Positions 1-64,000 of a DNA stretch of 64,000 bases are shown here, one piece after another. The stretch comes from Berberis thunbergii (taxonomy: Eukaryota; Streptophyta; Magnoliopsida; Ranunculales; Berberidaceae), in assembly GCA_003290165.1 (NCBI GenBank), contig QNQO01001846.1, forward strand, positions 124,001 to 188,000, read 5' to 3'. The notes under the pieces were generated by a model. That model saw only the letters and a program-made list of their open reading frames with translations. It was not told the origin of the DNA and did not search any database. A program made the position numbers and the translations under genes. Numbering within the stretch: position 1 is the first letter of the stretch; every line of letters starts with the position of its first letter.

Positions 1-256
1 TGATGCGAGGAGCTTTGATTGCAGCACCAATCAAACTACTTCCAGTGATGTAAATTCCCCTAATGATCAAAACAACAAAACATCAGAAGAAGATGAAGAA
101 GGAAACGAAATGGAGAGAGGAAATAAAAATTGGATCTTTACCAAGCAGCCCCAAGACTGAAACTCCAATGGATATTGCAATCCCGATTGCAGAGAAAGTG
201 TAAGGTGAGATCTGCATCAACGCGTGCGACCACGACGAACTTGAAGACCCCACCAT
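1..256 (-). CDS. VHA-c'': V-type H+-ATPase subunit c'' (VHA-c''), 5' exons, partial
   Basis: The subunit is part of the membrane proton-translocating ring of the V-ATPase in tonoplast and endomembranes. Exon 1 runs from the ATG at 256 to 142 and encodes a short Ser-rich leader followed by ISPYTFSAIGIAISIGVSVL, the first transmembrane helix of the family. The donor GTAAAG lies at 141-136 and the acceptor TAG at 62-60, giving an 82-bp intron. Exon 2 starts at 59 and reads GIYITGSSLIGAAIKAPRI before leaving the window, which is the expected family continuation. Oddity: between GVSVL and the expected GAAW the G-run (plus strand C149-152) is one base short, so exon 1 and exon 2 are out of frame. 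This is either a real frameshift or a homopolymer sequencing error. Family identity is very likely; functionality is uncertain. Confidence 0.88.
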
Positions 257-420
257 CCTCAATCGATCCAGAAATTTGGGAAATTTTCAAGTTAGGGTTC
301 ACGAAAGAGGAGAGAGATTGGGGGAGATTTTGGGCTGGATCGCTGAGTTCTGCTCTGCTGGTTGAAGTGGTGACGGTGATGGTGATGGTGATGGTGATGG
401 TGAAAATCAATTAGACAGTC
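257..420 (-). promoter_or_regulatory. 5' leader of VHA-c'' with a GATGGT/GGT microsatellite
   Basis: Directly upstream of the VHA-c'' start the plus strand holds tandem GGTGAT units at 375-403, which on the coding strand is an ATCACC repeat in the probable 5' untranslated leader. The transcription start is not identifiable with certainty. Confidence 0.5.
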
Positions 421-625
421 TATCTATCTAAAAATAGAGATGAATTTGGGAGTAATGCATCAAAATGTCTTGAATTTGGTACCGAAGTCTAAATATTTCA
501 TAGTTTAGTTTAAGCTAACTTTCGTCCTTATTGATTAGGGCTATAAGTTGGATTGGAAAATCCGATTTCGATCAAAAAAAATTTCAAAAAAAAAAAACTT
601 ATTTCGAAGTTATTAAATTTGAAAA

Positions 626-752
626 GAGCAGTTCTAAATGTCGAGGAAACAGGCGAGGAAATGGGCGAGGGAAGCGACGTGGCGGGGTGGAGCCTGTCCA
701 CTCCGCTTGGGATGCGCGCACTCGCCTGTTTCCTCGACATTTAGAATTCCTC
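626..752. mobile_element. Palindromic Mutator-like MITE, copy 1
   Basis: The element is bounded by a perfect 9-bp target duplication ATTTGAAAA (617-625 and 753-761). Its ends are inverted repeats starting GAGCAGTTCTAAATGTCGAG on the left and GAGGAATTCTAAATGTCGAG on the complement of the right end. The body is almost a complete hairpin. A related unoccupied sequence is visible near 21511-21521, where the same flanks are joined with a single copy of the target. It is non-coding; open frames across it are artefacts of the hairpin. Confidence 0.9.
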
Positions 753-761
753 ATTTGAAAA

Positions 762-1610
762 TGCTGATTTTTTTCAGATAATTTTGAACATTTATGGAGT
801 GTAATTGGAATGTCTCGAAAATAACCGAATGATTCTGAAACTTGTCGTAAGTGTAAAATCTTTTGAAATCATATTTCAAAGTGTTCTAATCATGCTCCAG
901 AAATGTGATTTCTCGAAATATGTAAAATTTCATGTAATATTTTTTATTTTGGATTTACGAAAATATCTTTTGAAATTCAAAATATTTATTTTTCAGGGAA
1001 ATTCCCTTAGAAAAACTGTATATTTTAACTTGCTATAACGTAATTTTAGTATCAAATTTTGTTACATGAGTGATTCTTATGTAATATATAGTTTGTATGA
1101 CACTGCAAGTCGTGTAAGACTTTTTATTTAGTATTTAAGAATTTAAAATGTATAACTTATATTATTAAAAAATTTAATTATAATTGATCTTTTAAACGTT
1201 TTCCTACACAAAACAAAAAAATTTATTTTTATTTTTTAATCAGTTCCTTCGAAGCCAAACCCAAGTTGTCTGAACCGCTAAATTTTCCATATATTTACCT
1301 AGCATTAATCCAAAATGGACATATTAGCTCTAAGCCAATGTGCCATTTTAGGGTGAGTTCCATCTCCAATTAACTAACACAAGTACATTATCACACAAGC
1401 TATTTTATTAATGGTTCACAATCATATATCACATTGGTGAAAGGTCCTTTGTTTCTTGAGTGATACTACAGTGCACTGATAAAGTGTCTAGTCATCGAGA
1501 TAAATGATAACATGCACTTTACCAGTGCACTTAAGAAAAACTGTTGCTTCTTTCATGAGAATTGCCACATCTAGAATCAAAACCTTCTATGTGCCCTAAC
1601 CTTCCTCTAT
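762..1610. other. AT-rich intergenic DNA, no gene seen
   Basis: About 850 bp of AT-rich sequence with no recognisable coding region. The part up to about 850 is a diverged copy of 21360-21590. Confidence 0.6.
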
Positions 1611-1619
1611 ATTTTGACA

Positions 1620-1766
1620 CGCTTTTTCTTATTGTCGAGGAAATGAGCGAGGGAAGAGGATGCAACCCTCCATCCCTCTCGAGATGTGTGTCATCGCGTA
1701 TCTCAAGGGGGATGGAGGGTTGCACCCCCCCTCCCTCGCCCGTTTCCTCGCTAATAAGAAGGGCTC
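1620..1766. mobile_element. Palindromic Mutator-like MITE, copy 2 (diverged ends)
   Basis: A perfect 9-bp duplication ATTTTGACA flanks the element (1611-1619 and 1767-1775). Ends read CGCTTTTTCTTATTGTCGAG and, on the complement, GAGCCCTTCTTATTAGCGAG. The centre is a GC-rich hairpin with CTCGAGATG-like core sequence shared with the other copies. Confidence 0.87.
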
Positions 1767-1775
1767 ATTTTGACA

Positions 1776-2530
1776 TGTTAGCAAGATTGTACAAAAAGAA
1801 TATATATCTCTTCTACTATAACGTTCCCCATAATCAACAGTGACAATGTAGTTGTCCTGATTTTCATTCTTATTTTGGCCTTCCATATTCAAAAAATTTA
1901 TAAATAAAAATTAAAGGTAGGTAAAAAATCATAAAGGTTTTAATGTCTTTTCAAAATAAGTAAAAAAAAAATATATATATATATATTAAAAACAAAAGGC
2001 CCAATCCACAGTGGGCTCGAAGGTAACGGGCTGAAAATGTATCAAAAGGCCCAATGCAAAATTGACCCTCCCTGTTTATGTTTTGTGATCAAATGCCTTG
2101 CCTCTATTTCAAATTCCAAGTTTTCTTATATTAAAAAAATTCTAAATTTTTAAATTATATTTATTAATTTTTAAAGATAAAATAAAATATTGAATATTCG
2201 CGTATGTAGTTATGCTTCCACCCCTAGTGTTGGCTAACTCTTCCCCCTTTTTATTCGAATCCGCGGCATTTGCCATGATCATCTATCTTCTTGCGAGGTG
2301 CCTATTTTTATTTTTGCATGTTGTGTTCAACAATGCCGAAGTATGCATTAACTCCTTTACCGCCTCATCTTAGGTATAATACATAACTCTTTATTCTATT
2401 CTATTTTTATAGTTATTAAAATATCATTTTGAGTTCCCTTATCCTAGCCAGATGCCATTTTTACCATGGATCAAACAATCAAACTAGTTTGAGATCAAAG
2501 TGCACCTCCAAATGAGGTTAAAGGGTACTA
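1776..2530. other. AT-rich intergenic DNA, no gene seen
   Basis: Holds an (AT)n microsatellite near 1970-1986 and otherwise featureless AT-rich sequence. Confidence 0.55.
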
Positions 2531-2540
2531 GTTAACCAGT

Positions 2541-2555
2541 CGTGCCGTTGGCACG
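2541..2555. repeat. GTGCC-GTT-GGCAC hairpin, possible Helitron-end motif
   Basis: CGTGCCGTTGGCACG is a perfect short inverted repeat. The identical string occurs at 23252-23266 and a variant CATGCCGTCATGGCATG at 23851-23867. Hairpins of this kind mark the ends of some plant Helitrons, but I cannot confirm TC/CTRR ends here. Confidence 0.4.
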
Positions 2556-2776
2556 GTCATACACTTTTCATATAACATATATCAATATCGGTGGTACGGG
2601 TACAATGGTCAACTCGATTCTTGAGTCGTGCCTTCGACACTCCCCAAATAGGTTACTAAATTACTAAATTGTCGTTGAAACGGGATCACGTGATAATGGG
2701 TTTTTGATATCATTGGGCTAAGTGGAGTAGTTGGACTTAATAACTTGATATGGTTGGTTTTAAAGTGAATGGTAAA

Positions 2777-3222
2777 GGGCATTTTTGAAATTTGACGAAT
2801 ATACAGGGCATTTTTGTAATTTAGGCAATGAAAAAACATTTTCATAATTTGATGAATGGGAAGGGGCATTTTTATAATTTAGCAAATGAGAAAGGGTATT
2901 TTCAGGATTTGGCGAATAGGGATGTGACATTTTTGGTATTTGACGAATGGGGGAGGGCAATTTTCTAATTTGATAAATGGAGAATATTTTTGTAATTTGG
3001 TGGATATGAGGGTTCATTTTTCATAATTTAGCAAGAGCAGAGGCATTTCTATAATTTGGCTAATAGGATTGGAGGGGCATTTTTAGGATTGAAGAGCATG
3101 GAGGGCAGTGTCGTAATTTGGCAAGATAGGGGCACTTTCATAACTCGTCAGTGAGGGTGGTAGGACATTTTTGAGTATCTTGAAATTTTCTGAGGGCAAT
3201 TTTGGTATTTAGAAAATGAAGG
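2777..3222. repeat. Degenerate 30-bp minisatellite, about 15 units
   Basis: Units of the form GGGCATTTTTRTAATTTGGC plus GAATGGG-like filler recur at about 2777, 2806, 2836, 2864, 2894, 2925, 2955, 2983, 3011, 3041, 3075, 3103, 3130, 3163 and 3194. Spacing is 27-34 bp. The units are diverged, so the array is old. Open frames on the minus strand across it are repeat artefacts. Confidence 0.8.
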
Positions 3223-3320
3223 ATTGACATCCTATACCCACTTCATTGTTCATGCTACAGTGAAGTTCTGTTATAAAAGTAGATTAATAAAAACATTTGT
3301 CTTAAAATATTGATTGGAGA

Positions 3321-3490
3321 GGCTGAATTCTAAATGTCGAGGAAACAGGCGAGGGAAGCGATGTGGCGGGGTGGAGATCGTCCACTCCGCTATGATGCAC
3401 GCATCCTGAGCGGAGTGGATGGTCTCCACCCCGCCACGTCGCTTCCCTCGCCCATTTCCTCGCCTGTTTCCTCGACATTTAGAACTGCTC
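3321..3490. mobile_element. Palindromic Mutator-like MITE, copy 3
   Basis: Flanked by an exact 8-bp match ATTGGAGA (3313-3320 and 3491-3498), the visible part of the target duplication. Ends carry AATTCTAAATGTCGAGGAAA and its complement. The whole element folds on itself around a CCACTCCGC-rich core. Confidence 0.86.
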
Positions 3491-3499
3491 ATTGGAGAA

Positions 3500-4370
3500 A
3501 CAAGTAGTTTATTCCACGATTAAATTGACACCCAAACCATAATTACGTGAAATTAAGTATAAACTTTTTGGAGCCAAAAATTAAATAACCTTTTTATTAA
3601 TTGTATTGTGTGATTTATTTTAATTCAATACAATTATAACTTCCATGTTAACTTTGGTCTCGAATCAATTGAACACTTGCTTGATTTGGTACGCTTTTCA
3701 CATTTTATATTGGTTATAGAACAATTATTCTTGTGAAAAATAAATATAAATGATGGTTTGGATTACTTTTGCACTATGAGTTATATGTACAACTATTGGT
3801 TAATGTATCACACAGATGATTCTTAACATAAAAATAAAATTGTATATTCATCGAACTATAAATTTTATATGACATTTAATATTGTTACAATGAAAGTTAT
3901 ATGTATATAAATTTGAAATTATTGATATGTGAGTAGTGTGATGTGTAATTTCTTTTGTTTTTCTTTATTGAATGACTATTTAATACTTGCTAATCTTGTC
4001 ATGTCCCGAACCCATTTGGAATACGACGAGGTCAAGATGAGGTCTATCTCGTCTCGATCCCGAATGAACGGGATGTGATAGGAATGAGGTCCATCTCATC
4101 CCATCTCGTCCCATACCCACCCCTACCCATCACTCGTCAACGTCCACATGGCATTTTTCTCACCATCCGTCGGCGTTTGTATCGGTGCCATGTATTATGT
4201 GTTTCCATTTGTCTTTTTACATGTAGTTTAATAAATTTGCTATAAAAAAATATGAATTTCGCAATTGAATCTTATAACTATAGTTGTTGTTAAAATAACA
4301 TCACCATTTATGTTGAAAGACACCATTACTCCTTTTTAATCTATTGAAGTACATCACCACCTTCACCTTC
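3500..4370. other. AT-rich intergenic DNA with an old hAT-type end near 4010-4127
   Basis: No coding region is seen. The stretch 4005-4127 contains repeated CATCTCGTCCC/GGGATG blocks ending in CCCACCCCTA, the terminal sequence of the hAT-type family that is complete at 11664-12806. Only one end is apparent here. Confidence 0.5.
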
Positions 4371-4379
4371 TCTTATCTC

Positions 4380-4900
4380 TTCATCGGAGCAACGCTACCC
4401 TCGAATGAGACAAATAGGTGGTGGTGATTGAAGGAGAAGAAGTAAAAAAAGAGGGGAGGAGAAGGAGGAAAGGTGGTGTTGGTGGGGATTGATGGAGAAG
4501 TAAAAAAAAAAAAAAAAAAAAAAGGTGACGGGGAGGAAGAGGAAAATAAGAAGAAGAAGGGAGGAGTCGGTGGTAGGGATTGATGAAGAAGAAAAAAAAG
4601 TGATGGGGATAAGAAAGATAAGAAGAGGGAGCAGGATGAGGAGAGGTGGTGGAGTGGTGGTGGTGGTGGTTGATGAAGATGAAAAAGAAGAAGAGTGGAG
4701 AAAGAGAAAAGGTGGCAGTAGTGGGAATTGAAGGAAGAGAGGAAAAAAAGGTGATGGGGAGAAGGAGGACGACGAAAGGTGGTGGTAGCGGTGGCAAGAT
4801 GGTGGTGAAAAGAAGAGGAAGAAATGAAAGGTGACAATGGTGGTGGCAGGGTGGTGGTAGTGAAAGGGAAGAAGATGAGAAGAGAAGTGATAAAGTTTTT
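4380..4900. repeat. Polypurine tract (GGA/GAA/GGT-rich)
   Basis: About 500 bp in which the plus strand is nearly all purine, including an A-run near 4503-4522. Long open frames on both strands here have Ser/Pro/Phe or Arg/Lys/Glu low-complexity content and no domain, so I treat them as non-coding. Confidence 0.7.
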
Positions 4901-5029
4901 TGTTTATATTGATGGTGTCCTCTCATTCAAAAATGTGGTGATGTCATTCAAAAGTAAGAAACTGATCCTCCTTCAATAAAAATGGTGATGTTATAAGCAT
5001 TTACCTAACTTTTTTATGAAAGCTTTGCG

Positions 5030-5200
5030 CGTGCAACAATATAAAGTTCTCAACCACTCAACACTATAAAAACCCCTCAAATATTAATACTTCACCTTAT
5101 TCTATTGATATTTTGGGGTACAACATGGTCATGGTGGAAGACCTTACAATTAAAAGCTTAACGAGAAGTATTTAGACTTCGATGGCTTGGGAAACACGGG
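5030..5200 (+). repeat. Dispersed repeat with a TATA-like element (copy at 25010-25180)
   Basis: The sequence CTCAACCACTCAACACTATAAAA and the following ~130 bp recur at 25010-25180; a shorter related TATA segment lies at 14670-14700 and 55435-55480. Downstream of the TATA-like site both copies have an ATG but run into a stop within about 15 codons. It may be the promoter and start of a decayed multicopy gene that I do not recognise. Confidence 0.45.
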
Positions 5201-5483
5201 GTTATTTTTTTTATCACAATGCTATTTTTTTAATAAAAATAATTTTGATAACTTATTATACTTTGAAATAATTAAGTTTCTCATCTATCTTAAATTACAT
5301 AGAAACTAAATGTAACATTTTGTTGTATAACACATCTGAATGATCAAAGATAAATTTGGACATTCAAATAATTCATTTCGCTTATTAACTAATATTATAT
5401 TGAAAGAAGATCTTAGTTGTTATTATGGATTTGAAAGACAGGTTGGATTTGTATCGGAGGTTGGAACTCACTGATTGTTTTTT

Positions 5484-5673
5484 GAGTGATTCTATGTGTC
5501 GAGGGAAAGGGCGAGGAAACCAACGAGGTAAACGAGGTGGCGGGGGGTGAACCGTTCACCCCCTCGAGATGCGCGTGCGGAAAACATCTCAAGGGAGGTG
5601 AACGGTTCACCCCCCGCCACCTCATTTACCTCGCTGGTTTCCTCGCTCTTTCCCTCGACATTTAGAATTTCCC
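5484..5673. mobile_element. Palindromic Mutator-like MITE, copy 4
   Basis: A perfect 9-bp duplication TTGTTTTTT flanks it (5475-5483 and 5674-5682). Left end GAGTGATTCTATGTGTCGAG; the right end is complementary. The interior is a long hairpin with a CCCCCTCGAGATG core. Confidence 0.9.
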
Positions 5674-5689
5674 TTGTTTTTTATTGGAA

Positions 5690-6345
5690 TTTCAGGAAGT
5701 GATAATGCAGTCAAATTGTCAACGTCATTCCTAATATCAATATCCAGAATTTGGAACCAAATTTGAAAGGCAGGATCCTATAGGACTATAGGGAGTTGAG
5801 TTGAAACTTGATATGAAATATGATGAATTAAATAAAAACTAGATGTGAATACCAAAAAATGATAACTTTTTATTTTCTAGAAAGATATATTGCATTGTAG
5901 TCTTTTAAAAATTAAAATCAACAATAAACCAAATGGTCCTCTCAAATCTAATAAATATTGCAATCAAAATTGAGTAAAGCAAATTATAAGGGAATTGAAG
6001 AACCCAACTTGTCTATCTTTCGTCACAAAATCAAAAAATTAGGCAATTGTTCAAAGCCTGTTCTCTTCGTCTTCATTTCCTCCTTTAGTTTTTCCAAGAT
6101 GATGCATAATTAAGCTTGTCTTTTGCAAGAACATGTCTATTCATACATTTTTATGTGAATATTTTTCTTTGAAAAGTGTTTATTAGTAAATAACACAACA
6201 AAACAACAATAAACTACATTTTTAGTTAGAAAAGAAATTCTCCGAGCACACCAAACAAACACCCAAATGAATATTTTAATTTTTTTTGGAAAGCACCCAA
6301 ATGAATATTCATGTTTGATTTAACCATAAACTTGGCCACTGTTGT
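5690..6345. other. AT-rich intergenic DNA, no gene seen
   Basis: No coding or repeat structure recognised. Confidence 0.5.
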
Positions 6346-6350
6346 ATCAG

Positions 6351-6948
6351 CAATGTTCTAAAAAGCGTTAGGCGAGCAGGTGCCTAGCGCCCAGAGGCCT
6401 AGGCATAGACGGTCATAGGTTTTGTATTATAATTTTAATAATTTACAAAACTTAAGCATAATACTTTATCAATTACATCCAATTTAATGCAAAAATACAT
6501 ATGCAAAATTTAAAAACATGAAAAATTAATAATCATGAACAAAATTTATTAAAACTCAAATGACTGAAGTTGGTCATAATGAGTACTTTATATAAAGTTG
6601 AATTTATGTACAAATATTCAAACCTACTCTTTTATTTTTCTTCAAATTGCATAAATAACCTCAGTCATGTTTGATAAAATCTACATTACTAAAATTGGTA
6701 CCGGCAGATTCTTTGAAAATTCCATTAAGTAATCATCATTTGCTACATTTAGACATATATTGAATAAAAATAATTAAATTGTTTATTTCTAAAAAACAGG
6801 AAAGAAAAATAAAATAAAAACACAATCAACCTTATTAAAAAATTAATAATAATAATAATAATAATCGCCTAGACCCCGCCTAGGCCGCCCAGCAATTAAT
6901 CTGGGCATTTTCTACCTTCTAGTGCCTAGGCCGATTTTTAGAACACTG
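6351..6948. mobile_element. hAT-type MITE, CARTGTTCTAAAAA ends, older copy
   Basis: Begins CAATGTTCTAAAAAGCG and ends CGATTTTTAGAACACTG, with subterminal GCCTAGGC-rich inverted sequence on both sides. The AT-rich interior aligns with the copy at 29474-30146. The flanking 8-mers do not match, so this copy is older or its flank is rearranged. Confidence 0.75.
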
Positions 6949-7600
6949 AAGGGCATATCTGAACCTAAAATTTTCAGACATTTACCTAGTAGTGTGTGGA
7001 CATATTAGTTCTAAGCAAGGATTGTGATTTCGTTTTTCGAGTTAATTTTAGTCTGTTGATTTTAAGAAATATTTCGGTGTGTAAAAAAAACGTAAAAATT
7101 TCGAGAATGCATGAAATATATAATGAATTTCGAGGGTATATGAAATATGTGAAAAAAAAAATAAGATGCAAGTAAATAAATTTTATTAAACGTATTAAAT
7201 GAAGCTAAATACCAAAAAATGAAAGAAACATGAAATCTATATATTTTTAAAAAATTATGGGGTGATTTCAAAAACTAGTATACAATTAGAAGATATGCTA
7301 ATTAGAAAATCAAGAAAATAATTTCAAAAATCAATAAATAATTAAAAAAAATGATAATTAGACGACCTCCTCTCACTTATTCTCTTCACTCTCTCTTCTC
7401 CAAATCTTTCATCTCCCTCTCTCTCTCTCATTTCTTCTCTTCACTCATTCCCTCTATGAAGTGCTTTTGCAGATTTTCTTCTTCAGTGTTCTAATCGGAA
7501 TCAAGGCCTCAAGAGTTTCGAGGGGCGAGATTTGCAAAGTGCACTAATCTTCTCCATTACTTCCATCATTGCACTTTGTAGATCTAAGCAGGAAAATTAG
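6949..7600. other. AT-rich intergenic DNA with a CT-rich leader-like segment
   Basis: The sequence up to 7360 shows nothing. From 7370 to 7450 there is a CTCTCTC/TTCTTC-rich stretch of the kind found in plant 5' leaders, just before the exon starting at 7624. Confidence 0.5.
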
Positions 7601-7623
7601 AAGCTTGTATGTGGAGTGTGAGA

Positions 7624-7745
7624 ATGGCTACTGCTTTGTCTCATTCTCCAATTACATTTACTACTCCGAGTTTGGCTTTGGATTTTTTTCGGAGTTGGAG
7701 GAGTGGATTTAATGGAGTTCCATTGAAGGTTTTGGGAAAGGGGAG
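7624..7745 (+). pseudogene. Orphan first exon with plastid-transit-peptide-like N-terminus
   Basis: The ATG at 7624 opens a 40-codon frame (MATALSHSPITFTTPSLALD then FFRSWRSGFNGVPLKVLGKG) that is rich in Ser/Thr and hydroxylated residues, poor in acidic residues, and ends in a good splice donor, GAG|GTAAGG at 7746. This is the usual first-exon form of nuclear genes for plastid proteins. No following exon can be recognised before the transposon cluster starting near 8000, so the gene appears broken. I do not recognise the family. Confidence 0.4.
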
Positions 7746-8014
7746 GTAAGGAGCTTATCCTCCTGTAGGTAATAAGACTCCTCAATTGGCCATATTTCAA
7801 ATATGAGGAAAGTGAATAATATTAATAGGCCATGTCATGCTGATGTAAAGGGCAGAGTTTGATGAAATGGCTGATAGCTGGTTTCAAATAAAATGAATCA
7901 AGGATAATATTAGAAAGTTGTTTGATGAAATAGCTGACAACTCATCTGAAAAAAAGTTGTTATGCACTCATCTGAAATAGCTAACATACGATCTGAAGAA
8001 AAGTTGTAATCACT

Positions 8015-8095
8015 CATCGCTTATCCCGAGGGCGATGGGTGGTTACACCCATCCCTCGCCCTCTCCCCTCGCGCTTTCCCTCGCTCCCTAGAAAG
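8015..8095. mobile_element. Mutator-like MITE fragment
   Basis: Contains the core and right half of the CGAGG hairpin family (CACCCATCCCTCGCCCTCTC, TTTCCCTCGCTCCCTAGAAA) but no matching left end or duplication. Confidence 0.6.
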
Positions 8096-8112
8096 ACTCC
8101 TCAATATGTGTT

Positions 8113-8260
8113 CAGGAATTTTAAACGTCGAGGGAATGGGCAAGGGAAAGATAGCGAGGGATGGATGCACCCATCCCCTTCAAAATGCGCATTATCACTA
8201 ATCTCGAGGGGAATGGGTGCACCCATCCCTTTCTCATTCCCTCAACGTTTAGAAGGGTTA
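8113..8260. mobile_element. Palindromic Mutator-like MITE, copy 5
   Basis: A perfect 9-bp duplication ATATGTGTT flanks it (8104-8112 and 8261-8269). Ends contain TTTTAAACGTCGAGGGAATG and its complement; the hairpin core reads CACCCATCCC on both arms. Confidence 0.9.
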
Positions 8261-8499
8261 ATATGTGTTTGTGTTTATAATCTTGTTTTGATAATCATTG
8301 AAATATGGAACTGCTTTGAATCACTTTGTCACTTTGCCAAATCTTGATTTGGGAAATTCGATGGATTCATCGTCAAATTTAGCAAGTAGTCCATCTTCAT
8401 TGCAAGAATATCCTTAGGCAACAATCATTATCCTTCTTCATATTTTCAGAATTTTTTTTCGGTTAAATAGGGCGGGGCAGATATCTGCCAATCTGTTCG

Positions 8500-9960
8500 G
8501 TGTGGGTATGATTTTCAAAAATATGATAAAATAGTTCGTCATCACAGCCATACACGTGGCAAAAATAGTCCAATCACGAGAATCAGGTATCCCAAAATCG
8601 GGCTAGTTCATAAAGTCCAAAAAGGGCAAAACCAATCATAAAACCCCAAACAGAGCCCATCAGAAGAAGTCATAACCAAGGCCCGAACAAGTTTTCTCAT
8701 AAAAAAGATAAATATTGCATAAGAAAAGAGTCGTGGAGGGAGTTACGCTTCCACGGATGCATCTTCATTAAAAAAAGGTTGTTATGAATAACGTCTCTCT
8801 CCATTGCACCTCAAATGCTTAAGTTACACAGAGAATTAACCGCGACCATTATATGAGGTAAAGGTAAATAATCGACAAATGTATGCAACTTGAACTGAGT
8901 TTTGTCCAGATTTACTTCATTCTCTAACAGAGTTGCTAACTTAAGCATCGAAGTGTCTTTGGCCACCAAAAATGTGGTATTTGGCAGTCTAACGTTTGTT
9001 TTGTGGATCAAACTTACAGGAGGACGAGATTTGTACACATAAGTTTGGCGCCGTCCGTGGAGAACAACAAGTTTCATTTTTGAAAAGAAGATCCACAGTA
9101 ACAAAACTCACTAAATTCTGATCAATGATCAAAAAGCTATCAGAACAGATGTAACACTCTACAGACCCTCAACGCAACAACAATCACAATAACCCTTCTA
9201 CCGGCGATGTTACATTGCCGACAGCTCACGATCGAGACCCATCAACAGCCACCGGGCCAATTGCGTCGGACAGTTAAAATCCACAGCATGCGCAAGCACA
9301 GACATCCGACGATGTCGCTAAAGGCCCTTGGGTAAATTTGCTCATGACCCAAATGAACTACATGATGAATATGATATAGAAACTCACTCAAGAGCACACT
9401 CAGTTAGCTGACCCTATCCAAGCGCCGCCGAATAAAACTCTGCTAACTGAGCTCAAAAAAGCAACAAGGTTCATGCAGAACCTCAATAGGGGAATCTCGA
9501 AAGTAATGAACCTCTCCAAGATAAGACTCCACAGAGCGACTGAACACCAACTGAAATCCCATTCAGGACCGGAGTCACAGATCCTAATGTATTGTTCGAA
9601 CTAGCTAGAACACCACTCTCTGAAGCTCTCATGATAATTCTCATGCCAAAGAAGTTCACCCCACCAAAGTTTGAGGCATATGATGGCACCACCGATTCAA
9701 CAGACCATCTGCGACATTTCCACCACATGATGGCGTTAAGGGAAAGTATGTAATCCATCTTATGCAGAACGTTTTCGACTAGTCTTACCTATACAGCAAT
9801 GAGCTGGTTCAACGGCTTACCATCGACGTCAATAGACTCCTTCCAGGCGTTAGCAATAGCCTTTATCACAAGGTTCATCGATAGTCAGCGGACGAGGAAA
9901 GGACCACACTACCTGCTTCACATCAAATAGAAGCCCGAGGAGACAAAAAATTATATCAAC
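8500..9960 (+). mobile_element. Ty3/gypsy retrotransposon fragment: LTR end, primer site, partial gag
   Basis: TGGCGCCGTCCGTGG at 9046-9060 is a typical gypsy primer-binding site just after a probable LTR ending near 9039 (…ACA). About 550 bp later the plus strand encodes a gag core: PKKFTPPKFEAYDGTTDSTD and HLRHFHHMMALRE (about 9645-9750), then, after one in-frame stop, AMSWFNGLPSTSIDSFQALA (about 9793-9850). These match the retrotransposon gag pattern of plant gypsy elements (PYDGTTDP, HL..F, WFN.LP..SI.SF). Protease, reverse transcriptase and integrase are absent; the element is cut after about 9960. LTR start not determined. Confidence 0.8.
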
Positions 9961-11035
9961 TTAAATTTTTTTGTCGTTAAAGAAAAAATTCAGAATCATC
10001 TTATAACAATTAATGATTGTACCACATAAGGTGTTCAACGAGCATATTGCTCGTTTGCGGCGTGGTTCGTTCTTATGATATTCTTTATCAGTGGGAGTTT
10101 ATATTACCATGTTTAATTATCATTGATAATTACCTTTAGTTTATTGATGATTTTGAAATAAAGATTTTTACCTTTTCAATTATGGTTGCGCATGTACACT
10201 TTGATTAAGTAGAATAAGGCGATTAGATTTTGAATCATAAGGTAGGACCAATTGAAAATGGACATGATCAGGGATCACATTACATGTCATTTTCATACTA
10301 CACGTGCATACTTTAATCTATGTCATTGATTGTATTGGTATTTGTGACCATGGATGGGTCTAACCACGATAAATGTGGTGAAATATGTTGTGATCCTATA
10401 TTGATATTTTTAATGGATTAGATTGTTTTCAGACGACACTCACAACTCTCGACATTCAAGTTTTGAGCTTATAAAGTTTTTATAATGTATAATCTATGGA
10501 TAATTATATAGTCCAAGTAAGAGATTGTTAGCAAATTTCCTTAAGGCGAATCTACATATATAGTTCATATTATTATACGTTGTAAACTGTCAAACTATAG
10601 GTAAATGATGTTTAATTAAACCCGATTAATTGTGATTATTAAGAATCAAGACTAGGGTCATAAATACATTTCTATCTACATGTTTTGTCTTGACATGTAT
10701 TACTAAATTGAATATAGAGTTTATTTATGTGTAGATACCAACTTGAGTCCCAATATAATTATATTATTGATGATGGGCTAATAATAGAATTAGAGTTCTA
10801 TATATACGGTTGAGGTCCCCACTCCAAACATTATTTCTCTATCTCCTACTTTCTCATCTGGTTTGAGAAACACAAGAGAAAAAGTTCTGGAGGTAGAAAA
10901 TCTCTCCGCTGCGTGTTGCTAGTTCATGAGGATTGCTACGAGGATATTCTTCAACAATGGACACTTCAGGCACGCATTGATTACAATTTTCCTTTCTTGA
11001 TTGTTGACATGAGGTTTTGGTTTAGGATCTTTTAG
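9961..11035. other. Intergenic sequence with LTR/promoter-like character, unresolved
   Basis: Contains TATATATACGG at 10800-10811 followed by about 200 bp of leader-like sequence, and a GGGTCTAACCACGATAAATG segment near 10357. This could be a retroelement U3/U5, but no ends or duplications could be found. Confidence 0.35.
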
Positions 11036-11039
11036 ATTC

Positions 11040-11291
11040 TTACATATTCAACTCGGACTGGGTTATCTTGCCATCTCCGTCCTTCTTGTTTATGAGGTTG
11101 AATGTTTGAACTATCATGTCGTGAGATTTTGAGATCAAGTTGGAGGTGATGAGATCATGCATGGATGATGACGAAAAAGATTCGGAGGAGGCGGACCTGG
11201 AGATGCATGGGGACTGCGATCGAGACCTTGCCGAAGAGGAGTAGCCTGCCTGGGATGGGGATCGGGATTGACACTGGTATGGTCTCTCCAA
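11040..11291 (-). pseudogene. EF-hand (calmodulin-like) gene relic
   Basis: An 83-codon minus-strand frame has a Ser/Arg-rich N-terminal half and ends TFNLINKKDGDGKITQSELN followed by a stop. This matches the first EF-hand of plant calmodulin-like proteins (F.LID.DGDGKI..SEL). The Ca-binding loop begins with Lys instead of Asp, and the protein stops where a second helix and further EF-hands would follow. It is best read as a truncated relic; a chance resemblance is possible because only one hand is visible. Confidence 0.45.
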
Positions 11292-11663
11292 GATGTGTAG
11301 GGAAGATAGAAGAGAGGTTGGGTGGGCGGGTTTTGGCTAAAAGATGAGCCCAACTCAACACCTTATTTGTTTGTTGGCACGATCTCACACTTTTTCTTGG
11401 AAGCATGTATACATGTCTATGGCCAAGGGCGGAGCAACATGCAATTTTTATTCCCCCCTCCCCCTTCAGCAACTTTCACAATTTGTGTAAGAGCAATGGG
11501 TTTAGTAACACTTTTAATTGCTTGCGCCCTGAAAAATGAGCAAACGTGCCCCCCTCAACTATTACCAAATTGTGATTAACCCTTATAAAAATTTTTAAGA
11601 ACCACTCATCTCACTTGTGCTCAATAGAATAATAAAAGTTTGCCACCAAATTTTAGTCTTATT

Positions 11664-12806
11664 TAGGGGTGGGCATCCCATCCCGCGATCTCAATCCCAT
11701 CTGATTTTTTTTTTTAGTCCTTTTGGGATTAATCAAACTCATTCGATCTCGTCCAGTCCTGATCTAGAGTGGGATGTGATCGGGATGAATATTTTCAATC
11801 GCGCCTATCTCATCCCGTGCAGAACTTATTTATTTGATATTTATTATTATAAATTTAATAAAGACTAAAGTATAACAATAGTTTCTAGAATCCATGAAAG
11901 CCAATGATGATGATTATGTGATATTAATGAACATAACTGTTTAATTAAGGAGAATGGTTAGGAAAGATTGATTTGTATTAAAGATTCGTCACCATATGTG
12001 GATTAGGTTGGGCCTTGCTGATGCTATAACAAAATATAATTTTATTGGATTCCAATACTCAAATTTGATTTGCAAAATCTAAATTACAAATGGTCATGTA
12101 GCAAGATGACTCATTTCAACCATTTGATGACACATTAAGATGGTAATGTGAGAATCTTATATAACAATTTCTAGTTTTGTGTGATTATGGATCTAATACA
12201 CCCTCATGAATAAAAACTATAACATTCTTCAGTTTAAACTTTCGTAAATTTATCAGTGGATGAAATAATTACCTCTGTGTCTACATACTAGTCTAAAATT
12301 TTTTAGTCTCAAGATCTGAAACCCATAAGAGTATATGAAGATAAAATATTTAAACCGGCCATGTTCCCTAATGACATACCCTGGACTCTTTCTATTAAAT
12401 CTGTTCTTATTTTCTAGTTTACGATCTAACATCACATGCTACTATTTTATTTTCAGATGCTTTTGGACATTTAGATCGGTCCATAATATCATGTTATTGT
12501 GAACTCTTTTATCAAACATATTCATCATCGACGAAATGTGAGAACAATGTCTAAAATGTTTTCAAATTGGGGCCGTAAAAAACCCTAAGCAGTCAATCTT
12601 CATCCAGATTTTAATAGGACTGCAATTTTTCACCTCGTTTGTTTTGTGGTACCATAATGTTCGCTAATTCTAAATGAGGACTGCAATCATGCTCGTCTAG
12701 TTTCATCTCAAACCCATTTAGGAATGGGACGATATTAGGATGATGTCTACCCCGTTCTGAAGATAAACAATGGGATGAGATCCATCCCTTCCCGTGCCCA
12801 CCCCTA
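11664..12806. mobile_element. hAT-type non-autonomous element, 1143 bp, TAGGGGTGGGCA ends
   Basis: Starts TAGGGGTGGGCATCCC and ends GTGCCCACCCCTA, with an exact 8-bp target duplication GTCTTATT on both sides (11656-11663 and 12807-12814). The duplication length fits the hAT superfamily. Subterminal regions are GGGATG/CATCCC-rich. No transposase frame is visible; the small frames inside are unrelated to known domains. End fragments of the same family lie near 4100 and 32299. Confidence 0.88.
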
Positions 12807-12880
12807 GTCTTATTTGTTTTAAGTTCCATGAAAAATGTCTTAGTTAAGTCACTAAAATAAAACTATACTCTATTCCAGTT

Positions 12881-12972
12881 CAGAAATTCTAGGCGGCCTG
12901 GGAAACCAGCCTGGGGGGCGAAAATACAATTTTGTCTCCCCCCCCCCCCAACGGGGCCGCCTAGAAATTCCC
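12881..12972. mobile_element. Short GGCGGCCTGG foldback element (Mutator-like ends)
   Basis: Palindrome with arms AATTCTAGGCGGCC and GGCCGCCTAGAAATT around a C-run. Flanks ATTCCAGTT (12872-12880) and ATTCTAGTT (12973-12981) match at 8 of 9 positions, consistent with a 9-bp duplication. Confidence 0.7.
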
Positions 12973-13014
12973 ATTCTAGTTTTATCTATCACCTATTTGC
13001 AATACACACATTAC

Positions 13015-13148
13015 CACATATTTACACAATGGTTTTCCTATCAAATCATACTCATTTTTCACCATCTCCATTTAGTTACGTCACATATTTACACAATGGT
13101 TTTCCTATCAAATCATACCCATTTTTCACCATCTCCATTTAGTTATGC
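13015..13148. repeat. 67-bp direct tandem duplication
   Basis: The block beginning CACATATTTACACAATGG is present twice, at 13015 and 13082, with only one or two differences. Confidence 0.9.
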
Positions 13149-13626
13149 TTACAACTAATTGAGGTTCTTATGGATTTAATTAATTAAGTTAGCATCACAT
13201 AAATCAGTGTAGCATCCATTTTATAAACATTAATTTTGTAAATAATGTAAAAACTATTGCATTATTTCTGAATTGGATATTATAAAACCAAATTATATTT
13301 TAATTTGTTCTTTTGAAGATGAAATTTTTGGCATGTTAATCATATAACCATATGAATAGTTATATTTATTTATTATAGTTATTATTAGCTAACTGGTAAT
13401 TGAGAATATTATATCATGTTAGGAAAGATAATCAACAATTTACAATTTTCCCCCCAAATTTTCTATAGAGTAGTTAATATTATTATTTTTTAGTATTAAA
13501 ACAACAATGGTTTTTCACAATATATATTTGCTCTCCCTCCCCCCACAAAAATCATGGCTCCGCCATTGCCTATAGCATGCCACTTGAGCTATTGTAAAGT
13601 GTGTAAAAGAATCATAATTAATATGA
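13149..13626. other. AT-rich intergenic DNA, no gene seen
   Basis: No coding or repeat structure recognised. Confidence 0.5.
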
Positions 13627-13635
13627 TTCAAACAT

Positions 13636-13819
13636 GAATAATTCTAGGGAGCCTGTGTTTGCTGCCTGGATTTGCAGCCTGGGTGGGCGAAATTACCCTT
13701 TTACCCTTTCTTTGTTGTTTTTATATTTAAAGAGTGGTTAAAAAGGCAGGGGCAAAAATGTAAAAATACCACCCAGGCTGCAAATCCAGGCAGCAGACCC
13801 AGGCTCCCTAGAAGCACTC
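13636..13819. mobile_element. Foldback element, TTCTAGGGAGCC subfamily (Mutator-like)
   Basis: A perfect 9-bp duplication TTCAAACAT flanks it (13627-13635 and 13820-13828). Arms of about 45 bp contain TTCTAGGGAGCCTG, CTGCCTGGATTTGCAGCCTG and their complements. Its outermost bases (GAATAATTCTAG / GAGTGCTTCTAG) resemble those of the CGAGG family, so both probably used related transposases. Confidence 0.9.
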
Positions 13820-13929
13820 TTCAAACATCAACAAATTTTGACCTAGTTTACTCTAATTTTTGACATTTAAAATTTGTAATAAACATATGATTGCTTGTGA
13901 AATTATAAACAATCATATCATGTTATTGC

Positions 13930-15075
13930 TTGCAAACCACTGTTAAAAAATAGATGCACTTCAAATTCATTCAAAATCGAGTATTGACAAAGTTGCTAAT
14001 TTTCCTGTTAAGAATTTTTACTCAGAGATCCCCCTAGTAAGTATTTTCTCTTGGCAAAAAGGGTCAAAAGCTGAGATCTTTTTTTCTTCACAAAATAGAG
14101 GTTCTTTCGGAATTTTGGTCGATTCAATCCCCAACTACACACAAAGTCAACATGAAAAATGTAATAGTAATCCCTCAATTTCTTATATCTTATCGATTTT
14201 CTCAACCAAAGAAAATTTGTCATAGTAAGATTTTATTCTCTTAGAGAATATTTTATATTGAAAAATTTTGGCGAGTCAGACTCCAAATGCCACCTTTATT
14301 ATTTTTTTATTTTTTGTGACTTTAACCCACTCTCATAAAATGTTTTCCATTCTAAATCCTAGTTTTTCACGAAGAGTGAGACTAGAGAATCAGGTTTTAT
14401 AACTAGAATGATGTGACATCGTTAGAGGAGATTTTTTACAACCTCGAGATACACATAAACACTTTGAATATTTCATCATTCTTTCAAGATCACGCCACAT
14501 CACCATGGTTACAAATCCTAATTGCAAAAACACGATTTCCTAGCATTTTTATTTCAAGAAATTTGTTTTTGAAGTTTTAAAATTGCAATGGATATATTTT
14601 GGAATCACTTGGGTGAGAATATCATGATTGAATGGTTGTTACCATTCACCTAACTTTCTAACACAATAATCTCAACCACTAAAAACATTATAAAAATGAG
14701 TTAACTTCTTGCAAAAATATGATAGTTCACCATATTTAAATTATTTTAGATATATACACTCTCTTTATCCAAACATTCTTTTCCAAAAATATCATAGTTC
14801 TTGCACCACTCTTGAAATGTCTGGACATCGATGATTTGGGAAAAATGAGTTAACTTCTTATCCATAGCAAAATGATGGGAATTTGGGCTCGGAAATTCCG
14901 TTGCATTATCCCATACCTTTATCAAGTCTTTTATGCACCACAGGGTATCTAAGAAGACAATTAGCATGAAAGCAGTGTAATTTGGATATTTGCTACATGG
15001 CAACAAGTTGAGTCCTATAAACAATGTATTAGTGCAATAGACCAAAATTTTGAATTGGGGTTCGAAGTTCATTTT
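13930..15075. repeat. 1.1-kb dispersed duplication (second copy 54520-55720)
   Basis: Sequence from GATGCACTTCAAATTCATTC onward aligns with 54540-55720 through several long near-identical stretches. Both copies carry a minus-strand frame (14746-15072, 108 codons; 55500-55703, 67 codons) whose translations share the pattern LLPCSK.PNY, D.LW.IKDL..VWD and HF.Q.ID.QTF. I do not recognise this as a protein family; the frame may only be preserved because the copies are recent. Confidence 0.7.
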
Positions 15076-15089
15076 AAAACATTGATGTC

Positions 15090-15480
15090 TTTTGATAACT
15101 TGACCCTTTACTGATAATGTTGGTTCAATATATGATTTAAACAGTTGAGCAAAGTCAAAAGCTAGTTAGAACATACGAGTGACTTAAATTGTATTCAAAG
15201 ATTATTCTGGTCAATGTAAATAATAATTTAAAGGAAGTATCAAATGGTATTAAAAGTTTGTTCTGATGAATGTAGATAATAATTTAAAGGAAGTATCAAA
15301 TGGTACTGGGTCAAGTAAGAAAACAGTTAAACATATTAACAAGTTCAAGGTGTTTATTTTAATTTTTGATTCAACAATGTAATTTTTTACTCCAGACATA
15401 TAGATTTTACGAATAAGAAAAAGGTAGACCATGAAGTGAAATGTAAATATACCATCACATTAATGAAATTTTATCCAAGT
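15090..15480. repeat. Dispersed repeat (second copy 26995-27410)
   Basis: The block starting GATGTCTTTTGATAACTTGA is repeated with moderate divergence at 26998. It includes an internal partial repeat of AAAGGAAGTATCAAATGGTA at about 15231 and 15289. Confidence 0.7.
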
Positions 15481-15489
15481 CAGATTAAA

Positions 15490-16200
15490 AAAAAACCTAG
15501 GTTGTCAATGCGCTCTACTTGCGCAAATATTTAGTATTTTTATCTTATTTCAACAATTTAATAATAAGAAAAAATTATTATTAAAATTTTAAACAAAATA
15601 ATTATATATAGTTTTAAGGGCATGTGTATAGTTTATAAATAAATAAGGGACTTCAAATAATTTATGTTATAAGCATAGGTATATACCTAAATAATCAATG
15701 TTTGATAGGTCAAAGGTGACCAAGTTGGTTGGCCAAGCCTATGTGGTTTGTCCTCCACGTCTTGGGTTTGATACCTATTAGTGACATGGGGTGAGTGGGT
15801 TAAGGGATAAAAAATCAATGTTTGAGAGGGCAAAATGAGAAATTTAAAAGTTAGATATAAGGTTTTTTTTTTAATTGAAAAACTTCAAATAAACTATATT
15901 AAGGGCTTGAGTATAATTATTAAATGTTTACAGGGCTGATTTTTATTGTAAATAGTTTAAATTTTAATGGTAAAAATGTATAATAGTGTTTTCATTATAG
16001 GGGTCTATTTATAAGTTATAAATAATTTGAGGGCTTCAAATAAATTATATTAAAGGCTTAGGTCTAATTAATGAGTATTGAGAGGGATTGGGTTTGATTA
16101 TAAATAATCATGAGTGTAAAATATGTAATAGTATTTTTCAATTAAAAGACACAAATACCCCTTGAAATATTCATTGGTATTTGATTTTTACATGTAATAA
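15490..16200. repeat. Dispersed AT-rich repeat interrupted by a SINE (copy 28550-28850)
   Basis: GCGCTCTACTTGCGCAAATA near 15508 and the following AT-rich sequence recur at 28555. The TGCGC…GCGCA hairpin at its start could be a Helitron-type end, unproven. Confidence 0.5.
15706..15812 (+). mobile_element. tRNA-derived SINE, short
   Basis: An A-box-like TGACCAAGTTGGTTGG (about 15717-15732) and B-box-like GGGTTTGATACC (about 15763-15774) have tRNA-type spacing, the 3' end is A-rich (GGATAAAAA), and a 13-bp duplication AATCAATGTTTGA flanks the element (15693-15705 and 15813-15825). Such elements are copied by LINE machinery from an internal Pol III promoter. Confidence 0.75.
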
Positions 16201-16404
16201 TTACGAATAGGGGAAGACAAAATGGAAAAGTAAAGTTAGAGTTGAAGACATGCACATTTCACTATTCATTTGGGGAAGATGAGTTATGTACTTAAGATGT
16301 ACCGATTAAGATGAAGATGGCCAAATGCAAATATCATGCATTAAGGATATTTTAGTTACTCATACCGAAAGGAAGAATATCAAGTTGCTGAGTGTGCATA
16401 ATCA

Positions 16405-16612
16405 GCCCAGTATTTTTTTCAATTTTTTTTTCTCATTTATTTCAATTCTTATGGGTTTGCCACAGTATTTATATATTTGATTTATTGCTAAACTCTACTT
16501 TTAACCACCCTAACTTGAGATGGTAAAAAATGGGGTTTAGCAATAAATAAAATATGTAATATTGTAACAAACCCATAGGAATTGAAAAAAATGAAAAAAT
16601 ATTCAAGTAAAA
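16405..16612. mobile_element. AT-rich foldback (MITE-like) hairpin
   Basis: Left arm TTCAATTCTTATGGGTTTG and ATTTATTGCTAAACTCTAC are mirrored on the right by GGGGTTTAGCAATAAAT and CAAACCCATAGGAATTGAA, giving arms of about 90 bp around a centre near 16508. No target duplication was resolved. Confidence 0.65.
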
Positions 16613-17109
16613 AATTCAAAAAAATTGACAGTCTGTTTTCTGTCAAAACGCAGCAGTAGCTGCAAGGATATGAAGATTACTCGCATGATCCACTGCTTTA
16701 TGGCAAAAAAATAGAGTCTAGTTTCTGTCTAAACGCAGCGGCTCCGGCGAACTTCTATTTTATCCTCGCCTAAGCAGCTGTTTTTGGGCAAAAACCTGAC
16801 TCTGTTTCATACAATTGTTGGTTTTTCTGTGATTTGTACGACCACATTCGCGTCTGTTTGCTGCGATTGTTATCATTGGATTCGATTTTGCCATTGCATT
16901 TTGAGTATCTCGGGATATTTTTTAACCTTTTCCTTTGTTTATGACATTCAAGCATACTTGGGAAAACCCCATGGTTGCATAATCACAAGAAAATTCTTGA
17001 GAAAAGAAATAGAATTCATTGTGGAGATAAATAGAATTGCTTGTGAAGACAAATAGAATTGCTTGGGAAGACAAATTCATAACCAATTCATTTAAGTTGT
17101 CATTTAGAT
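16613..17109. other. Intergenic sequence, no gene recognised
   Basis: A 90-codon plus-strand frame (16784-17056) has Cys- and aromatic-rich content without a domain. Two related segments ending AAACGCAGC lie about 90 bp apart near 16635 and 16720. Confidence 0.4.
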
Positions 17110-17571
17110 TGAGCTGTAGCACCCCGTAATTTTTGTACTTACTGAAAATATTTATATTTTTGTGTGATTGTCTTCATTAAGTTATGGGCATACGTATGAG
17201 CTATTTGTTTGTCCATGTGATGTGTAGTTTGTTTATTTAAGAATTAATTTTCTACTTACCTTCCTCTACCGAATCTCAGGACGAGATTATTTTGAGTTGT
17301 ATATATTGTAATACCTGCCTAATTAAATAAATATATAAAAAAAATTCTTTTGTAAACCCTAATGTTGATGGGTTGTTAGTCAATTGTATTTGGGCTTGAT
17401 TTTGGGCTTTTATTAAACTAATAAGTAGGGTTTTTATTTTGTGAAAGAGGGTGGATGCATTCAGAACTTCTGTGGGGGCGAATAGTCACCCACCATATAT
17501 TAAAAAAAAACGAGAAGAAACAAAAAAATTTTCCTTAAGCTTTTCTTCTCTTTCTAGTTTCCTTATTCTCA

Positions 17572-17868
17572 ATGGCGGCTGACATTAGCAAGGTGATGAA
17601 GATGGGAAGATGGAGGCCGGTGGAGGAAGAGATGTTATTCCTCTTACCCTTTTCAGCGGCGACGGAGGTTGAGATTGGTGTGACGAGGAAAGGCGGCGAT
17701 GGTTGTGGTGGTGGAGGAGAGGCCTCCACCGCCGTGCTCGCTGTTTCCTCATCTGATGGTTTGGCAGATCTCGAAGTGGAGGTGGGTGGAGCACCAAAGA
17801 GGAAGACGTTCAGGAAGTTCTCCTTCAGGGGTGTGGATCTGGACTTGCTCCTTGACATGGGTACCTAG
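17572..17868 (+). pseudogene. Chimeric frame ending in the N-terminus of ribosomal protein uS19 (RPS15)
   Basis: A 98-codon frame starts with [12 protein letters not shown] and ends, at residues 76-96, with [21 protein letters not shown]. That segment is the conserved N-terminal part of cytosolic 40S protein RPS15/uS19 of plants. Residues 1-75 are Gly/Glu-rich and not part of the ribosomal protein. The frame stops at 17868 where the family would continue for over 100 residues. It lies inside the LTR-type insertion and is followed 12 bp later, same strand, by a CWC22 fragment. I read it as a captured gene piece; whether the frame is translated is unknown. Confidence 0.75.
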
Positions 17869-17879
17869 GAGTTGGCGTT

Positions 17880-18224
17880 GATGATAAGCCTTAGTTACTT
17901 GTTGCGACTAAATTTATAGCACATCTTGTGAATCAATAAGTGGCTCATGAGATTATCGCTTTGGAGCTTCTCACTTTGTTCTTGGAGAATCCTATTGTGT
18001 GGAAGTAGTTGTTGGGTTCATTACTGAATGTGGTTCACTTCTTTAGGACCTTTCACCACGAGGGCTTCATGGCATCTTTGAGCGATTTCGCGGAAATACT
18101 TCACGAAGGGGAGATAGATAAACGGGTTCAGTTCTTAATTGAAGGTCTTTTTGCAATCAGAACAGCCAAATTTCAGGGTTATCCAGCTGTTCGCAAAGAA
18201 CTAGATCTCGTTGAGCAAGAAGAT
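17880..18224 (+). pseudogene. CWC22: CWC22 (spliceosome, MIF4G domain) fragment
   Basis: CWC22 is a core spliceosomal protein that recruits eIF4A3. The translation shows FIAHLVNQ, VAHEIIALELLT, then ILHEGEIDKRVQFLIEGLFA and GYPAVRKELDLVEQED, a nearly continuous match to the plant CWC22 MIF4G region as I know it. It contains several stops and a frameshift (around 17896, 17937 and 18007), and a poorly matching middle between 18010 and 18090. The sequence diverges after 18224. Exonic sequence without introns suggests capture as RNA. It sits within the LTR insertion right after the RPS15 piece. Confidence 0.85.
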
Positions 18225-20437
18225 TCGTCATCAAACACACTCGATGCTCTATTTGGTGGTTAGCATGGGTGGTGGTATCTCAGATACCTGTCTATATACA
18301 AAACTTGGGAGTTAGGACCAAGCAGCACATTGTTGGGTGTTACTACTTATCTGGTTCTTATCCCTTGATTTCCATCAGTCAATAAGTCATCTGGTGTAGC
18401 AAGGGAAGATCCTGAGGTTCAACTAACTAAAAGGTGAGTTTATTTTCATCCCCTTTCTTTTTAATTTTTGTATTGATTTTGGTTATTGTTAGATTGGGTA
18501 TTTTGACATAGCAGGTGAGTTTTCTTTTACCCCTTTCAGTTTGTTTTATGCGATGGTTTTGATAGTTATGTGTTGTGTGTTTAATCTACTTTGATTAAAA
18601 CCTCATTTTCTTTCTTCCTGATTTTTGCCCTTAACTTGGTAGATTAAATTGATGGGGTTTGATTACTTTAATTAATTGATATGAATGGATACCCATTGTA
18701 ATTCACATTGATTTTAGGCAATTGTCAAGGCATTTGGGGTTTTTCAGGTGATCATCATCATTAGAAAAACATGTGCTTGAGTAGGGTTTGTGTAAGACTA
18801 AGGAACCCCTGAGTGTTATCATGAAGAAAATTTGGGCAAATTGTATCTCATAGGTTAGATCAGATGTTACCACATTTACGTAGTAGGTGTATGTGCATTT
18901 TTGGATTTGTCAAATCCCATCGGGTGGAAATTGAAATTCATCATATGTGTCCATATGGTTTATTAAAGTTGGTTGTCAAAGTGTTGTGCCACTATCATAA
19001 ATATTTTCTCGTTAATTGTCAAAGGTTATAGATACAATGCTCATTTGTTTGATGAAATTCCTTAATGAAATAGAAGATGGATTTGGGAAAGTTTTACAAG
19101 AATGAAATGAGTCAATTTTGCTTAGTTCCTAATGTATCTCGTTGTCATACGCTCTTTTGATCATGACCTGGAAGATATTATCTTTGGAGAATTTCTTTGG
19201 ACCTATTTACATAACTGGCGAGATTGATCCCAATTGCATAACATAAAATAAAAGAAAATTTCCTAGTAATAGATATTGACTGGAATTTAACTGAGCACTT
19301 GTTTTAGTTTGAGTATTTGTATTGTTATGCGAATTGGTGTACATATTGTTTTTCAAATGATGCAAAGAGATGAGATGTGTGAATTGACAATGTGTCAAAT
19401 ATTACTTGTTCCCCAACAGAATGGTGGATACTGTGGTTGATTTATTTATGGTTGACAAAGTGTCACCATAAAAGAGTTTCGAGTTTTAGTTTATTTTTTA
19501 TGCTCTTTTCCACAACTCCGAAAAAAAAATGTGAAAAGAAAAGAAATTTTGTATACAGACTTGCTTGTATACGTGTGATATTATTATGGGTATGCAGACT
19601 TGCTTGCATACCAGTGCACCGTTCCATGTGAGTTCGGTTGTACGTGTAGATTTAGGAAATGATTGCCATGGATTGAACTTCGGGTAAGATGACATGTTCC
19701 TCGAGGTGGCACCCCACTTGGAACATGTACGCTCCGAGTGGTTTCGAAGACAAGGGAGACACACTTGGGTGATGTGTGTTCGGCACAAGGAGGATGATGC
19801 GATTGTGGAAAAGAAACGAGATTTCTTTTTGTGTATGTGCGTGATTACCTTAAAGGAAGAAACTAAATGCTCATTCGACCATTGAATGAGAACTACTTGT
19901 CTTCCTAAAGGTAGAAAATGTGTTTTGTTAATACTTCAATAATAGTCTAATATGATTATGAATTGTATAGTTGTTGTATTTATGAGGATTGATAATTCAT
20001 ACACTTTATTTATTAGTAATAAATAATGCATATTTATTATTAGGATGATAACACATTTGCCTCATGGAGGAACTACCTGGTGTGGTTGTTTATTGTTTTG
20101 TTTATTTTGATGTTGTCATGCGCGGATTTATTGATTTTGGGATGAAGATTTCTCACACCAGCTTTATTGCTGACCCGAGTGAGCTTTTGCTTCCCTTTTG
20201 GAATGTAGCCGATTAGCCTTTCAGGTTTAGAGATTTTGATGTGCGTACTGGAGTTTCGCTAGTGAGCTAGCAACGTCAGAGTCTCACCGGGTTAGATTTT
20301 TATTTGTTTCAGATGTTTAGTTCATGCTGCTATTTGTTTATGTTATTATTGAATTTTCACGTCCCGAATTTTGGGGGAAACGGATAATCCTACGTGGCTT
20401 TTGGGATTTTCGTTTCCTTCGAAAATCGGTGCGTGAC
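18225..20437. other. Remainder of the LTR-type insertion
   Basis: Non-coding. The last 350 bp (from about 20090: CATGCGCGGATTTATTG, CACGTCCCGAATTTTGGG) have the character of the terminal part of plant gypsy LTRs. No further host gene recognised. Confidence 0.5.
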
Positions 20438-20443
20438 ATGAGC

Positions 20444-21340
20444 ATTATAAAAGGGAAATAGTCTATTAGTATTCATAATCAATTCAAGAGAAATAATAGA
20501 AGATGAAATAAAAAAAGGCCAACGTTGAAATAAGAATCCTCCGACGAAGAATGAGATGAAATTGGAGATCCCGAAGACGACTCTGTTTGGTATAAGGACC
20601 CTCCACACATCATCGTCTTCAGATGATGATGATGACAAAAAACTGTCAAATGAGGAAGAAGAATCATCATCGTGGTGATGGTGCGTTAGTGGACCCCTAC
20701 TCCTTTGACGAAAAGGGTCGCGAACGTCATCCCCTCATAGACTTTGTTGACATTGTCCACGACAAATAATGTATTTTTTGTATTTTTTTGTAGTATTTTT
20801 AAATATTAATGAAAAAAATATTGTTTAATGTTTGCTTTTTTGTGTTTTTGTATTGTAAATTTTTGTTTGTATTTTTAAAATTTCAATTTGTGTTTGATTG
20901 TGAAGAAAATAAGAGAAGAAAATGAAGAAAATAAGAGAGAAAAAAAGAAAAACACATAAAAAGAAAGGGAGAGATGAGGAGGTGGTATAGGAGGTCGACG
21001 GGGTAGTGATAGTTCTTGACGGAGAAGAGAGGGAGATGAGAAGATATGTAGAGAAGGAGAGAGGGTGAGAAGAGGTTGAGAAGAGGTTGAGGATGAGGGC
21101 GACCAGTGATGTGGTGGTTCGGTTGATGGTGGCAAAGTGGTGGTGCAGTGCCAATGCCCTTGATGACAGGAGAAGAGAGGGAGAGAGGAAGAAGAAATGA
21201 GTTACGATTTTTTTTCTCCTTTATAAGGTGGTGTCCTTCAATAGTAGTGATATCCTTCAAAAAGGTGGTGGTGTTCTTCAGAAAGTAGCCTGATAGTGGT
21301 ATCCATCAGAAGAAGTGGTAGTCTTATTTAGCAACTGCCT
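20444..21340. other. Intergenic DNA with a polypurine tract (20900-21260)
   Basis: The plus strand is GAGAGA/GAAGAA-rich from 20900. Frames on the minus strand are Ser/Leu/Pro low complexity and rejected as genes. Nothing else seen. Confidence 0.55.
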
Positions 21341-21354
21341 AAATAATCTCTCAA

Positions 21355-21586
21355 TCTATCTAAAATAGACATGAATTTGGACTAATGCATCAAAATGTGT
21401 TGAATTTGGGACCAAAGTCCAAATATTTCGTAATTTTTCGTCCTTATTGATTAGAGCTACAACTTGGATTGGAGAATCTGATTTCGAACGGAAATTTTTT
21501 GAAATTATTCAAATTCGAAAATGCTGATTTTTTTTTCCAAATGATTTTGAATGTTTTTGCAGTGTAATTGGAATGTCTTAAAAATC
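21355..21586. repeat. Diverged copy of 430-850, lacking MITE copy 1
   Basis: Aligns with the flanks of the element at 626-752 but reads straight through the insertion point (about 21511-21521), so it gives an unoccupied-site comparison. Confidence 0.8.
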
Positions 21587-21763
21587 AGAAATTCCAAATG
21601 GCAAGGAAACCAACGAGAGAGGGGGGGTGACCGCTCATCCCCCTCGAGATGCATGCCTGCATCATCGAGATGCTTAAAAGTGCGAATCTCAAGGGAGATG
21701 AGTGGTCACACCCCCTCCCTCGCTGTTTTCCTTACTGGTTTCCTCGACAGTTAGACAGGTTCC
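21587..21763. mobile_element. Palindromic Mutator-like MITE, copy 6
   Basis: Flanks TTAAAAATC (21578-21586) and TCAAAAATC (21764-21772) match at 8 of 9 bases. The core CCCCTCGAGATGCATGC and the arms are those of the CGAGG family, more diverged at the left end. Confidence 0.82.
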
Positions 21764-21772
21764 TCAAAAATC

Positions 21773-21916
21773 CCAAATTCTAGGCGAGCCAGGCTCGGCT
21801 CTCTACTCTCCACAATCTTGAAGATGATGGTAATTTCCCATCTCTAGGATGATGAAGGGTAGAAAGCGAGCCTGGTGCGCTTGGCCTAGCTCCCTAGGCT
21901 TGTTCTTCAAAGATAT
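21773..21916. mobile_element. Foldback element, TTCTAGGCGAGCC subfamily
   Basis: Left arm TTCTAGGCGAGCCAGGCTCG and right arm CGAGCCTGGTGCGCTTGG…CCTAG form an imperfect palindrome directly next to copy 6. Target duplication is unclear because the two elements share a boundary. Confidence 0.6.
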
Positions 21917-21988
21917 CTAAATGACTCCAATTCTTGTCGAAAGTGTTCCAATTTGAAAATTGCGAAAAATATTTTGAATATTACATTT

Positions 21989-22170
21989 CAAAGTATTTTG
22001 ATACAATTTTTTTTTACTTATTTTAAAATTCAATAAAATTATATATTATAATTTAAAAGTTATAACAATATGTTTCCATCAAAGTATTCTGATACAATTT
22101 TTTTTTACTTATTTTAAAATTCAATAAAATTATATATTATAATTTAAAAGTTATAACAATATGTTTCCAC
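21989..22170. repeat. 91-bp direct tandem duplication
   Basis: The block AAGTATTTTGATACAATTTT… at 21991 is repeated at 22082 with a single visible mismatch, so the duplication is recent. Confidence 0.93.
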
Positions 22171-24110
22171 TCATTCGATGCATTTGAATTAACATTGAAA
22201 GTCATAAGACTATTCGATTTTTTCCAAATTACTATATGAAAATTTAAAAATTATTATTTGAATATTTCAAAGTTTGGTGAAATTTTGAAAATTTTAATCG
22301 AAACGGAATTATTATATTTTGAATTTCGGAAATGGAAATTCCAATTTTTTCCAAAATTTCTTCAAAATTGAAACGTATATTTCCGATCCCTTCCATTTGA
22401 AAATTGCCCTATTATTGATAATTCCCTTTTTTAATTTTATATTTAGTTTAGTCCATCCAGTCAACAATTAAATGGTCACGACTTTTGCACGAGATGGTTT
22501 TTTGGACTCGTGAAGAGTTTTTCAAATTGCGATCAACGATTCAAAATGTTTTCAGCCTTGTTGTTTTCACCATCATCGACATCAAAATCCTGAACAGTTT
22601 CAAATAAAAAATCAACTTAATTTGGTCGTTATATAAAATTTTGGTGTTAGGTTTTCACTGGCTTTGATTATTTTGAATCACCTCCATCTTTTTAATTTTT
22701 CATCAATTTTCTATAAAACGGAGAATGAGATAAAATTCATTTTGAAAGTTGGGATACAATGTTACCTTATAGCATTCAATTTATTGTCACGTATACACTA
22801 GCAAATTATTTTGAATTTTATAAAACTCCAAATGAAAAAAATGAGACGTTACATAATAGGGATGTATTGTCGAGTCAGATCCCTTACAAGGTTTAGTCTA
22901 ATTACAAGTATTTTTGCTAAAAAATAATAATACCAGTATTTCTAATTTGCTCAAGTAGAACATAGTAATGTGTTTATTTGGCAGGAAAAAAAAATGTTAG
23001 TGATATTGAATGACTTGATTTATGAGGATGAAATTAGAAAGTGATTTATTGTTTAGTTTAGAGTGACTTTAAGAAACATAGTTTCATAAATGTTTCTAAA
23101 TACTTGCATAGGTAACACCACAAAATTCCAAAATGTTTTGAAAAAGTTTGATGACATCTAGTTTTATATATATATATAAGGCCCACATCATTAAGTTTCC
23201 ATCGATATCTCAGTTTTGCGGAAAAAAAAAGTTTCATTATAGTGTATTGCCCGTGCCGTTGGCACGATAAAAGGGTAGGTTGTGACAATAGGTAAAACTC
23301 GATTAAAATTTTAATCAGTTAGAAATAAAAAACACATTTTAAAACCGCCACAATTAGTCCTATCAAAACTTTGATTTTCCATAATATAGAATTCATGGCC
23401 TTTACTTGAATGTGTCGATGTAATATTGAAAATACTTACGATGTGAAGAACATTAGATTACAGTAATTTTTTTGAAAAAATGCATACAACGTGAAATGCA
23501 TATTTAAAACTTTAAGCTTTTGTATTAATGATTGGTTTCATTGAAAAGATCTTTAAAAATGTATTTTAACGATATCAAGTTTACTGAAATCCGATAACTA
23601 CGTAAATAGTTATGACGATTTGCATTTAAAAAAACACCAATTTGTTATCTTTCCGCAATATATGCATTCCACCAACCTATTCACTTTTTTGTTCATTTTC
23701 TTTGTCTTATACTTACAACTTATTTACAAACATATCATTGTTGATAGTGAATCTCCATCATCAACATCTTTCACAGCTTTCAATTTTAATTGTCTTTTAT
23801 CTACAATCCCAAATATCATTCTGAATTGTAATATAAATTAGGGTAGTCCCCATGCCGTCATGGCATGATAAAAGTTTAACATGATAAATAGAATTTGGCA
23901 TGATAAAACACCATTCTGATTTATTTTTCTAGCATCAACACCCCATTAAACTTGATTAAGTTAATATATTATTTAAGAAAAATAAATAAATACGAAATGT
24001 TGGGTATGGAAATCGAACCCCTGCATTCTTATTGGGGATTGATTGAAGGTGAGACATAAATGCTAACTTTAAGTCTCAACCATTAGATGAAAATTTTCTC
24101 TTGGTGCTTC
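22171..24110. other. AT-rich intergenic DNA with two Helitron-like hairpins
   Basis: CGTGCCGTTGGCACG at 23252-23266 and CATGCCGTCATGGCATG at 23851-23867, each followed by ATAAAAG, are the only structures seen. No gene. Confidence 0.5.
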
Positions 24111-24119
24111 AAGTTCTTT

Positions 24120-24417
24120 GTGTCCGTTAAATTCATATATTTGTAATAATTCTAAAAATAATAACACTTTTAAGACGTAATAGTTTACCAAACAATTTTA
24201 CACACTCTCACAAACAAAATGATACAATAATTATATCAACATGAAAAGTATGGTGCTACAAGTGATACTATTCATAGTGATCCAGTTTATCGTATCACTT
24301 TTTTTGTGTAACTGTTTTTCATTTTTTTGACTAAATTTAATTTTGAATTTAAGTTGTTTGGTAGAATGTTACAATTCAAAATTGTACTATTGTGACAAAA
24401 ATGTCAATTTGATGTAG
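24120..24417. mobile_element. CACTA-like MITE, diverged copy
   Basis: Aligns along its length with 61885-62196 and ends TCAATTTGATGTAGTA, the complement of a CACTA-type terminus. Its 5' end is eroded. Confidence 0.55.
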
Positions 24418-24429
24418 TATTTGGCTTAA

Positions 24430-24690
24430 ATAAAGGACAAAATAAAAAACGTCTTAGCAGTAAACCCAGAATGTATTAAGTTTTTAAAGTGTGTCCGGCC
24501 CTGATTTTGGCTTTCATTTTGATTTCGAGATTACATGAACAAGTCTTCATGTTCACCTCAAAATTTGAATGTGCTATACAAATAATCTTCATTTTACAAT
24601 ACATTTGGTTGTCTGTGTGATGCTCTAAACATGGTACTGTCCCATATTTTACCAAAATTAATCTCTCATTGAAAACACACAAATGAGTAA
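24430..24690. repeat. Dispersed repeat (second copy 28265-28510)
   Basis: About 250 bp around AAAGTGTGTCCGGCCCTGAT is nearly identical in both places. The frames differ between copies, so no protein is supported. Confidence 0.75.
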
Positions 24691-25365
24691 GTCTAGCTAG
24701 TCATGTTTGTTGATCTTTTTGAATTATTTTTTTTACATTTTTTACTCATTCTCTTTTAAACACAATCACAAACACCACTTATGAAAGGGGTGAAATTGTA
24801 AAAAAAACCTAAAAAATACTCAAATAAAACTAACAAACAAGACTAGCTAAAATTGTTGCACACAAATACAAATAAAAACAAGAAAAAAAATGAACCACCT
24901 ATTTCAAAATAACTAGGCCAGGTGGCAGAGTAAACCATGTAAACCTTGTACCAGTTTGATGCGTCTCCTTGGTGGTTTTTACATGCAATTTAATAAATTT
25001 AAAACAAATATTCACCAAACTTTCTCAACCACTCAACACTATAAAAACCCTTTCAATGTTAATAGTTAACCTTATTCGATTGATTTTTTGGTAAACATAG
25101 TCATGGCGAGAGACGTTAAAATTAAAAACTTAAGAAGTATTTAGACTTCGATGGCTTGGGAAACATTAACAAAAAAAACAACAAAAATAGTTCAAATATT
25201 TTTGAAATTATAGAAAGAGAAGATGAAGGAGAACATAGAACAAACGTCAAACTCAAGGATGACAATAGAAAAAATAATAATGCGTGCATCTTATAAAAAT
25301 AAGGAAAAACATTTGTAACAAAAAGTTACTCTGGCTAGTTTTGTGATGATTAGAGCTACATTCTT
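24691..25365. other. Intergenic DNA; includes second copy of the 5030-5200 repeat
   Basis: The stretch 25010-25180 repeats the TATA-bearing segment at 5030. Downstream, an open reading (KYLDFDGLGN-like) is preserved in both copies but is out of frame with the ATG. Unrecognised. Confidence 0.45.
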
Positions 25366-25368
25366 TCG

Positions 25369-25425
25369 AAAATTCTAGCCGGCTTGGTATTCACTCCTAG
25401 TTTGAATGCCTGATCGGCTAGAATT
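25369..25425. mobile_element. Small foldback TTCTAGCCGG element
   Basis: Arms AAAATTCTAGCCGG and CGGCTAGAATT around a 30-bp loop. No convincing target duplication. Probably a minimal member of the TTCTAG foldback group. Confidence 0.5.
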
Positions 25426-25579
25426 ACTCTTTTGTCCATCTTCTTTAAAGTGTTTGTGATTGTGTTTAAAAGAAACGAGACAAAAATTGTAAATTTGCCA
25501 ACTAGACATGCAAACCAAGCCGATTATAATTATAAGTACTCACATTCTTTTTATCAACCTCAAAGAATAAACTTTTATT

Positions 25580-26065
25580 AGTACTTGGAATGGAATTCCC
25601 TTGAAACTAAAAGTGCAAGGTGTACATATACCAAAAAATGTAAATTCATTGATTAATAAGAACTCCCATATAGGAAGTGCCATTAAAGGTTCGCTTACTG
25701 CTTTATTCCATGATTGACTCCACCTGTAAACTATCCCTGTAACGGGTAAGAGACACTCAAAGCAGCCCACTGAGTCAAAGAAATTGAAGCCAAATTTCTA
25801 ATAGAACGCCAGGCCTAGCATCTAAAAAATATTAGAAAGTAAGGAGCCTTGGTAGCTCCACGCCCTTTTCCAATCATTTTCATGGCTGGATGGAATCATC
25901 AATTACAAGTCAATTAGACATAATCATCGATATAAGGATTTCTTTTGAATCATCAGCCTCCCCCATTTCCCATTCATTAAGTATCTTGAGGTTAAGGTTC
26001 CAACCTCTCAGCTATAATCATTCAAAGAAACTCTACAGAGTCTAGGAAATTCATCCATAAACATA
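25580..26065. repeat. Dispersed block split elsewhere by a copia insertion
   Basis: The part 25590-25795 matches 56450-56534 and the part 25800-26000 (ATAGAACGCCAGGCCTAGCA…) matches 61688-61880. In the second location a copia element lies between the two parts, so this copy approximates the uninterrupted arrangement. Confidence 0.75.
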
Positions 26066-26389
26066 TTTCACTCCTAAGAAACTAGATGACATGTAGGAAA
26101 ATACACCTCCATAGGCAAGAACCATGGCGCCAAGTAACACGGTGGGGTAGCTACCCATTCCCACCTGGTCATCATCGGCCTAAATGAATTCCTCCGTAGT
26201 TTATAGACCTCCATAGCAATTCCCTGAAGTACCAAATTTATGGATTTAAAGGACATAATCCCCAAACTATCCTTCTATATTTTTGCTGAGACACAACAAC
26301 TAACCCCTCATTGAACTCTAGATCACCAGTCACCACATCCCTCTTAAACCCCATTCTCTACCTTCCAACCAAAGATTGTATAAGCATTC

Positions 26390-26880
26390 ATATATGCAAA
26401 AGGCTGTTGTTGAGCAATTGGTGAAAGAGATATTGGATGCAGGGGTTCTTCAAGTTAGTCATAGTCCTTTTTGCTGCCCAAATCTTATTATTAAAAAAAA
26501 TAATAAAAATAAAAAGGTTTCTAGCGGTTTGGTGTAGACTATTGGAAACTCGATGAACTGACCAAGACAAGTTTCACATACCTACAAAATCCTTGATGAA
26601 CTTTATGGCACCAAATCAGAGTTCACCTACCTGATGTTTTCCAAAACATCCATTACAACTCATTATGAAAACTTTGAATTTAAAGTGATGCCCTTTGGCC
26701 TCACCAATACCTCGAGCATATTTCAAGCTTGTATGAATCAATTTTTTCAACCATATTTGAGGAAGTTCATCTTAGTCTAAAGCCCCAACTTGGATACGCA
26801 TATCCAACACCTAAAAGCCACATTTTCTACACTTAGACAACAGAACCTCTATGCGAATCATAAAGTGGAGGACTTCTTAA
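26390..26880 (+). pseudogene. Ty3/gypsy reverse transcriptase relic
   Basis: The plus strand encodes VEQLVKEILDAGVLQVSHSP near 26405, then HYENFEFKVMPFGLTNTSSI with FQACMNQFF near 26660-26750, and HIQHLKATFSTLRQQNLYAN further on. These are the start, fingers/palm and connection of a gypsy reverse transcriptase (EQ…L..G.I..S.SPFSSP; FEF.VMPFGLTNAP..FQ..MN). Stops and frameshifts are frequent and the YxDD box is absent. A second relic of the same fragment lies at 62210-62540. Confidence 0.85.
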
Positions 26881-26884
26881 GAGT

Positions 26885-26965
26885 TAAGCTTATATAGATA
26901 TATATGTATATACTATATATATATATATTCTTGGAACAAAAAAATACATATATATATTGTTATTT
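26885..26965. repeat. TA-rich microsatellite
   Basis: Several (TA)n runs, e.g. TATATATATATATATTC near 26915. Confidence 0.8.
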
Positions 26966-26994
26966 ATTTATGCATAGTATTAATGTCATGCACA

Positions 26995-27420
26995 TTGATG
27001 TCTTTCAAGAATTTGACCCTTTACTGATGATGCTGGTTAAATATGATTTAATCAGTTGAACAATGTCAGAAACTAGTTAGAATATATGAATGAATTAAAT
27101 TGTATTCAAAGATTATTCTGATCATTGTAAATAATATATGAAAGGAAGTATCAAATGGTATTAAATTATATTCAAAGATTATTTTGATGAATGTAGATAA
27201 TAATTTTAAGGAAGAATAAAATGGTATTGGGTCAAGTAAAGAAATTAGTTAAACATATTTACAAGTTCAATTGTTTATTTTAAGTTTTGATTTAACAAAT
27301 GTAAACTTTTACTCCTGACATAGATTTTTACGAATGAGAAAAGGTAGACCATGAAGTGAAATGTAAATATGCCATCACACAAATGAAATAATCCTAGTCA
27401 GTTAAAAAATATACCGATTA
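26995..27420. repeat. Dispersed repeat, copy of 15090-15480
   Basis: See 15090. After it, 27418-27450 also matches 16308-16340, showing the original duplicated block was longer and later rearranged. Confidence 0.65.
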
Positions 27421-27429
27421 AGATGAAGA

Positions 27430-28260
27430 TGGCCAAATGCAAATATCATGCATTTGCTCCCTCTAACAAAAGAAAAAAAAACTTTCTCTCACCTCCACAT
27501 TTTGAAAACAAACCATACAATAATAATAATACTAATACTAAGTTCAGCAGAATTTTCAAAAGACCAATGAATTTGATATCTAGAGCATCTTCAATTTCAA
27601 TTAAATAAGAATATACCACATTACCACAGTAGCCCACTTCACAATTTGATTTTCACTCCCCAATTTGGTATTGCACATTGTCAAATACTATTTCTAAACT
27701 TTGTCCAGCAAATCTGCACAGTTTTTGAAGTTTTTAGGATGTTTGACGAGTTAATAACAAAATTAAAGGAGATTACACATTTTAACAACATTAGAGTTGG
27801 TTAATCTTCGTTTTGGCAAAAATGTTAGGAAATCATGTTTTGTAATTATGGTGACATGGCGTGATCTTGAAAGAATGATAAAATTTTCAAAATGTTTATG
27901 TACATCTCAAGGTTGTAAAAAAACCTCTTCTAACGATGCCACAATGTTTTGGTTATAAAATTTGATTGCAAAACCTGATTCCCTAACCTCATTTGGCGTC
28001 TTTGCATTAAAGTGGTTATTTCATATATTCACTATGCTCTAATAGTAAAGCGTAGAGTGTACAAGTGTCTAATTACAGGCCGTCTGAGTCAGTATAGGTC
28101 GTTAGCTGGCTTGAAGTTAGGTTTCATTTTGATTTCCAAATGAATAGCCATTTGCCCCAAAATGTATTGCCAGATGCATACATTTGACTATACGTTTTAG
28201 CCAAATGTATATCAAGTAAGCCTTATTTTGCTAAGTTGGGCTTAAACAGAGGACAAAATT
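27430..28260. other. AT-rich intergenic DNA, no gene seen
   Basis: A short Lys/Asn-rich frame at 27423-27608 has no domain. The 27840-28000 segment shares sequence with 14390-14530. Confidence 0.45.
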
Positions 28261-28849
28261 ACAAATGTATCAGCAGTAATCCCAGAATGTATTAGTTTTT
28301 AAAGTGTGTCCGGCCCTGATTTTGGCTTTCATTTTGATTTCCAGATTATATGTACAAGTCTTCATGTTCGCCACAAAATTTGAATGTGCTATACAAAGAA
28401 TCTTCATTTTACAATCCATTTGGTTGTCTGTGGGGATGCTCTAAAAATGGTACTCTCCCATATTTTACAGAAATTAATCTCCCATTGAAGACACACAAAT
28501 ATAAAGAAAAACAAGAAAAAATGAACCACCCATTACAAAATAAGTAGGGTGTTGACGCGCTCTACGTGTGCAAATATTTAGTATTTTTTTTTATAATCTT
28601 CCAATAATAAGTAAAAATTATTATTGAAATTTTAAGCAAAATAATTATTTATAATTTAAAGGGCATATATATAATTTACAAATTATTAAGAGGTTCGAAT
28701 AAATGATATTAGAGGTTTAAATATAATTAATAATATTCAAGAGGGGCAAGTTTTGTATAAAAAATAATCTAAATTTGTGAGGGTTTAAAATGACAAAAAT
28801 ACCCCAAACTACTATCCACCTAATTATTGTTTGTTTTTGTAAATATGAT

Positions 28850-29465
28850 GAATTGGGAGGCCATTTTGGATATTTCAAAAATTAGGACGAAATCCACATG
28901 GGTATTGTTCTTGAGAGGAACAAACATTATTGGTACTGACTAGGTGTGGAAAATTAACATACAAATTATTTTTGTATATTTTACAAAATAAACAAACACA
29001 TGGCCTCCCTCATTTCTTTTCAACGTCCACCATCACCATCCGTCACTTGATTCTATGTAGGGATGGATGGAGCGAATTTTCACGAATATTCGTCTTCATC
29101 CAAACCGTTGAGTTTACCTCAACAGATTTTGTTATCCATATCCAACCCGATTATATCCGTTTACATATTTATTTATATACAATTAAACCAATTTATTGGG
29201 TTGATCAAACTCAAATATAACAAAGCTTCAAGCCAATTGGCCCAGCCAAACTTATAAATTATAAAGCCCAACTTTGTGTTTTTATTGACCAATAAACTTT
29301 TGCTTGTTGCTTTTTAGAAAAATGGGACTAAACATCTTAAACTTAGATTTAAAAGATTGCAAATCATTGTATTTTTATAGAAGCATATACTTGTTGAATT
29401 TACTTCTTAGAGGATGTGGGACTAAACATCTTAAACTCACATTTAAAAGATTGCAAATCTTTGTA
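28850..29465. other. AT-rich intergenic DNA, no gene seen
   Basis: Contains two partial repeats of ATGTGGGACTAAACATCTTAA at about 29324 and 29415. Otherwise nothing recognised. Confidence 0.45.
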
Positions 29466-29473
29466 TTTTTATA

Positions 29474-30146
29474 CAGTGTTCTAAAAATCGCTAGGCGCTG
29501 GGCGGGCGGCGAGCTGGTGCCTAGCGCCCAGGGGCCTAGGCGGGCGCCTAGGCGGCACCTAGGCGGTCTTAGGTTTTGTATTATTACTTTAATAATTTAC
29601 AAAAGTTAAGCATAATACATTATCAATTACATCCAATTTAATGCCAGTATATATATGCAAAATTTAAAAACATGAAAAATTACCAATAGTGAACAAAATT
29701 TATTAAAACTCAAATGACTGAAGTTGGTCATGATGGGTACTTTATATAAATTTGAATGTGTACTCTTTTATTTTTCTTCAAATTGCATAAATAACCTCAG
29801 TTATATTTGATAAAATCTACATTAGTAAAATTGGTACCGACAGATCATTCGAGAATTCCATTAAGTAATCATCATTTGCTACATTTAGACATATACTGAA
29901 TAAAAAATAATTAAATAGTTTATTATTAAAAAGTAGGAAATAAAATAAAATAAGAACACAATTAGCCATATTAAAAATTTTAAAAAAAATTAAAAAAAAT
30001 AAAAATCGCCCAGACCGCCTAGAGTCTGCCCAGACCCGCCCAGACCCGCCCAGACCCGCCTAGACCCGCCCCGCCCAGCCATTAATCTGGGCGGTTTTCC
30101 ACCTTCTAGCGCCTAGGCGCCGCCTAGACCGATTTTTAGAACATTG
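29474..30146. mobile_element. hAT-type MITE, CARTGTTCTAAAAA ends, intact copy
   Basis: Begins CAGTGTTCTAAAAATCGC and ends CGATTTTTAGAACATTG with an exact 8-bp duplication TTTTTATA (29466-29473, 30147-30154). Both subterminal regions are GCCTAGGCGG-rich; the right side holds five AGACCCGCC-type repeats (30030-30070). It is homologous to 6351-6948. No transposase. Confidence 0.92.
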
Positions 30147-30169
30147 TTTTTATAGACTATTATTTTGTC

Positions 30170-31400
30170 TTTTGTTGCAACCACCACCACCACCACTACC
30201 ACCATAGCATAATCATCATCACCTTCACAACCACCACAATTACCATGTTGCTACAATCGCCATAGCATTAACTACCTTCAAAGCCATAACTACCAACATG
30301 CATAGCAAAATCAATGTCACTTTTACATTCACCGCATACACCATGTCATAACCTTAACCACCAACACCTTAACACTTGTCGCAAACACCATACGATAACT
30401 GTCACCAAGACATTCATAGTCATAGCTACTACCTTCGCCACCGTCAACACCTTCACAAATCATAGCCAATGCCACAACTATCGTCGCATAATTCTTACCA
30501 GCACTGCAACCCCTATAGTTATAGCAATTGCTACCAAGATACCAAAATCACAACCACCTTATCTACGACTAACAACCACAAGTACTGCCACAACCATTAC
30601 TATCATTACCATCACCACTAACCAATTTCGTTATCACCACAACCACCACCACCATACGACAACTACAACTATTGTCATCAACTTCACCACCCACAATCAC
30701 TACCACGATACTAAAACCACACCTACTGCCATCATCACAACCACCATCATCATCACCAACGAGATTGAGTGAGGTTCAATGAGGAATTCCAAACCAAATA
30801 CTAAATACGCAACCACCACCGCAGTAAAATCACCACCACCACTAATACCAACCACACCATGTCAAATGATACATTAAGGTCTATAACCACAACTACTCAC
30901 AATCACTATCATGATACCAAAACCACACTTACTGGCATCATCATAACCACCACCATCATCACCAATGAGATTGGGTAAGTTTCGATGGAGAATTTCCAAA
31001 CCAAATGCTAAATACACAACCACCACCGTAGTATAATCACCACCGCCACTAACATCAACCACCACCACCGTAGTATAATCACCACCGCCACTAACATCAA
31101 CCACCACCATGTCAAATGATACCACAACGTCCACAACTACAACCATTGTCATCATCTCCACCACCCACAATCATATCACCACTACCACAATATCAAAATG
31201 AAGGTCACTCCTATCATTACCACAACCACTAATGAAGTAGAATAAAGTTCAACAATGAATCTCTAATAAAAATAATAAATACACAGCAATGACCATACCA
31301 CAACTACAACCATTGCCATCATATCCACCACCCACAACCACAACCACTGACATCATCACTACCAAATAACAAGCTAAAATAAGGTTCAATAAGGAATTTC
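30170..31400. repeat. CAC/ACC-rich degenerate trinucleotide tract
   Basis: About 1.2 kb dominated by CCACCAC, CATCATCACC and ACAACCACC. A 49-bp direct duplication with core CCGTAGTATAATCACCACCG lies at about 31020 and 31069. The 152-codon Thr/Ile/His frame at 30314-30772 is a by-product. Confidence 0.8.
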
Positions 31401-32290
31401 CAAGCTAAATACTATGTATAACTCATGTTACTCAACAATATCCAAATTTCATGTTACAAATTATAGTCTTTCACCGCATAAAAGTTAAGTTTCATGCTAC
31501 TCAACAATATCCAAATTTCATGTTACAAAAATAGTCACACATCACCTAAAATCCAACAATGTTGTATGTTAGCTCTTATAAAATTAGGCTATAAAATTTA
31601 AGTTGTTTATTTATAAATTATAGTCCCACATCACTTAAAAACAAACTATATTTTGTGTTTGCTCTTTTAAAACTAGTCTACATGTAAGGCCATTATTATT
31701 GTTTGATTCTAGACACCAAGTTTTTTATTCATAAATTGCTGTCCCACATAACATAAAACTCAACTTTCAATTTCATGTTATAAACATAATGCCACAGCCT
31801 AAACACCTAAAAGCCAAGAGTGAGGCTAGAGAGCGAGGACAGCGACGCCGCATTTTTTTTGCGCGCACCACGTCGCTGGTTTCCTCGACATTTAGAATTC
31901 CCCAAAAGCCAATGTTGCTATGTTTTTGCTTTTATAAAGTTATTCTACAAAAATCCCAAATTACAAATTTAAACATAGTCCCACGTCACCTATAAGTCAA
32001 CTATGTTAAGTTGTTGCTCTTATAAAACTAGCATAGATAATTAAATTTTCATATTTTAGGCTCTAGTCAATTAACCCTCGTTGGGTGGCTAAATTGATTG
32101 AACTTTGAAGGCCGGTGGGCATGCTCAAAGAAGTGTTTAGTTATTTACCAACTTACTAATCTCTCATGCAAAAGAACTAACACTTCCAAGGGAACAGGAT
32201 GCATCATACGTCACTAAAATGTCGATATTCATGTTGTTGCATGTTACTGTGACATATGGATGATAATGTTAAAGATGATCATGCAACTGA
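31401..32290. other. AT-rich intergenic DNA with a MITE fragment at 31838-31899
   Basis: A tandem-like pair of CATGTTACAAATTATAGTC / CATGTTACAAAAATAGTC segments lies at 31432-31530. At 31838-31899 the right half of a CGAGG-family MITE (CTGGTTTCCTCGACATTTAG) is preserved. Confidence 0.5.
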
Positions 32291-32298
32291 CATAGATA

Positions 32299-32500
32299 AG
32301 GGTGGGCATCCCGTCCCGTCCCAATTTTTTTGGGTCTTAATGGGATTGATAAATCTCATTTCGACCCCGTCCTGTCCCGTCTCGATCTAGAATAGGATGG
32401 AATGAGATGGGATGAAGATTTTCAATCCCGCAAATTTCGTCCCAAACTGATTTTTCAATATTTATTTTTATTATTATTATTATATATTTATTTTAGGATT
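32299..32500. mobile_element. hAT-type end fragment (AGGGTGGGCATCCC)
   Basis: Matches the first ~190 bp of the element at 11664, including the GGGATGAAGATTTTCAAT stretch. The opposite end was not found. Confidence 0.55.
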
Positions 32501-33029
32501 GCAATATTGGATGCTCATATAAATTCACTGATATATATAGCATTTAGCATCTCAATTTGTCTCTCACATACGCGTCTCTAGACCAATCTCTTGATTCTAA
32601 TCACTTCATCAGAACTCTGAAGTACTTTAAGCAGGTCTTTGTTTTCTCATTCTTTCTTTTAGGTTTAGGGTTACTGAAGAAGAACAACAAAGGGAAGAAA
32701 AGAGATTCAAGAGAACAAAAAAAAAACACCGCACAACAGATTACGCACAGTCGCACACGACACACCTACTCCCTCTCCTGCTTCTACTTCATCAACAACA
32801 CCATCAACAACAGAACCTTGTTCAATCCAACTTTTAGACATATTTTTTTCGATCCAATTTGTTCTCGCTCGGATCTAAGTCAGCAAGTCCAATTTCTCTT
32901 CGATCCAACTCCAAGCAAGCCCTTCTGATCTCCCTCAGCCTCGTCGGATCGGATCCAACTTCTTTAGTTCTCTGTTGCACAAATCCGTCGATAATTCCAA
33001 GTAAGATCCAATTTCTTTTGTAATACTCT
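32501..33029. other. Leader-like intergenic DNA, no gene established
   Basis: A frame at 32557-32928 (123 codons) is preceded by TATATATAGCA near 32532 but encodes no recognisable domain and is Asn/Thr/Ser/Phe-rich. I do not call a gene. Confidence 0.4.
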
Positions 33030-33210
33030 GAGTGGGCGGACTCTGAGGCTGACGGGCTACCTTGTGTGGTAAGGCTCTGAGGCTGACAGGCTACCTCGGT
33101 GTTATAGTCCCACATCACCTGAGTGAGAGATGAAAATGTGTTATATATGCACGAGTTTGAATCTACATGACACAACGTGTTTTAAAGCCGTGCGGATAGT
33201 TAGGTTGAAG
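33030..33210 (-). mobile_element. Fragment of a small LTR element (same family as 46151)
   Basis: GACTCTGAGGCTGACGGGCT repeated twice, TATAGTCCCACATCACCTGA and GTGTTTTAAAGCCGTGCGG match the complement of 46160-46400. Confidence 0.6.
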
Positions 33211-33352
33211 TGTGGAATCAGTATACTAATACTTAGTAGAATGGTTAGTATTTTAAAAAAAATTATTATTGGCGGAAAAAAATGAATGCAAAATTACCCA
33301 TTTGTGATGATTAAAGCTACATTTTTTTGTGATGATTATAAAGAAAGAGAGA

Positions 33353-33425
33353 TTCTAGATGTCGAGGAAACTGGCGAGGGAATTGGCGAGGGAGGGTGCC
33401 TCACACGTGCCTGACCACTGTTTCA
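33353..33425. mobile_element. Left half of a CGAGG-family MITE
   Basis: GAGATTCTAGATGTCGAGG and the following AAACTGGCGAGGG are the left arm; the right arm is missing and an A-run starts at 33426. Confidence 0.65.
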
Positions 33426-33860
33426 AAAAAAAAAAAAAAAAAAAGCGGGAAAGTTATTTTGAATTTCATTGCTGAAATTTAAGAGGGAGGGAAGGACCAA
33501 AAAACAGAGAGAGAAGAGAAGAGAAGAAATAGGGAAGACCTCTCCCCAAACCCATCTCCACAGAGAAGAAGAAATCAGAAGAGAAGAGAAGATGAAATCT
33601 TCCATAAACATAGAACTAGATGACGTGGTACTACATACACCTCCATATGCAAGAACCATGGCGCCAAGTAACATGGTAGGGTAGCTACCCATTCCCACCT
33701 GGTCATCATCGGCCTAAATGAATTCATCGGTAGTTTAAGCAAGTTAATTGCCCTTTTCAAGTTAATTCCCACCTGGTCATCATCGGCCTAAATGGATTGT
33801 GATTTCCTTTTTCAAGTTAATTTCAGTTCTCCAATTGTAAGTAAGAAAACAGAACGTAAG
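33426..33860. other. Intergenic DNA with a segment shared with 26060-26230
   Basis: The block CAAGAACCATGGCGCCAAGT… (33650-33740) matches 26118-26205, and CCCACCTGGTCATCATCGGCC is repeated within it at 33693 and 33768. No function is apparent. Confidence 0.5.
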
Positions 33861-33864
33861 AAAC

Positions 33865-34044
33865 ATGTATTTCCCTTACGAGTATCACTTCTTTATGGCG
33901 CAAGATGAACAGAAATGGATATGAGGGCATGATCATGCCCCTGCAGGAAATAATGAAGACTATATTTCTGCTCCGGCTGCTTCAATGGAAGGTGACGGTG
34001 ATAATGACGATGATGGTGGTTATGACTATGCTCCAGCTGCATAA
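33865..34044 (+). pseudogene. IMA peptide gene, type B, interrupted by an in-frame stop
   Basis: Type B IRON MAN-like locus. The ATG at 33865 is in frame with the C-terminal motif DDDGGYDYAPAA and stop at 34042-34044, but a TGA at codon 20 interrupts it. The codons after it still read HDHAPAGNNEDYISAPAASM, aligning with intact 41887 (YDHVPAGN…FISALTAS) but with two extra partial APA(A/G) motifs. An internal ATG (about 33985) would give a 19-residue peptide that is essentially the functional motif alone. Without read-through it is a pseudogene. Confidence 0.8.
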
Positions 34045-34503
34045 TGGACGAACAACATATCGCATTAGCTGTCCATGAAGATGAAGACCTAATTTTAGCC
34101 CACTAGAACCTTGTATTATGTAAACATATAGAGAAACTAACTAAAGAGTACCTTTACTAGAAAATCTCTATTTTTTTTAATCATGAAACCGTGTCATACG
34201 TACATGATTTACGAGGGTTCTTTTACCTACATGAATTGGTTATTCTCAGTACATAGGTCTGTTGCCTGCAGACTCCAGATACACACCAATATGTTAAACT
34301 TAGACAAACGAAGCAATAATGAAAACAAAAGCATAGCCAAGGTAAATCTGTTGGATCAAAGATCAAAATTTAATGCAACAAACAGTAAGCAAACTTCGAA
34401 CTTTCACTCTATCTGTGGAACAACACATAGAATATGTTTATCTTGTTCCCTATTGGCACTTTATCTTTTTCCCTATTGGCACATGAACAGTGAACAAAAC
34501 AGA

Positions 34504-34607
34504 ATATGTTAATGAAGACCATATCTCTGCTCCCAAGTGCTTCAATGAGGGTGATGGTGACGCTGACAATGACGGTGGCCATGATTATACATGCTCCAGC
34601 TGCATGA
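34504..34607 (+). pseudogene. IMA peptide relic, type B
   Basis: Residual sequence NEDHISAPKCFNEGDGDADN then DGGHDY, followed by a 4-base insertion (ACAT) that breaks the reading just before GCTCCAGCTGCATGA (APAA-stop). The N-terminal part is missing. The same insertion occurs at 62850, so the two are copies made after inactivation. Confidence 0.85.
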
Positions 34608-35157
34608 ATGGATGATTGTAGAGTTAGCTATCCATGAACTAGTAATTCGATCATGTTTTTGCAATCAAGACCTAGTTCTAAGCAACTAGAACCTTGTCTT
34701 TTTTAGCGAGATAGAGAAACTTAATATAAAGATTACTTTTACTATCAATTTTGTAGTTTTCTCAATCATGTTATGGTGTCATGCTTTATAGGGTTTCTCC
34801 ATTGTCATGGTGATTTCGAACTGTTGAAAGATAACACTCATGCATGAATTGGTTCTCAATTAATTATGCTTGTGCTATTCCCAATTGGACATTAAGAACT
34901 TTCACATCTTGTTGTGTATCTACTTATTGAAAAGATACACATATCGTATATCAGTTTGTTGCGGCGTTGCCTATAATCTGATTTTGTGTTGAGCTTCGCA
35001 CTTTAACTATATGGAGCCTAATCATAGCTTATGTTTATTTTCCTCTGTGTTTATTACAACCAAAAATGGTGGACTAATAATATTTCATAGACAAAATGAA
35101 CTTTAAAGTTCAAATTTTCTTCTCATATTAATAATCTATGCTTTTCAGAGAAAGAAG
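34608..35157. other. Spacer of the IMA cluster (3' flank and block start)
   Basis: Nearly identical to 62951-63499, and from about 34915 also to 42770-43060. No gene. Confidence 0.7.
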
Positions 35158-35451
35158 TTATATGGGGAAAGGTGAAGTATATGATGAATGATATCTTTCC
35201 ACATTCTCACATATGGATGTTTTTCCACTTACAAAAGTTGGCATGTGTACTGATATATTCAGGCTTCTGCTCGCCACATTATTCCAATTTTCAAGCCACA
35301 TTTTGTGCCACATGTAACTAGCATTGTGTTTCAAACACAATCTTTCAGCATTACACCACACTTCGCATCTGAATGTACACTTTTTTTTTAGCCTAGAAAC
35401 CTTTTCTGACCTTACACACTCTGGTTCCCTCCCACTAAAGAGACCTTTCAC
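35158..35451 (-). other. Conserved antisense open frame in the duplicated block
   Basis: A 97-codon minus-strand frame containing ERLCLKHNASYMWHKMWLEN and SRSLNISVHMPTFVSG. Related frames lie at 43033-43257, 46803-47084 and 63467-63706. The 46803 copy is clearly diverged yet still open. No known domain, no signal peptide evident. It may be a passenger of block duplication or part of a transcript; I do not claim it is coding. Confidence 0.3.
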
Positions 35452-35454
35452 CTT

Positions 35455-35530
35455 TCATTTTCATCTTACATGATATGTGGTCCTAACATGATGGACCAGC
35501 TGCAATATCAAGGGAAGATGATGATTGTAG
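35455..35530 (+). pseudogene. Type C IMA-like relic
   Basis: CATGATGGACCAGCTGCA reads HDGPAA, followed by an acidic EDDD. It aligns with the better preserved type C frames at 37016 and 40066 but has no open frame of its own. Confidence 0.45.
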
Positions 35531-36090
35531 GATAATAAACGATTAAATAGATACTTTCTGAGCTATCACAGTCCTTAAAATCCTGTATTTGTTCGTCTGG
35601 GATGCTACAAAGACTATGGGGAGACCTCATCGTGTTCTTGATGCTCTACACAAGATCTCAAGGTGTTCAATTTTATTCGCCATCAAAACTAACATAATTG
35701 AGTTTGAATATGCTATTCTCTAGGAATCCACGACATAAAAATACATATTTACTATCGAATCAGAAAGTAGCTTCAAGGGTTAAGTTAAAGATGTCCGTAC
35801 TGCTGAAGCTTTCTATGGATCTGAACACATTGTATAACAGCTCTGTGCAGAAAATCCTCCAAGAAAATATTTCTTCTTTAATGTATCTAAAGTACCTTTC
35901 AAATCCCCAACATTTCTAAGCATTGACATACTTTTCACTTTTTCAGGCATCCATTCCTTTTCACTAGCCACCCAAGAAATCCCAATCTTTTCCTGACCCT
36001 ACCATGCTAATAACACAAAAGAATCCTATCATCACTTGCAGCAAAGCAACTATATTTTCCTAGTTGTCAGCTGGTTTTCTATGTGGCACA
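35531..36090. other. Upstream spacer of the type A gene
   Basis: About 90% similar to 43440-43985. No gene; a 73-codon frame inside (35698-35919) is not preserved in the paralogous block. Confidence 0.6.
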
Positions 36091-36092
36091 TT

Positions 36093-36187
36093 ACATGTCA
36101 TCGACGTGTGCTCGCTTTGTGTCTCACACACCCCTTATCGACCAGTCCACAAGTATCGTGGGGAAAACCTTCAATCCCTATATATAA
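36093..36187 (+). promoter_or_regulatory. Type A IMA promoter: palindrome and TATA box
   Basis: ACATGTCATCGACGTGT at 36093-36109 corresponds to the perfect palindrome ACATGTC-ATC-GACATGT of 43986-44002 with one base changed (which creates an ACGTG core). TATATATAA lies at 36179-36187, about 107 bp before the ATG at 36294, leaving a leader of roughly 80 bases. E-box/G-box cores are the known targets of the bHLH factors that drive IMA genes; binding here is inference. Confidence 0.6.
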
Positions 36188-36293
36188 GTATCATTATCTC
36201 TTCCCATTTCTAAACACAAGCACAGGAAACCTCTTCTCCGAGCCTTCTCACAAAGAAGTTCGACTTTTCACTTCAAAAACTTTTCTTCCAAAA

Positions 36294-36509
36294 ATGTTTC
36301 CTGTATCAAAGTTGAGTAGTTCATGGTGGAGAATGCATGATGGGGGTGATGATGTTGATGCATATGATTATGCCTCTGCTGCAACATCAATGGTGGAGAG
36401 AGACGGAGATGATGATGATGATGATGATGATGGTGGTTATGATTATGCACCTGCCGCATCTATGGAAGATGATGGTGATGGTGGATATGACTATGCTCCC
36501 ATTGCCTAA
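36294..36509 (+). CDS. IMA: IRON MAN-type peptide, type A, three motifs, intact
   Basis: A 71-residue, very acidic peptide without signal peptide or membrane segment. After MFPVSKLSSSWWRMHDG it carries three copies of an acidic run plus Y-D-Y-A-x-A: DDVDAYDYASAA (19-30), DDDDDDDDGGYDYAPAA (39-55) and DDGDGGYDYAPIA (59-71, C-terminus). The family consensus is a single C-terminal D-rich GYDYAPAA, which binds BTS/HRZ E3 ligases and spares the bHLH IVc factors, raising iron uptake. Here the best match is the middle motif; the last has Ile for Ala and the first Ser for Pro. The ATG is chosen because all type A copies start there and the leader upstream is conserved. It has a TATA promoter (36179) and a SINE in its 3' flank. 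Family assignment is firm; multivalency is inferred. Confidence 0.93.
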   Translation: MFPVSKLSSSWWRMHDGGDDVDAYDYASAATSMVERDGDDDDDDDDGGYDYAPAASMEDDGDGGYDYAPIA

Positions 36510-36536
36510 ATTGGACTACTTACGTTTGGAGACCTT

Positions 36537-36710
36537 TTTTTTTTCTTTAGAAAGAGAGCTGGGTTTTTATAGGATCCCATAGCCTATCAACAAGGTGCGA
36601 CCTACAGGTCAACACCATAAGAAAGTAACCATGCCGCCGGCGGGTCTCGAACCTAGGACGTGGGGGATAAACCCACACAACCCTAACAACTCGACCATAA
36701 CACCATTGGC
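36537..36710 (-). mobile_element. tRNA-derived SINE in the 3' flank of the IMA gene
   Basis: On the minus strand a tRNA-like head carries an A-box-like TTATGGTCGAGTTGTTAGG and a B box GGTTCGAGACC (36643-36653), and the element ends in an A-run (T-run at 36537-36543 on plus). A 14-bp target duplication CGTTTGGAGACCTT flanks it (36523-36536, 36711-36724). The paralogous 3' flank at 44430 has the target once, without the element. Confidence 0.9.
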
Positions 36711-36724
36711 CGTTTGGAGACCTT

Positions 36725-37010
36725 ACCAACTGCAACATTTTTTTGTTATGAAAAGTTACAATTTTTGTATCAATTATTGGCGTGGGACTATGACTAAGTA
36801 GGTCTTTCTTTTTAGTTTCAATGTTTTTAATGTACTTTTTAGCATTTACTTTTCTGTTAATGTTGGATTTGGTTTAACTTCTCCCATGAGAAACCTCAAA
36901 GAGAGCCTACTTATACTGTTTACATCAAGTCTCACAGCAACAAATACTGACGAACACAAAATCCAGCAGCATTTCAATCTCTGCAAGAAGCACAAAATAA
37001 AGCAGTACTA
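36725..37010. other. Spacer downstream of the type A gene
   Basis: Aligns with 44445-45110 in part. No gene. Confidence 0.5.
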
Positions 37011-37015
37011 CATAC

Positions 37016-37126
37016 ATGGGACGTGTAGATGATAATGGCTATCTAGATGACCCAGCTGCAATAGAACGCAACATTTTAATTATGATAATCATTATATCCA
37101 TCGTAGAGATGCCATATCAGCACTAA
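37016..37126 (+). CDS. Type C IMA-like short frame (36 codons)
   Basis: MGRVDDNGYLDDPAAIER followed by a hydrophobic Ile-rich tail. The DDNGYLDDPAA part resembles the IMA motif with a PAA end, and the same region in other blocks gives DDNDYQDGTAA (40066) and HDGPAA (35455, 43381, 63831). The motif is not C-terminal here. Probably a decayed gene; coding status doubtful. Confidence 0.35.
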   Translation: MGRVDDNGYLDDPAAIERNILIMIIIISIVEMPYQH

Positions 37127-37252
37127 TTGAATAACTTGACAAAGACGATACACTTTTGAATTGATATACATTATCTATTGATGAATGGAGATTTTTATAT
37201 CTTTAAATTTTCCAATTTATTGATAAGCAAAGAAAGTTAAAAAGAATAAAGA

Positions 37253-37430
37253 ATGGCTTCAACTTACAAGGGTGGCTTCTTTATGTTTAATATGCATGGT
37301 GATGAAGGTTATGCATATGACCTTTGCCCTGCAGGAAATAAGATATATGTTAGTGAGGAGATGGAGGGTGACAGTGATGAGATGGCCGTAGTAAATATGC
37401 CCCAGCTGCATTGTATGATCCACAACATAA
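37253..37430 (+). pseudogene. IMA peptide relic, type B, frameshifted
   Basis: The ATG at 37253 opens MASTYKGGFFMFNMHGDEGY then AYDLCPAGNKIYVSEEMEGD, aligned with intact 41887, including the internal pseudo-motif (YAYDLCPAG). After GDSDE a frameshift changes the reading; in the other frame the end still reads KYAPAA but the stop codon is lost (TGA to TTG). The shifted frame continues to 37483 with unrelated residues. Likely inactive. Confidence 0.82.
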
Positions 37431-38460
37431 TATTAGCTATCCATACAGATGTAGTACTCATGTTTTCGCATTCAAAGACCTAGGTCTAACCACTAGAAAA
37501 CTAGAAAATTAGTACTTTTCTTAATGGTATGATGTCAGATAGAAACATTCATGCATGAATTGGTATTCTTAATTAACCCACATTTTCACTGATAAATAGG
37601 AGTTTGACTGTTTGAAGTAATTGGTCTACATGTTATTCATCAAACAATTTGCCAACCCAAAGTTCATCTAGATTTTAGTAATGCTTTCTTTACGAATTGT
37701 TTACTAATAAATAAGGTCAAACGCAGTTGTGTACTCGAATTTATTAAGATATTCAATCAGTGTTCTGAGTATGACTTCTATGATTATATCTAAGATAGGT
37801 CTGCGTTTATTATGATACACCCAGTTTAACAGATCTGTGATTACAAGATGTAAAAAGATTTATAATGTTTGATAAATAGCCCCAGCATGATTCTTTTGTT
37901 TTGTGTTGTTTTCGTGTATATCTTTGTTTTGCTAAGAAGTATGGGGCCCTCTAACTTTTCACATTTTGTTGAGTATCTACTCACTGAAACCTTGCACAAA
38001 GTCGATGACCTGCAATTGTGAGCCAGACTCTATATCAGATCACAAATGCAACAAAGCAGAATTTTGTACGGAACAACATAACTATAGCCTATGCTTATTG
38101 CAACCAAGAATAGTGGACTACAGTCAAAAACATTTCTGAGAGAAAAGAAGCTTTTACAGATTCAAATGCGGTTATCATTCAATAAGCTCTACATTTCAGA
38201 TGAAAAAAGGGCCATGGGGAAAAGTAAAGTACTAATGACATGTATCCACATTCTCACATATGTGATTTTTTCCCTTGTGAAAGTTGGCATGTGTTTTGAT
38301 GTATCCAGGCTTCTGCCGCTGCCTCATTCCCCTTGTGATGCCACATGTGCCTGGCATTGTGTTTCAAACACAATCTTGCAGCACTACTCCACACTTATTC
38401 CACATCTGAATATACACTTTGGGGTGCCTCGAAACCTTTTCTATCCTTGCCCACTGGTTC
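37431..38460. other. IMA-cluster spacer
   Basis: Contains a more diverged copy of the block around 35158-35450 at 38214-38470. No gene recognised. Confidence 0.5.
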
Positions 38461-38530
38461 TTTTCCACTAAAGAGATGTTTCACTTACATGACATGCGGT
38501 CCTAACATGATGGCCCAACTGCAGTAGCTA
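38461..38530 (+). pseudogene. Type C IMA-like relic
   Basis: ATGTTTCACTTACATGACAT then CATGATGGCCCAACTGCAG (HDGPTA). Frame interrupted. Confidence 0.4.
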
Positions 38531-39291
38531 ATAAAATAATGTAATAGGCGTAGTAGATGAATATAGATAATAGACCTATAGCACTACCTGGGAGTCCTTA
38601 CAACCCTATGTTTACTTGTTAATTGTTCCTGGATGCAACAAGGGGTGCTAAATCTAACAACCTAATCATGAGACTATGGCCTTCTTTCGTCGTGTTTTTG
38701 ATTCACAAGATTTCAGGGTGTTCAATTTTAATCACTACCAAAACTGACCAAGTTGAGAGAATATTAGAAGACACTGTATAATAAATCTGCACAGAATACA
38801 TATCTTCTTTAATCAACGTTCCTACTTCCTAAAGTACCTGTCAAATCCCCAACATTTCTAAGCATTGACATGCTTTTCAGGCATACATTCCTTTCAATTA
38901 GCCCCCAATCGAAATCCCAATCTTTTCATGATTCTATCAGGCAATACTGGTACACTTATCCAAAAGGCAGTGGTAACCCGAGAATGCCGCTCCCCTCTGT
39001 CTGGTTGTCCCGTGTTATCCATAGTTTGGGAAAAAGAATCCATTCACCACTTGCAGGAAAGCAAATATGTTGTCATCTACACGTACTTGCTTTGTGTCTC
39101 ACACACCCCATAACTACTAATCCACAAGTCTCACGTGTTATGTGCAAAGCCTCCTTTAACTGTATTTAATATCACTCTCTCCCCATATCCAAACATAAGC
39201 ATAGAAATCCTGCTCTCCGAACCTTCTCACAAAGAAGTTTCAGATTTCTCTTTTCATTTCAGAAAAAATTCTTCCAATTTCCAAGAGAAAT
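38531..39291. other. Upstream spacer of the 39292 type A relic
   Basis: Diverged copy of 35560-36290. A CACGTG G-box is present in TCTCACGTGTTATG near 39131. Confidence 0.55.
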
Positions 39292-39481
39292 ATGGTAACT
39301 ATATCTATTTTGAGTAGTCATGGTGGAAAATGCATGAGGATGATGATGGTTATGATTATGCCCCTGCTGCAGCTTCCATTGTGAGAGATATGATGATGGT
39401 GGTGGCTATCATTATGCTGCGTTAGTGGAAGGTGATCATGACGATGATGATGGTGGATATGACTATGCTTCAGCTGCCTGA
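39292..39481 (+). pseudogene. IMA peptide relic, type A, two frameshifts
   Basis: The ATG at 39292 (MVTISILSSH…) loses frame after AGTAGT because one T is missing compared with 36294, and again later. Across frames the three motifs are still legible: DDDGYDYAPAA, a degenerate YHYAAL, and DDDDGGYDYASAA with a stop at 39479. No single frame encodes a motif from an ATG, so it is a pseudogene. Confidence 0.85.
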
Positions 39482-40062
39482 ATTGGATTATCTAAATTTG
39501 GAGACCTTTCTAACTACAACATTTTTGTTCTGAAAAGATTTAATTTCTGTGCTAATCATTGGCATAAGACTATAACTAAGTAGGGCTTGCTTTAGTTGTA
39601 AGTTGTCTTTTTTAAGATTCCAACAAGGATTCTGATGATGATTAGTACGACTTTTAGTGGATTGTGATAGCTATGCTATAATCTTTCATACATTAATTTA
39701 TATCTCCCATAGAAGGTAGAACCCCAAAATCTTATCGGGAATTGTTAGTTATTGGTTGATACTAACACAAACCTAAAAAAGAAAGAATTACAACCCCCCA
39801 AAGAATCCTACTTATACAGTTTATACCAAAGCTAACAAAACAAGAGCAACAACAAGCAAACTGAAGAAAAATATAAAATAAATCATAATTATCAGATTCA
39901 AGGCAGAAAATACTAACAAACAAAAAATCCAAAAGCACTTCTATCTCTGTAAGAGAGACTAATAGTACTGCATACTTCCATTTGCCTATACACATAATTC
40001 ATGCCAAAGCAACCTCTTCTAACAAAATCCAGGGGTACATGGGACACCCATTAAACAAGTGT
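39482..40062. other. IMA-cluster spacer
   Basis: Diverged copy of the sequence downstream of 36509 and 44416. No gene. Confidence 0.5.
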
Positions 40063-40065
40063 TTC

Positions 40066-40134
40066 ATGTTTCATTTTACATGGCATGTATGTGTGGATGA
40101 TAATGATTATCAAGATGGCACAGCAGCAAAATAA
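40066..40134 (+). CDS. Type C IMA-like micropeptide (22 codons)
   Basis: A complete short frame MFHFTWHVCVDDNDYQDGTA then AK and TAA. The end DDNDYQDGTAAK is comparable to D-rich…YDYAPAA with Gly-Thr for Ala-Pro. The equivalent at 45203 begins MFRFTWYV and is frameshifted; other copies keep ATGTTTCA and the xDGPAA part. Too short to be sure; it is the best preserved member of a third subfamily. Confidence 0.35.
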   Translation: MFHFTWHVCVDDNDYQDGTAAK

Positions 40135-40173
40135 TGAAACATTTCGGCTAAATGATGGTTATAGGCATATTAG

Positions 40174-40431
40174 GTGCATAATGAGATACCTTATCAACAT
40201 GAATCTAATATGTTGATGGAGATGATACACTTTAGAATTCATAGAGATGAACAGTATAAAGCCGTACCTGAGAATCGATTAAAAAAACCCTTTTATTTAG
40301 AGGTATCGTATCATGCCCCTGCAGGAACTAATTTCCATGTCAATGTAGACCATATCTCTGCTTCGATTGCGTCAGTGGATGATGATGGTGATAATGATAG
40401 TGGTTATGATGACCTTGCTCCCGCTGCATGA
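40174..40431 (+). CDS. IRON MAN-type peptide, divergent type B with novel N-terminus
   Basis: An 85-codon frame ends SIASVDDDGDNDSGYDDLAP then AA and TGA. Compared with the family motif it has a one-residue insertion (YDDLAPAA for YDYAPAA) and a shorter acid run. The middle (YHAPAGTNFHVNVDHISASI) aligns with the type B middle. The first 45 residues (MHNEIPYQHESNMLME…) come from sequence that is spacer in the other units, so this N-terminus is new to the family or the true start lies elsewhere. Open throughout, but the motif change may weaken ligase binding. Confidence 0.55.
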   Translation: MHNEIPYQHESNMLMEMIHFRIHRDEQYKAVPENRLKKPFYLEVSYHAPAGTNFHVNVDHISASIASVDDDGDNDSGYDDLAPAA

Positions 40432-41880
40432 ATTGATGATCCACATTACCTAATGATAAAGATGTAGTAATTTTAGATCACACTTTTGCAGTCAAAGACC
40501 TACTTCTAAGCCACTAGATAAAAACAACATCATAGAGAGTACCTTTATAAACAAATTATGTACTTTTCTTAAACACGGTATGATGTCATGATTTACACAA
40601 GAGTTCTTCTAAATGATAACAATGATATCAAATTATTGAAAGACAAACACGCATGCATAAAAAACGGTTATCTGTTTGAGGTCATTGATCTATTTTATTG
40701 ATTAAACTAGCTGCCACTCAATACTCATCCAGATTTTATAAGTTATGCTTCCATTTTTTAATTTAAATAAAGTATTTTAATTAAGGTTCATTTATGTAAA
40801 GAGTGTTTTAGGAACTGTGTCTATACCCAACAGAGCTACTATTGGAAGATACAACAGATTTTGGGCTATTATGGTGTTTAGTTAATGGCCTCATTATAAA
40901 GCTCAAGGTTGACCACAGAAACCTGTCATTAACAACTTTTGTGTTCTTTTGTCTATTTTTCGGAAACTCTTAAAAAAAAACATAATATAGTATATGGGTA
41001 TGAAGCCTACGATGTCAACTTTCCGTTGAACAAAAAGTCCAGCCAAGCGGAATATTACAGCATCAAATCACAATTTAATGCAACAAAGAGCACCACCAAA
41101 CTGCCAATCTCACTAGTTCTATAGAACGTACCATTGCCTATGCCTAGCTCTATAGAACGTACCAAGATAGTGAACTAAAGTCTTAATCATAATATTTTCT
41201 TTAAGAAAAACTAAACACAGTTCAGTTTTTCCATTTTTGAATTGTACAGTTGATAAAACATAACCTAAAAATTTCAGGTTGAGAACATCAATATTAGCGG
41301 AAAAAAATTTGCAGTGATCATTTTCACAAAAATAACCTACTCTGACATGTTCATTCAATAAAGTTTTCTGTCAAACATATAGATTCGCTTTATTCTAACT
41401 CCACTACATAATCGCAGAATGGTTGTCAATGCATGGTGTCTGCAAAACCGAATATCTGCAGTACCATTTGAAGGAATGAAATCTCTTTACCTTCTCTAAG
41501 CCATACAAAGCATATCTGTTGTGGAATGTACAAAAGTAGCTTCTTTCTTTCCCATCAAATGCCCCCACAGACCACAGTGTATAGATATTTGAACTTGCTT
41601 CCTAAAGCGACAGCGTCAACTATTGACTATTACGTGTCATTCGCAGCACTGCAAAACACATTCCCAGTATTAGGCATCCCACATTCTATAACGATGGTTA
41701 CACGCGCTCCATGCAGTGGCCTTGTGTATATGGCAAGCCAACAATGTATGCCTGCCAATATAATCACATACAATCAAATCATACAAACTGCAGTTCCTTC
41801 TAGTCTCCCACAACTAAGTAAAGCAGAAAATTGCATATCTTCCTCTCACTTCTCCAACTGCTAGTGAGAAGAAAAGAAGT
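40432..41880. other. Spacer upstream of the intact type B gene
   Basis: No independent gene supported; the 112-codon frame at 41526-41864 overlaps the probable promoter and leader of the gene at 41887 and has no domain. Confidence 0.5.
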
Positions 41881-41886
41881 AAAAAC

Positions 41887-42081
41887 ATGGATTCACTTAC
41901 AAGGATGACTTCTTTATTGTGCAAGATGCATGGTAATGAAGACTATGAATATGACCATGTTCCTGCAGGAAATAAAATATATAGTGAAGACTTTATCTCT
42001 GCTTTGACTGCTTCAGTGGAGGCTGATGGTGATGATGATGATGATGATGATGGTGGTTATGACTATGCTCCAGCTGCATAA
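41887..42081 (+). CDS. IMA: IRON MAN-type peptide, type B, intact
   Basis: A 64-residue acidic peptide: MDSLTRMTSLLCKMHGNEDY, then EYDHVPAGNKIYSEDFISAL, TASVEADG and the C-terminal DDDDDDDGGYDYAPAA, an exact match to the IMA/FEP consensus motif as I know it. Residues 19-27 (DYEYDHVPAG) look like a worn second motif, suggesting descent from a two-motif ancestor. No signal peptide; such peptides act in cytosol/nucleus and move in phloem in other plants. Start chosen at the first ATG after a stop-containing leader and supported by relatives at 33865 and 37253. Only clean member of type B in the window. Confidence 0.94.
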   Translation: MDSLTRMTSLLCKMHGNEDYEYDHVPAGNKIYSEDFISALTASVEADGDDDDDDDGGYDYAPAA

Positions 42082-43030
42082 ATGGATAACCACAATATGC
42101 TATTAACGTTCCAGGAAGTGTAGTACTTAGTCATGTTTTTGTAGTAAAAGATCTAATTTAAAGACACTAGAGTGCATTTTCTTTAATCAGATAGACGAAC
42201 TTATTATAAAGAGTACTTTTACTATAGTATTTTTATTTTTCTTAATTATGTTATGCAGTGTAATTTACATAAATGTTCTTCCACATGCCTGAATCAATTA
42301 TTCTCAATTAGTGATATTCATTTAAGCTTCTACTATTCTTGAACAAATATTGAACTAGCTAATACCAACAGCACCATTGACAGATATGAGTTTGACAGTG
42401 AGATTGGTCTTATTTTATTCATTAACTAATTTCCCATGTCAGCATTCATCTAAATTTTAGAACCATGTTTTCTTTACAAACTCTCTATTTAGTTAGGGAT
42501 ATTAAGAAAACCATACCAAGAACACCATTGACAAAAAGGAGTTTGACTGTTAGACAACATTGTTCTACATTATTCACTGAACGTTGCCAGCCCAAACTCC
42601 ATTTCAAGTTTAATAACCATGTTTTCTTTGTGCATTATTTATTAATCATTAAGGTCAAACACACTTGTCGTACAGGATATAGGTAAATGGCCTCAATACG
42701 ATATTTTTTCTTCTTGGGGTGGGGGGGGGGGAGGATTAAAAAGTATAATGTCCTCAAACTTTCATATTTTGTTGTGTATCTACTCATTGAAAAAGTACAC
42801 ATATCGTATATCAGTCTGTTGCCTATAATTTGATTTTGTGTCGAATCAAAAGCAGAGCCAAACTAAATCCAATATCAGGTCACAATTAAATGCAACAAAG
42901 GGTATACACAAACTTGGCACTTTCATCATAGCTTATGTTTATTTTCCTCTGTGTTTATTACAACCATAAATAGTGGACTAATAATAATTCACAGACAAAA
43001 TAAATTTTAAAAGTTCAAATTTTCTTCTCA
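42082..43030. other. IMA-cluster spacer
   Basis: From 42750 it is a copy of 34900-35150 and 63250-63480. A G-run lies at 42718-42732. No gene. Confidence 0.55.
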
Positions 43031-43032
43031 TA

Positions 43033-43257
43033 TTAATATCTCTGCTTTTCAGGGAAAGAAGTTATATGGGGAAAAGGTGAAATATGATATTTGTCCACAT
43101 ACTCACATATGGATGCTTTTTCCCTTACAAAAGTTGGCATGTGTACTGATATATCCAGGCTTATGCTCGCCACATTATTCCAATTTTCAAGCAACATCCT
43201 GTGCCACATGTAACTGGCATCGTGTTTCAAACACAATCTTTCAGCACTACTCCACAC
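43033..43257 (-). other. Conserved antisense open frame, second copy
   Basis: 74 codons, 80-90% identical to the corresponding part of 35158-35451. Confidence 0.3.
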
Positions 43258-43344
43258 TTCACATCTGAATATACATGTTTTTGTGCCTAGAAACCTTTTC
43301 TGACCTTACCCACTCTGGTTCCCTCCCACTAAAGAGACTTTTCT

Positions 43345-43430
43345 TATTTCATTTTCATCTTACATGATATGTGGTCCTAACATGATGAACCAGCTGCAAT
43401 ATCTAGGGAAGATGATGATTGTAGGATAAT
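43345..43430 (+). pseudogene. Type C IMA-like relic
   Basis: CATGATGAACCAGCTGCA (HDEPAA) in the same place in the block as 35487. Confidence 0.4.
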
Positions 43431-43985
43431 AAACGATTAAATAGATACTTGCTAAGCTAACACAGTCATTAAAATCCTGTATTTGTTCGCCTTGTATGCT
43501 ACAAAGAGTATGGGGAGACCTCATCGTGTTCTTGATGCTCTACGCGAGATCTCAAGGTGTTCAATTTTATTCGCCATCAAAACTAACATAATTGAGTTCG
43601 AATATGCTATTCTCTAGGATACACGACATAAAAATACATATTTACTATCCAATCAGAAAGTAGCTTCAAGGGTTAAGTTAAAGATGTCCGTACTGCTAAA
43701 GCTTTCTATGCACCTTAACACATTGTATCACAGCTCTGAGCAGAATATCCTCCAAGAAAATATATCTTCTTTAATGTATCTAAAGTACCTTTCAAATCCC
43801 CAACATTTCTAAGCATTGAAATGCTTTTCACTTTTTCAGGCATCCATTCCTTTTCACTAGCCACTCAACAAATCCCAATCTTTTCCTGACCCTACCATGC
43901 TAATAACACAAAAGAATCCTATCACCACTCACAGCAAAGCGACTACATTTTCCGAGTTGTCAGCTGGTTTTCTATGTGGCACATT

Positions 43986-44080
43986 ACATGTCATCGACAT
44001 GTGCTCGCTTCGTGTCTCACACACCTCTTATCGACCAGTCCACAAGTATCGTGGGGAGAACCTTCAATCCCTGTATATAA
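43986..44080 (+). promoter_or_regulatory. Type A IMA promoter with perfect palindrome
   Basis: ACATGTCATCGACATGT (43986-44002) is a perfect 7+3+7 inverted repeat containing two CATGT cores. TATATAA is at 44074-44080, 119 bp before the ATG at 44199. Confidence 0.6.
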
Positions 44081-44198
44081 GTATCACTATCTCTTCCCAT
44101 TTCCAAACATAAGCACAGAAAACCTCTTCTCCGAGCCTTCTCACAAAGAAGTTCGACTTTTCACTTCAAAAACTTTTCTTCCAAACTCTAAGAGAAAA

Positions 44199-44416
44199 AT
44201 GGTTCCTGTATCAAAGTTGAGTAGTTCATGGTGGAGAATGCATGATGGGGTGATGATGTTGATACATATGATTATGCCCCTGCTGCAACATCAATGGTGG
44301 AGAGAGACGGAGATGAAGATGATGATGGTGGTTATGACTATGCACCTGTTGCATCTATAGAAGATGATGGTGATGATGATGATGATGGTGGATATGACTA
44401 TGCTCCCGCTGCCTAA
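44199..44416 (+). pseudogene. IMA peptide gene, type A, single-base frameshift
   Basis: The ATG at 44199 reads MVPVSKLSSSWWRMHDG as in 36294, but a G-run is one base shorter (4 instead of 5, about 44246), so translation leaves the motif frame and stops at 44360. In the motif frame the rest is intact and better than 36294: DTYDYAPAA, DEDDDGGYDYAPVA and a full C-terminal DDDDDGGYDYAPAA, ending at 44416. All else (promoter, leader) is preserved. Either a very recent loss or a sequencing error in a homopolymer; if the latter, it is a functional three-motif gene. Confidence 0.88.
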
Positions 44417-45198
44417 ATTGGACTACTTACGTTTGGAGACCTTACCACTGCAACATTTTTGTTCTGAAAAATCACCAACTTTTGTACTAATTACTGGCGC
44501 AAGACTATAACTAGTAGGGGGGTTTTTTAGTTCTAATGTTTTTACGGGTGAGTTGCTTCTTTTAACTAGATTCCTATGATGACTAGTAAGATAGATGTAC
44601 CTTTTCCCATTTATACTTTCTGTTAATCTTAGATTGGGTCTTATGACAATAGTTGATGGATTACTATGCAACAATCTTTCATACACCCATAGAATAGAGT
44701 GAAATAAATTTTGTCAAGGATCCGTAACTATTATTTGTCAGTATAGTGATATTAACATAAACCTAAGAAGAAAGAAGAAGAACCGCCCAAAGAATGCCTA
44801 CTTATACAGTTTATAAAGTTAACAAAATCACGAGCTATAGAAAAAGAAGGTTCCAGTGAAGATTCCAAGGAATGTCAGTTACTGTATGATAACAGTACAT
44901 TGGTACTGACACAAACATATAGAAAAAGAAGTAGAAGTCCCCCAATGAAATCCTACTTATATAGTTTATGTCAAAGCCAACAAACTCAAAGAGCAAGAAT
45001 AAGCTAATTGAGAAAATATATACAGTAAGTCGAATTCACCAAGACAGAAAATACTAACACACAAAATCCACAGCATTTCAATCTCTGTAAGAAACACAAA
45101 ATACAGCACTAGTACATAGCTCCCATTTGCCTATACACATTTTCATACAAAGGAAACATTTTCTACAAAAATCCAGTGGTAAACCCATTAAACAAATG
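44417..45198. other. IMA-cluster spacer
   Basis: Contains the unoccupied counterpart of the SINE site (GTTTGGAGACCTTACC near 44431). No gene. Confidence 0.6.
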
Positions 45199-45202
45199 TA
45201 CC

Positions 45203-45262
45203 ATGTTTCGTTTTACATGGTACGTGTGGATGACAATGGCTGTCAAGATTGCATATAATAGA
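45203..45262 (+). pseudogene. Type C IMA-like relic, frameshifted
   Basis: ATGTTTCGTTTTACATGG then GTGTGGATGACAATGGCTGT; aligned with 40066 but missing bases put it out of frame. Confidence 0.45.
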
Positions 45263-45429
45263 ACATCTATGACAATGGTTATAGGCATAGTAGATGCATA
45301 AGGAGATGCCATATCAATGCTAATCAAATAACTTGACAAAGATTATACACTTTTGAAATCGGTAGAGATAAAGACTATAAAGCTCTACCTGAGAATCCTC
45401 ACAACCCTATCATTTAGTGGTAGTGTATC

Positions 45430-45546
45430 GTGCGTCTGCAGTAAATTTTATGTTAATGAAGACCATATCTCTGCTCTGACTTCTTCAATGGAGGTGATGG
45501 TGATGATGACGATGATGGCAGTTATGACTATGCTCCAGCTGCATGA
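45430..45546 (+). pseudogene. IMA peptide relic, type B, frameshifted
   Basis: FYVNEDHISALTSSME is in one frame, GDGDDDDDGSYDYAPAA and TGA (45544) in another; a small deletion after TCAATGGAG separates them. No ATG precedes the motif in its own frame, so the motif cannot be made as a peptide. Confidence 0.87.
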
Positions 45547-46150
45547 ATATAGAGTCAGCTATCCTTTTAAGATGTAGCAATTGGATCATATTTATGCAGT
45601 CAAAATTTAGTTCTAAGCCAATAGAACCCTTTATTTTGTAATCAGATAGAGAAACTCATTGTAATGAGTAGTAGAAAATATTTTACTTTAATTATTCCTG
45701 TAACGTTATCATGCTTCTGCACAAGGGTTATTCTACACAGTGATGACGATATCAAATTATTGAAAGACAATAATCATGTATGAATAGCGTGTTCTCAATT
45801 AACCAACAAGACCATGACATATGGAAGTTTGACTATTTGAGGTCATTGGTCTATATTGTTCATTATGTCATTACTTAACTTTCATCTAGATTGTAGAACC
45901 ATTTTTTTAATACATTATCTATAATAATAAAGGTCCAACACATTTGTGTCTCTATTAAGTTTCCAAGTGGATTTGTAACTTTCAAAAAAAAAAAAAAAAA
46001 AAGCTATTTGTACTAAGGTATTTTATGATGTTTGATAAATGGCCCAGTGCAATGCTCAGGTTTCTAAGGATAACCATCGTTAACCCCCACTCAGGAGCCC
46101 AACGTCCTCATTGGCACACTTCCGGCTGGAACCTGGCTCTGATATCATTC
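45547..46150. other. IMA-cluster spacer, end of unit
   Basis: A-run at 45984-46002. The primer-site-like GCTCTGATATCA at 46136-46147 belongs to the element that follows. Confidence 0.5.
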
Positions 46151-46500
46151 TGTAATGACCCGATCCACATTGTATGACATTGTCCATTTTGGACTTAACC
46201 ACCCTCACGGCTTTAAACGCGTCATACTAAGGATCCAACCTCGCACATATATAGCACATACCCTTCCCTCACCCAGGTAATATGGGACTATAACACCTAG
46301 GTAGTCTGCCAGCTTCTGAGCCCGCCCACACATAGTAGTCTGCCAGCCTCTGAGCCCGCCCACACATCATAGCTCGTCAGCCTCTGAGCCCACCCACACA
46401 AGGCTGTCACAACAAGTTGTACATAAGTAGGAGCCTTAATTTCGAGACCCATACTCTAGCTGCAAAAGCAGGTATCTCTCTATGTAATCCTTAGTTTTTC
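46151..46500 (-). mobile_element. Small LTR element (TRIM-like) with three 33-bp repeats
   Basis: On the minus strand an LTR-like end …CATTACA abuts TGATATCAGAGCC, one base off the usual initiator-Met primer-binding site TGGTATCAGAGCC. Inside, AGTCTGCCAGCCTCTGAGCC-type units repeat three times at about 46300, 46334 and 46369. A fragment of the same family lies at 33030-33210. Outer LTR boundary not resolved. Confidence 0.6.
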
Positions 46501-46802
46501 TATAATGCATAATGCTTCATCAAAAAAATAACATTAACAAGCTCAGTGGGGTTTTTTGGGAGGAGAAACACTCTGGAGGAGAGGGGGGCTAGGCTTGCGC
46601 CAACCAGTTTATTAATAAGAAAGCAAAATGGATACGCATGGGAGGGGGAGGCGGACATAGAATTAAGCTTTAACCCCATATCTATTGCAATTTCTATGGA
46701 ACATATCTATTGCCTATGGGGATTATTTATTGCACCCGGGAATAGTGCACGTAACTCTTGCATTATTTCTAACCAAAATAAGCTTTAGAGATTCAAATTC
46801 TG
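46501..46802. other. Unclassified sequence
   Basis: An 80-codon frame (46546-46788) has no recognisable domain. Confidence 0.35.
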
Positions 46803-47084
46803 TTACCATGCTCTGCTTTTAAGGGGAGAAATATCGGGAAAAGGTAAAGTATATGATGATATCATGTCCACAATCTCAATATGAGATGCTTTCCCCTTAC
46901 AGGCATGTGCACTGATGTATCCAGGGTTCCGTGCTTTGTAGCCATTCCACTTGTCATGCCAAATTTCCATGCCACATGTACCTGCATTGTGTTTCAGGCA
47001 CAATCTTGCAGCACAACTCCACACTTCATATTTGAATATGCACTTTTTTGTCCTGGAAGCTTCTGTGCTCTGGTTCCCTCCCAC
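46803..47084 (-). other. Conserved antisense open frame, diverged copy
   Basis: 93 codons; shares RLCLKHNA and the position of W/C residues with 35158-35451, but many residues differ. That it remains open is mildly suggestive of constraint. Confidence 0.3.
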
Positions 47085-47090
47085 TAAAGA

Positions 47091-47175
47091 GATGTTTCAA
47101 CTTTCGTGATTCCTCTTATATGGCAACAGTGCCTATCATTATCATGATGGCCTCGCTGCATCTAGGGAAAATGAT
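47091..47175 (+). pseudogene. Type C IMA-like relic
   Basis: ATGTTTCAACTTTCGTGA is stopped early; downstream YHYHDGLAAS is legible. Confidence 0.45.
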
Positions 47176-47827
47176 GGTTAAAGGCATAGTAGAGGGAAAA
47201 GGAGGTGGTTTATGAGATGGAGATGATAGACTTTGAAGTCCTAGCTGGGAGCCCATGGCACCCTATGTGTACTTGTTGATTCTTCCTGGATTCTACAAGG
47301 AATTCCAAATCTGTCCAACCTAATAAATCAACAAACTGATTGTAGAGAGACCTCGCTGTGATCTTGATGCTCTACACCAGACTTCAAGGTTTACAAATTT
47401 ATTCACCAACATAACAGCACAAGTTTGAAATTGCTACTCGGCTACTCCCTATCATCCATGGGATAAATTCCGGTTCAATGAGTGAGATGTTAAAGCAATG
47501 AGGAAAATCTAAAATGAGGCATAAATTAACTTTCTTATATACGATGTAGATAGTTATTGAATGAGGACACTGCTCCAAGGATTAGGTTGAAAATGTTGAT
47601 GCCACTAAAGCTTTCTATGCCTGAACGTGTAGTATAAAAGCTCTGGACAGGATACCCTCTAAGAAAATATATGTAAAGTACGTGCCAAAACCCCATTAGT
47701 CCATGCAATCAAAATCTCAATCTTTTTACGACCCTACCATGCAAAGAACCCAAAACAATCCTTTCGTCACTTGCAGCAAAGCAACCATATTTTCTAAGTT
47801 GTCATTTGTTTTTCTATGTGGCACATT
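47176..47827. other. Upstream spacer of the 48042 gene
   Basis: Diverged relative of 35560-36090. No gene. Confidence 0.5.
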
Positions 47828-47923
47828 CCGTGTCATCGACATGTGCTTGTATTGTGTCGCACACGCCCCTACACGACCAGTCCACGCGTCTAATGTGTGC
47901 AAAGCCTTCCTTTCCTGTATATA
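47828..47923 (+). promoter_or_regulatory. Type A IMA promoter of 48042
   Basis: CGTGTCATCGACATGTG (47829-47845) is the palindrome with one arm mutated; TATATA lies at 47918-47923, 119 bp before the ATG. Confidence 0.55.
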
Positions 47924-48041
47924 GGTACCATTACCTCTTCCTATTCCCCAAAACAAGCATCATATCCAATTCTCCAAGCCTTCTAAGAAACAAATTCCAC
48001 TTTTTCACTTCGGAAACTTTTCTTCAAACTTTTAAGGGAAA

Positions 48042-48257
48042 ATGGTTCCTATATCAATGTTCAGAAGTTCATGGTGGAGGACGTCTGAGGGGGATGATGG
48101 ATATGATTATGCACCTGCTGCATCATCTGTAGAGAGAGACGCATATGATGATGATGACGATGATGGTGGCAACGATTGTGCACCTGCTGCATCCACAAAA
48201 GGTGATGGTGATGACGATGATGATGATGGTGGATATGACTATCCTCCAGCTGCATGA
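48042..48257 (+). CDS. IMA: IRON MAN-type peptide, type A, three motifs, intact
   Basis: A 71-residue peptide starting MVPISMFRSSWWRTS. Three consecutive motif units follow: EGDDGYDYAPAA (16-27), DDDDDDGGNDCAPAA (35-49) and DDDDDDGGYDYPPAA (57-71). Unit 1 has the canonical end but a short acid run; unit 2 has YDY replaced by NDC, introducing a cysteine; unit 3 has Pro for Ala in YAPAA. So no unit is fully canonical, and the three have diverged in different positions, unlike 36294. The frame is complete and has the shared type A promoter and leader. The activity of each unit cannot be judged from sequence. Confidence 0.92.
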   Translation: MVPISMFRSSWWRTSEGDDGYDYAPAASSVERDAYDDDDDDGGNDCAPAASTKGDGDDDDDDGGYDYPPAA

Positions 48258-49150
48258 ATTGGACTACCTGTATCTTGAGACTCCTCTAACTGCAATACAC
48301 TTCGGGTCCTTGAAATCATAACATTTGTACCAGTTATACAAGTATGAGACTATAACCATGCTTACTTTTAATGTTTTTGTAGGTGAGTTTGTCTTTTAAC
48401 ACTTTTCATCAGGTTTCTCTGATGACTATCTTTCTTGTTAATGTTAGATTTGGTTTAACAACAATAGTTGATGGTGATTGCTATGATGTCATCCTTCACA
48501 CATTAACTCAGATCTCTATAGAATGGATTGAATTGTCAAGTAATGTTATCGATAACAATACAATAGTCTATCACAAATCTATACAGAAACAAGTATAAAC
48601 CCCCAAAGAAAACCTACTTATACAGTTGATACTAAACCTAAGAAATTCAAGGGAAACAATATAAATAAGCCCCAAGTTAAGTATTTGTGTTGAGTAAATG
48701 AAGATACCATTTACTTGTAATCATGAAATTCAAGAAATAAAATACTGACGAAGATGAAACCACTGGACATTCTACTCTCAGAAAAAAAAATTAGCAGTAT
48801 GACAAATTTTGCATTTTTCTAGATACATTTCATACCAAGGTAACCTTTTTAACATAACTCAGTGGTGCATCCATTAATAAGATGTTTCATTTTAACATAA
48901 CTCAGTGGTGAATCCTATATACCCTGTTGTTTGGTGGGCTTTAGGGTAATTGTTGAAAAGTTTCACTAAGATTACTAATGATGTCTCACACACCCCTCAA
49001 CCATCAGTCCACACAGTGTCAGTGTTTAGAACCTTCATTACTTGTATATAGGCATCATTATCGCTTCCTATTTCCAACAACAAACATACCTGTCCTCCCA
49101 GTCTTCTTACAGAAAGTTTTGTATGTCTCTAAAGAACCTTTCTTCCAAAC
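48258..49150. other. IMA-cluster spacer
   Basis: Contains a decayed leader of the next type A relic (CTCACACACCCCTCAACC, 48984). No gene. Confidence 0.5.
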
Positions 49151-49160
49151 ACTAAACTAA

Positions 49161-49330
49161 ATGAAGATTGTGGTTCCTATGCCAATGTTGAGTAGTTCAT
49201 GGAGAAAGTGCCTGGTGGAGATGATAACAGTGATGCTGATGATGGATGTGATAGAGCCCCTGTTGCAGTGACGATAGAGAAAGACAGACATGATCATGAT
49301 GATGGTGACTATGTTTTAGAAAACTTTCTA
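49161..49330 (+). pseudogene. IMA peptide relic, type A, heavily decayed
   Basis: The ancestral start codon is GTG (49170); an upstream in-frame ATG at 49161 gives MKIVVPMPMLSSSWRKCLVE then a shift. In the motif frame DADDGCDRAPVA and HDHDDGDY remain, and the C-terminal motif is lost. Confidence 0.75.
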
Positions 49331-51000
49331 GTTCATATTTGGGTCCTGAAAAAAATTATAACTTTGGTATAGTTTATGTTATAGAAAAAATAAGACTATA
49401 ACTTATTGCAGTTTGGCTTTACTTTAATAATTTAGGTTAAATTCCCCTGATGATTAGTAAGATGTAATTTTTTTCATTTATCTTTTCTTGTTAATGTTAG
49501 ATTTGGTATAATCATAAGATTTAATGGAGATGGGGGTTGCTACACTGTAGTGTTCCTTACATGAACTCGCTGTAGTATAAAACTGCCAAGATTATGGCTA
49601 TGATGATGCTGTAATAGATACATGAGAATTGAGATACTTTCCGAGATGATAGACTTTAAAGCACTGCCTCATAGTCCTTCGAAAATCCTATATCTGTTTG
49701 TTGATATTTCTTGGGTACAAATATGTTGATAATTTGGTATGTAAAGATGGGTTCTTAGGATGGTTTTTTGAACTTTGAAAATCCTCATAGTCAACGAATT
49801 TTGACCATTGACCACTGTTGAGCGCGTGTCTGACACGTATTTGACACTTGATACGAGAGATTTTTGGAGAGTTTGTGCATTCTTGCTTTTAATGCTATAT
49901 ACAAAAACTGTTATTGATGGATTTCATGATCATTCTTGAAACATTTCATTGAGACCGCTAAGATGGTGTAAGATTCTAACAAGTTTTCTTTCTTTTGCAA
50001 AGTTTTAAACATTACTAAAAAAAAAAAAAAAAAAAATTTTATATATATTCCTAATACTTTGACGGGCCTTTATGCAGATCTATTAAAGGTAAATTGATCA
50101 GGATAAATGTATGTTGTATTTGAATTATATCAATGTTGACATCTCTATCAAATCCACGTGATATTTATATCCTAGCTTTTAGACATTCAACTGCGAGAAG
50201 CAGGATGTCTTGATAAAAATTGTTAATCTGTAACTACTTAGGATACAAACAACCTTGATTACAGCGTGGAAAATACATATTACAAGATCTTGAAGCTCTA
50301 AACAAACCATTTATCCACAGAAACTACCATAACTGAGGTTTTCACCGAGTTTCTCTCTAGCCTCTAGGATCCAATAAGTAAAACGACAAGGTAAACATGA
50401 AATATAATGAGATATATACAATTTCACTCTTGTACACTCGTATGTGTTGGATGAGAAAGCTACTCTAGAACTAAGTTGAAATTTTTTACGAACCTAAAGC
50501 TTTCTAAACAAGTGCAAATATTTTGTATAGTGACTCCACGAAGAATCCCCTTTAAGAAAATACAAGTTTATTAATGTATATAAAGCATCTGTCAAACCCC
50601 CAACATATCCAAGCATTGGCATGCCTTTTAAGCATTAATTCTTTTCCATTAGTCCCCCAACAAAATCCCAATCCTTTAACTACCCTACCATGCAAAACAC
50701 CAAAACCGAACCTTTCATCATTCGCAGCAAAGCCACTATGTTTTCTGAGTTGTCAGTTATTTTCCTACATGGCATAATCCACATTGCGCGCTTGAGCTTT
50801 AATTGTGTCTCACACATCCCTCGACAATCAGTCCACAAGTCCCATGTGTGTAACACCTTCCTTCCTTGTATATAAGCATCATCCCACTCCCCATTTCTAC
50901 CAATGGACATACACATACCACACTCCTAGCCTTTTCGAAAAAAGAAAGTCCCATTATCCTTTTCCTATAAAGAAAAACTCTCTTTCGAAGCTAATTGAAA
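49331..51000. other. IMA-cluster spacer
   Basis: Includes an A-run at 50017-50035 and the leader TATA (TGTATATAAGCATCATC, about 50867) of the relic at 51003. A DYGYDDAV-like trace near 49604 may be a type C remnant. Confidence 0.5.
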
Positions 51001-51002
51001 AA

Positions 51003-51136
51003 ATGGTTCCTATTTCAATGTCAGTAGTTCTCAGTGAAGAATACATGGGGATGATGACGGTGATGATGGATATGACTATGCACCTGCTGCAACATCGACT
51101 AAACAAGACGGAGATGAGGACGATATATATATATAA
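51003..51136 (+). pseudogene. IMA peptide relic, type A, truncated after first motif
   Basis: The ATG (51003) reads MVPISMSVVLSEEY, shifted against DDDGDDGYDYAPAAT, which lies in another frame. The second unit (QDGDEDD) runs into a (TA)n tract and stops at 51136. Promoter and leader resemble those of active type A genes. Confidence 0.8.
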
Positions 51137-52370
51137 CCACTAGTTTGGATCTTTTGAGGCTTTTTGTGTCAGCCATCGCTTGGAATTATTGTTTTCTTGT
51201 TTGTTCCTTGGGTGTACGGTATATATATATACGGGGTCTTAAAAAAACCCTAATTTTTGTACCAACTACACTAGAAGGAAAAAATCCTATAACTTGGACA
51301 CAGCTGGGCGTTTTTGTTTGATGTTTTTTCAAGTGGGTTTAAGGATTTATAGGCAATTTATCTCTTCTTGTGACTGATGACATAATGTTAGATTTGGTTT
51401 AAATGTTTAATCAATAATGACAACGGTTTTGGTGATTGTTAAATTGTAATTTTCCATTCAGTAACATATTATACATAAATTCTATTAAGGAATTTCATTG
51501 TTGTTTGATGACAGTGATACTAACAAACACAAAGACAAAATTGAATGAAGAATTAGAAACCACCAAAACACCAAAGCCTAGTTAGATTCTCAAATCAAAG
51601 CTAAGAACTTCAAAAGCAACAACAACCCAATTGGGGATTAAAGTAACCCAAGATACCCTTTACTTATAATCATCAATTTCAGTACAGAAGACAGTAAAAA
51701 AAACAAATGAAATCCAAGGCATTTCAATGTATGTAAAAAAACATATTCAAAGAGATTGAAAAGAAAGCTAGACACTGAAGTTTCTACAAATGTACCTCCT
51801 TATGTTCTTGACAGTGGTGGAGAGGCAAACGAAGAAGACCCGTTGTTGATTTAGATGTCAAGGAGAGAAATTAGAGTGAACGGTGGGATCTTGGGAGGGA
51901 AGTAGGTGGGAAGTGGGGTTTTAAGTATGGGGTTTTAAGTATCACAGTAGTCGTTGGTCCTTAAAATGTGTAAAAATGCAAATTTTTTATACACAATGTG
52001 CACTTTGGAACTGTGTCGATAAGAAATTTTATACACAATTGCCGGGGAAATTATCATACCTAAGAGGGTATTTGTTTTATTTTTTAAATAGAGTTAGAAG
52101 TCTTAATAAGAAATGGGATACTTTATTTAGGATTTCTTTTAGTTCTTATCAGAAATTGAACTTCTGATTAGAGTAAGCAACAGGGGAGTAATGATCATTT
52201 ATCATTGAGTGGTTAATGAAAATTTATTCCAATAATAACATCACAATAAATTCGTAATGACCGTTGTGTTGCCCCTCTTCTCCATCAACTATCCCCTATT
52301 TTTTATCTTCTTAAAATGGTGAACAATGTCGCCACCATCCCCTCCCCTCGTCTTCTTATTTTTTATCTCT
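51137..52370. other. End of the IMA cluster and intergenic DNA
   Basis: No gene seen. A (TA)n tract lies at 51220-51232 and GGGGTTTTAAGTAT is directly repeated near 51916-51942. Confidence 0.5.
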
Positions 52371-52374
52371 TTAG

Positions 52375-54500
52375 ATTTGATAACGAGCCCTGAAACTCCT
52401 TGTTTTTTCCTGAAATCAATAATTTCATTGGAAATCAAAGGGCTATCAACCACCTGTCTTCCACTGAATGCTGCACTCTGAAAAGGAGAAATGACTAAAT
52501 GAAGACTTTTTTTCAATCTATCAGCCAACACCTTAGCAATGATCTTATATGCCCCATTCAAAATACTGATAGGTCTGAAATCCTTGACTGGTCGCATTCC
52601 CACACATTTAGGAATAAGCGAGATGATAGTGGTGTTCAACCGTCAATCCTGAAAATATATAGAGTTAAAATCTTCAATAACTTTTGGAAAAATCAATTTT
52701 GATTACCTCCCACATTTTCAAATAGAACACCATTGAGAAACCATCAAGACCTGAAGAAACTTCTGATTTGGGCTCTTGCATTGCCGCTCTAATTTCCATC
52801 TCTGATAAATTCTCGACCAAGGAGGTAGCCATAGGCTGGGAGATTGACTTAAAAGTAATCCCTGAAAAAAATGTCGTCACTCCTCCTTTTTCATAGAAAC
52901 ACTTCTCGAAATGAGAGATCATGAGTTCTCTGATGTTGATTTCATCCATTGCCAACTTCTGCCCCATGCTAAGAGTTTCAATAGAGTTAAATAGTCTGAA
53001 TCTGTTAGCCAAGTTATGAAAAAATTTAGACCGTTGATCCATATGACAACCCATTTGACCCCATATCTGATCCTCCAAAACTCCTCATGCCTTTTAGTTA
53101 ATGTTGTTCACTCCTGATACAGTTGCACTCTGCAAAACCTCTCCTTGGTAGTCAGGTCTCAGATCTCTTCCTCAGCATCAATGTTAGCAATTAAAGCAGA
53201 AACATTTTGAATACATAAATTTGTCTTACTCCAAACTTTAGTCCTCCAACTTTTAATGTTGCATCTGATTGCCTTAAGTTTTCACCATAAGCAATAGCCA
53301 GGGTGGCCATAGACTACTGAGTTGTTCCACCAAGATTTCACCTCATCTGCCAAGGTTATCAAAGGAACCGTGGCAAACCAATAGACGAGTTCGCAAGCAA
53401 AATCGTGTGATGGTCAGAACCTGCTACACCCTTGAACCATTTGACTTATCACCAAATTTATCAATCAAATCCACCGAAGCCAGAAATCGATCAAGCTGAC
53501 AAAGAATTGGGCGATCTCTTCGATTTGACCATGTGAACTTTCCCCCTTTTAGACTGAAATCAGCGAGTTCCACCCAATTAATGAACTGATTGAATTTTTG
53601 CATTCTCATGGACCTCATTTTGCAAAAAAAATTTCATTCATATGACAGACAACATTAAAGTCTCCTACTAACACTCATGACGATTGCACCCAACTAGCAG
53701 TGTTATAAAGTTATTCCCAAAAGTGTTCTCTAAGCGAAGGATCACATGGACCATATATGTGAATCCCTTTGAATCTGAATAAAAAGTGAAAAAACCAATT
53801 TCAACACTTCCCTCATCTACAAAATATCAACATCCCAGATAGATAAAAGGCCTCTTGCGCTGCCAGTGGATTCCACCATAGCCCAATCAAAAGAACTATC
53901 ACCCCACAATTTTCTGATAAATTCTCTAGAGCATTTCTCCAATTTCGATTCCTGAATAAAAACAAGATCTGAACGATTATCTGAAAATAATCTACTACAA
54001 CTCCTTTGCTTCTTAGTATGCTCGAGCCTCCTACAGTTCCACGAAAGAATTTTGAGGTTAATGAAAGACCTTTGACCCCGAGGTTGCTGCACCTATCCAT
54101 TGCTTTGTCAGATACTGAACCCTGCGCCGCAGCTAGAACCATACCTAAAGCTCTTTTTTCATCGTGATTGAGGTCCATTCCCACTGCCAAGCCAATTTCT
54201 TTGAAAGTCGATCAATTTGATGTCTCTTCTTGAGCCGATTGGCAGTCAGAGACAAAGAACTCCACGCTGTCATTGACCCTAGAAAACACCCCTGAAGACT
54301 GCCCAGAAGTTTGTTCGCCAGAGAGAACAAAACTAAGATTGTGCGTCCAAGGGACCTCAAAACTTGGGGAAACACCTATGTGGTCTGGTGTAGATGAGAA
54401 ACTCTCCAAATGAAAGACACGTAGTTTTGTGAACAAACCATAGACTCCAACACTTTGTTTTGTTGGTGACTCAAAACTCGACAGATAAATAAGAGATAAC
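52375..54500 (-). mobile_element. LINE retrotransposon, 3'-truncated and inactivated
   Basis: Minus strand, in order: end of ORF1/linker (54436-54212), an endonuclease/exonuclease-phosphatase domain with LKILSWNCRRLE (about 54035) and later FTWSNRRDRPILCQLDRFLA (about 53540), then the reverse transcriptase start GLDGFSMVFYLKMWEVI (about 52740) and SLIPKCVGMRPVKDFRPISI with ADRLKK and SAAFSGRQVVDS (52620-52430). Frames are broken repeatedly. Translation matches up to SGLVIKS at about 52375 and then changes to unrelated sequence, so the catalytic YADD region, RNase H and tail are missing. Loss of the 3' side is the opposite of ordinary 5' truncation. Confidence 0.88.
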
Positions 54501-54519
54501 GAACACTCCTTAAGCTACT

Positions 54520-55725
54520 GCTTGCAAATCACTGTTCAAAAAATATATGCACTTCAAATTCATTCAAGATCAAGTATTGACAAAGTTGCAAATTCTCATG
54601 TTAAGAATATCTACTTAGAGATCCCCTAGTAAGTATTTTCTCTGGACAAAAAGGGTCAAAAGCTGAGATTGTTTTTTCATCACAAAATAGAGGTTCTTTC
54701 GAAACTTTGGTCGATTCAATCCCCAACTACGTGCAAAGACAACATGAGAAATGTAATAGTACTCTCTCAATCTCTTATACCTTATCGATTTCCTCTACCA
54801 AAGAAAGTTTGCCATAATAAGATTTTATTCTCTAGAGAATATTTTATATTGAAAATTTTCGTCCAATCATACTCCAAATTCCACATTTTTAGGTGCATGG
54901 ATTACATCACCCACATCTCACACTAATTCATTTTCCATATTATTTTATGACAAGACTTGACAGTAGCAACAACAACAATAATAACTCAATTCAATTGTTT
55001 TCTCACATGGAAACATTAAAGACTACATTAGCTGTTCCCTTTTTTTTTCATTAACTCGAATGGCAGTTGATACGAAATACATGGATACCCCAACAATGAA
55101 TTTAGTATTCTCTCAATCTCTTATACGTTATTGATTTCTTCTACCAAAAAAAATTTGTCATAGTAAGATTTATTCTCCAGAAAATATTTTATATTAAAAA
55201 ATTTCGCCTAGTCAGACTCCAAATGCCACCTTTATTTTTATTTTTATTTTTATTTTTATTTTACTTTTTGAGATTTTAACCCACTCTCATTAAAAAAAAA
55301 TTATTCTAAATCCTAGTATTTTCAAGAAATGTGGTTTTAAAGTTTTAAAATTGCAATGGATATATTTTGGAAGCACGTGGGTGAAAATATCACATTTGAA
55401 TGGTTGTTATCATTCACCTAACTTTCTAGCACAATAATCTCAACCACTAACATTATAAAAACCCTCTCACAGCTGACACTTCACCATATTTAAATTATTT
55501 TAGCTATATCCACTCTCTTTAGCCAAACATTCTTCTCCAAAAGTATCCTTCTTAAATGTTTGGATATCGATGACTTGGAAAAAGTGATTTAACTTCTTAT
55601 CCCACACATTCATCAAGTCTTTTATGTACCACACTGTAACACTTAGCATGAAAGCAACAAATTTTAGTAGTCTATAATTTGGATCTTTGCTACAGGGCAG
55701 CAAGTTGAGCCCAAGAATAAATGAT
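54520..55725. repeat. 1.2-kb dispersed duplication, copy of 13930-15075
   Basis: See 13930. This copy has an extra internal segment (about 54890-55240) that itself recurs at 62570-62740. Confidence 0.7.
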
Positions 55726-56440
55726 GGAATAAAACACTTCCATTAAAAACATAAAGAAACAAAGTACATTAGGGCGAACGGATGATAAAAGGGAAACAGA
55801 TGATAAAAAGGGAAACAGAACAACAAAAAGAAAAATTACAACTTAAAAAAAAATGGAAAATGATTTTTAAGGCTTTTTTTTTTCACAAAATAGACAATTT
55901 AGATATTGTGGTTGATGTAATGGCTATTTTGTGTCTACTTTTATGACCAATAATGACTATTTCAAAACCAAATTAATTTTATTAAATAATTTCTATACCA
56001 AATTTCTATACCATTATTAATTACATTAGGAAAAATTTACCAAATCTTAGCATAATAATTTGATTAACTTGTTGGTCAATGAAAACTTATAATTGGTTGC
56101 TCCTAATTAGAATCATTAATATCTATACCTACCAACAGCATGGAATGGGAGAGGTTCAGGGTAAATTTTTTTTAATTAAAATTATTAATAAAAGAGTTCT
56201 TATTGGTCATAAAAGTATAAAATTATGTTTTTTATTTGTTTAAGAAGGGTAAAGATGTCTTACAACTTTATGAGTTAACCTGGGTTAATAAAAGAGTCAT
56301 TGTTGGTCATAAAAGTATAAAACTAGGTATAAATTAGTCATTACATCAACTACGATATCTAAATGATCTATTTTGCGAAGAAGTAGGCCTTAAAATTCAT
56401 TTTCAAAAAAAAAAACTCTCTAACAAAGAAAGAAAAAAAA
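55726..56440. other. AT-rich intergenic DNA, no gene seen
   Basis: GGTCATAAAAGTATAAAA occurs twice (about 56206 and 56307). Confidence 0.5.
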
Positions 56441-56534
56441 CGCTCAGAATGGAATTTCCTTGGAACTAAAAGTGCAACGTACACATACCAAAAAAATGTA
56501 AAATCATTGATTGATAAGTCGAAGAAATTGAAAT

Positions 56535-57219
56535 TGTAAGGGAAATATTAGCTAATGTAAATAATTTCAACACAAGTTCTGAACCTAGGTGGTGAAAACG
56601 CTATGCAAGTAATAGCAAACAACAAGCAATATGCAGAAAATAAAGATGACACTGAGATTTACGTGGTTCGACGTTACCTACTCCACAGACGACAACTCTA
56701 TAATTATTTTATTGATATGGAAACACTTACTTGAAGATTACAATGTTGTCAAACAACGATCCTTGAGATTACCCAATCTCAAGCAAACAACACCACCAAA
56801 GGTTTGACGAAACTCGCAAATGAAGAACACCCGAAATCACTCGATTTCAATCTTTCTACTTGGCTATTGTTTCACAATGCACACACATTGAATCACGCCG
56901 AACTCGCAGCCTATTTCACTCCCTTCTCGCAGCCCGTTTCACACCGAACACGATGTTTGCTTAGTTGTGTATGCTCCTGCCTATAACATTGATTTGCTGA
57001 TCACATTGAGTGCTGCTGGTCGTTTTGTGTCTCGTTGTTGCCTTGTATTTCCTTCTATGCAATTAGTAGTTGTATGCTTGCTTTAAATAGAGAAAGAATA
57101 GGACATTGGCTCCCACATGAATTGTGAACCAATCACACCATCACACAAGGACTCTGAGTCCTTATTTGTAAATGACTCTGACTCACACAAGGTGTTTGAG
57201 TCATTGTAATTGTCTCACA
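56535..57219 (-). mobile_element. Ty1/copia LTR (3' LTR of the following element)
   Basis: Runs from TGTAAGGG to …GTCTCACA (TGT…ACA ends) and contains TTTACGTGGTTCGACGTTAC, typical of copia LTRs. On the minus strand it is preceded by the purine-rich AAGGTGGAGAT (57230-57220), the likely polypurine tract. The 5 bases before it are GAAAT. Confidence 0.75.
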
Positions 57220-57230
57220 ATCTCCACCTT

Positions 57231-60200
57231 GGAGAACAATTTCATGCCACCACACAAGCATTACAAACGACCACATAAGCATTTCCACATTGGCATGAAA
57301 TATTGTCAAGATCCAATTTTCGGTTTGAGAATCGTCGTCATTCCCCTAAGGACCCTACCCCTCTTGGGGCGTCAACACTGAGAGAGCCTGATCAATTTGA
57401 GACAATGCTCAAACTTGATCCCTGGAACCGCTTTTGTCAACATATCAGCTGGGTTGTCTTTAGTACTCACCTTCTCCAAGAGAACCTCACCATCCTTGAT
57501 GACATCCCTCAGAAAATGATACCGCGCATCAATGTGCTTCGTCTAGGCATGATGAACCTAGTTCTTCGCCAAATGGATACCACTCTGACTCTCACTTAAC
57601 ACTGTCACATCATCCTGAGTAACACCCAAATCACTAACCAAGCCTCGAAGCCAGATGGCTTCCTTCACCGCCTCTGATAAAGCCATGTACTCTGCTTCAG
57701 TAGTAGACAAAACAATTGTAGACTGTAATTGAGACTTCCAACTCACCGGACCCATCGTCAATGTAAAACAATAACCTGTAGTCGATTGGCGCCTATCAAG
57801 ATCACCAGCGTAATTCGAATCTACATAACCTCGGATCATATTTGACACATCTCTTCTCTTATATACTAAACCAACATCCAACGTACCCCGAAGATATCTC
57901 AATATTCACTTCACTGCCTACCAATGTTGTTTTCCCAAGTTTGACATAAACCTACTAACCAAACTGACTGCATGAGCGATATCCGGGCATGTGCAAATCA
58001 TGACATACATAAAACTACCAACTGCACTAGCATAGGGAATTAGTGACATGTATTCCCCTCATCCTCTGTGTTAAGAGACAACTTACCCGAGAGCTTAAAG
58101 TGAGTAGCCAAAGAAGTACTAATCGGCTTAGACGTATCCATGTCAAAACGGTGAATAACCTTCTCTAAGTATTGTCTCTGCGACAATGTCAGTCTGCCTT
58201 TCTTCCTATCTCTCACTATCTCCATCCCAAGTATCTTCTTTGCTGAACCAAGATCTTTCATCTCAAACTCCATGCTAAGTTTCAACTTCAATTTATCAAT
58301 TTCTTTCATGCTTTTGGCAGCAATGAGCATGTCATCAACATAAAGTAAGATAAATACGAAAGACCCATCCTTGAGCTTCTGTGTGAATACACAAGGATCA
58401 TACTGACTCCTTGCATATCCCTGCTCAATCATAAAAGTATCAAACCTTTTGTACCACTGTCTCGAAGATTGCTTCAACCTATACAGTGACTTATTCACTT
58501 TGCATACATTTTCTTCCTTACCAACAACAGTATATCCGTCGAGCTGAGACATGTATATGTCCTCCTCCAAATCTCCATGCAAGAAAACAGTCTTGACATC
58601 AAGTTGCTCAAGCTCTAAGTCATATTGCACTCCTAAAGCCAAAAGAACTCGGATAGAAGTGTGTTTTACTACCAGAGAGAATACTTCATTGTAGTCCACA
58701 CCTTCTTGTTGTGCATATCCTTTAGCCATCAATCTTGCCTTGAATCGTATACCTGTACAAGTACCCCTGGAATCACGTCTTTCACTGTGAAAACTCACTT
58801 ACACCCAATTGGTTTCTTTCCTGTAGGGAGTGTCACAAGCTCCCATGTATGATTCTTCTGAAGAGATAACATCTCCTCATCCAAAGCTTCCTTTGACTCC
58901 TTTTTCTGAACACTTCGCAAAACATGTGTATACGTGGTAGGAACATCATCATACCCATCAAGATTTGAGAATGCGCAAGCTGCGCCATCCTCATAACCAA
59001 ATCTAAGTGGTGCATGTCTGACTTTAGATTTTCTGTCTGTTGTTAAAGACGGTGTTTGAAACTGTTGAACCTGTTGTTGTGTAGAATCCATATCCCCATC
59101 AGTAGAAGCCTCATATTCTGCCACTGACTCATATCTGTATCGCCCATTCCCTCAGTAGAAGGAACATCATGCTCTGTATGAGATCTAGGAGCTCTAAGTT
59201 CCACCTGTAGAGAATCTCCAGCATCCTCATCTTCATCATAGCTATCACCCCTCCAAATAGGGGAACCATCTTTGCATCTCTCACACTTTGTCTGTAACAA
59301 AGCCTTCTCATGGAACTTCACATCTCGACTTATGACAAACTTCTACAAGTCAGGGCACCATAATCTATAACCTTTCACATTATCTAGATAACCGAGAAAA
59401 ATAACTTTCCTGACCCTTACTCCAATTTTATCCTCCCTAACATGAAAAATATGCTAGACAACCAAATACTTTCAAGTTAGAATATTCTGAAGAAATACCA
59501 AACCATACCTCCATAAAAATTTGAGACTCAATAGCTGATGAAGGAGAGCGGTAAATGAGATAGCACGCCATGTTTACTGCTTCAGCCCACCATATTCTGC
59601 CCAAACCTGCATTGGACAACATGCACTGTGCTCTCTCCAACAGGGTATTGTTCATCCTCTCTGCTACTCCGTTATGTTGTGGTGTCGACTTCACTGTGAA
59701 GTGTCTTCTAATGCTATGTTCCAAACAAAATTGCTTCAAGGAATCCTCGGTATACTCACCGCCATTGTAAGATCTCACTACTTTGATCACCCTTCCAGTT
59801 TGTTTCTAAATCATAGCTTTCCACTTCTTGAAGATATCGGTGACTTTATTTTTATGTTTCATGGTATACACTCCTACTCTCCAGCTGAAGTCATCGATAA
59901 AAGACACAAAATACATTGAACCCCCTTTGGATGTGACTCTAGAGGGTCCCCAAACATCAGTGTGGATGTAATCCACAATCCCCGTGGTGCTATGAGTAGC
60001 ATCACTAAAACTGACTCTGCATTGTTTCCCATAGATGCAATGTTCACAGAAATTCAGTTTTGCCATTTTATCACCGCCAAGAAAGCCCCACTTCCTTAAA
60101 GTTCATAGTCCATTCTCACCCATATGCCCTAATCGCATGTGCCATAATTGTGCGCGTGTCAAGTTTTTATCATCAACAACTGTAGAAACCATAGTTCCAC

Positions 60201-61450
60201 CTTCAATTATACTGCCTTGAAGGAAATACAAATTGGCATGTCTAACCGCTGTCATAAGCAACCTACCACCAAAATAAACAATGCAATACCCATTCTCACC
60301 AATATACTTGTAGCTCTGAGCTTCAAGCACCCCAAGAGAAATCAGTCCATTTGAAAGAGATGGAACATGACGTACCTCGGTAAGCTGTCTACATGACCTA
60401 TCTGCCAACTGAAATTTGACTGTAGCAACACCCATTGTCTTGCAAGGCCGAGAGTCACCCATTTTAACTGAACTGCCCTTAACGTCGCGATAAGTGCTGA
60501 ACCATTCCCTTACGGGGCACATATGATACGAAGCTCCCGTATCAAACATCCAACCGTCATACAAATGGTCATAAAATTTTTCCATCAGTGCATGTGCTAA
60601 GTCACCCCCGATTAGAATATCCTCTACCACATCCGGTGTCTCAATAATATTCACTACGCCCTTACTCTCATTCTCTTGCTTATTGTGATTATCCTTCCAG
60701 TCTGGACAATTCCTTATGTAATGGTCTTTGCGCTTACATTTGTGACATTCAACCTTAGACATATCTCTGCCTTTTGATTTAGATCGATTTTTTCTGTAGT
60801 TATTCATTTTGTAATTTTTTTCCCTTGTCATTGAAAGACCATGTGCTTGAACCTCCTAATTCGAAACACTCTTTCTAAAAGTATTTGCAAGTACAGCTTG
60901 AACAATATCACTATACACAAATTTCTCTTTCTTCAATGTTGTCATCTGATCAACAAGTGGTTCACATTCTGGTAACAAAGAAATTAACAAGAATAATGTT
61001 ATCTGACTATCTTCAAAATTAGCTCCCAAGCTAACACAATCTGAGTATAAACATTCAAATTCATTTATGTGACCAGTCATGAGTTTACCTGACTGCAACC
61101 TGAAAGTGAAGAGCTTTTTCTGTAGGTACATCACACTCATCTGATCATTCTGAATATACATAGCCTGAAGCTTATCCCAAATACCCTGAGTCGTCATCTC
61201 ATCAGCGAAGTTGTAAGCCACATTGCAAGAAAGACAAACGAATTGTACTACATACCTTCTGATCCATTTTACTCCACTTTTCGATAACCTCAACTGTCGC
61301 CTTATCTGATGATGGTTTTTTTTTTCTCATCTAGTGCATCAATCTGATCCAAACTAACCAGAATATCTTTACAATTCATTTGCCAAGCTTTAAAATTGTT
61401 CCTACCATTGAATCGAACAATATCGAATCCATGAACTTTCACATAACCAT
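57231..61450 (-). mobile_element. Ty1/copia retrotransposon body, 5'-truncated, inactivated
   Basis: Minus strand, in order: gag (61450-60856; FNGRNNFKAWQMNCKDIL, a T-run frameshift near 61315, then a UBN2-like region); zinc knuckle CHKCKRKDHYIRNC (60720); protease WMFDTGASYHMC (60550); pre-integrase WHMRLGHMGENGL; integrase HTDVWGP and FIDDFSW (59960-59890), then VRSYNGGEY (59780), where the second catalytic Asp is Tyr; reverse transcriptase with FILLYVDDMLIAAK (58350); RNase H YVDSNYAGDLDRRQSTTGY (57800). A Trp-to-stop change after PIGCK (58796) and other breaks inactivate it. No 5' LTR or primer site was found right of 61450. Domain order places it in copia, probably the Tork group. Confidence 0.92.
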
Positions 61451-61687
61451 TATCACGTGATGAAGAAGATTATTCAAGCCAACACTTTCCCAACAGAAAC
61501 CAAATACAGTCATGAGGTTATTTCTCTCCCGATATACCACACATCCCAAAATTCAAATCCATATCCAAATCCGCATCCATTCTAGCCAAAATACCTCTAT
61601 TAAAAATATGATCCCAAATTTCCTCAGACAAATAATGAACAATAGGGGGAGCTTCCTCCACACAAAGAGAAATAGGAAAATCTCCCA
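61451..61687. other. Unclassified insert between copia gag and host repeat
   Basis: About 240 bp rich in ATCCAAATCC-like sequence; not the expected LTR. May be a remnant of another insertion. Confidence 0.4.
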
Positions 61688-61884
61688 TAGAACGCCAGGC
61701 CTAGCATCTAAACAATATTAGAAGTAAGGAGCCTTGGTAACTCCACACCCTTTTCTAATCATCTTCATCGCTGGATGGAATCATCAATTACAAGTTAATT
61801 AGACATAATCATCGAAGCAAGGATCTCTTTTGAATCATTAGCCTCCTGCATTTCTCATTCATTAAGCATCTTGAGGTTAAGGTT
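61688..61884. repeat. Dispersed block, right part of the copia-split copy
   Basis: Matches 25797-25995 at about 90% identity. Confidence 0.8.
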
Positions 61885-62196
61885 CACTACACCAAATTGA
61901 CATTTTTGTAACAATAAAAAAAATAGTAATATTTTTTAGCTATAATAATCCACAAAACAATTTTACACATTTTCACAAACAAAGTGATTCAATAATTGTA
62001 TCACCACAAATAGTATGGGCTTACAAGTGATGCTATTCATGATGATTTAATTTATTGTATCACTTTTTTTGCGTAGCTATTTTTCATTTTGTTGACTAAA
62101 TTTAGTTTTGACTTGAAATTGTTTGATGGATTGTAATAGCTCAAAAGTGTTACTATTTTTTAAGTTGTTACAAATATGCAAATTTGATGTCGTAGT
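61885..62196. mobile_element. CACTA-like MITE
   Basis: Begins CACTACACCAAATTGACATT and ends, on the complement, ACTACGACATCAAATTTGC; GTAAC/GTTAC closes both terminal repeats. Non-coding. Target duplication ambiguous (GTT or TT). Copy at 24120-24417. Confidence 0.7.
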
Positions 62197-62209
62197 TCCA
62201 AGATGACCA

Positions 62210-62540
62210 TGACAAGTTCCACATGCTACGAACCCCTTGATGAACTATATGGCACCAAATCAGAGTCCACCTTCCTAATGTTTCCAAAACATCCTTTACA
62301 ACTCATTATGGAAACCTTGAATTTAAAGTGATGTCCTTAGGCCTCACCAATGGCCCAAGCATATTTCAAGCTTTCATGAATCAATTTTTTAAACCATACT
62401 AGTTTTCTTTGATAGCATCCCAGTCTAACGCCTCAACTTGGATACACATATCCAACACCTAAAAGCCACCTTTTCTACACTTAGACAACACAACCTCTTT
62501 GCGAATCGCAAAGGTGGAGGTCTTCTTAGAGTTAAGCTAA
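62210..62540 (+). pseudogene. Ty3/gypsy reverse transcriptase relic, second copy
   Basis: THYGNLEFKVMSLGLTNGPS with FQAFMNQFF is legible at about 62305-62395, and the following TCCAACACCTAAAAGCCAC matches 26800. Interrupted by stops. Confidence 0.8.
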
Positions 62541-62845
62541 GTCGTAATCTGAACATCTTACTACATTTTTAGTCGCATGGATTACATCCCACATCGCACA
62601 CTTATTCATCTAACATATTATTTTATGACATGACTTAACAGTAGCAACAACAACAATAATAACTCAATTCAATTGTTTTTCTCACATGGAAGCATTAAAA
62701 ACTACATTTGCTCCTTTTTTTTTTTATCAACTCGAATGGCAGTTGATAAAGCAGAAACATGTTTTTTTTTTTTTATCAACTTGGGACCCTCAAAATTTTG
62801 TGAGAAACGATATTGTAAATAGACATTTAGAATTTCTGCACATAG
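62541..62845. repeat. Intergenic DNA, partly a copy of 54890-55080
   Basis: ATTACATCCCACATCGCACAC and GTAGCAACAACAACAATAATA blocks are shared with 54900-55070. A T-run lies at 62764-62773. Confidence 0.6.
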
Positions 62846-62849
62846 AATA

Positions 62850-62950
62850 TGTTAATGAAGACCACATCTCTGCTCTCAAGTGCTTCAATGAGGGTGATGG
62901 TGACACTGACAATGACGGTGGCCATGATTATACATGCTCCAGCTGCATGA
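62850..62950 (+). pseudogene. IMA peptide relic, type B, outlying copy
   Basis: NEDHISALKCFNEGDGDTDN then DGGHDY, with the same 4-base insertion before the APAA codons as 34504. It marks the start of the third copy of the block. Confidence 0.87.
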
Positions 62951-64000
62951 ATGGATGATTGTAGAGTTAGCTGTCCATGAAGTAGTAATTCGATCATGTT
63001 TTTGCAATCAAAGCCCTAGTTCTAAGCAACTAGAACCTTGTCTTTTGTAGTGAGATAGAGAAACTTACTATAAAGATTACTTTTACTATCAATTTTGTAG
63101 TTTTCTCAATCATGTTATGGTGTCATGCTTTACAGGGTTTCTCCATTGTCATGGTGATTTCGAACTGTTGAAAGATAACACTCATGCATGAATTGCTTCT
63201 CAATTAATTATGCTTGTGCTATTCCCAATTGGACATTAAGAACTTTCACATCTTGTTGTGTAGATACTCATTGAAAAAATACACATATCGTATATCAGTC
63301 TGTTGTGGCGTTGCCTATAATCTGATTTTGTGTTGAACTTTGCACTTTCACTATATGGAGCCTAATCATAGCTTATGTTTATTTTCCTCTGTGTTTATTA
63401 CAACCAAAAATGGTGGACTAATAATATTTCATAGACAAAATGAACTTTAAAGTTCAAATTTTCTTCTCATATTAATAATCTATGCTTTTCAGGGAAAGAA
63501 GTTATATGGGGAAAAGGTGAAGTATATGATGGATGATATCTTTCCACATTCTCACATATGGATGTTTTTCCACTTACAAAAGTTGGCATGTGTACTGATA
63601 CATTCAGGCTTCTGCTCGCCACATTATTCCAATTTTCAAGCCACATTTTGTGCCACATGTAACTGGCATTGTGTTTCAAACACAATCTTTCAGCATTACT
63701 CCACACTTTGCATCTGAATGTACACTTTTTTTTAGCCTAGAAACCTTTTCTGACCTTACACACTCTGGTTCCCTCCAACTAAAGAGACCTTTCATCTTTC
63801 ATTTTCATCTTACATGATATGTGGTCCTAACATGATGGACCAGCTGCAATATCTAGGGAAGATGATGATTGTAGGATAATAAACGATTAAATAGATACTT
63901 TCTGAGCTATCACAGTCCTGAAAATCGTGTATTTGTTCGTCTGGGATGCTACAAAGACTATGGGGAGACCTCATCGTGTTCTTGATGCTCTACACAAGAT
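62951..64000. repeat. Third copy of the IMA block (matches 34608-35656)
   Basis: Nearly identical to 34608-35656 with an offset of about 28344 bp, continuing to the window edge. It contains the antisense frame at 63467-63706 and a type C relic at 63790-63860. Confidence 0.9.
63467..63706 (-). other. Conserved antisense open frame, third near-identical copy
   Basis: 79 codons, nearly the same protein as 35158-35451. See that entry for caveats. Confidence 0.3.

Follow-up and report, generated by a model that had tools for sequence, protein, structure and literature searches.

The window analysed here, a stretch of 64,000 nucleotides from a Berberis thunbergii contig (QNQO01001846.1, C1846 below), contains 13 loci, all on the plus strand, that are IRON MAN (IMA/FEP) peptide genes or their remnants. 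IMA peptides promote the iron-deficiency response of plants; the hallmark of the family is an Asp-rich C-terminal stretch of 17 residues ending in YDYAPAA, and in Arabidopsis the proteins have about 50 residues. Twelve of the loci lie at 33.9-51.1 kb and one at 62.85 kb. Seven are B-type (33.9, 34.5, 37.25, 40.2, 41.9, 45.4 and 62.85 kb) and six are A-type (36.3, 39.3, 44.2, 48.0, 49.2 and 51.0 kb). The features are listed below in window coordinates, with E values from the protein HMM described in the next section.

33595..51901, plus strand: block 1 of the array (C1846:157595-175901), from contig comparison
33895..34044, plus strand: B0, B-type, frame from the upstream ATG broken, GGYDYAPAA tail intact (E 1.5e-11)
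34504..34612, plus strand: B1, B-type pseudogene, tail interrupted by a 4-nt insertion, N-terminus unrecognised (E 5.5e-4)
35021..35689, plus strand: C1, a third repeated element, located between B and A; first copy of five (DNA profile)
36294..36509, plus strand: A1, A-type, open, 71 aa, three motifs, tail YDYAPIA (E 4.3e-16)
37253..37420, plus strand: B2, B-type pseudogene, readable N-terminus, tail out of frame (leave-one-out profile, 2.6e-17)
38068-38744, 42925-43583, 46709-47337 and 63365-64000: other copies of the C element
39291..39481, plus strand: A2, A-type pseudogene, frameshifts, motifs readable piecewise (E 3.3e-9)
40210..40431, plus strand: B3, B-type, open, 73 aa, divergent tail GYDDLAPAA (12.7 bits, E 0.035)
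41887..42081, plus strand: B4, B-type, open, 64 aa, canonical tail GGYDYAPAA (E 1.8e-12)
44200..44416, plus strand: A3, A-type, frame broken by a 1-nt deletion after codon 16 (HMM, DNA profile)
45400..45546, plus strand: B5, B-type pseudogene, tail GSYDYAPAA, frame without ATG (E 1.6e-6)
48042..48257, plus strand: A4, A-type, open, 71 aa, three motifs, tail YDYPPAA (E 5.5e-11)
49180..49330, plus strand: A5, A-type pseudogene, start position occupied by GTG, last motif gone (E 0.0059)
51007..51133, plus strand: A6, A-type pseudogene, truncated past the first motif (E 1.2e-4)
62724..64000, plus strand: start of block 2, which runs beyond the window as far as the end of the contig, C1846:213488 (contig comparison)
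62847..62955, plus strand: B6, B-type pseudogene, first locus of block 2 (E 0.011)

Identification of the array

The tail-motif pattern occurs 13 times in the six frames of the window and not once in 100 dinucleotide-preserving shuffles of it. A protein HMM built from 103 outside proteins, namely those ending in PAA among the 120 listed profile matches, recovers 12 of the 13 loci from 3486 six-frame pieces (E 4e-16 to 0.035) and misses B2 in that set; apart from these, E<1 is reached only by second frames at A2 (1.5e-4) and A3 (0.27). Leave-one-out DNA profiles recover all 13. Thus, the array that the earlier note had described as 12 plus-strand loci in 17 kb, with a thirteenth at 62850 and with two subfamilies, is confirmed in place.

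The family assignment made in that note is also borne out. A protein profile search gave 324 matches at E<=10, and the best 120 of these 324 include Lotus japonicus IRON MAN 5 (P0077, E 4.9e-5) and IRON MAN 4 (P0105, E 2.7e-4), which establishes homology to named IMA/FEP members; other matches among those listed come from Malus, Gossypium, Glycine, Citrus and Populus (30 sequences inspected). B4 aligns with P0105 over its whole length (46%, with the low-complexity filter and composition correction off), its YDYAPAA ending is found in 86 of the best 120 relatives out of 324 matches, and A1, set beside the outside relatives, has a family-type N-terminus and three motifs. A single-sequence protein search with B4 gave no match, Pfam assigned none of five peptides to a family (one chance-level row, E 0.25), and the best E value in a PDB search with B4 was 0.86. 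Ten flanking pieces matched only two reverse transcriptases in Pfam, one of which fell short of the curated threshold. A copia fragment reaches a top identity of 73% among the 120 matches listed, spread over many plants.

The C element, whose five copies adjoin the B and A genes, is at most a putative third IMA subfamily. It has IMA-like readings (for example, HDGPAAISREDDD), and the score of its consensus is equalled or exceeded in 3 of 200 shuffles against A and in 19 of 200 against B (0 of 200 for A against B), scores that do not establish its origin; in the six-frame pieces of the window the outside-protein HMM found no match in C elements. The C profile matches the regions upstream of B3 (E 6.8e-12) and B5 (E 2.3e-8).

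Open frames and decayed copies

Full-length frames from ATG to stop are present in four of the 13 loci, A1, A4, B4 and B3, in agreement with the estimate of about four open copies in the earlier note; among them, however, only B4 ends in YDYAPAA, the others ending in YDYAPIA (A1), YDYPPAA (A4) and DDLAPAA (B3). These three tails differ from the canonical one at one or two of the last residues, and among the best 120 of the 324 relatives PIA is not found and PPAA is found twice. B4 carries the complete 17-residue Asp-rich C-terminus ending in YDYAPAA, as do the C11170 and C2639 versions of A3 and, despite its broken frame, the tail of B0. The open peptides, of 64-73 residues, have a computed pI of 4.05-4.86 and contain 20-27% Asp in A1, A4 and B4 and 12% in B3, which despite its open frame matches the family profile weakly. 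A-type peptides have three motif copies, and B-type peptides have one good and two worn copies; the tail-motif pattern is repeated within some A loci and missing from some broken loci. Shorter frames end in or near the tail in B0 (19 residues, MEGDGDNDDDGGYDYAPAA, start at 33985), in A3 (40 aa from 44294, retaining two motifs and the canonical tail) and in B1 and B6 (33 aa each, in the tail frame for the last five residues only).

B4 is the best candidate in the window for a working gene. Its frame is open in five of seven copies (the window copy, C1846 block 2, C11170 block 2, C2350 and C2639), whereas the copy on C2246 is altered mid-frame and that in C11170 block 1 is broken. The A4 peptide is identical in C11170. 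Seven of the 13 loci (B1, B2, A2, B5, A5, A6 and B6) are likely real pseudogenes: six have no private gap relative to other copies (two copies compared for B1, five for B2, four each for A2 and B5), and B6, which matches B1 and the adjoining downstream flank at 97% identity, has the 4-nt insertion of B1. Of the deaths of copies implied in the earlier note at least one, that of A3, is doubtful: the break in A3 is private to C1846 and the gene is whole, with a canonical tail, in C11170 and C2639. An in-frame stop is common to the three A3 copies of block 2 type (C1846, C11170 and C2246). An allele-like copy of B0 on C2246 is open for 42 aa and differs by a 1-nt gap (single copy compared).

In five of the six A copies a TATA box precedes the start position by 115-141 nt (115 nt upstream of the ATG in A1). 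The promoters of the open copies contain no G-box and no excess of E-boxes, and their elements thus lend no support to regulation by iron.

Modules, blocks and copy number

A whole-genome search, as the earlier note had suggested, revealed that the array continues past the window: C1846 carries two related blocks, with 23 loci in 54 kb, reaching the contig end. Modules combine A and B copies, and this contig has two occurrences of a block of about 12 loci. Thus, the birth-and-death history that had been proposed is supported, except that the unit of birth is larger than a gene. The junction between the blocks is seen in C1846 and C11170, which may come from one haplotype. An allele-like contig has 12 loci and ends 5 kb beyond them, in sequence resembling the inter-block stretch of C1846, and at some contig ends 1-bp indels are dense while substitutions are few, a sign of consensus error; any figure for copy number per haplotype is therefore provisional.

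Possibly, block 2 and some of the copies result from noise and partial redundancy in the assembly, and the true array has about 12 loci. In favour of this are the comparison of C1846:199-213 kb with C11170 (4-66 single-base indels and 0-8 substitutions per 2 kb, a pattern typical of consensus error) and that of the right part of C2246 with C1846 block 2 (no substitution in four bins of 2 kb and one partial bin, with 11-44 indels in each). Yet the two blocks differ by 3-8%, which, although partly indel error, is above the level of a copied consensus; moreover, the inter-block junction is present in two contigs, even if perhaps of one haplotype, and an 8-kb stretch of C1846 is missing from C11170. 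We consider this explanation unlikely, and the 13 loci of the window are independent of the block 2 question.

It is conceivable, though in our view rather unlikely, that there are IMA haplotypes of about 12 and of at least 23 loci, generated by unequal crossing-over between blocks, so that the dose of peptide, including that of three-motif, possibly multivalent, BTS decoys, would vary between the chromosomes of one plant. The likelihood of this reading is lessened because the 12-locus contig ends in inter-block-like sequence and may have a second block past its end.

Selection on the intact copies

Intact A-type genes, which also include a dispersed copy on C135 and one at the right-hand edge of C2350, have been under purifying selection over their longer history. 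Among 28 A-type pairs, the 13 most divergent have omega values of 0.22-0.37, with upper bootstrap bounds of at most 0.71; these pairs all include the C135 or the C2350 right-edge copy and, sharing sequences, are not independent. For the remaining 15 pairs omega is 0.20-1.62, mostly with wide intervals: 0.68 for A1-A3 (CI 0.15-2.84), 1.02 for A1 against its block 2 copy (CI 0.09-2.00), 1.62 for A1 of block 2 against A3 of C2639 (CI 0.17-2.58), 0.37-0.51 for A4 paired with A1 or A3 (eight pairs, two copies of each gene; upper bounds 1.08-1.32) and 0.20 for A4 between blocks 1 and 2 (CI 0.03-0.74). The B4 copies are too alike for omega to be informative. Neutral dN/dS among the open copies had been named in the earlier note as evidence against its reading; in this partial check the most divergent A pairs are constrained and the recent ones are uninformative. 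Close A-type pairs give no evidence of constraint, and a recent relaxation is therefore possible.

A decaying relic, with the working IMA genes located elsewhere, for example at the intact A-type copies on C135 or at the C2350 edge, would agree with the seven pseudogenes, with the off-consensus tails of A1 and A4 and with the recent pairs that lack visible constraint. Against it stand a B4 frame that is open and canonically tailed in five of seven copies, on four contigs, the low omega between the two A4 copies and the presence of a whole A3 in two contigs, and we regard it as quite improbable.

Discussion

Overall, the locus is best explained, and in our view probably, as a growing and decaying IMA array whose intact copies likely encode BTS/BTSL decoy peptides. 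The array would have grown as mixed A/B modules, and later a larger block, were duplicated, and its copies are being lost one at a time. Those that are intact (B4, A1, A4 and, in other contigs, A3) most likely give rise to small acidic peptides of about 64-74 residues. By analogy with known members of the family, these peptides may be induced by iron deficiency and act as intracellular decoys, the poly-Asp stretch and YDYAPAA tail occupying the E3 ligase BTS/BTSL; subgroup IVc bHLH factors would then escape degradation and the iron-uptake genes would remain on. In yeast, the tail of FEP3/IMA1 is required for BTSL1 binding (PMC9226616).

That the loci encode instead 'Asp-rich' Ca2+-binding proteins of the pollen-pistil interaction, as has been proposed for clementine, is very unlikely: the family of At1g47400 and At1g47395 is that of the Asp-rich genes with raised expression in styles of self-incompatible clementine (PMC3305554), and the clementine genes alter the pattern of pollen-tube growth when expressed in tobacco (PMC9316813), but AT1G47400 and AT1G47395 are IMA1 and IMA2 (PMC9465050), whose part in iron signalling has both genetic and binding evidence (PMC10167411; PMC9226616), the clementine gene cit.5776 has ESTs from iron-deficient roots (PMC3305554, Table 2), and roles in iron and in pollen are not mutually exclusive. 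Two literatures meet here, the citrus 'Asp-rich' self-incompatibility genes being members of the IMA family, although the terms 'IRON MAN', 'IMA' and 'iron' do not occur in the main text of the 2022 Asp-rich paper (PMC9316813). If copy number differs between haplotypes, the array would offer a natural dosage series for the iron-deficiency signal, and with the three-motif A copies one could ask whether BTS decoys gain strength from additional motifs.

The statement in the earlier note that genomes usually hold a handful is too low for some species, among them Arabidopsis (eight genes; PMC10167411), Lotus (eight; PMC10825120) and Medicago truncatula (14; PMC10297080), the last family being of the same order of size as the array, although rice has two. 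All 14 Medicago genes are reported to be expressed in nodulating roots (PMC10297080), whereas the array is mostly broken and known from sequence alone. Judged by title and abstract start, PMC3305554 is the only one of the papers listed that looks like a previous description of an IMA array that is large or varies in copy number.

Like the IMA/FEP family at large, the array encodes small acidic proteins with poly-Asp followed by YDYAPAA, arranged in tandem, and it shares an M..SK..SW N-terminus with several eudicot relatives; unlike the IMA/FEP accounts found, it has more loci in one array, most of its copies are broken and the tails of A1 and A4 are off-consensus. The Asp-rich genes are the same family under another name: tandem and multi-motif, they were surveyed in clementine, cacao, castor bean, Medicago and Arabidopsis, encode proteins of 44-94 residues with one to four poly-D/G domains, and include cit.5776, which like the A-type copies has three motif copies (Caruso et al., 2012; PMC3305554). 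They form clusters of 2-7 linked genes (five of the seven Medicago genes known in 2012 were clustered; PMC3305554), against 23 loci on one contig here. Thus, the type of array, a tandem row of IMA genes, is already known from other plants, and it is its length that is unusual.

The IRON MAN-type loci and their arrangement

The window (G+C 35%, plant DNA) carries 13 plus-strand loci, at 33.9–51.1 kb plus one at 62.85 kb, which encode or formerly encoded acidic peptides ending in poly-Asp followed by YDYAPAA-like tails; from left to right these are B0, B1, A1, B2, A2, B3, B4, A3, B5, A4, A5, A6 and B6, where A and B denote two subfamilies. The earlier note's count of twelve loci and a thirteenth near 62850 is borne out, as A and B DNA profiles recover all 13 with the tested copy excluded each time (A1 and A3 jointly, likewise B1 and B6), and the tail pattern, matched 13 times in the window, is found 0 times in 100 shuffles. 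Searched as a profile, five window peptides matched 324 proteins at E<=10. Among the 120 listed, which come from many different flowering plants, two are named IRON MAN 5 and IRON MAN 4 (Lotus japonicus) and most other given names are 'hypothetical protein' or similar. The A1 peptide reads MFPVSKLSSSWW...YDYASAA...GGYDYAPAA...GGYDYAPIA, and the best Malus match among those listed MFPLSKLMMSASWC...YDYAPAA...DYDYAPAA...GGYDYAPAA. An HMM of the 103 of 120 listed matches that have the PAA end, all from outside the window but partly dependent on it because they were collected using window sequences, recovers 12 of the 13 loci from 3486 six-frame pieces of the window, all except B2; apart from these loci, only two rows score E < 1, a second frame of A2 and one of A3. 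The proposed IRON MAN (IMA) identity thus holds.

The division into two subfamilies is likewise upheld. The A-gene promoter aligns across some 300 bases, with a TATA box 115–141 nt upstream of the start position in five of six A copies, and is followed by a leader and, where the gene is intact, by about 68–74 codons with three motif copies; B genes have two worn motifs and one good terminal motif. Block 1, the first of two related stretches of array, has the module order B0 B1 C A1, B2 C A2, B3 B4 C A3, B5 C A4, A5, A6, in which four modules have a further repeated element, C, placed between their B and A genes; downstream of A6 come LINE-like and copia sequence, then B6 and again C. The C element is at most a possible former IMA gene. 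Window self-comparison shows joint duplication of neighbouring copies (for example, 35021–36536 and 42925–44443, 91% identity).

Repeated and transposon-derived features of the window
35021–35689, 38068–38744, 42925–43583, 46709–47337 and 63365–64000: C element, about 650 bp, five places, adjoining B and A genes
52292–54211, minus strand: LINE-like reverse-transcriptase remnants, between blocks 1 and 2
57561–61326, minus strand: copia retrotransposon with several broken frames, between blocks 1 and 2

Elsewhere in the window, a fragment at 18009–18260 (plus strand) resembles CWC22, a splicing factor, and one at 11043–11336 (minus strand) resembles an EF-hand protein; neither has a Pfam match.

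The array beyond the window

The whole-genome motif search called for in the earlier note, made on the 2.24-Gb assembly (11,732 contigs), gave 61 matches to the YDYAPAA codon pattern (57 forward, 4 reverse; control, 0). Sixteen are on C1846, the contig of the window (213,488 bases, of which the window takes up 124001–188000), nine of them within the window; C11229, C6254, C7439 and C7669 are also matched. Annotation of fetched contigs places 12 A and 11 B loci (one B locus split in two by annotation being taken as one) at 157.7–212.1 kb of C1846, in blocks at 157.6–175.9 and 186.7–213.0 kb, the second extending to the contig end; aligned pieces of the blocks are 92–97% identical.

Contig C11170 (42 kb, 19 loci) is array throughout and matches C1846 at 99.2% over 23.8 kb, which run from A2 across the remainder of block 1 and as far as the beginning of block 2, without an 8-kb stretch found at C1846 189.2–197.1 kb. 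In the allele-like C2246, 12 loci are visible. Its left flank shows ~1% substitutions relative to C1846 and its left end matches block 1 at 97.0% over 7.3 kb, whereas its right 16.6 kb matches block 2 at 97.9% and the corresponding block 1 parts at 93.3–96.5%, a pattern that fits an exchange between blocks, by unequal crossing-over or gene conversion. C2246 ends 5 kb past its last locus, its final 1.1 kb matching C1846:181.3–182.4 kb, between the blocks, and a second block may therefore lie beyond its end. Contig C2350 has A and B copies, some inverted, one inverted copy covering several loci.

Copies outside C1846
C2350:33802–34311: A-type gene, intact, forming the right edge of the array copies, profile score above window A1 and A4
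C2350:12276–12512, minus strand: B0-type gene with internal duplication, 78-aa open frame, repeated motifs
C135:1453308–1456327, minus strand: L001, A-type IMA gene, dispersed, intact (68 aa); contig of 1.5 Mb, separate from the array
C144, C339 and C389: L002, L003 and L004, dispersed broken B4-like copies

The C135 gene is 81–84% identical to A6-type copies across about 730–830 bp; the B4-like copies, two of which lie in opposite orientation in L004, are 80–85% identical to one another in the longer aligned pieces.

Broken frames and constraint

From 199 to 213 kb, C1846 differs from C11170 by 4–66 single-base indels and 0–8 substitutions per 2 kb, and bins from 199 kb on differ from C2246 by 11–45 indels and 0–10 substitutions. 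Since real divergence would add substitutions as well, consensus error accounts for most of these indels, and a broken frame in an indel-dense stretch is unreliable. Twelve window loci (B6 left out) were compared with fetched-contig copies at least 90% identical, scoring gaps and not point changes. Private single-base gaps occur in A3, where five copies served for comparison, and in B0, where there was a single one, and a private in-frame 3-base insertion in A1; the other nine loci have no private gap in this comparison, so that six of them (B1, B2, A2, B5, A5 and A6) are most probably genuine pseudogenes. The breaks in A3 and B0, being private to the window copy, may be polymorphic or misread; the A3 frame is whole on C11170 and on C2639 (5 kb of the latter compared), and block 2 type A3 copies have a common in-frame stop.

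Neutral dN/dS (omega) among the open copies, together with no transcript under iron deficiency, was the outcome that the earlier note named as telling against its reading. Among eight intact A-type genes (28 pairs, not independent), it is not what the divergent pairs give: omega is 0.22–0.37 (upper bounds <=0.71) in the 13 pairs that involve the gene at the C2350 edge or the one on C135. The A4 copies of blocks 1 and 2 give 0.20 (0.03–0.74), and eight pairs of A4 with A1 or A3 give 0.37–0.51 (upper bounds 1.08–1.32); the six pairs within the close A1/A3 group are uninformative (0.52–1.62, very wide intervals). Estimates from fewer codons are 0.41 (0.17–0.95) for A1–A4, 0.22 (0.07–0.61) for A3–A4, 0.96 (0.17–3.10) for A1–A3 and 0.33 (0.11–0.88) for B4–B0. 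Because omega is low in pairs with the C2350 edge and C135 copies, the A type has been constrained through much of its history; the youngest copies give no signal either way.

Possible function and relation to known clusters

IMA peptides rival subgroup IVc bHLH factors for BTS/BTSL, so that the iron-deficiency response stays on (PMC10167411), and BTSL1 binding in yeast requires the last seven residues of FEP3/IMA1 (PMC9226616). By homology, the array peptides would occupy BTS/BTSL in competition with these factors. B4, which has a canonical tail and the same frame open in five of seven copies, is the strongest candidate for a gene of this kind, with A3 second; A1 and A4 have altered tails and their activity is uncertain. 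The rival reading, a Ca2+ trap, is drawn from citrus 'Asp-rich' gene studies of the same family (PMC3305554, PMC9316813): At1g47400 and At1g47395 of the 'Asp-rich' list (PMC3305554) are IMA1 and IMA2 (PMC9465050), which places the citrus 'Asp-rich' self-incompatibility genes in the IMA family. The word 'iron' is absent from the main text of PMC9316813.

Among the literature matches listed, where coverage of subscription papers is thin, none gives a prior account of such an array. Medicago has 14 IMA genes (PMC10297080), and a 2012 survey described tandem clusters of 2–7 genes as well as poly-D/G domains numbering one to four per protein (PMC3305554). To this the present analysis adds a larger, mostly broken array of modules and blocks, whose copy number may differ from contig to contig within one assembly.
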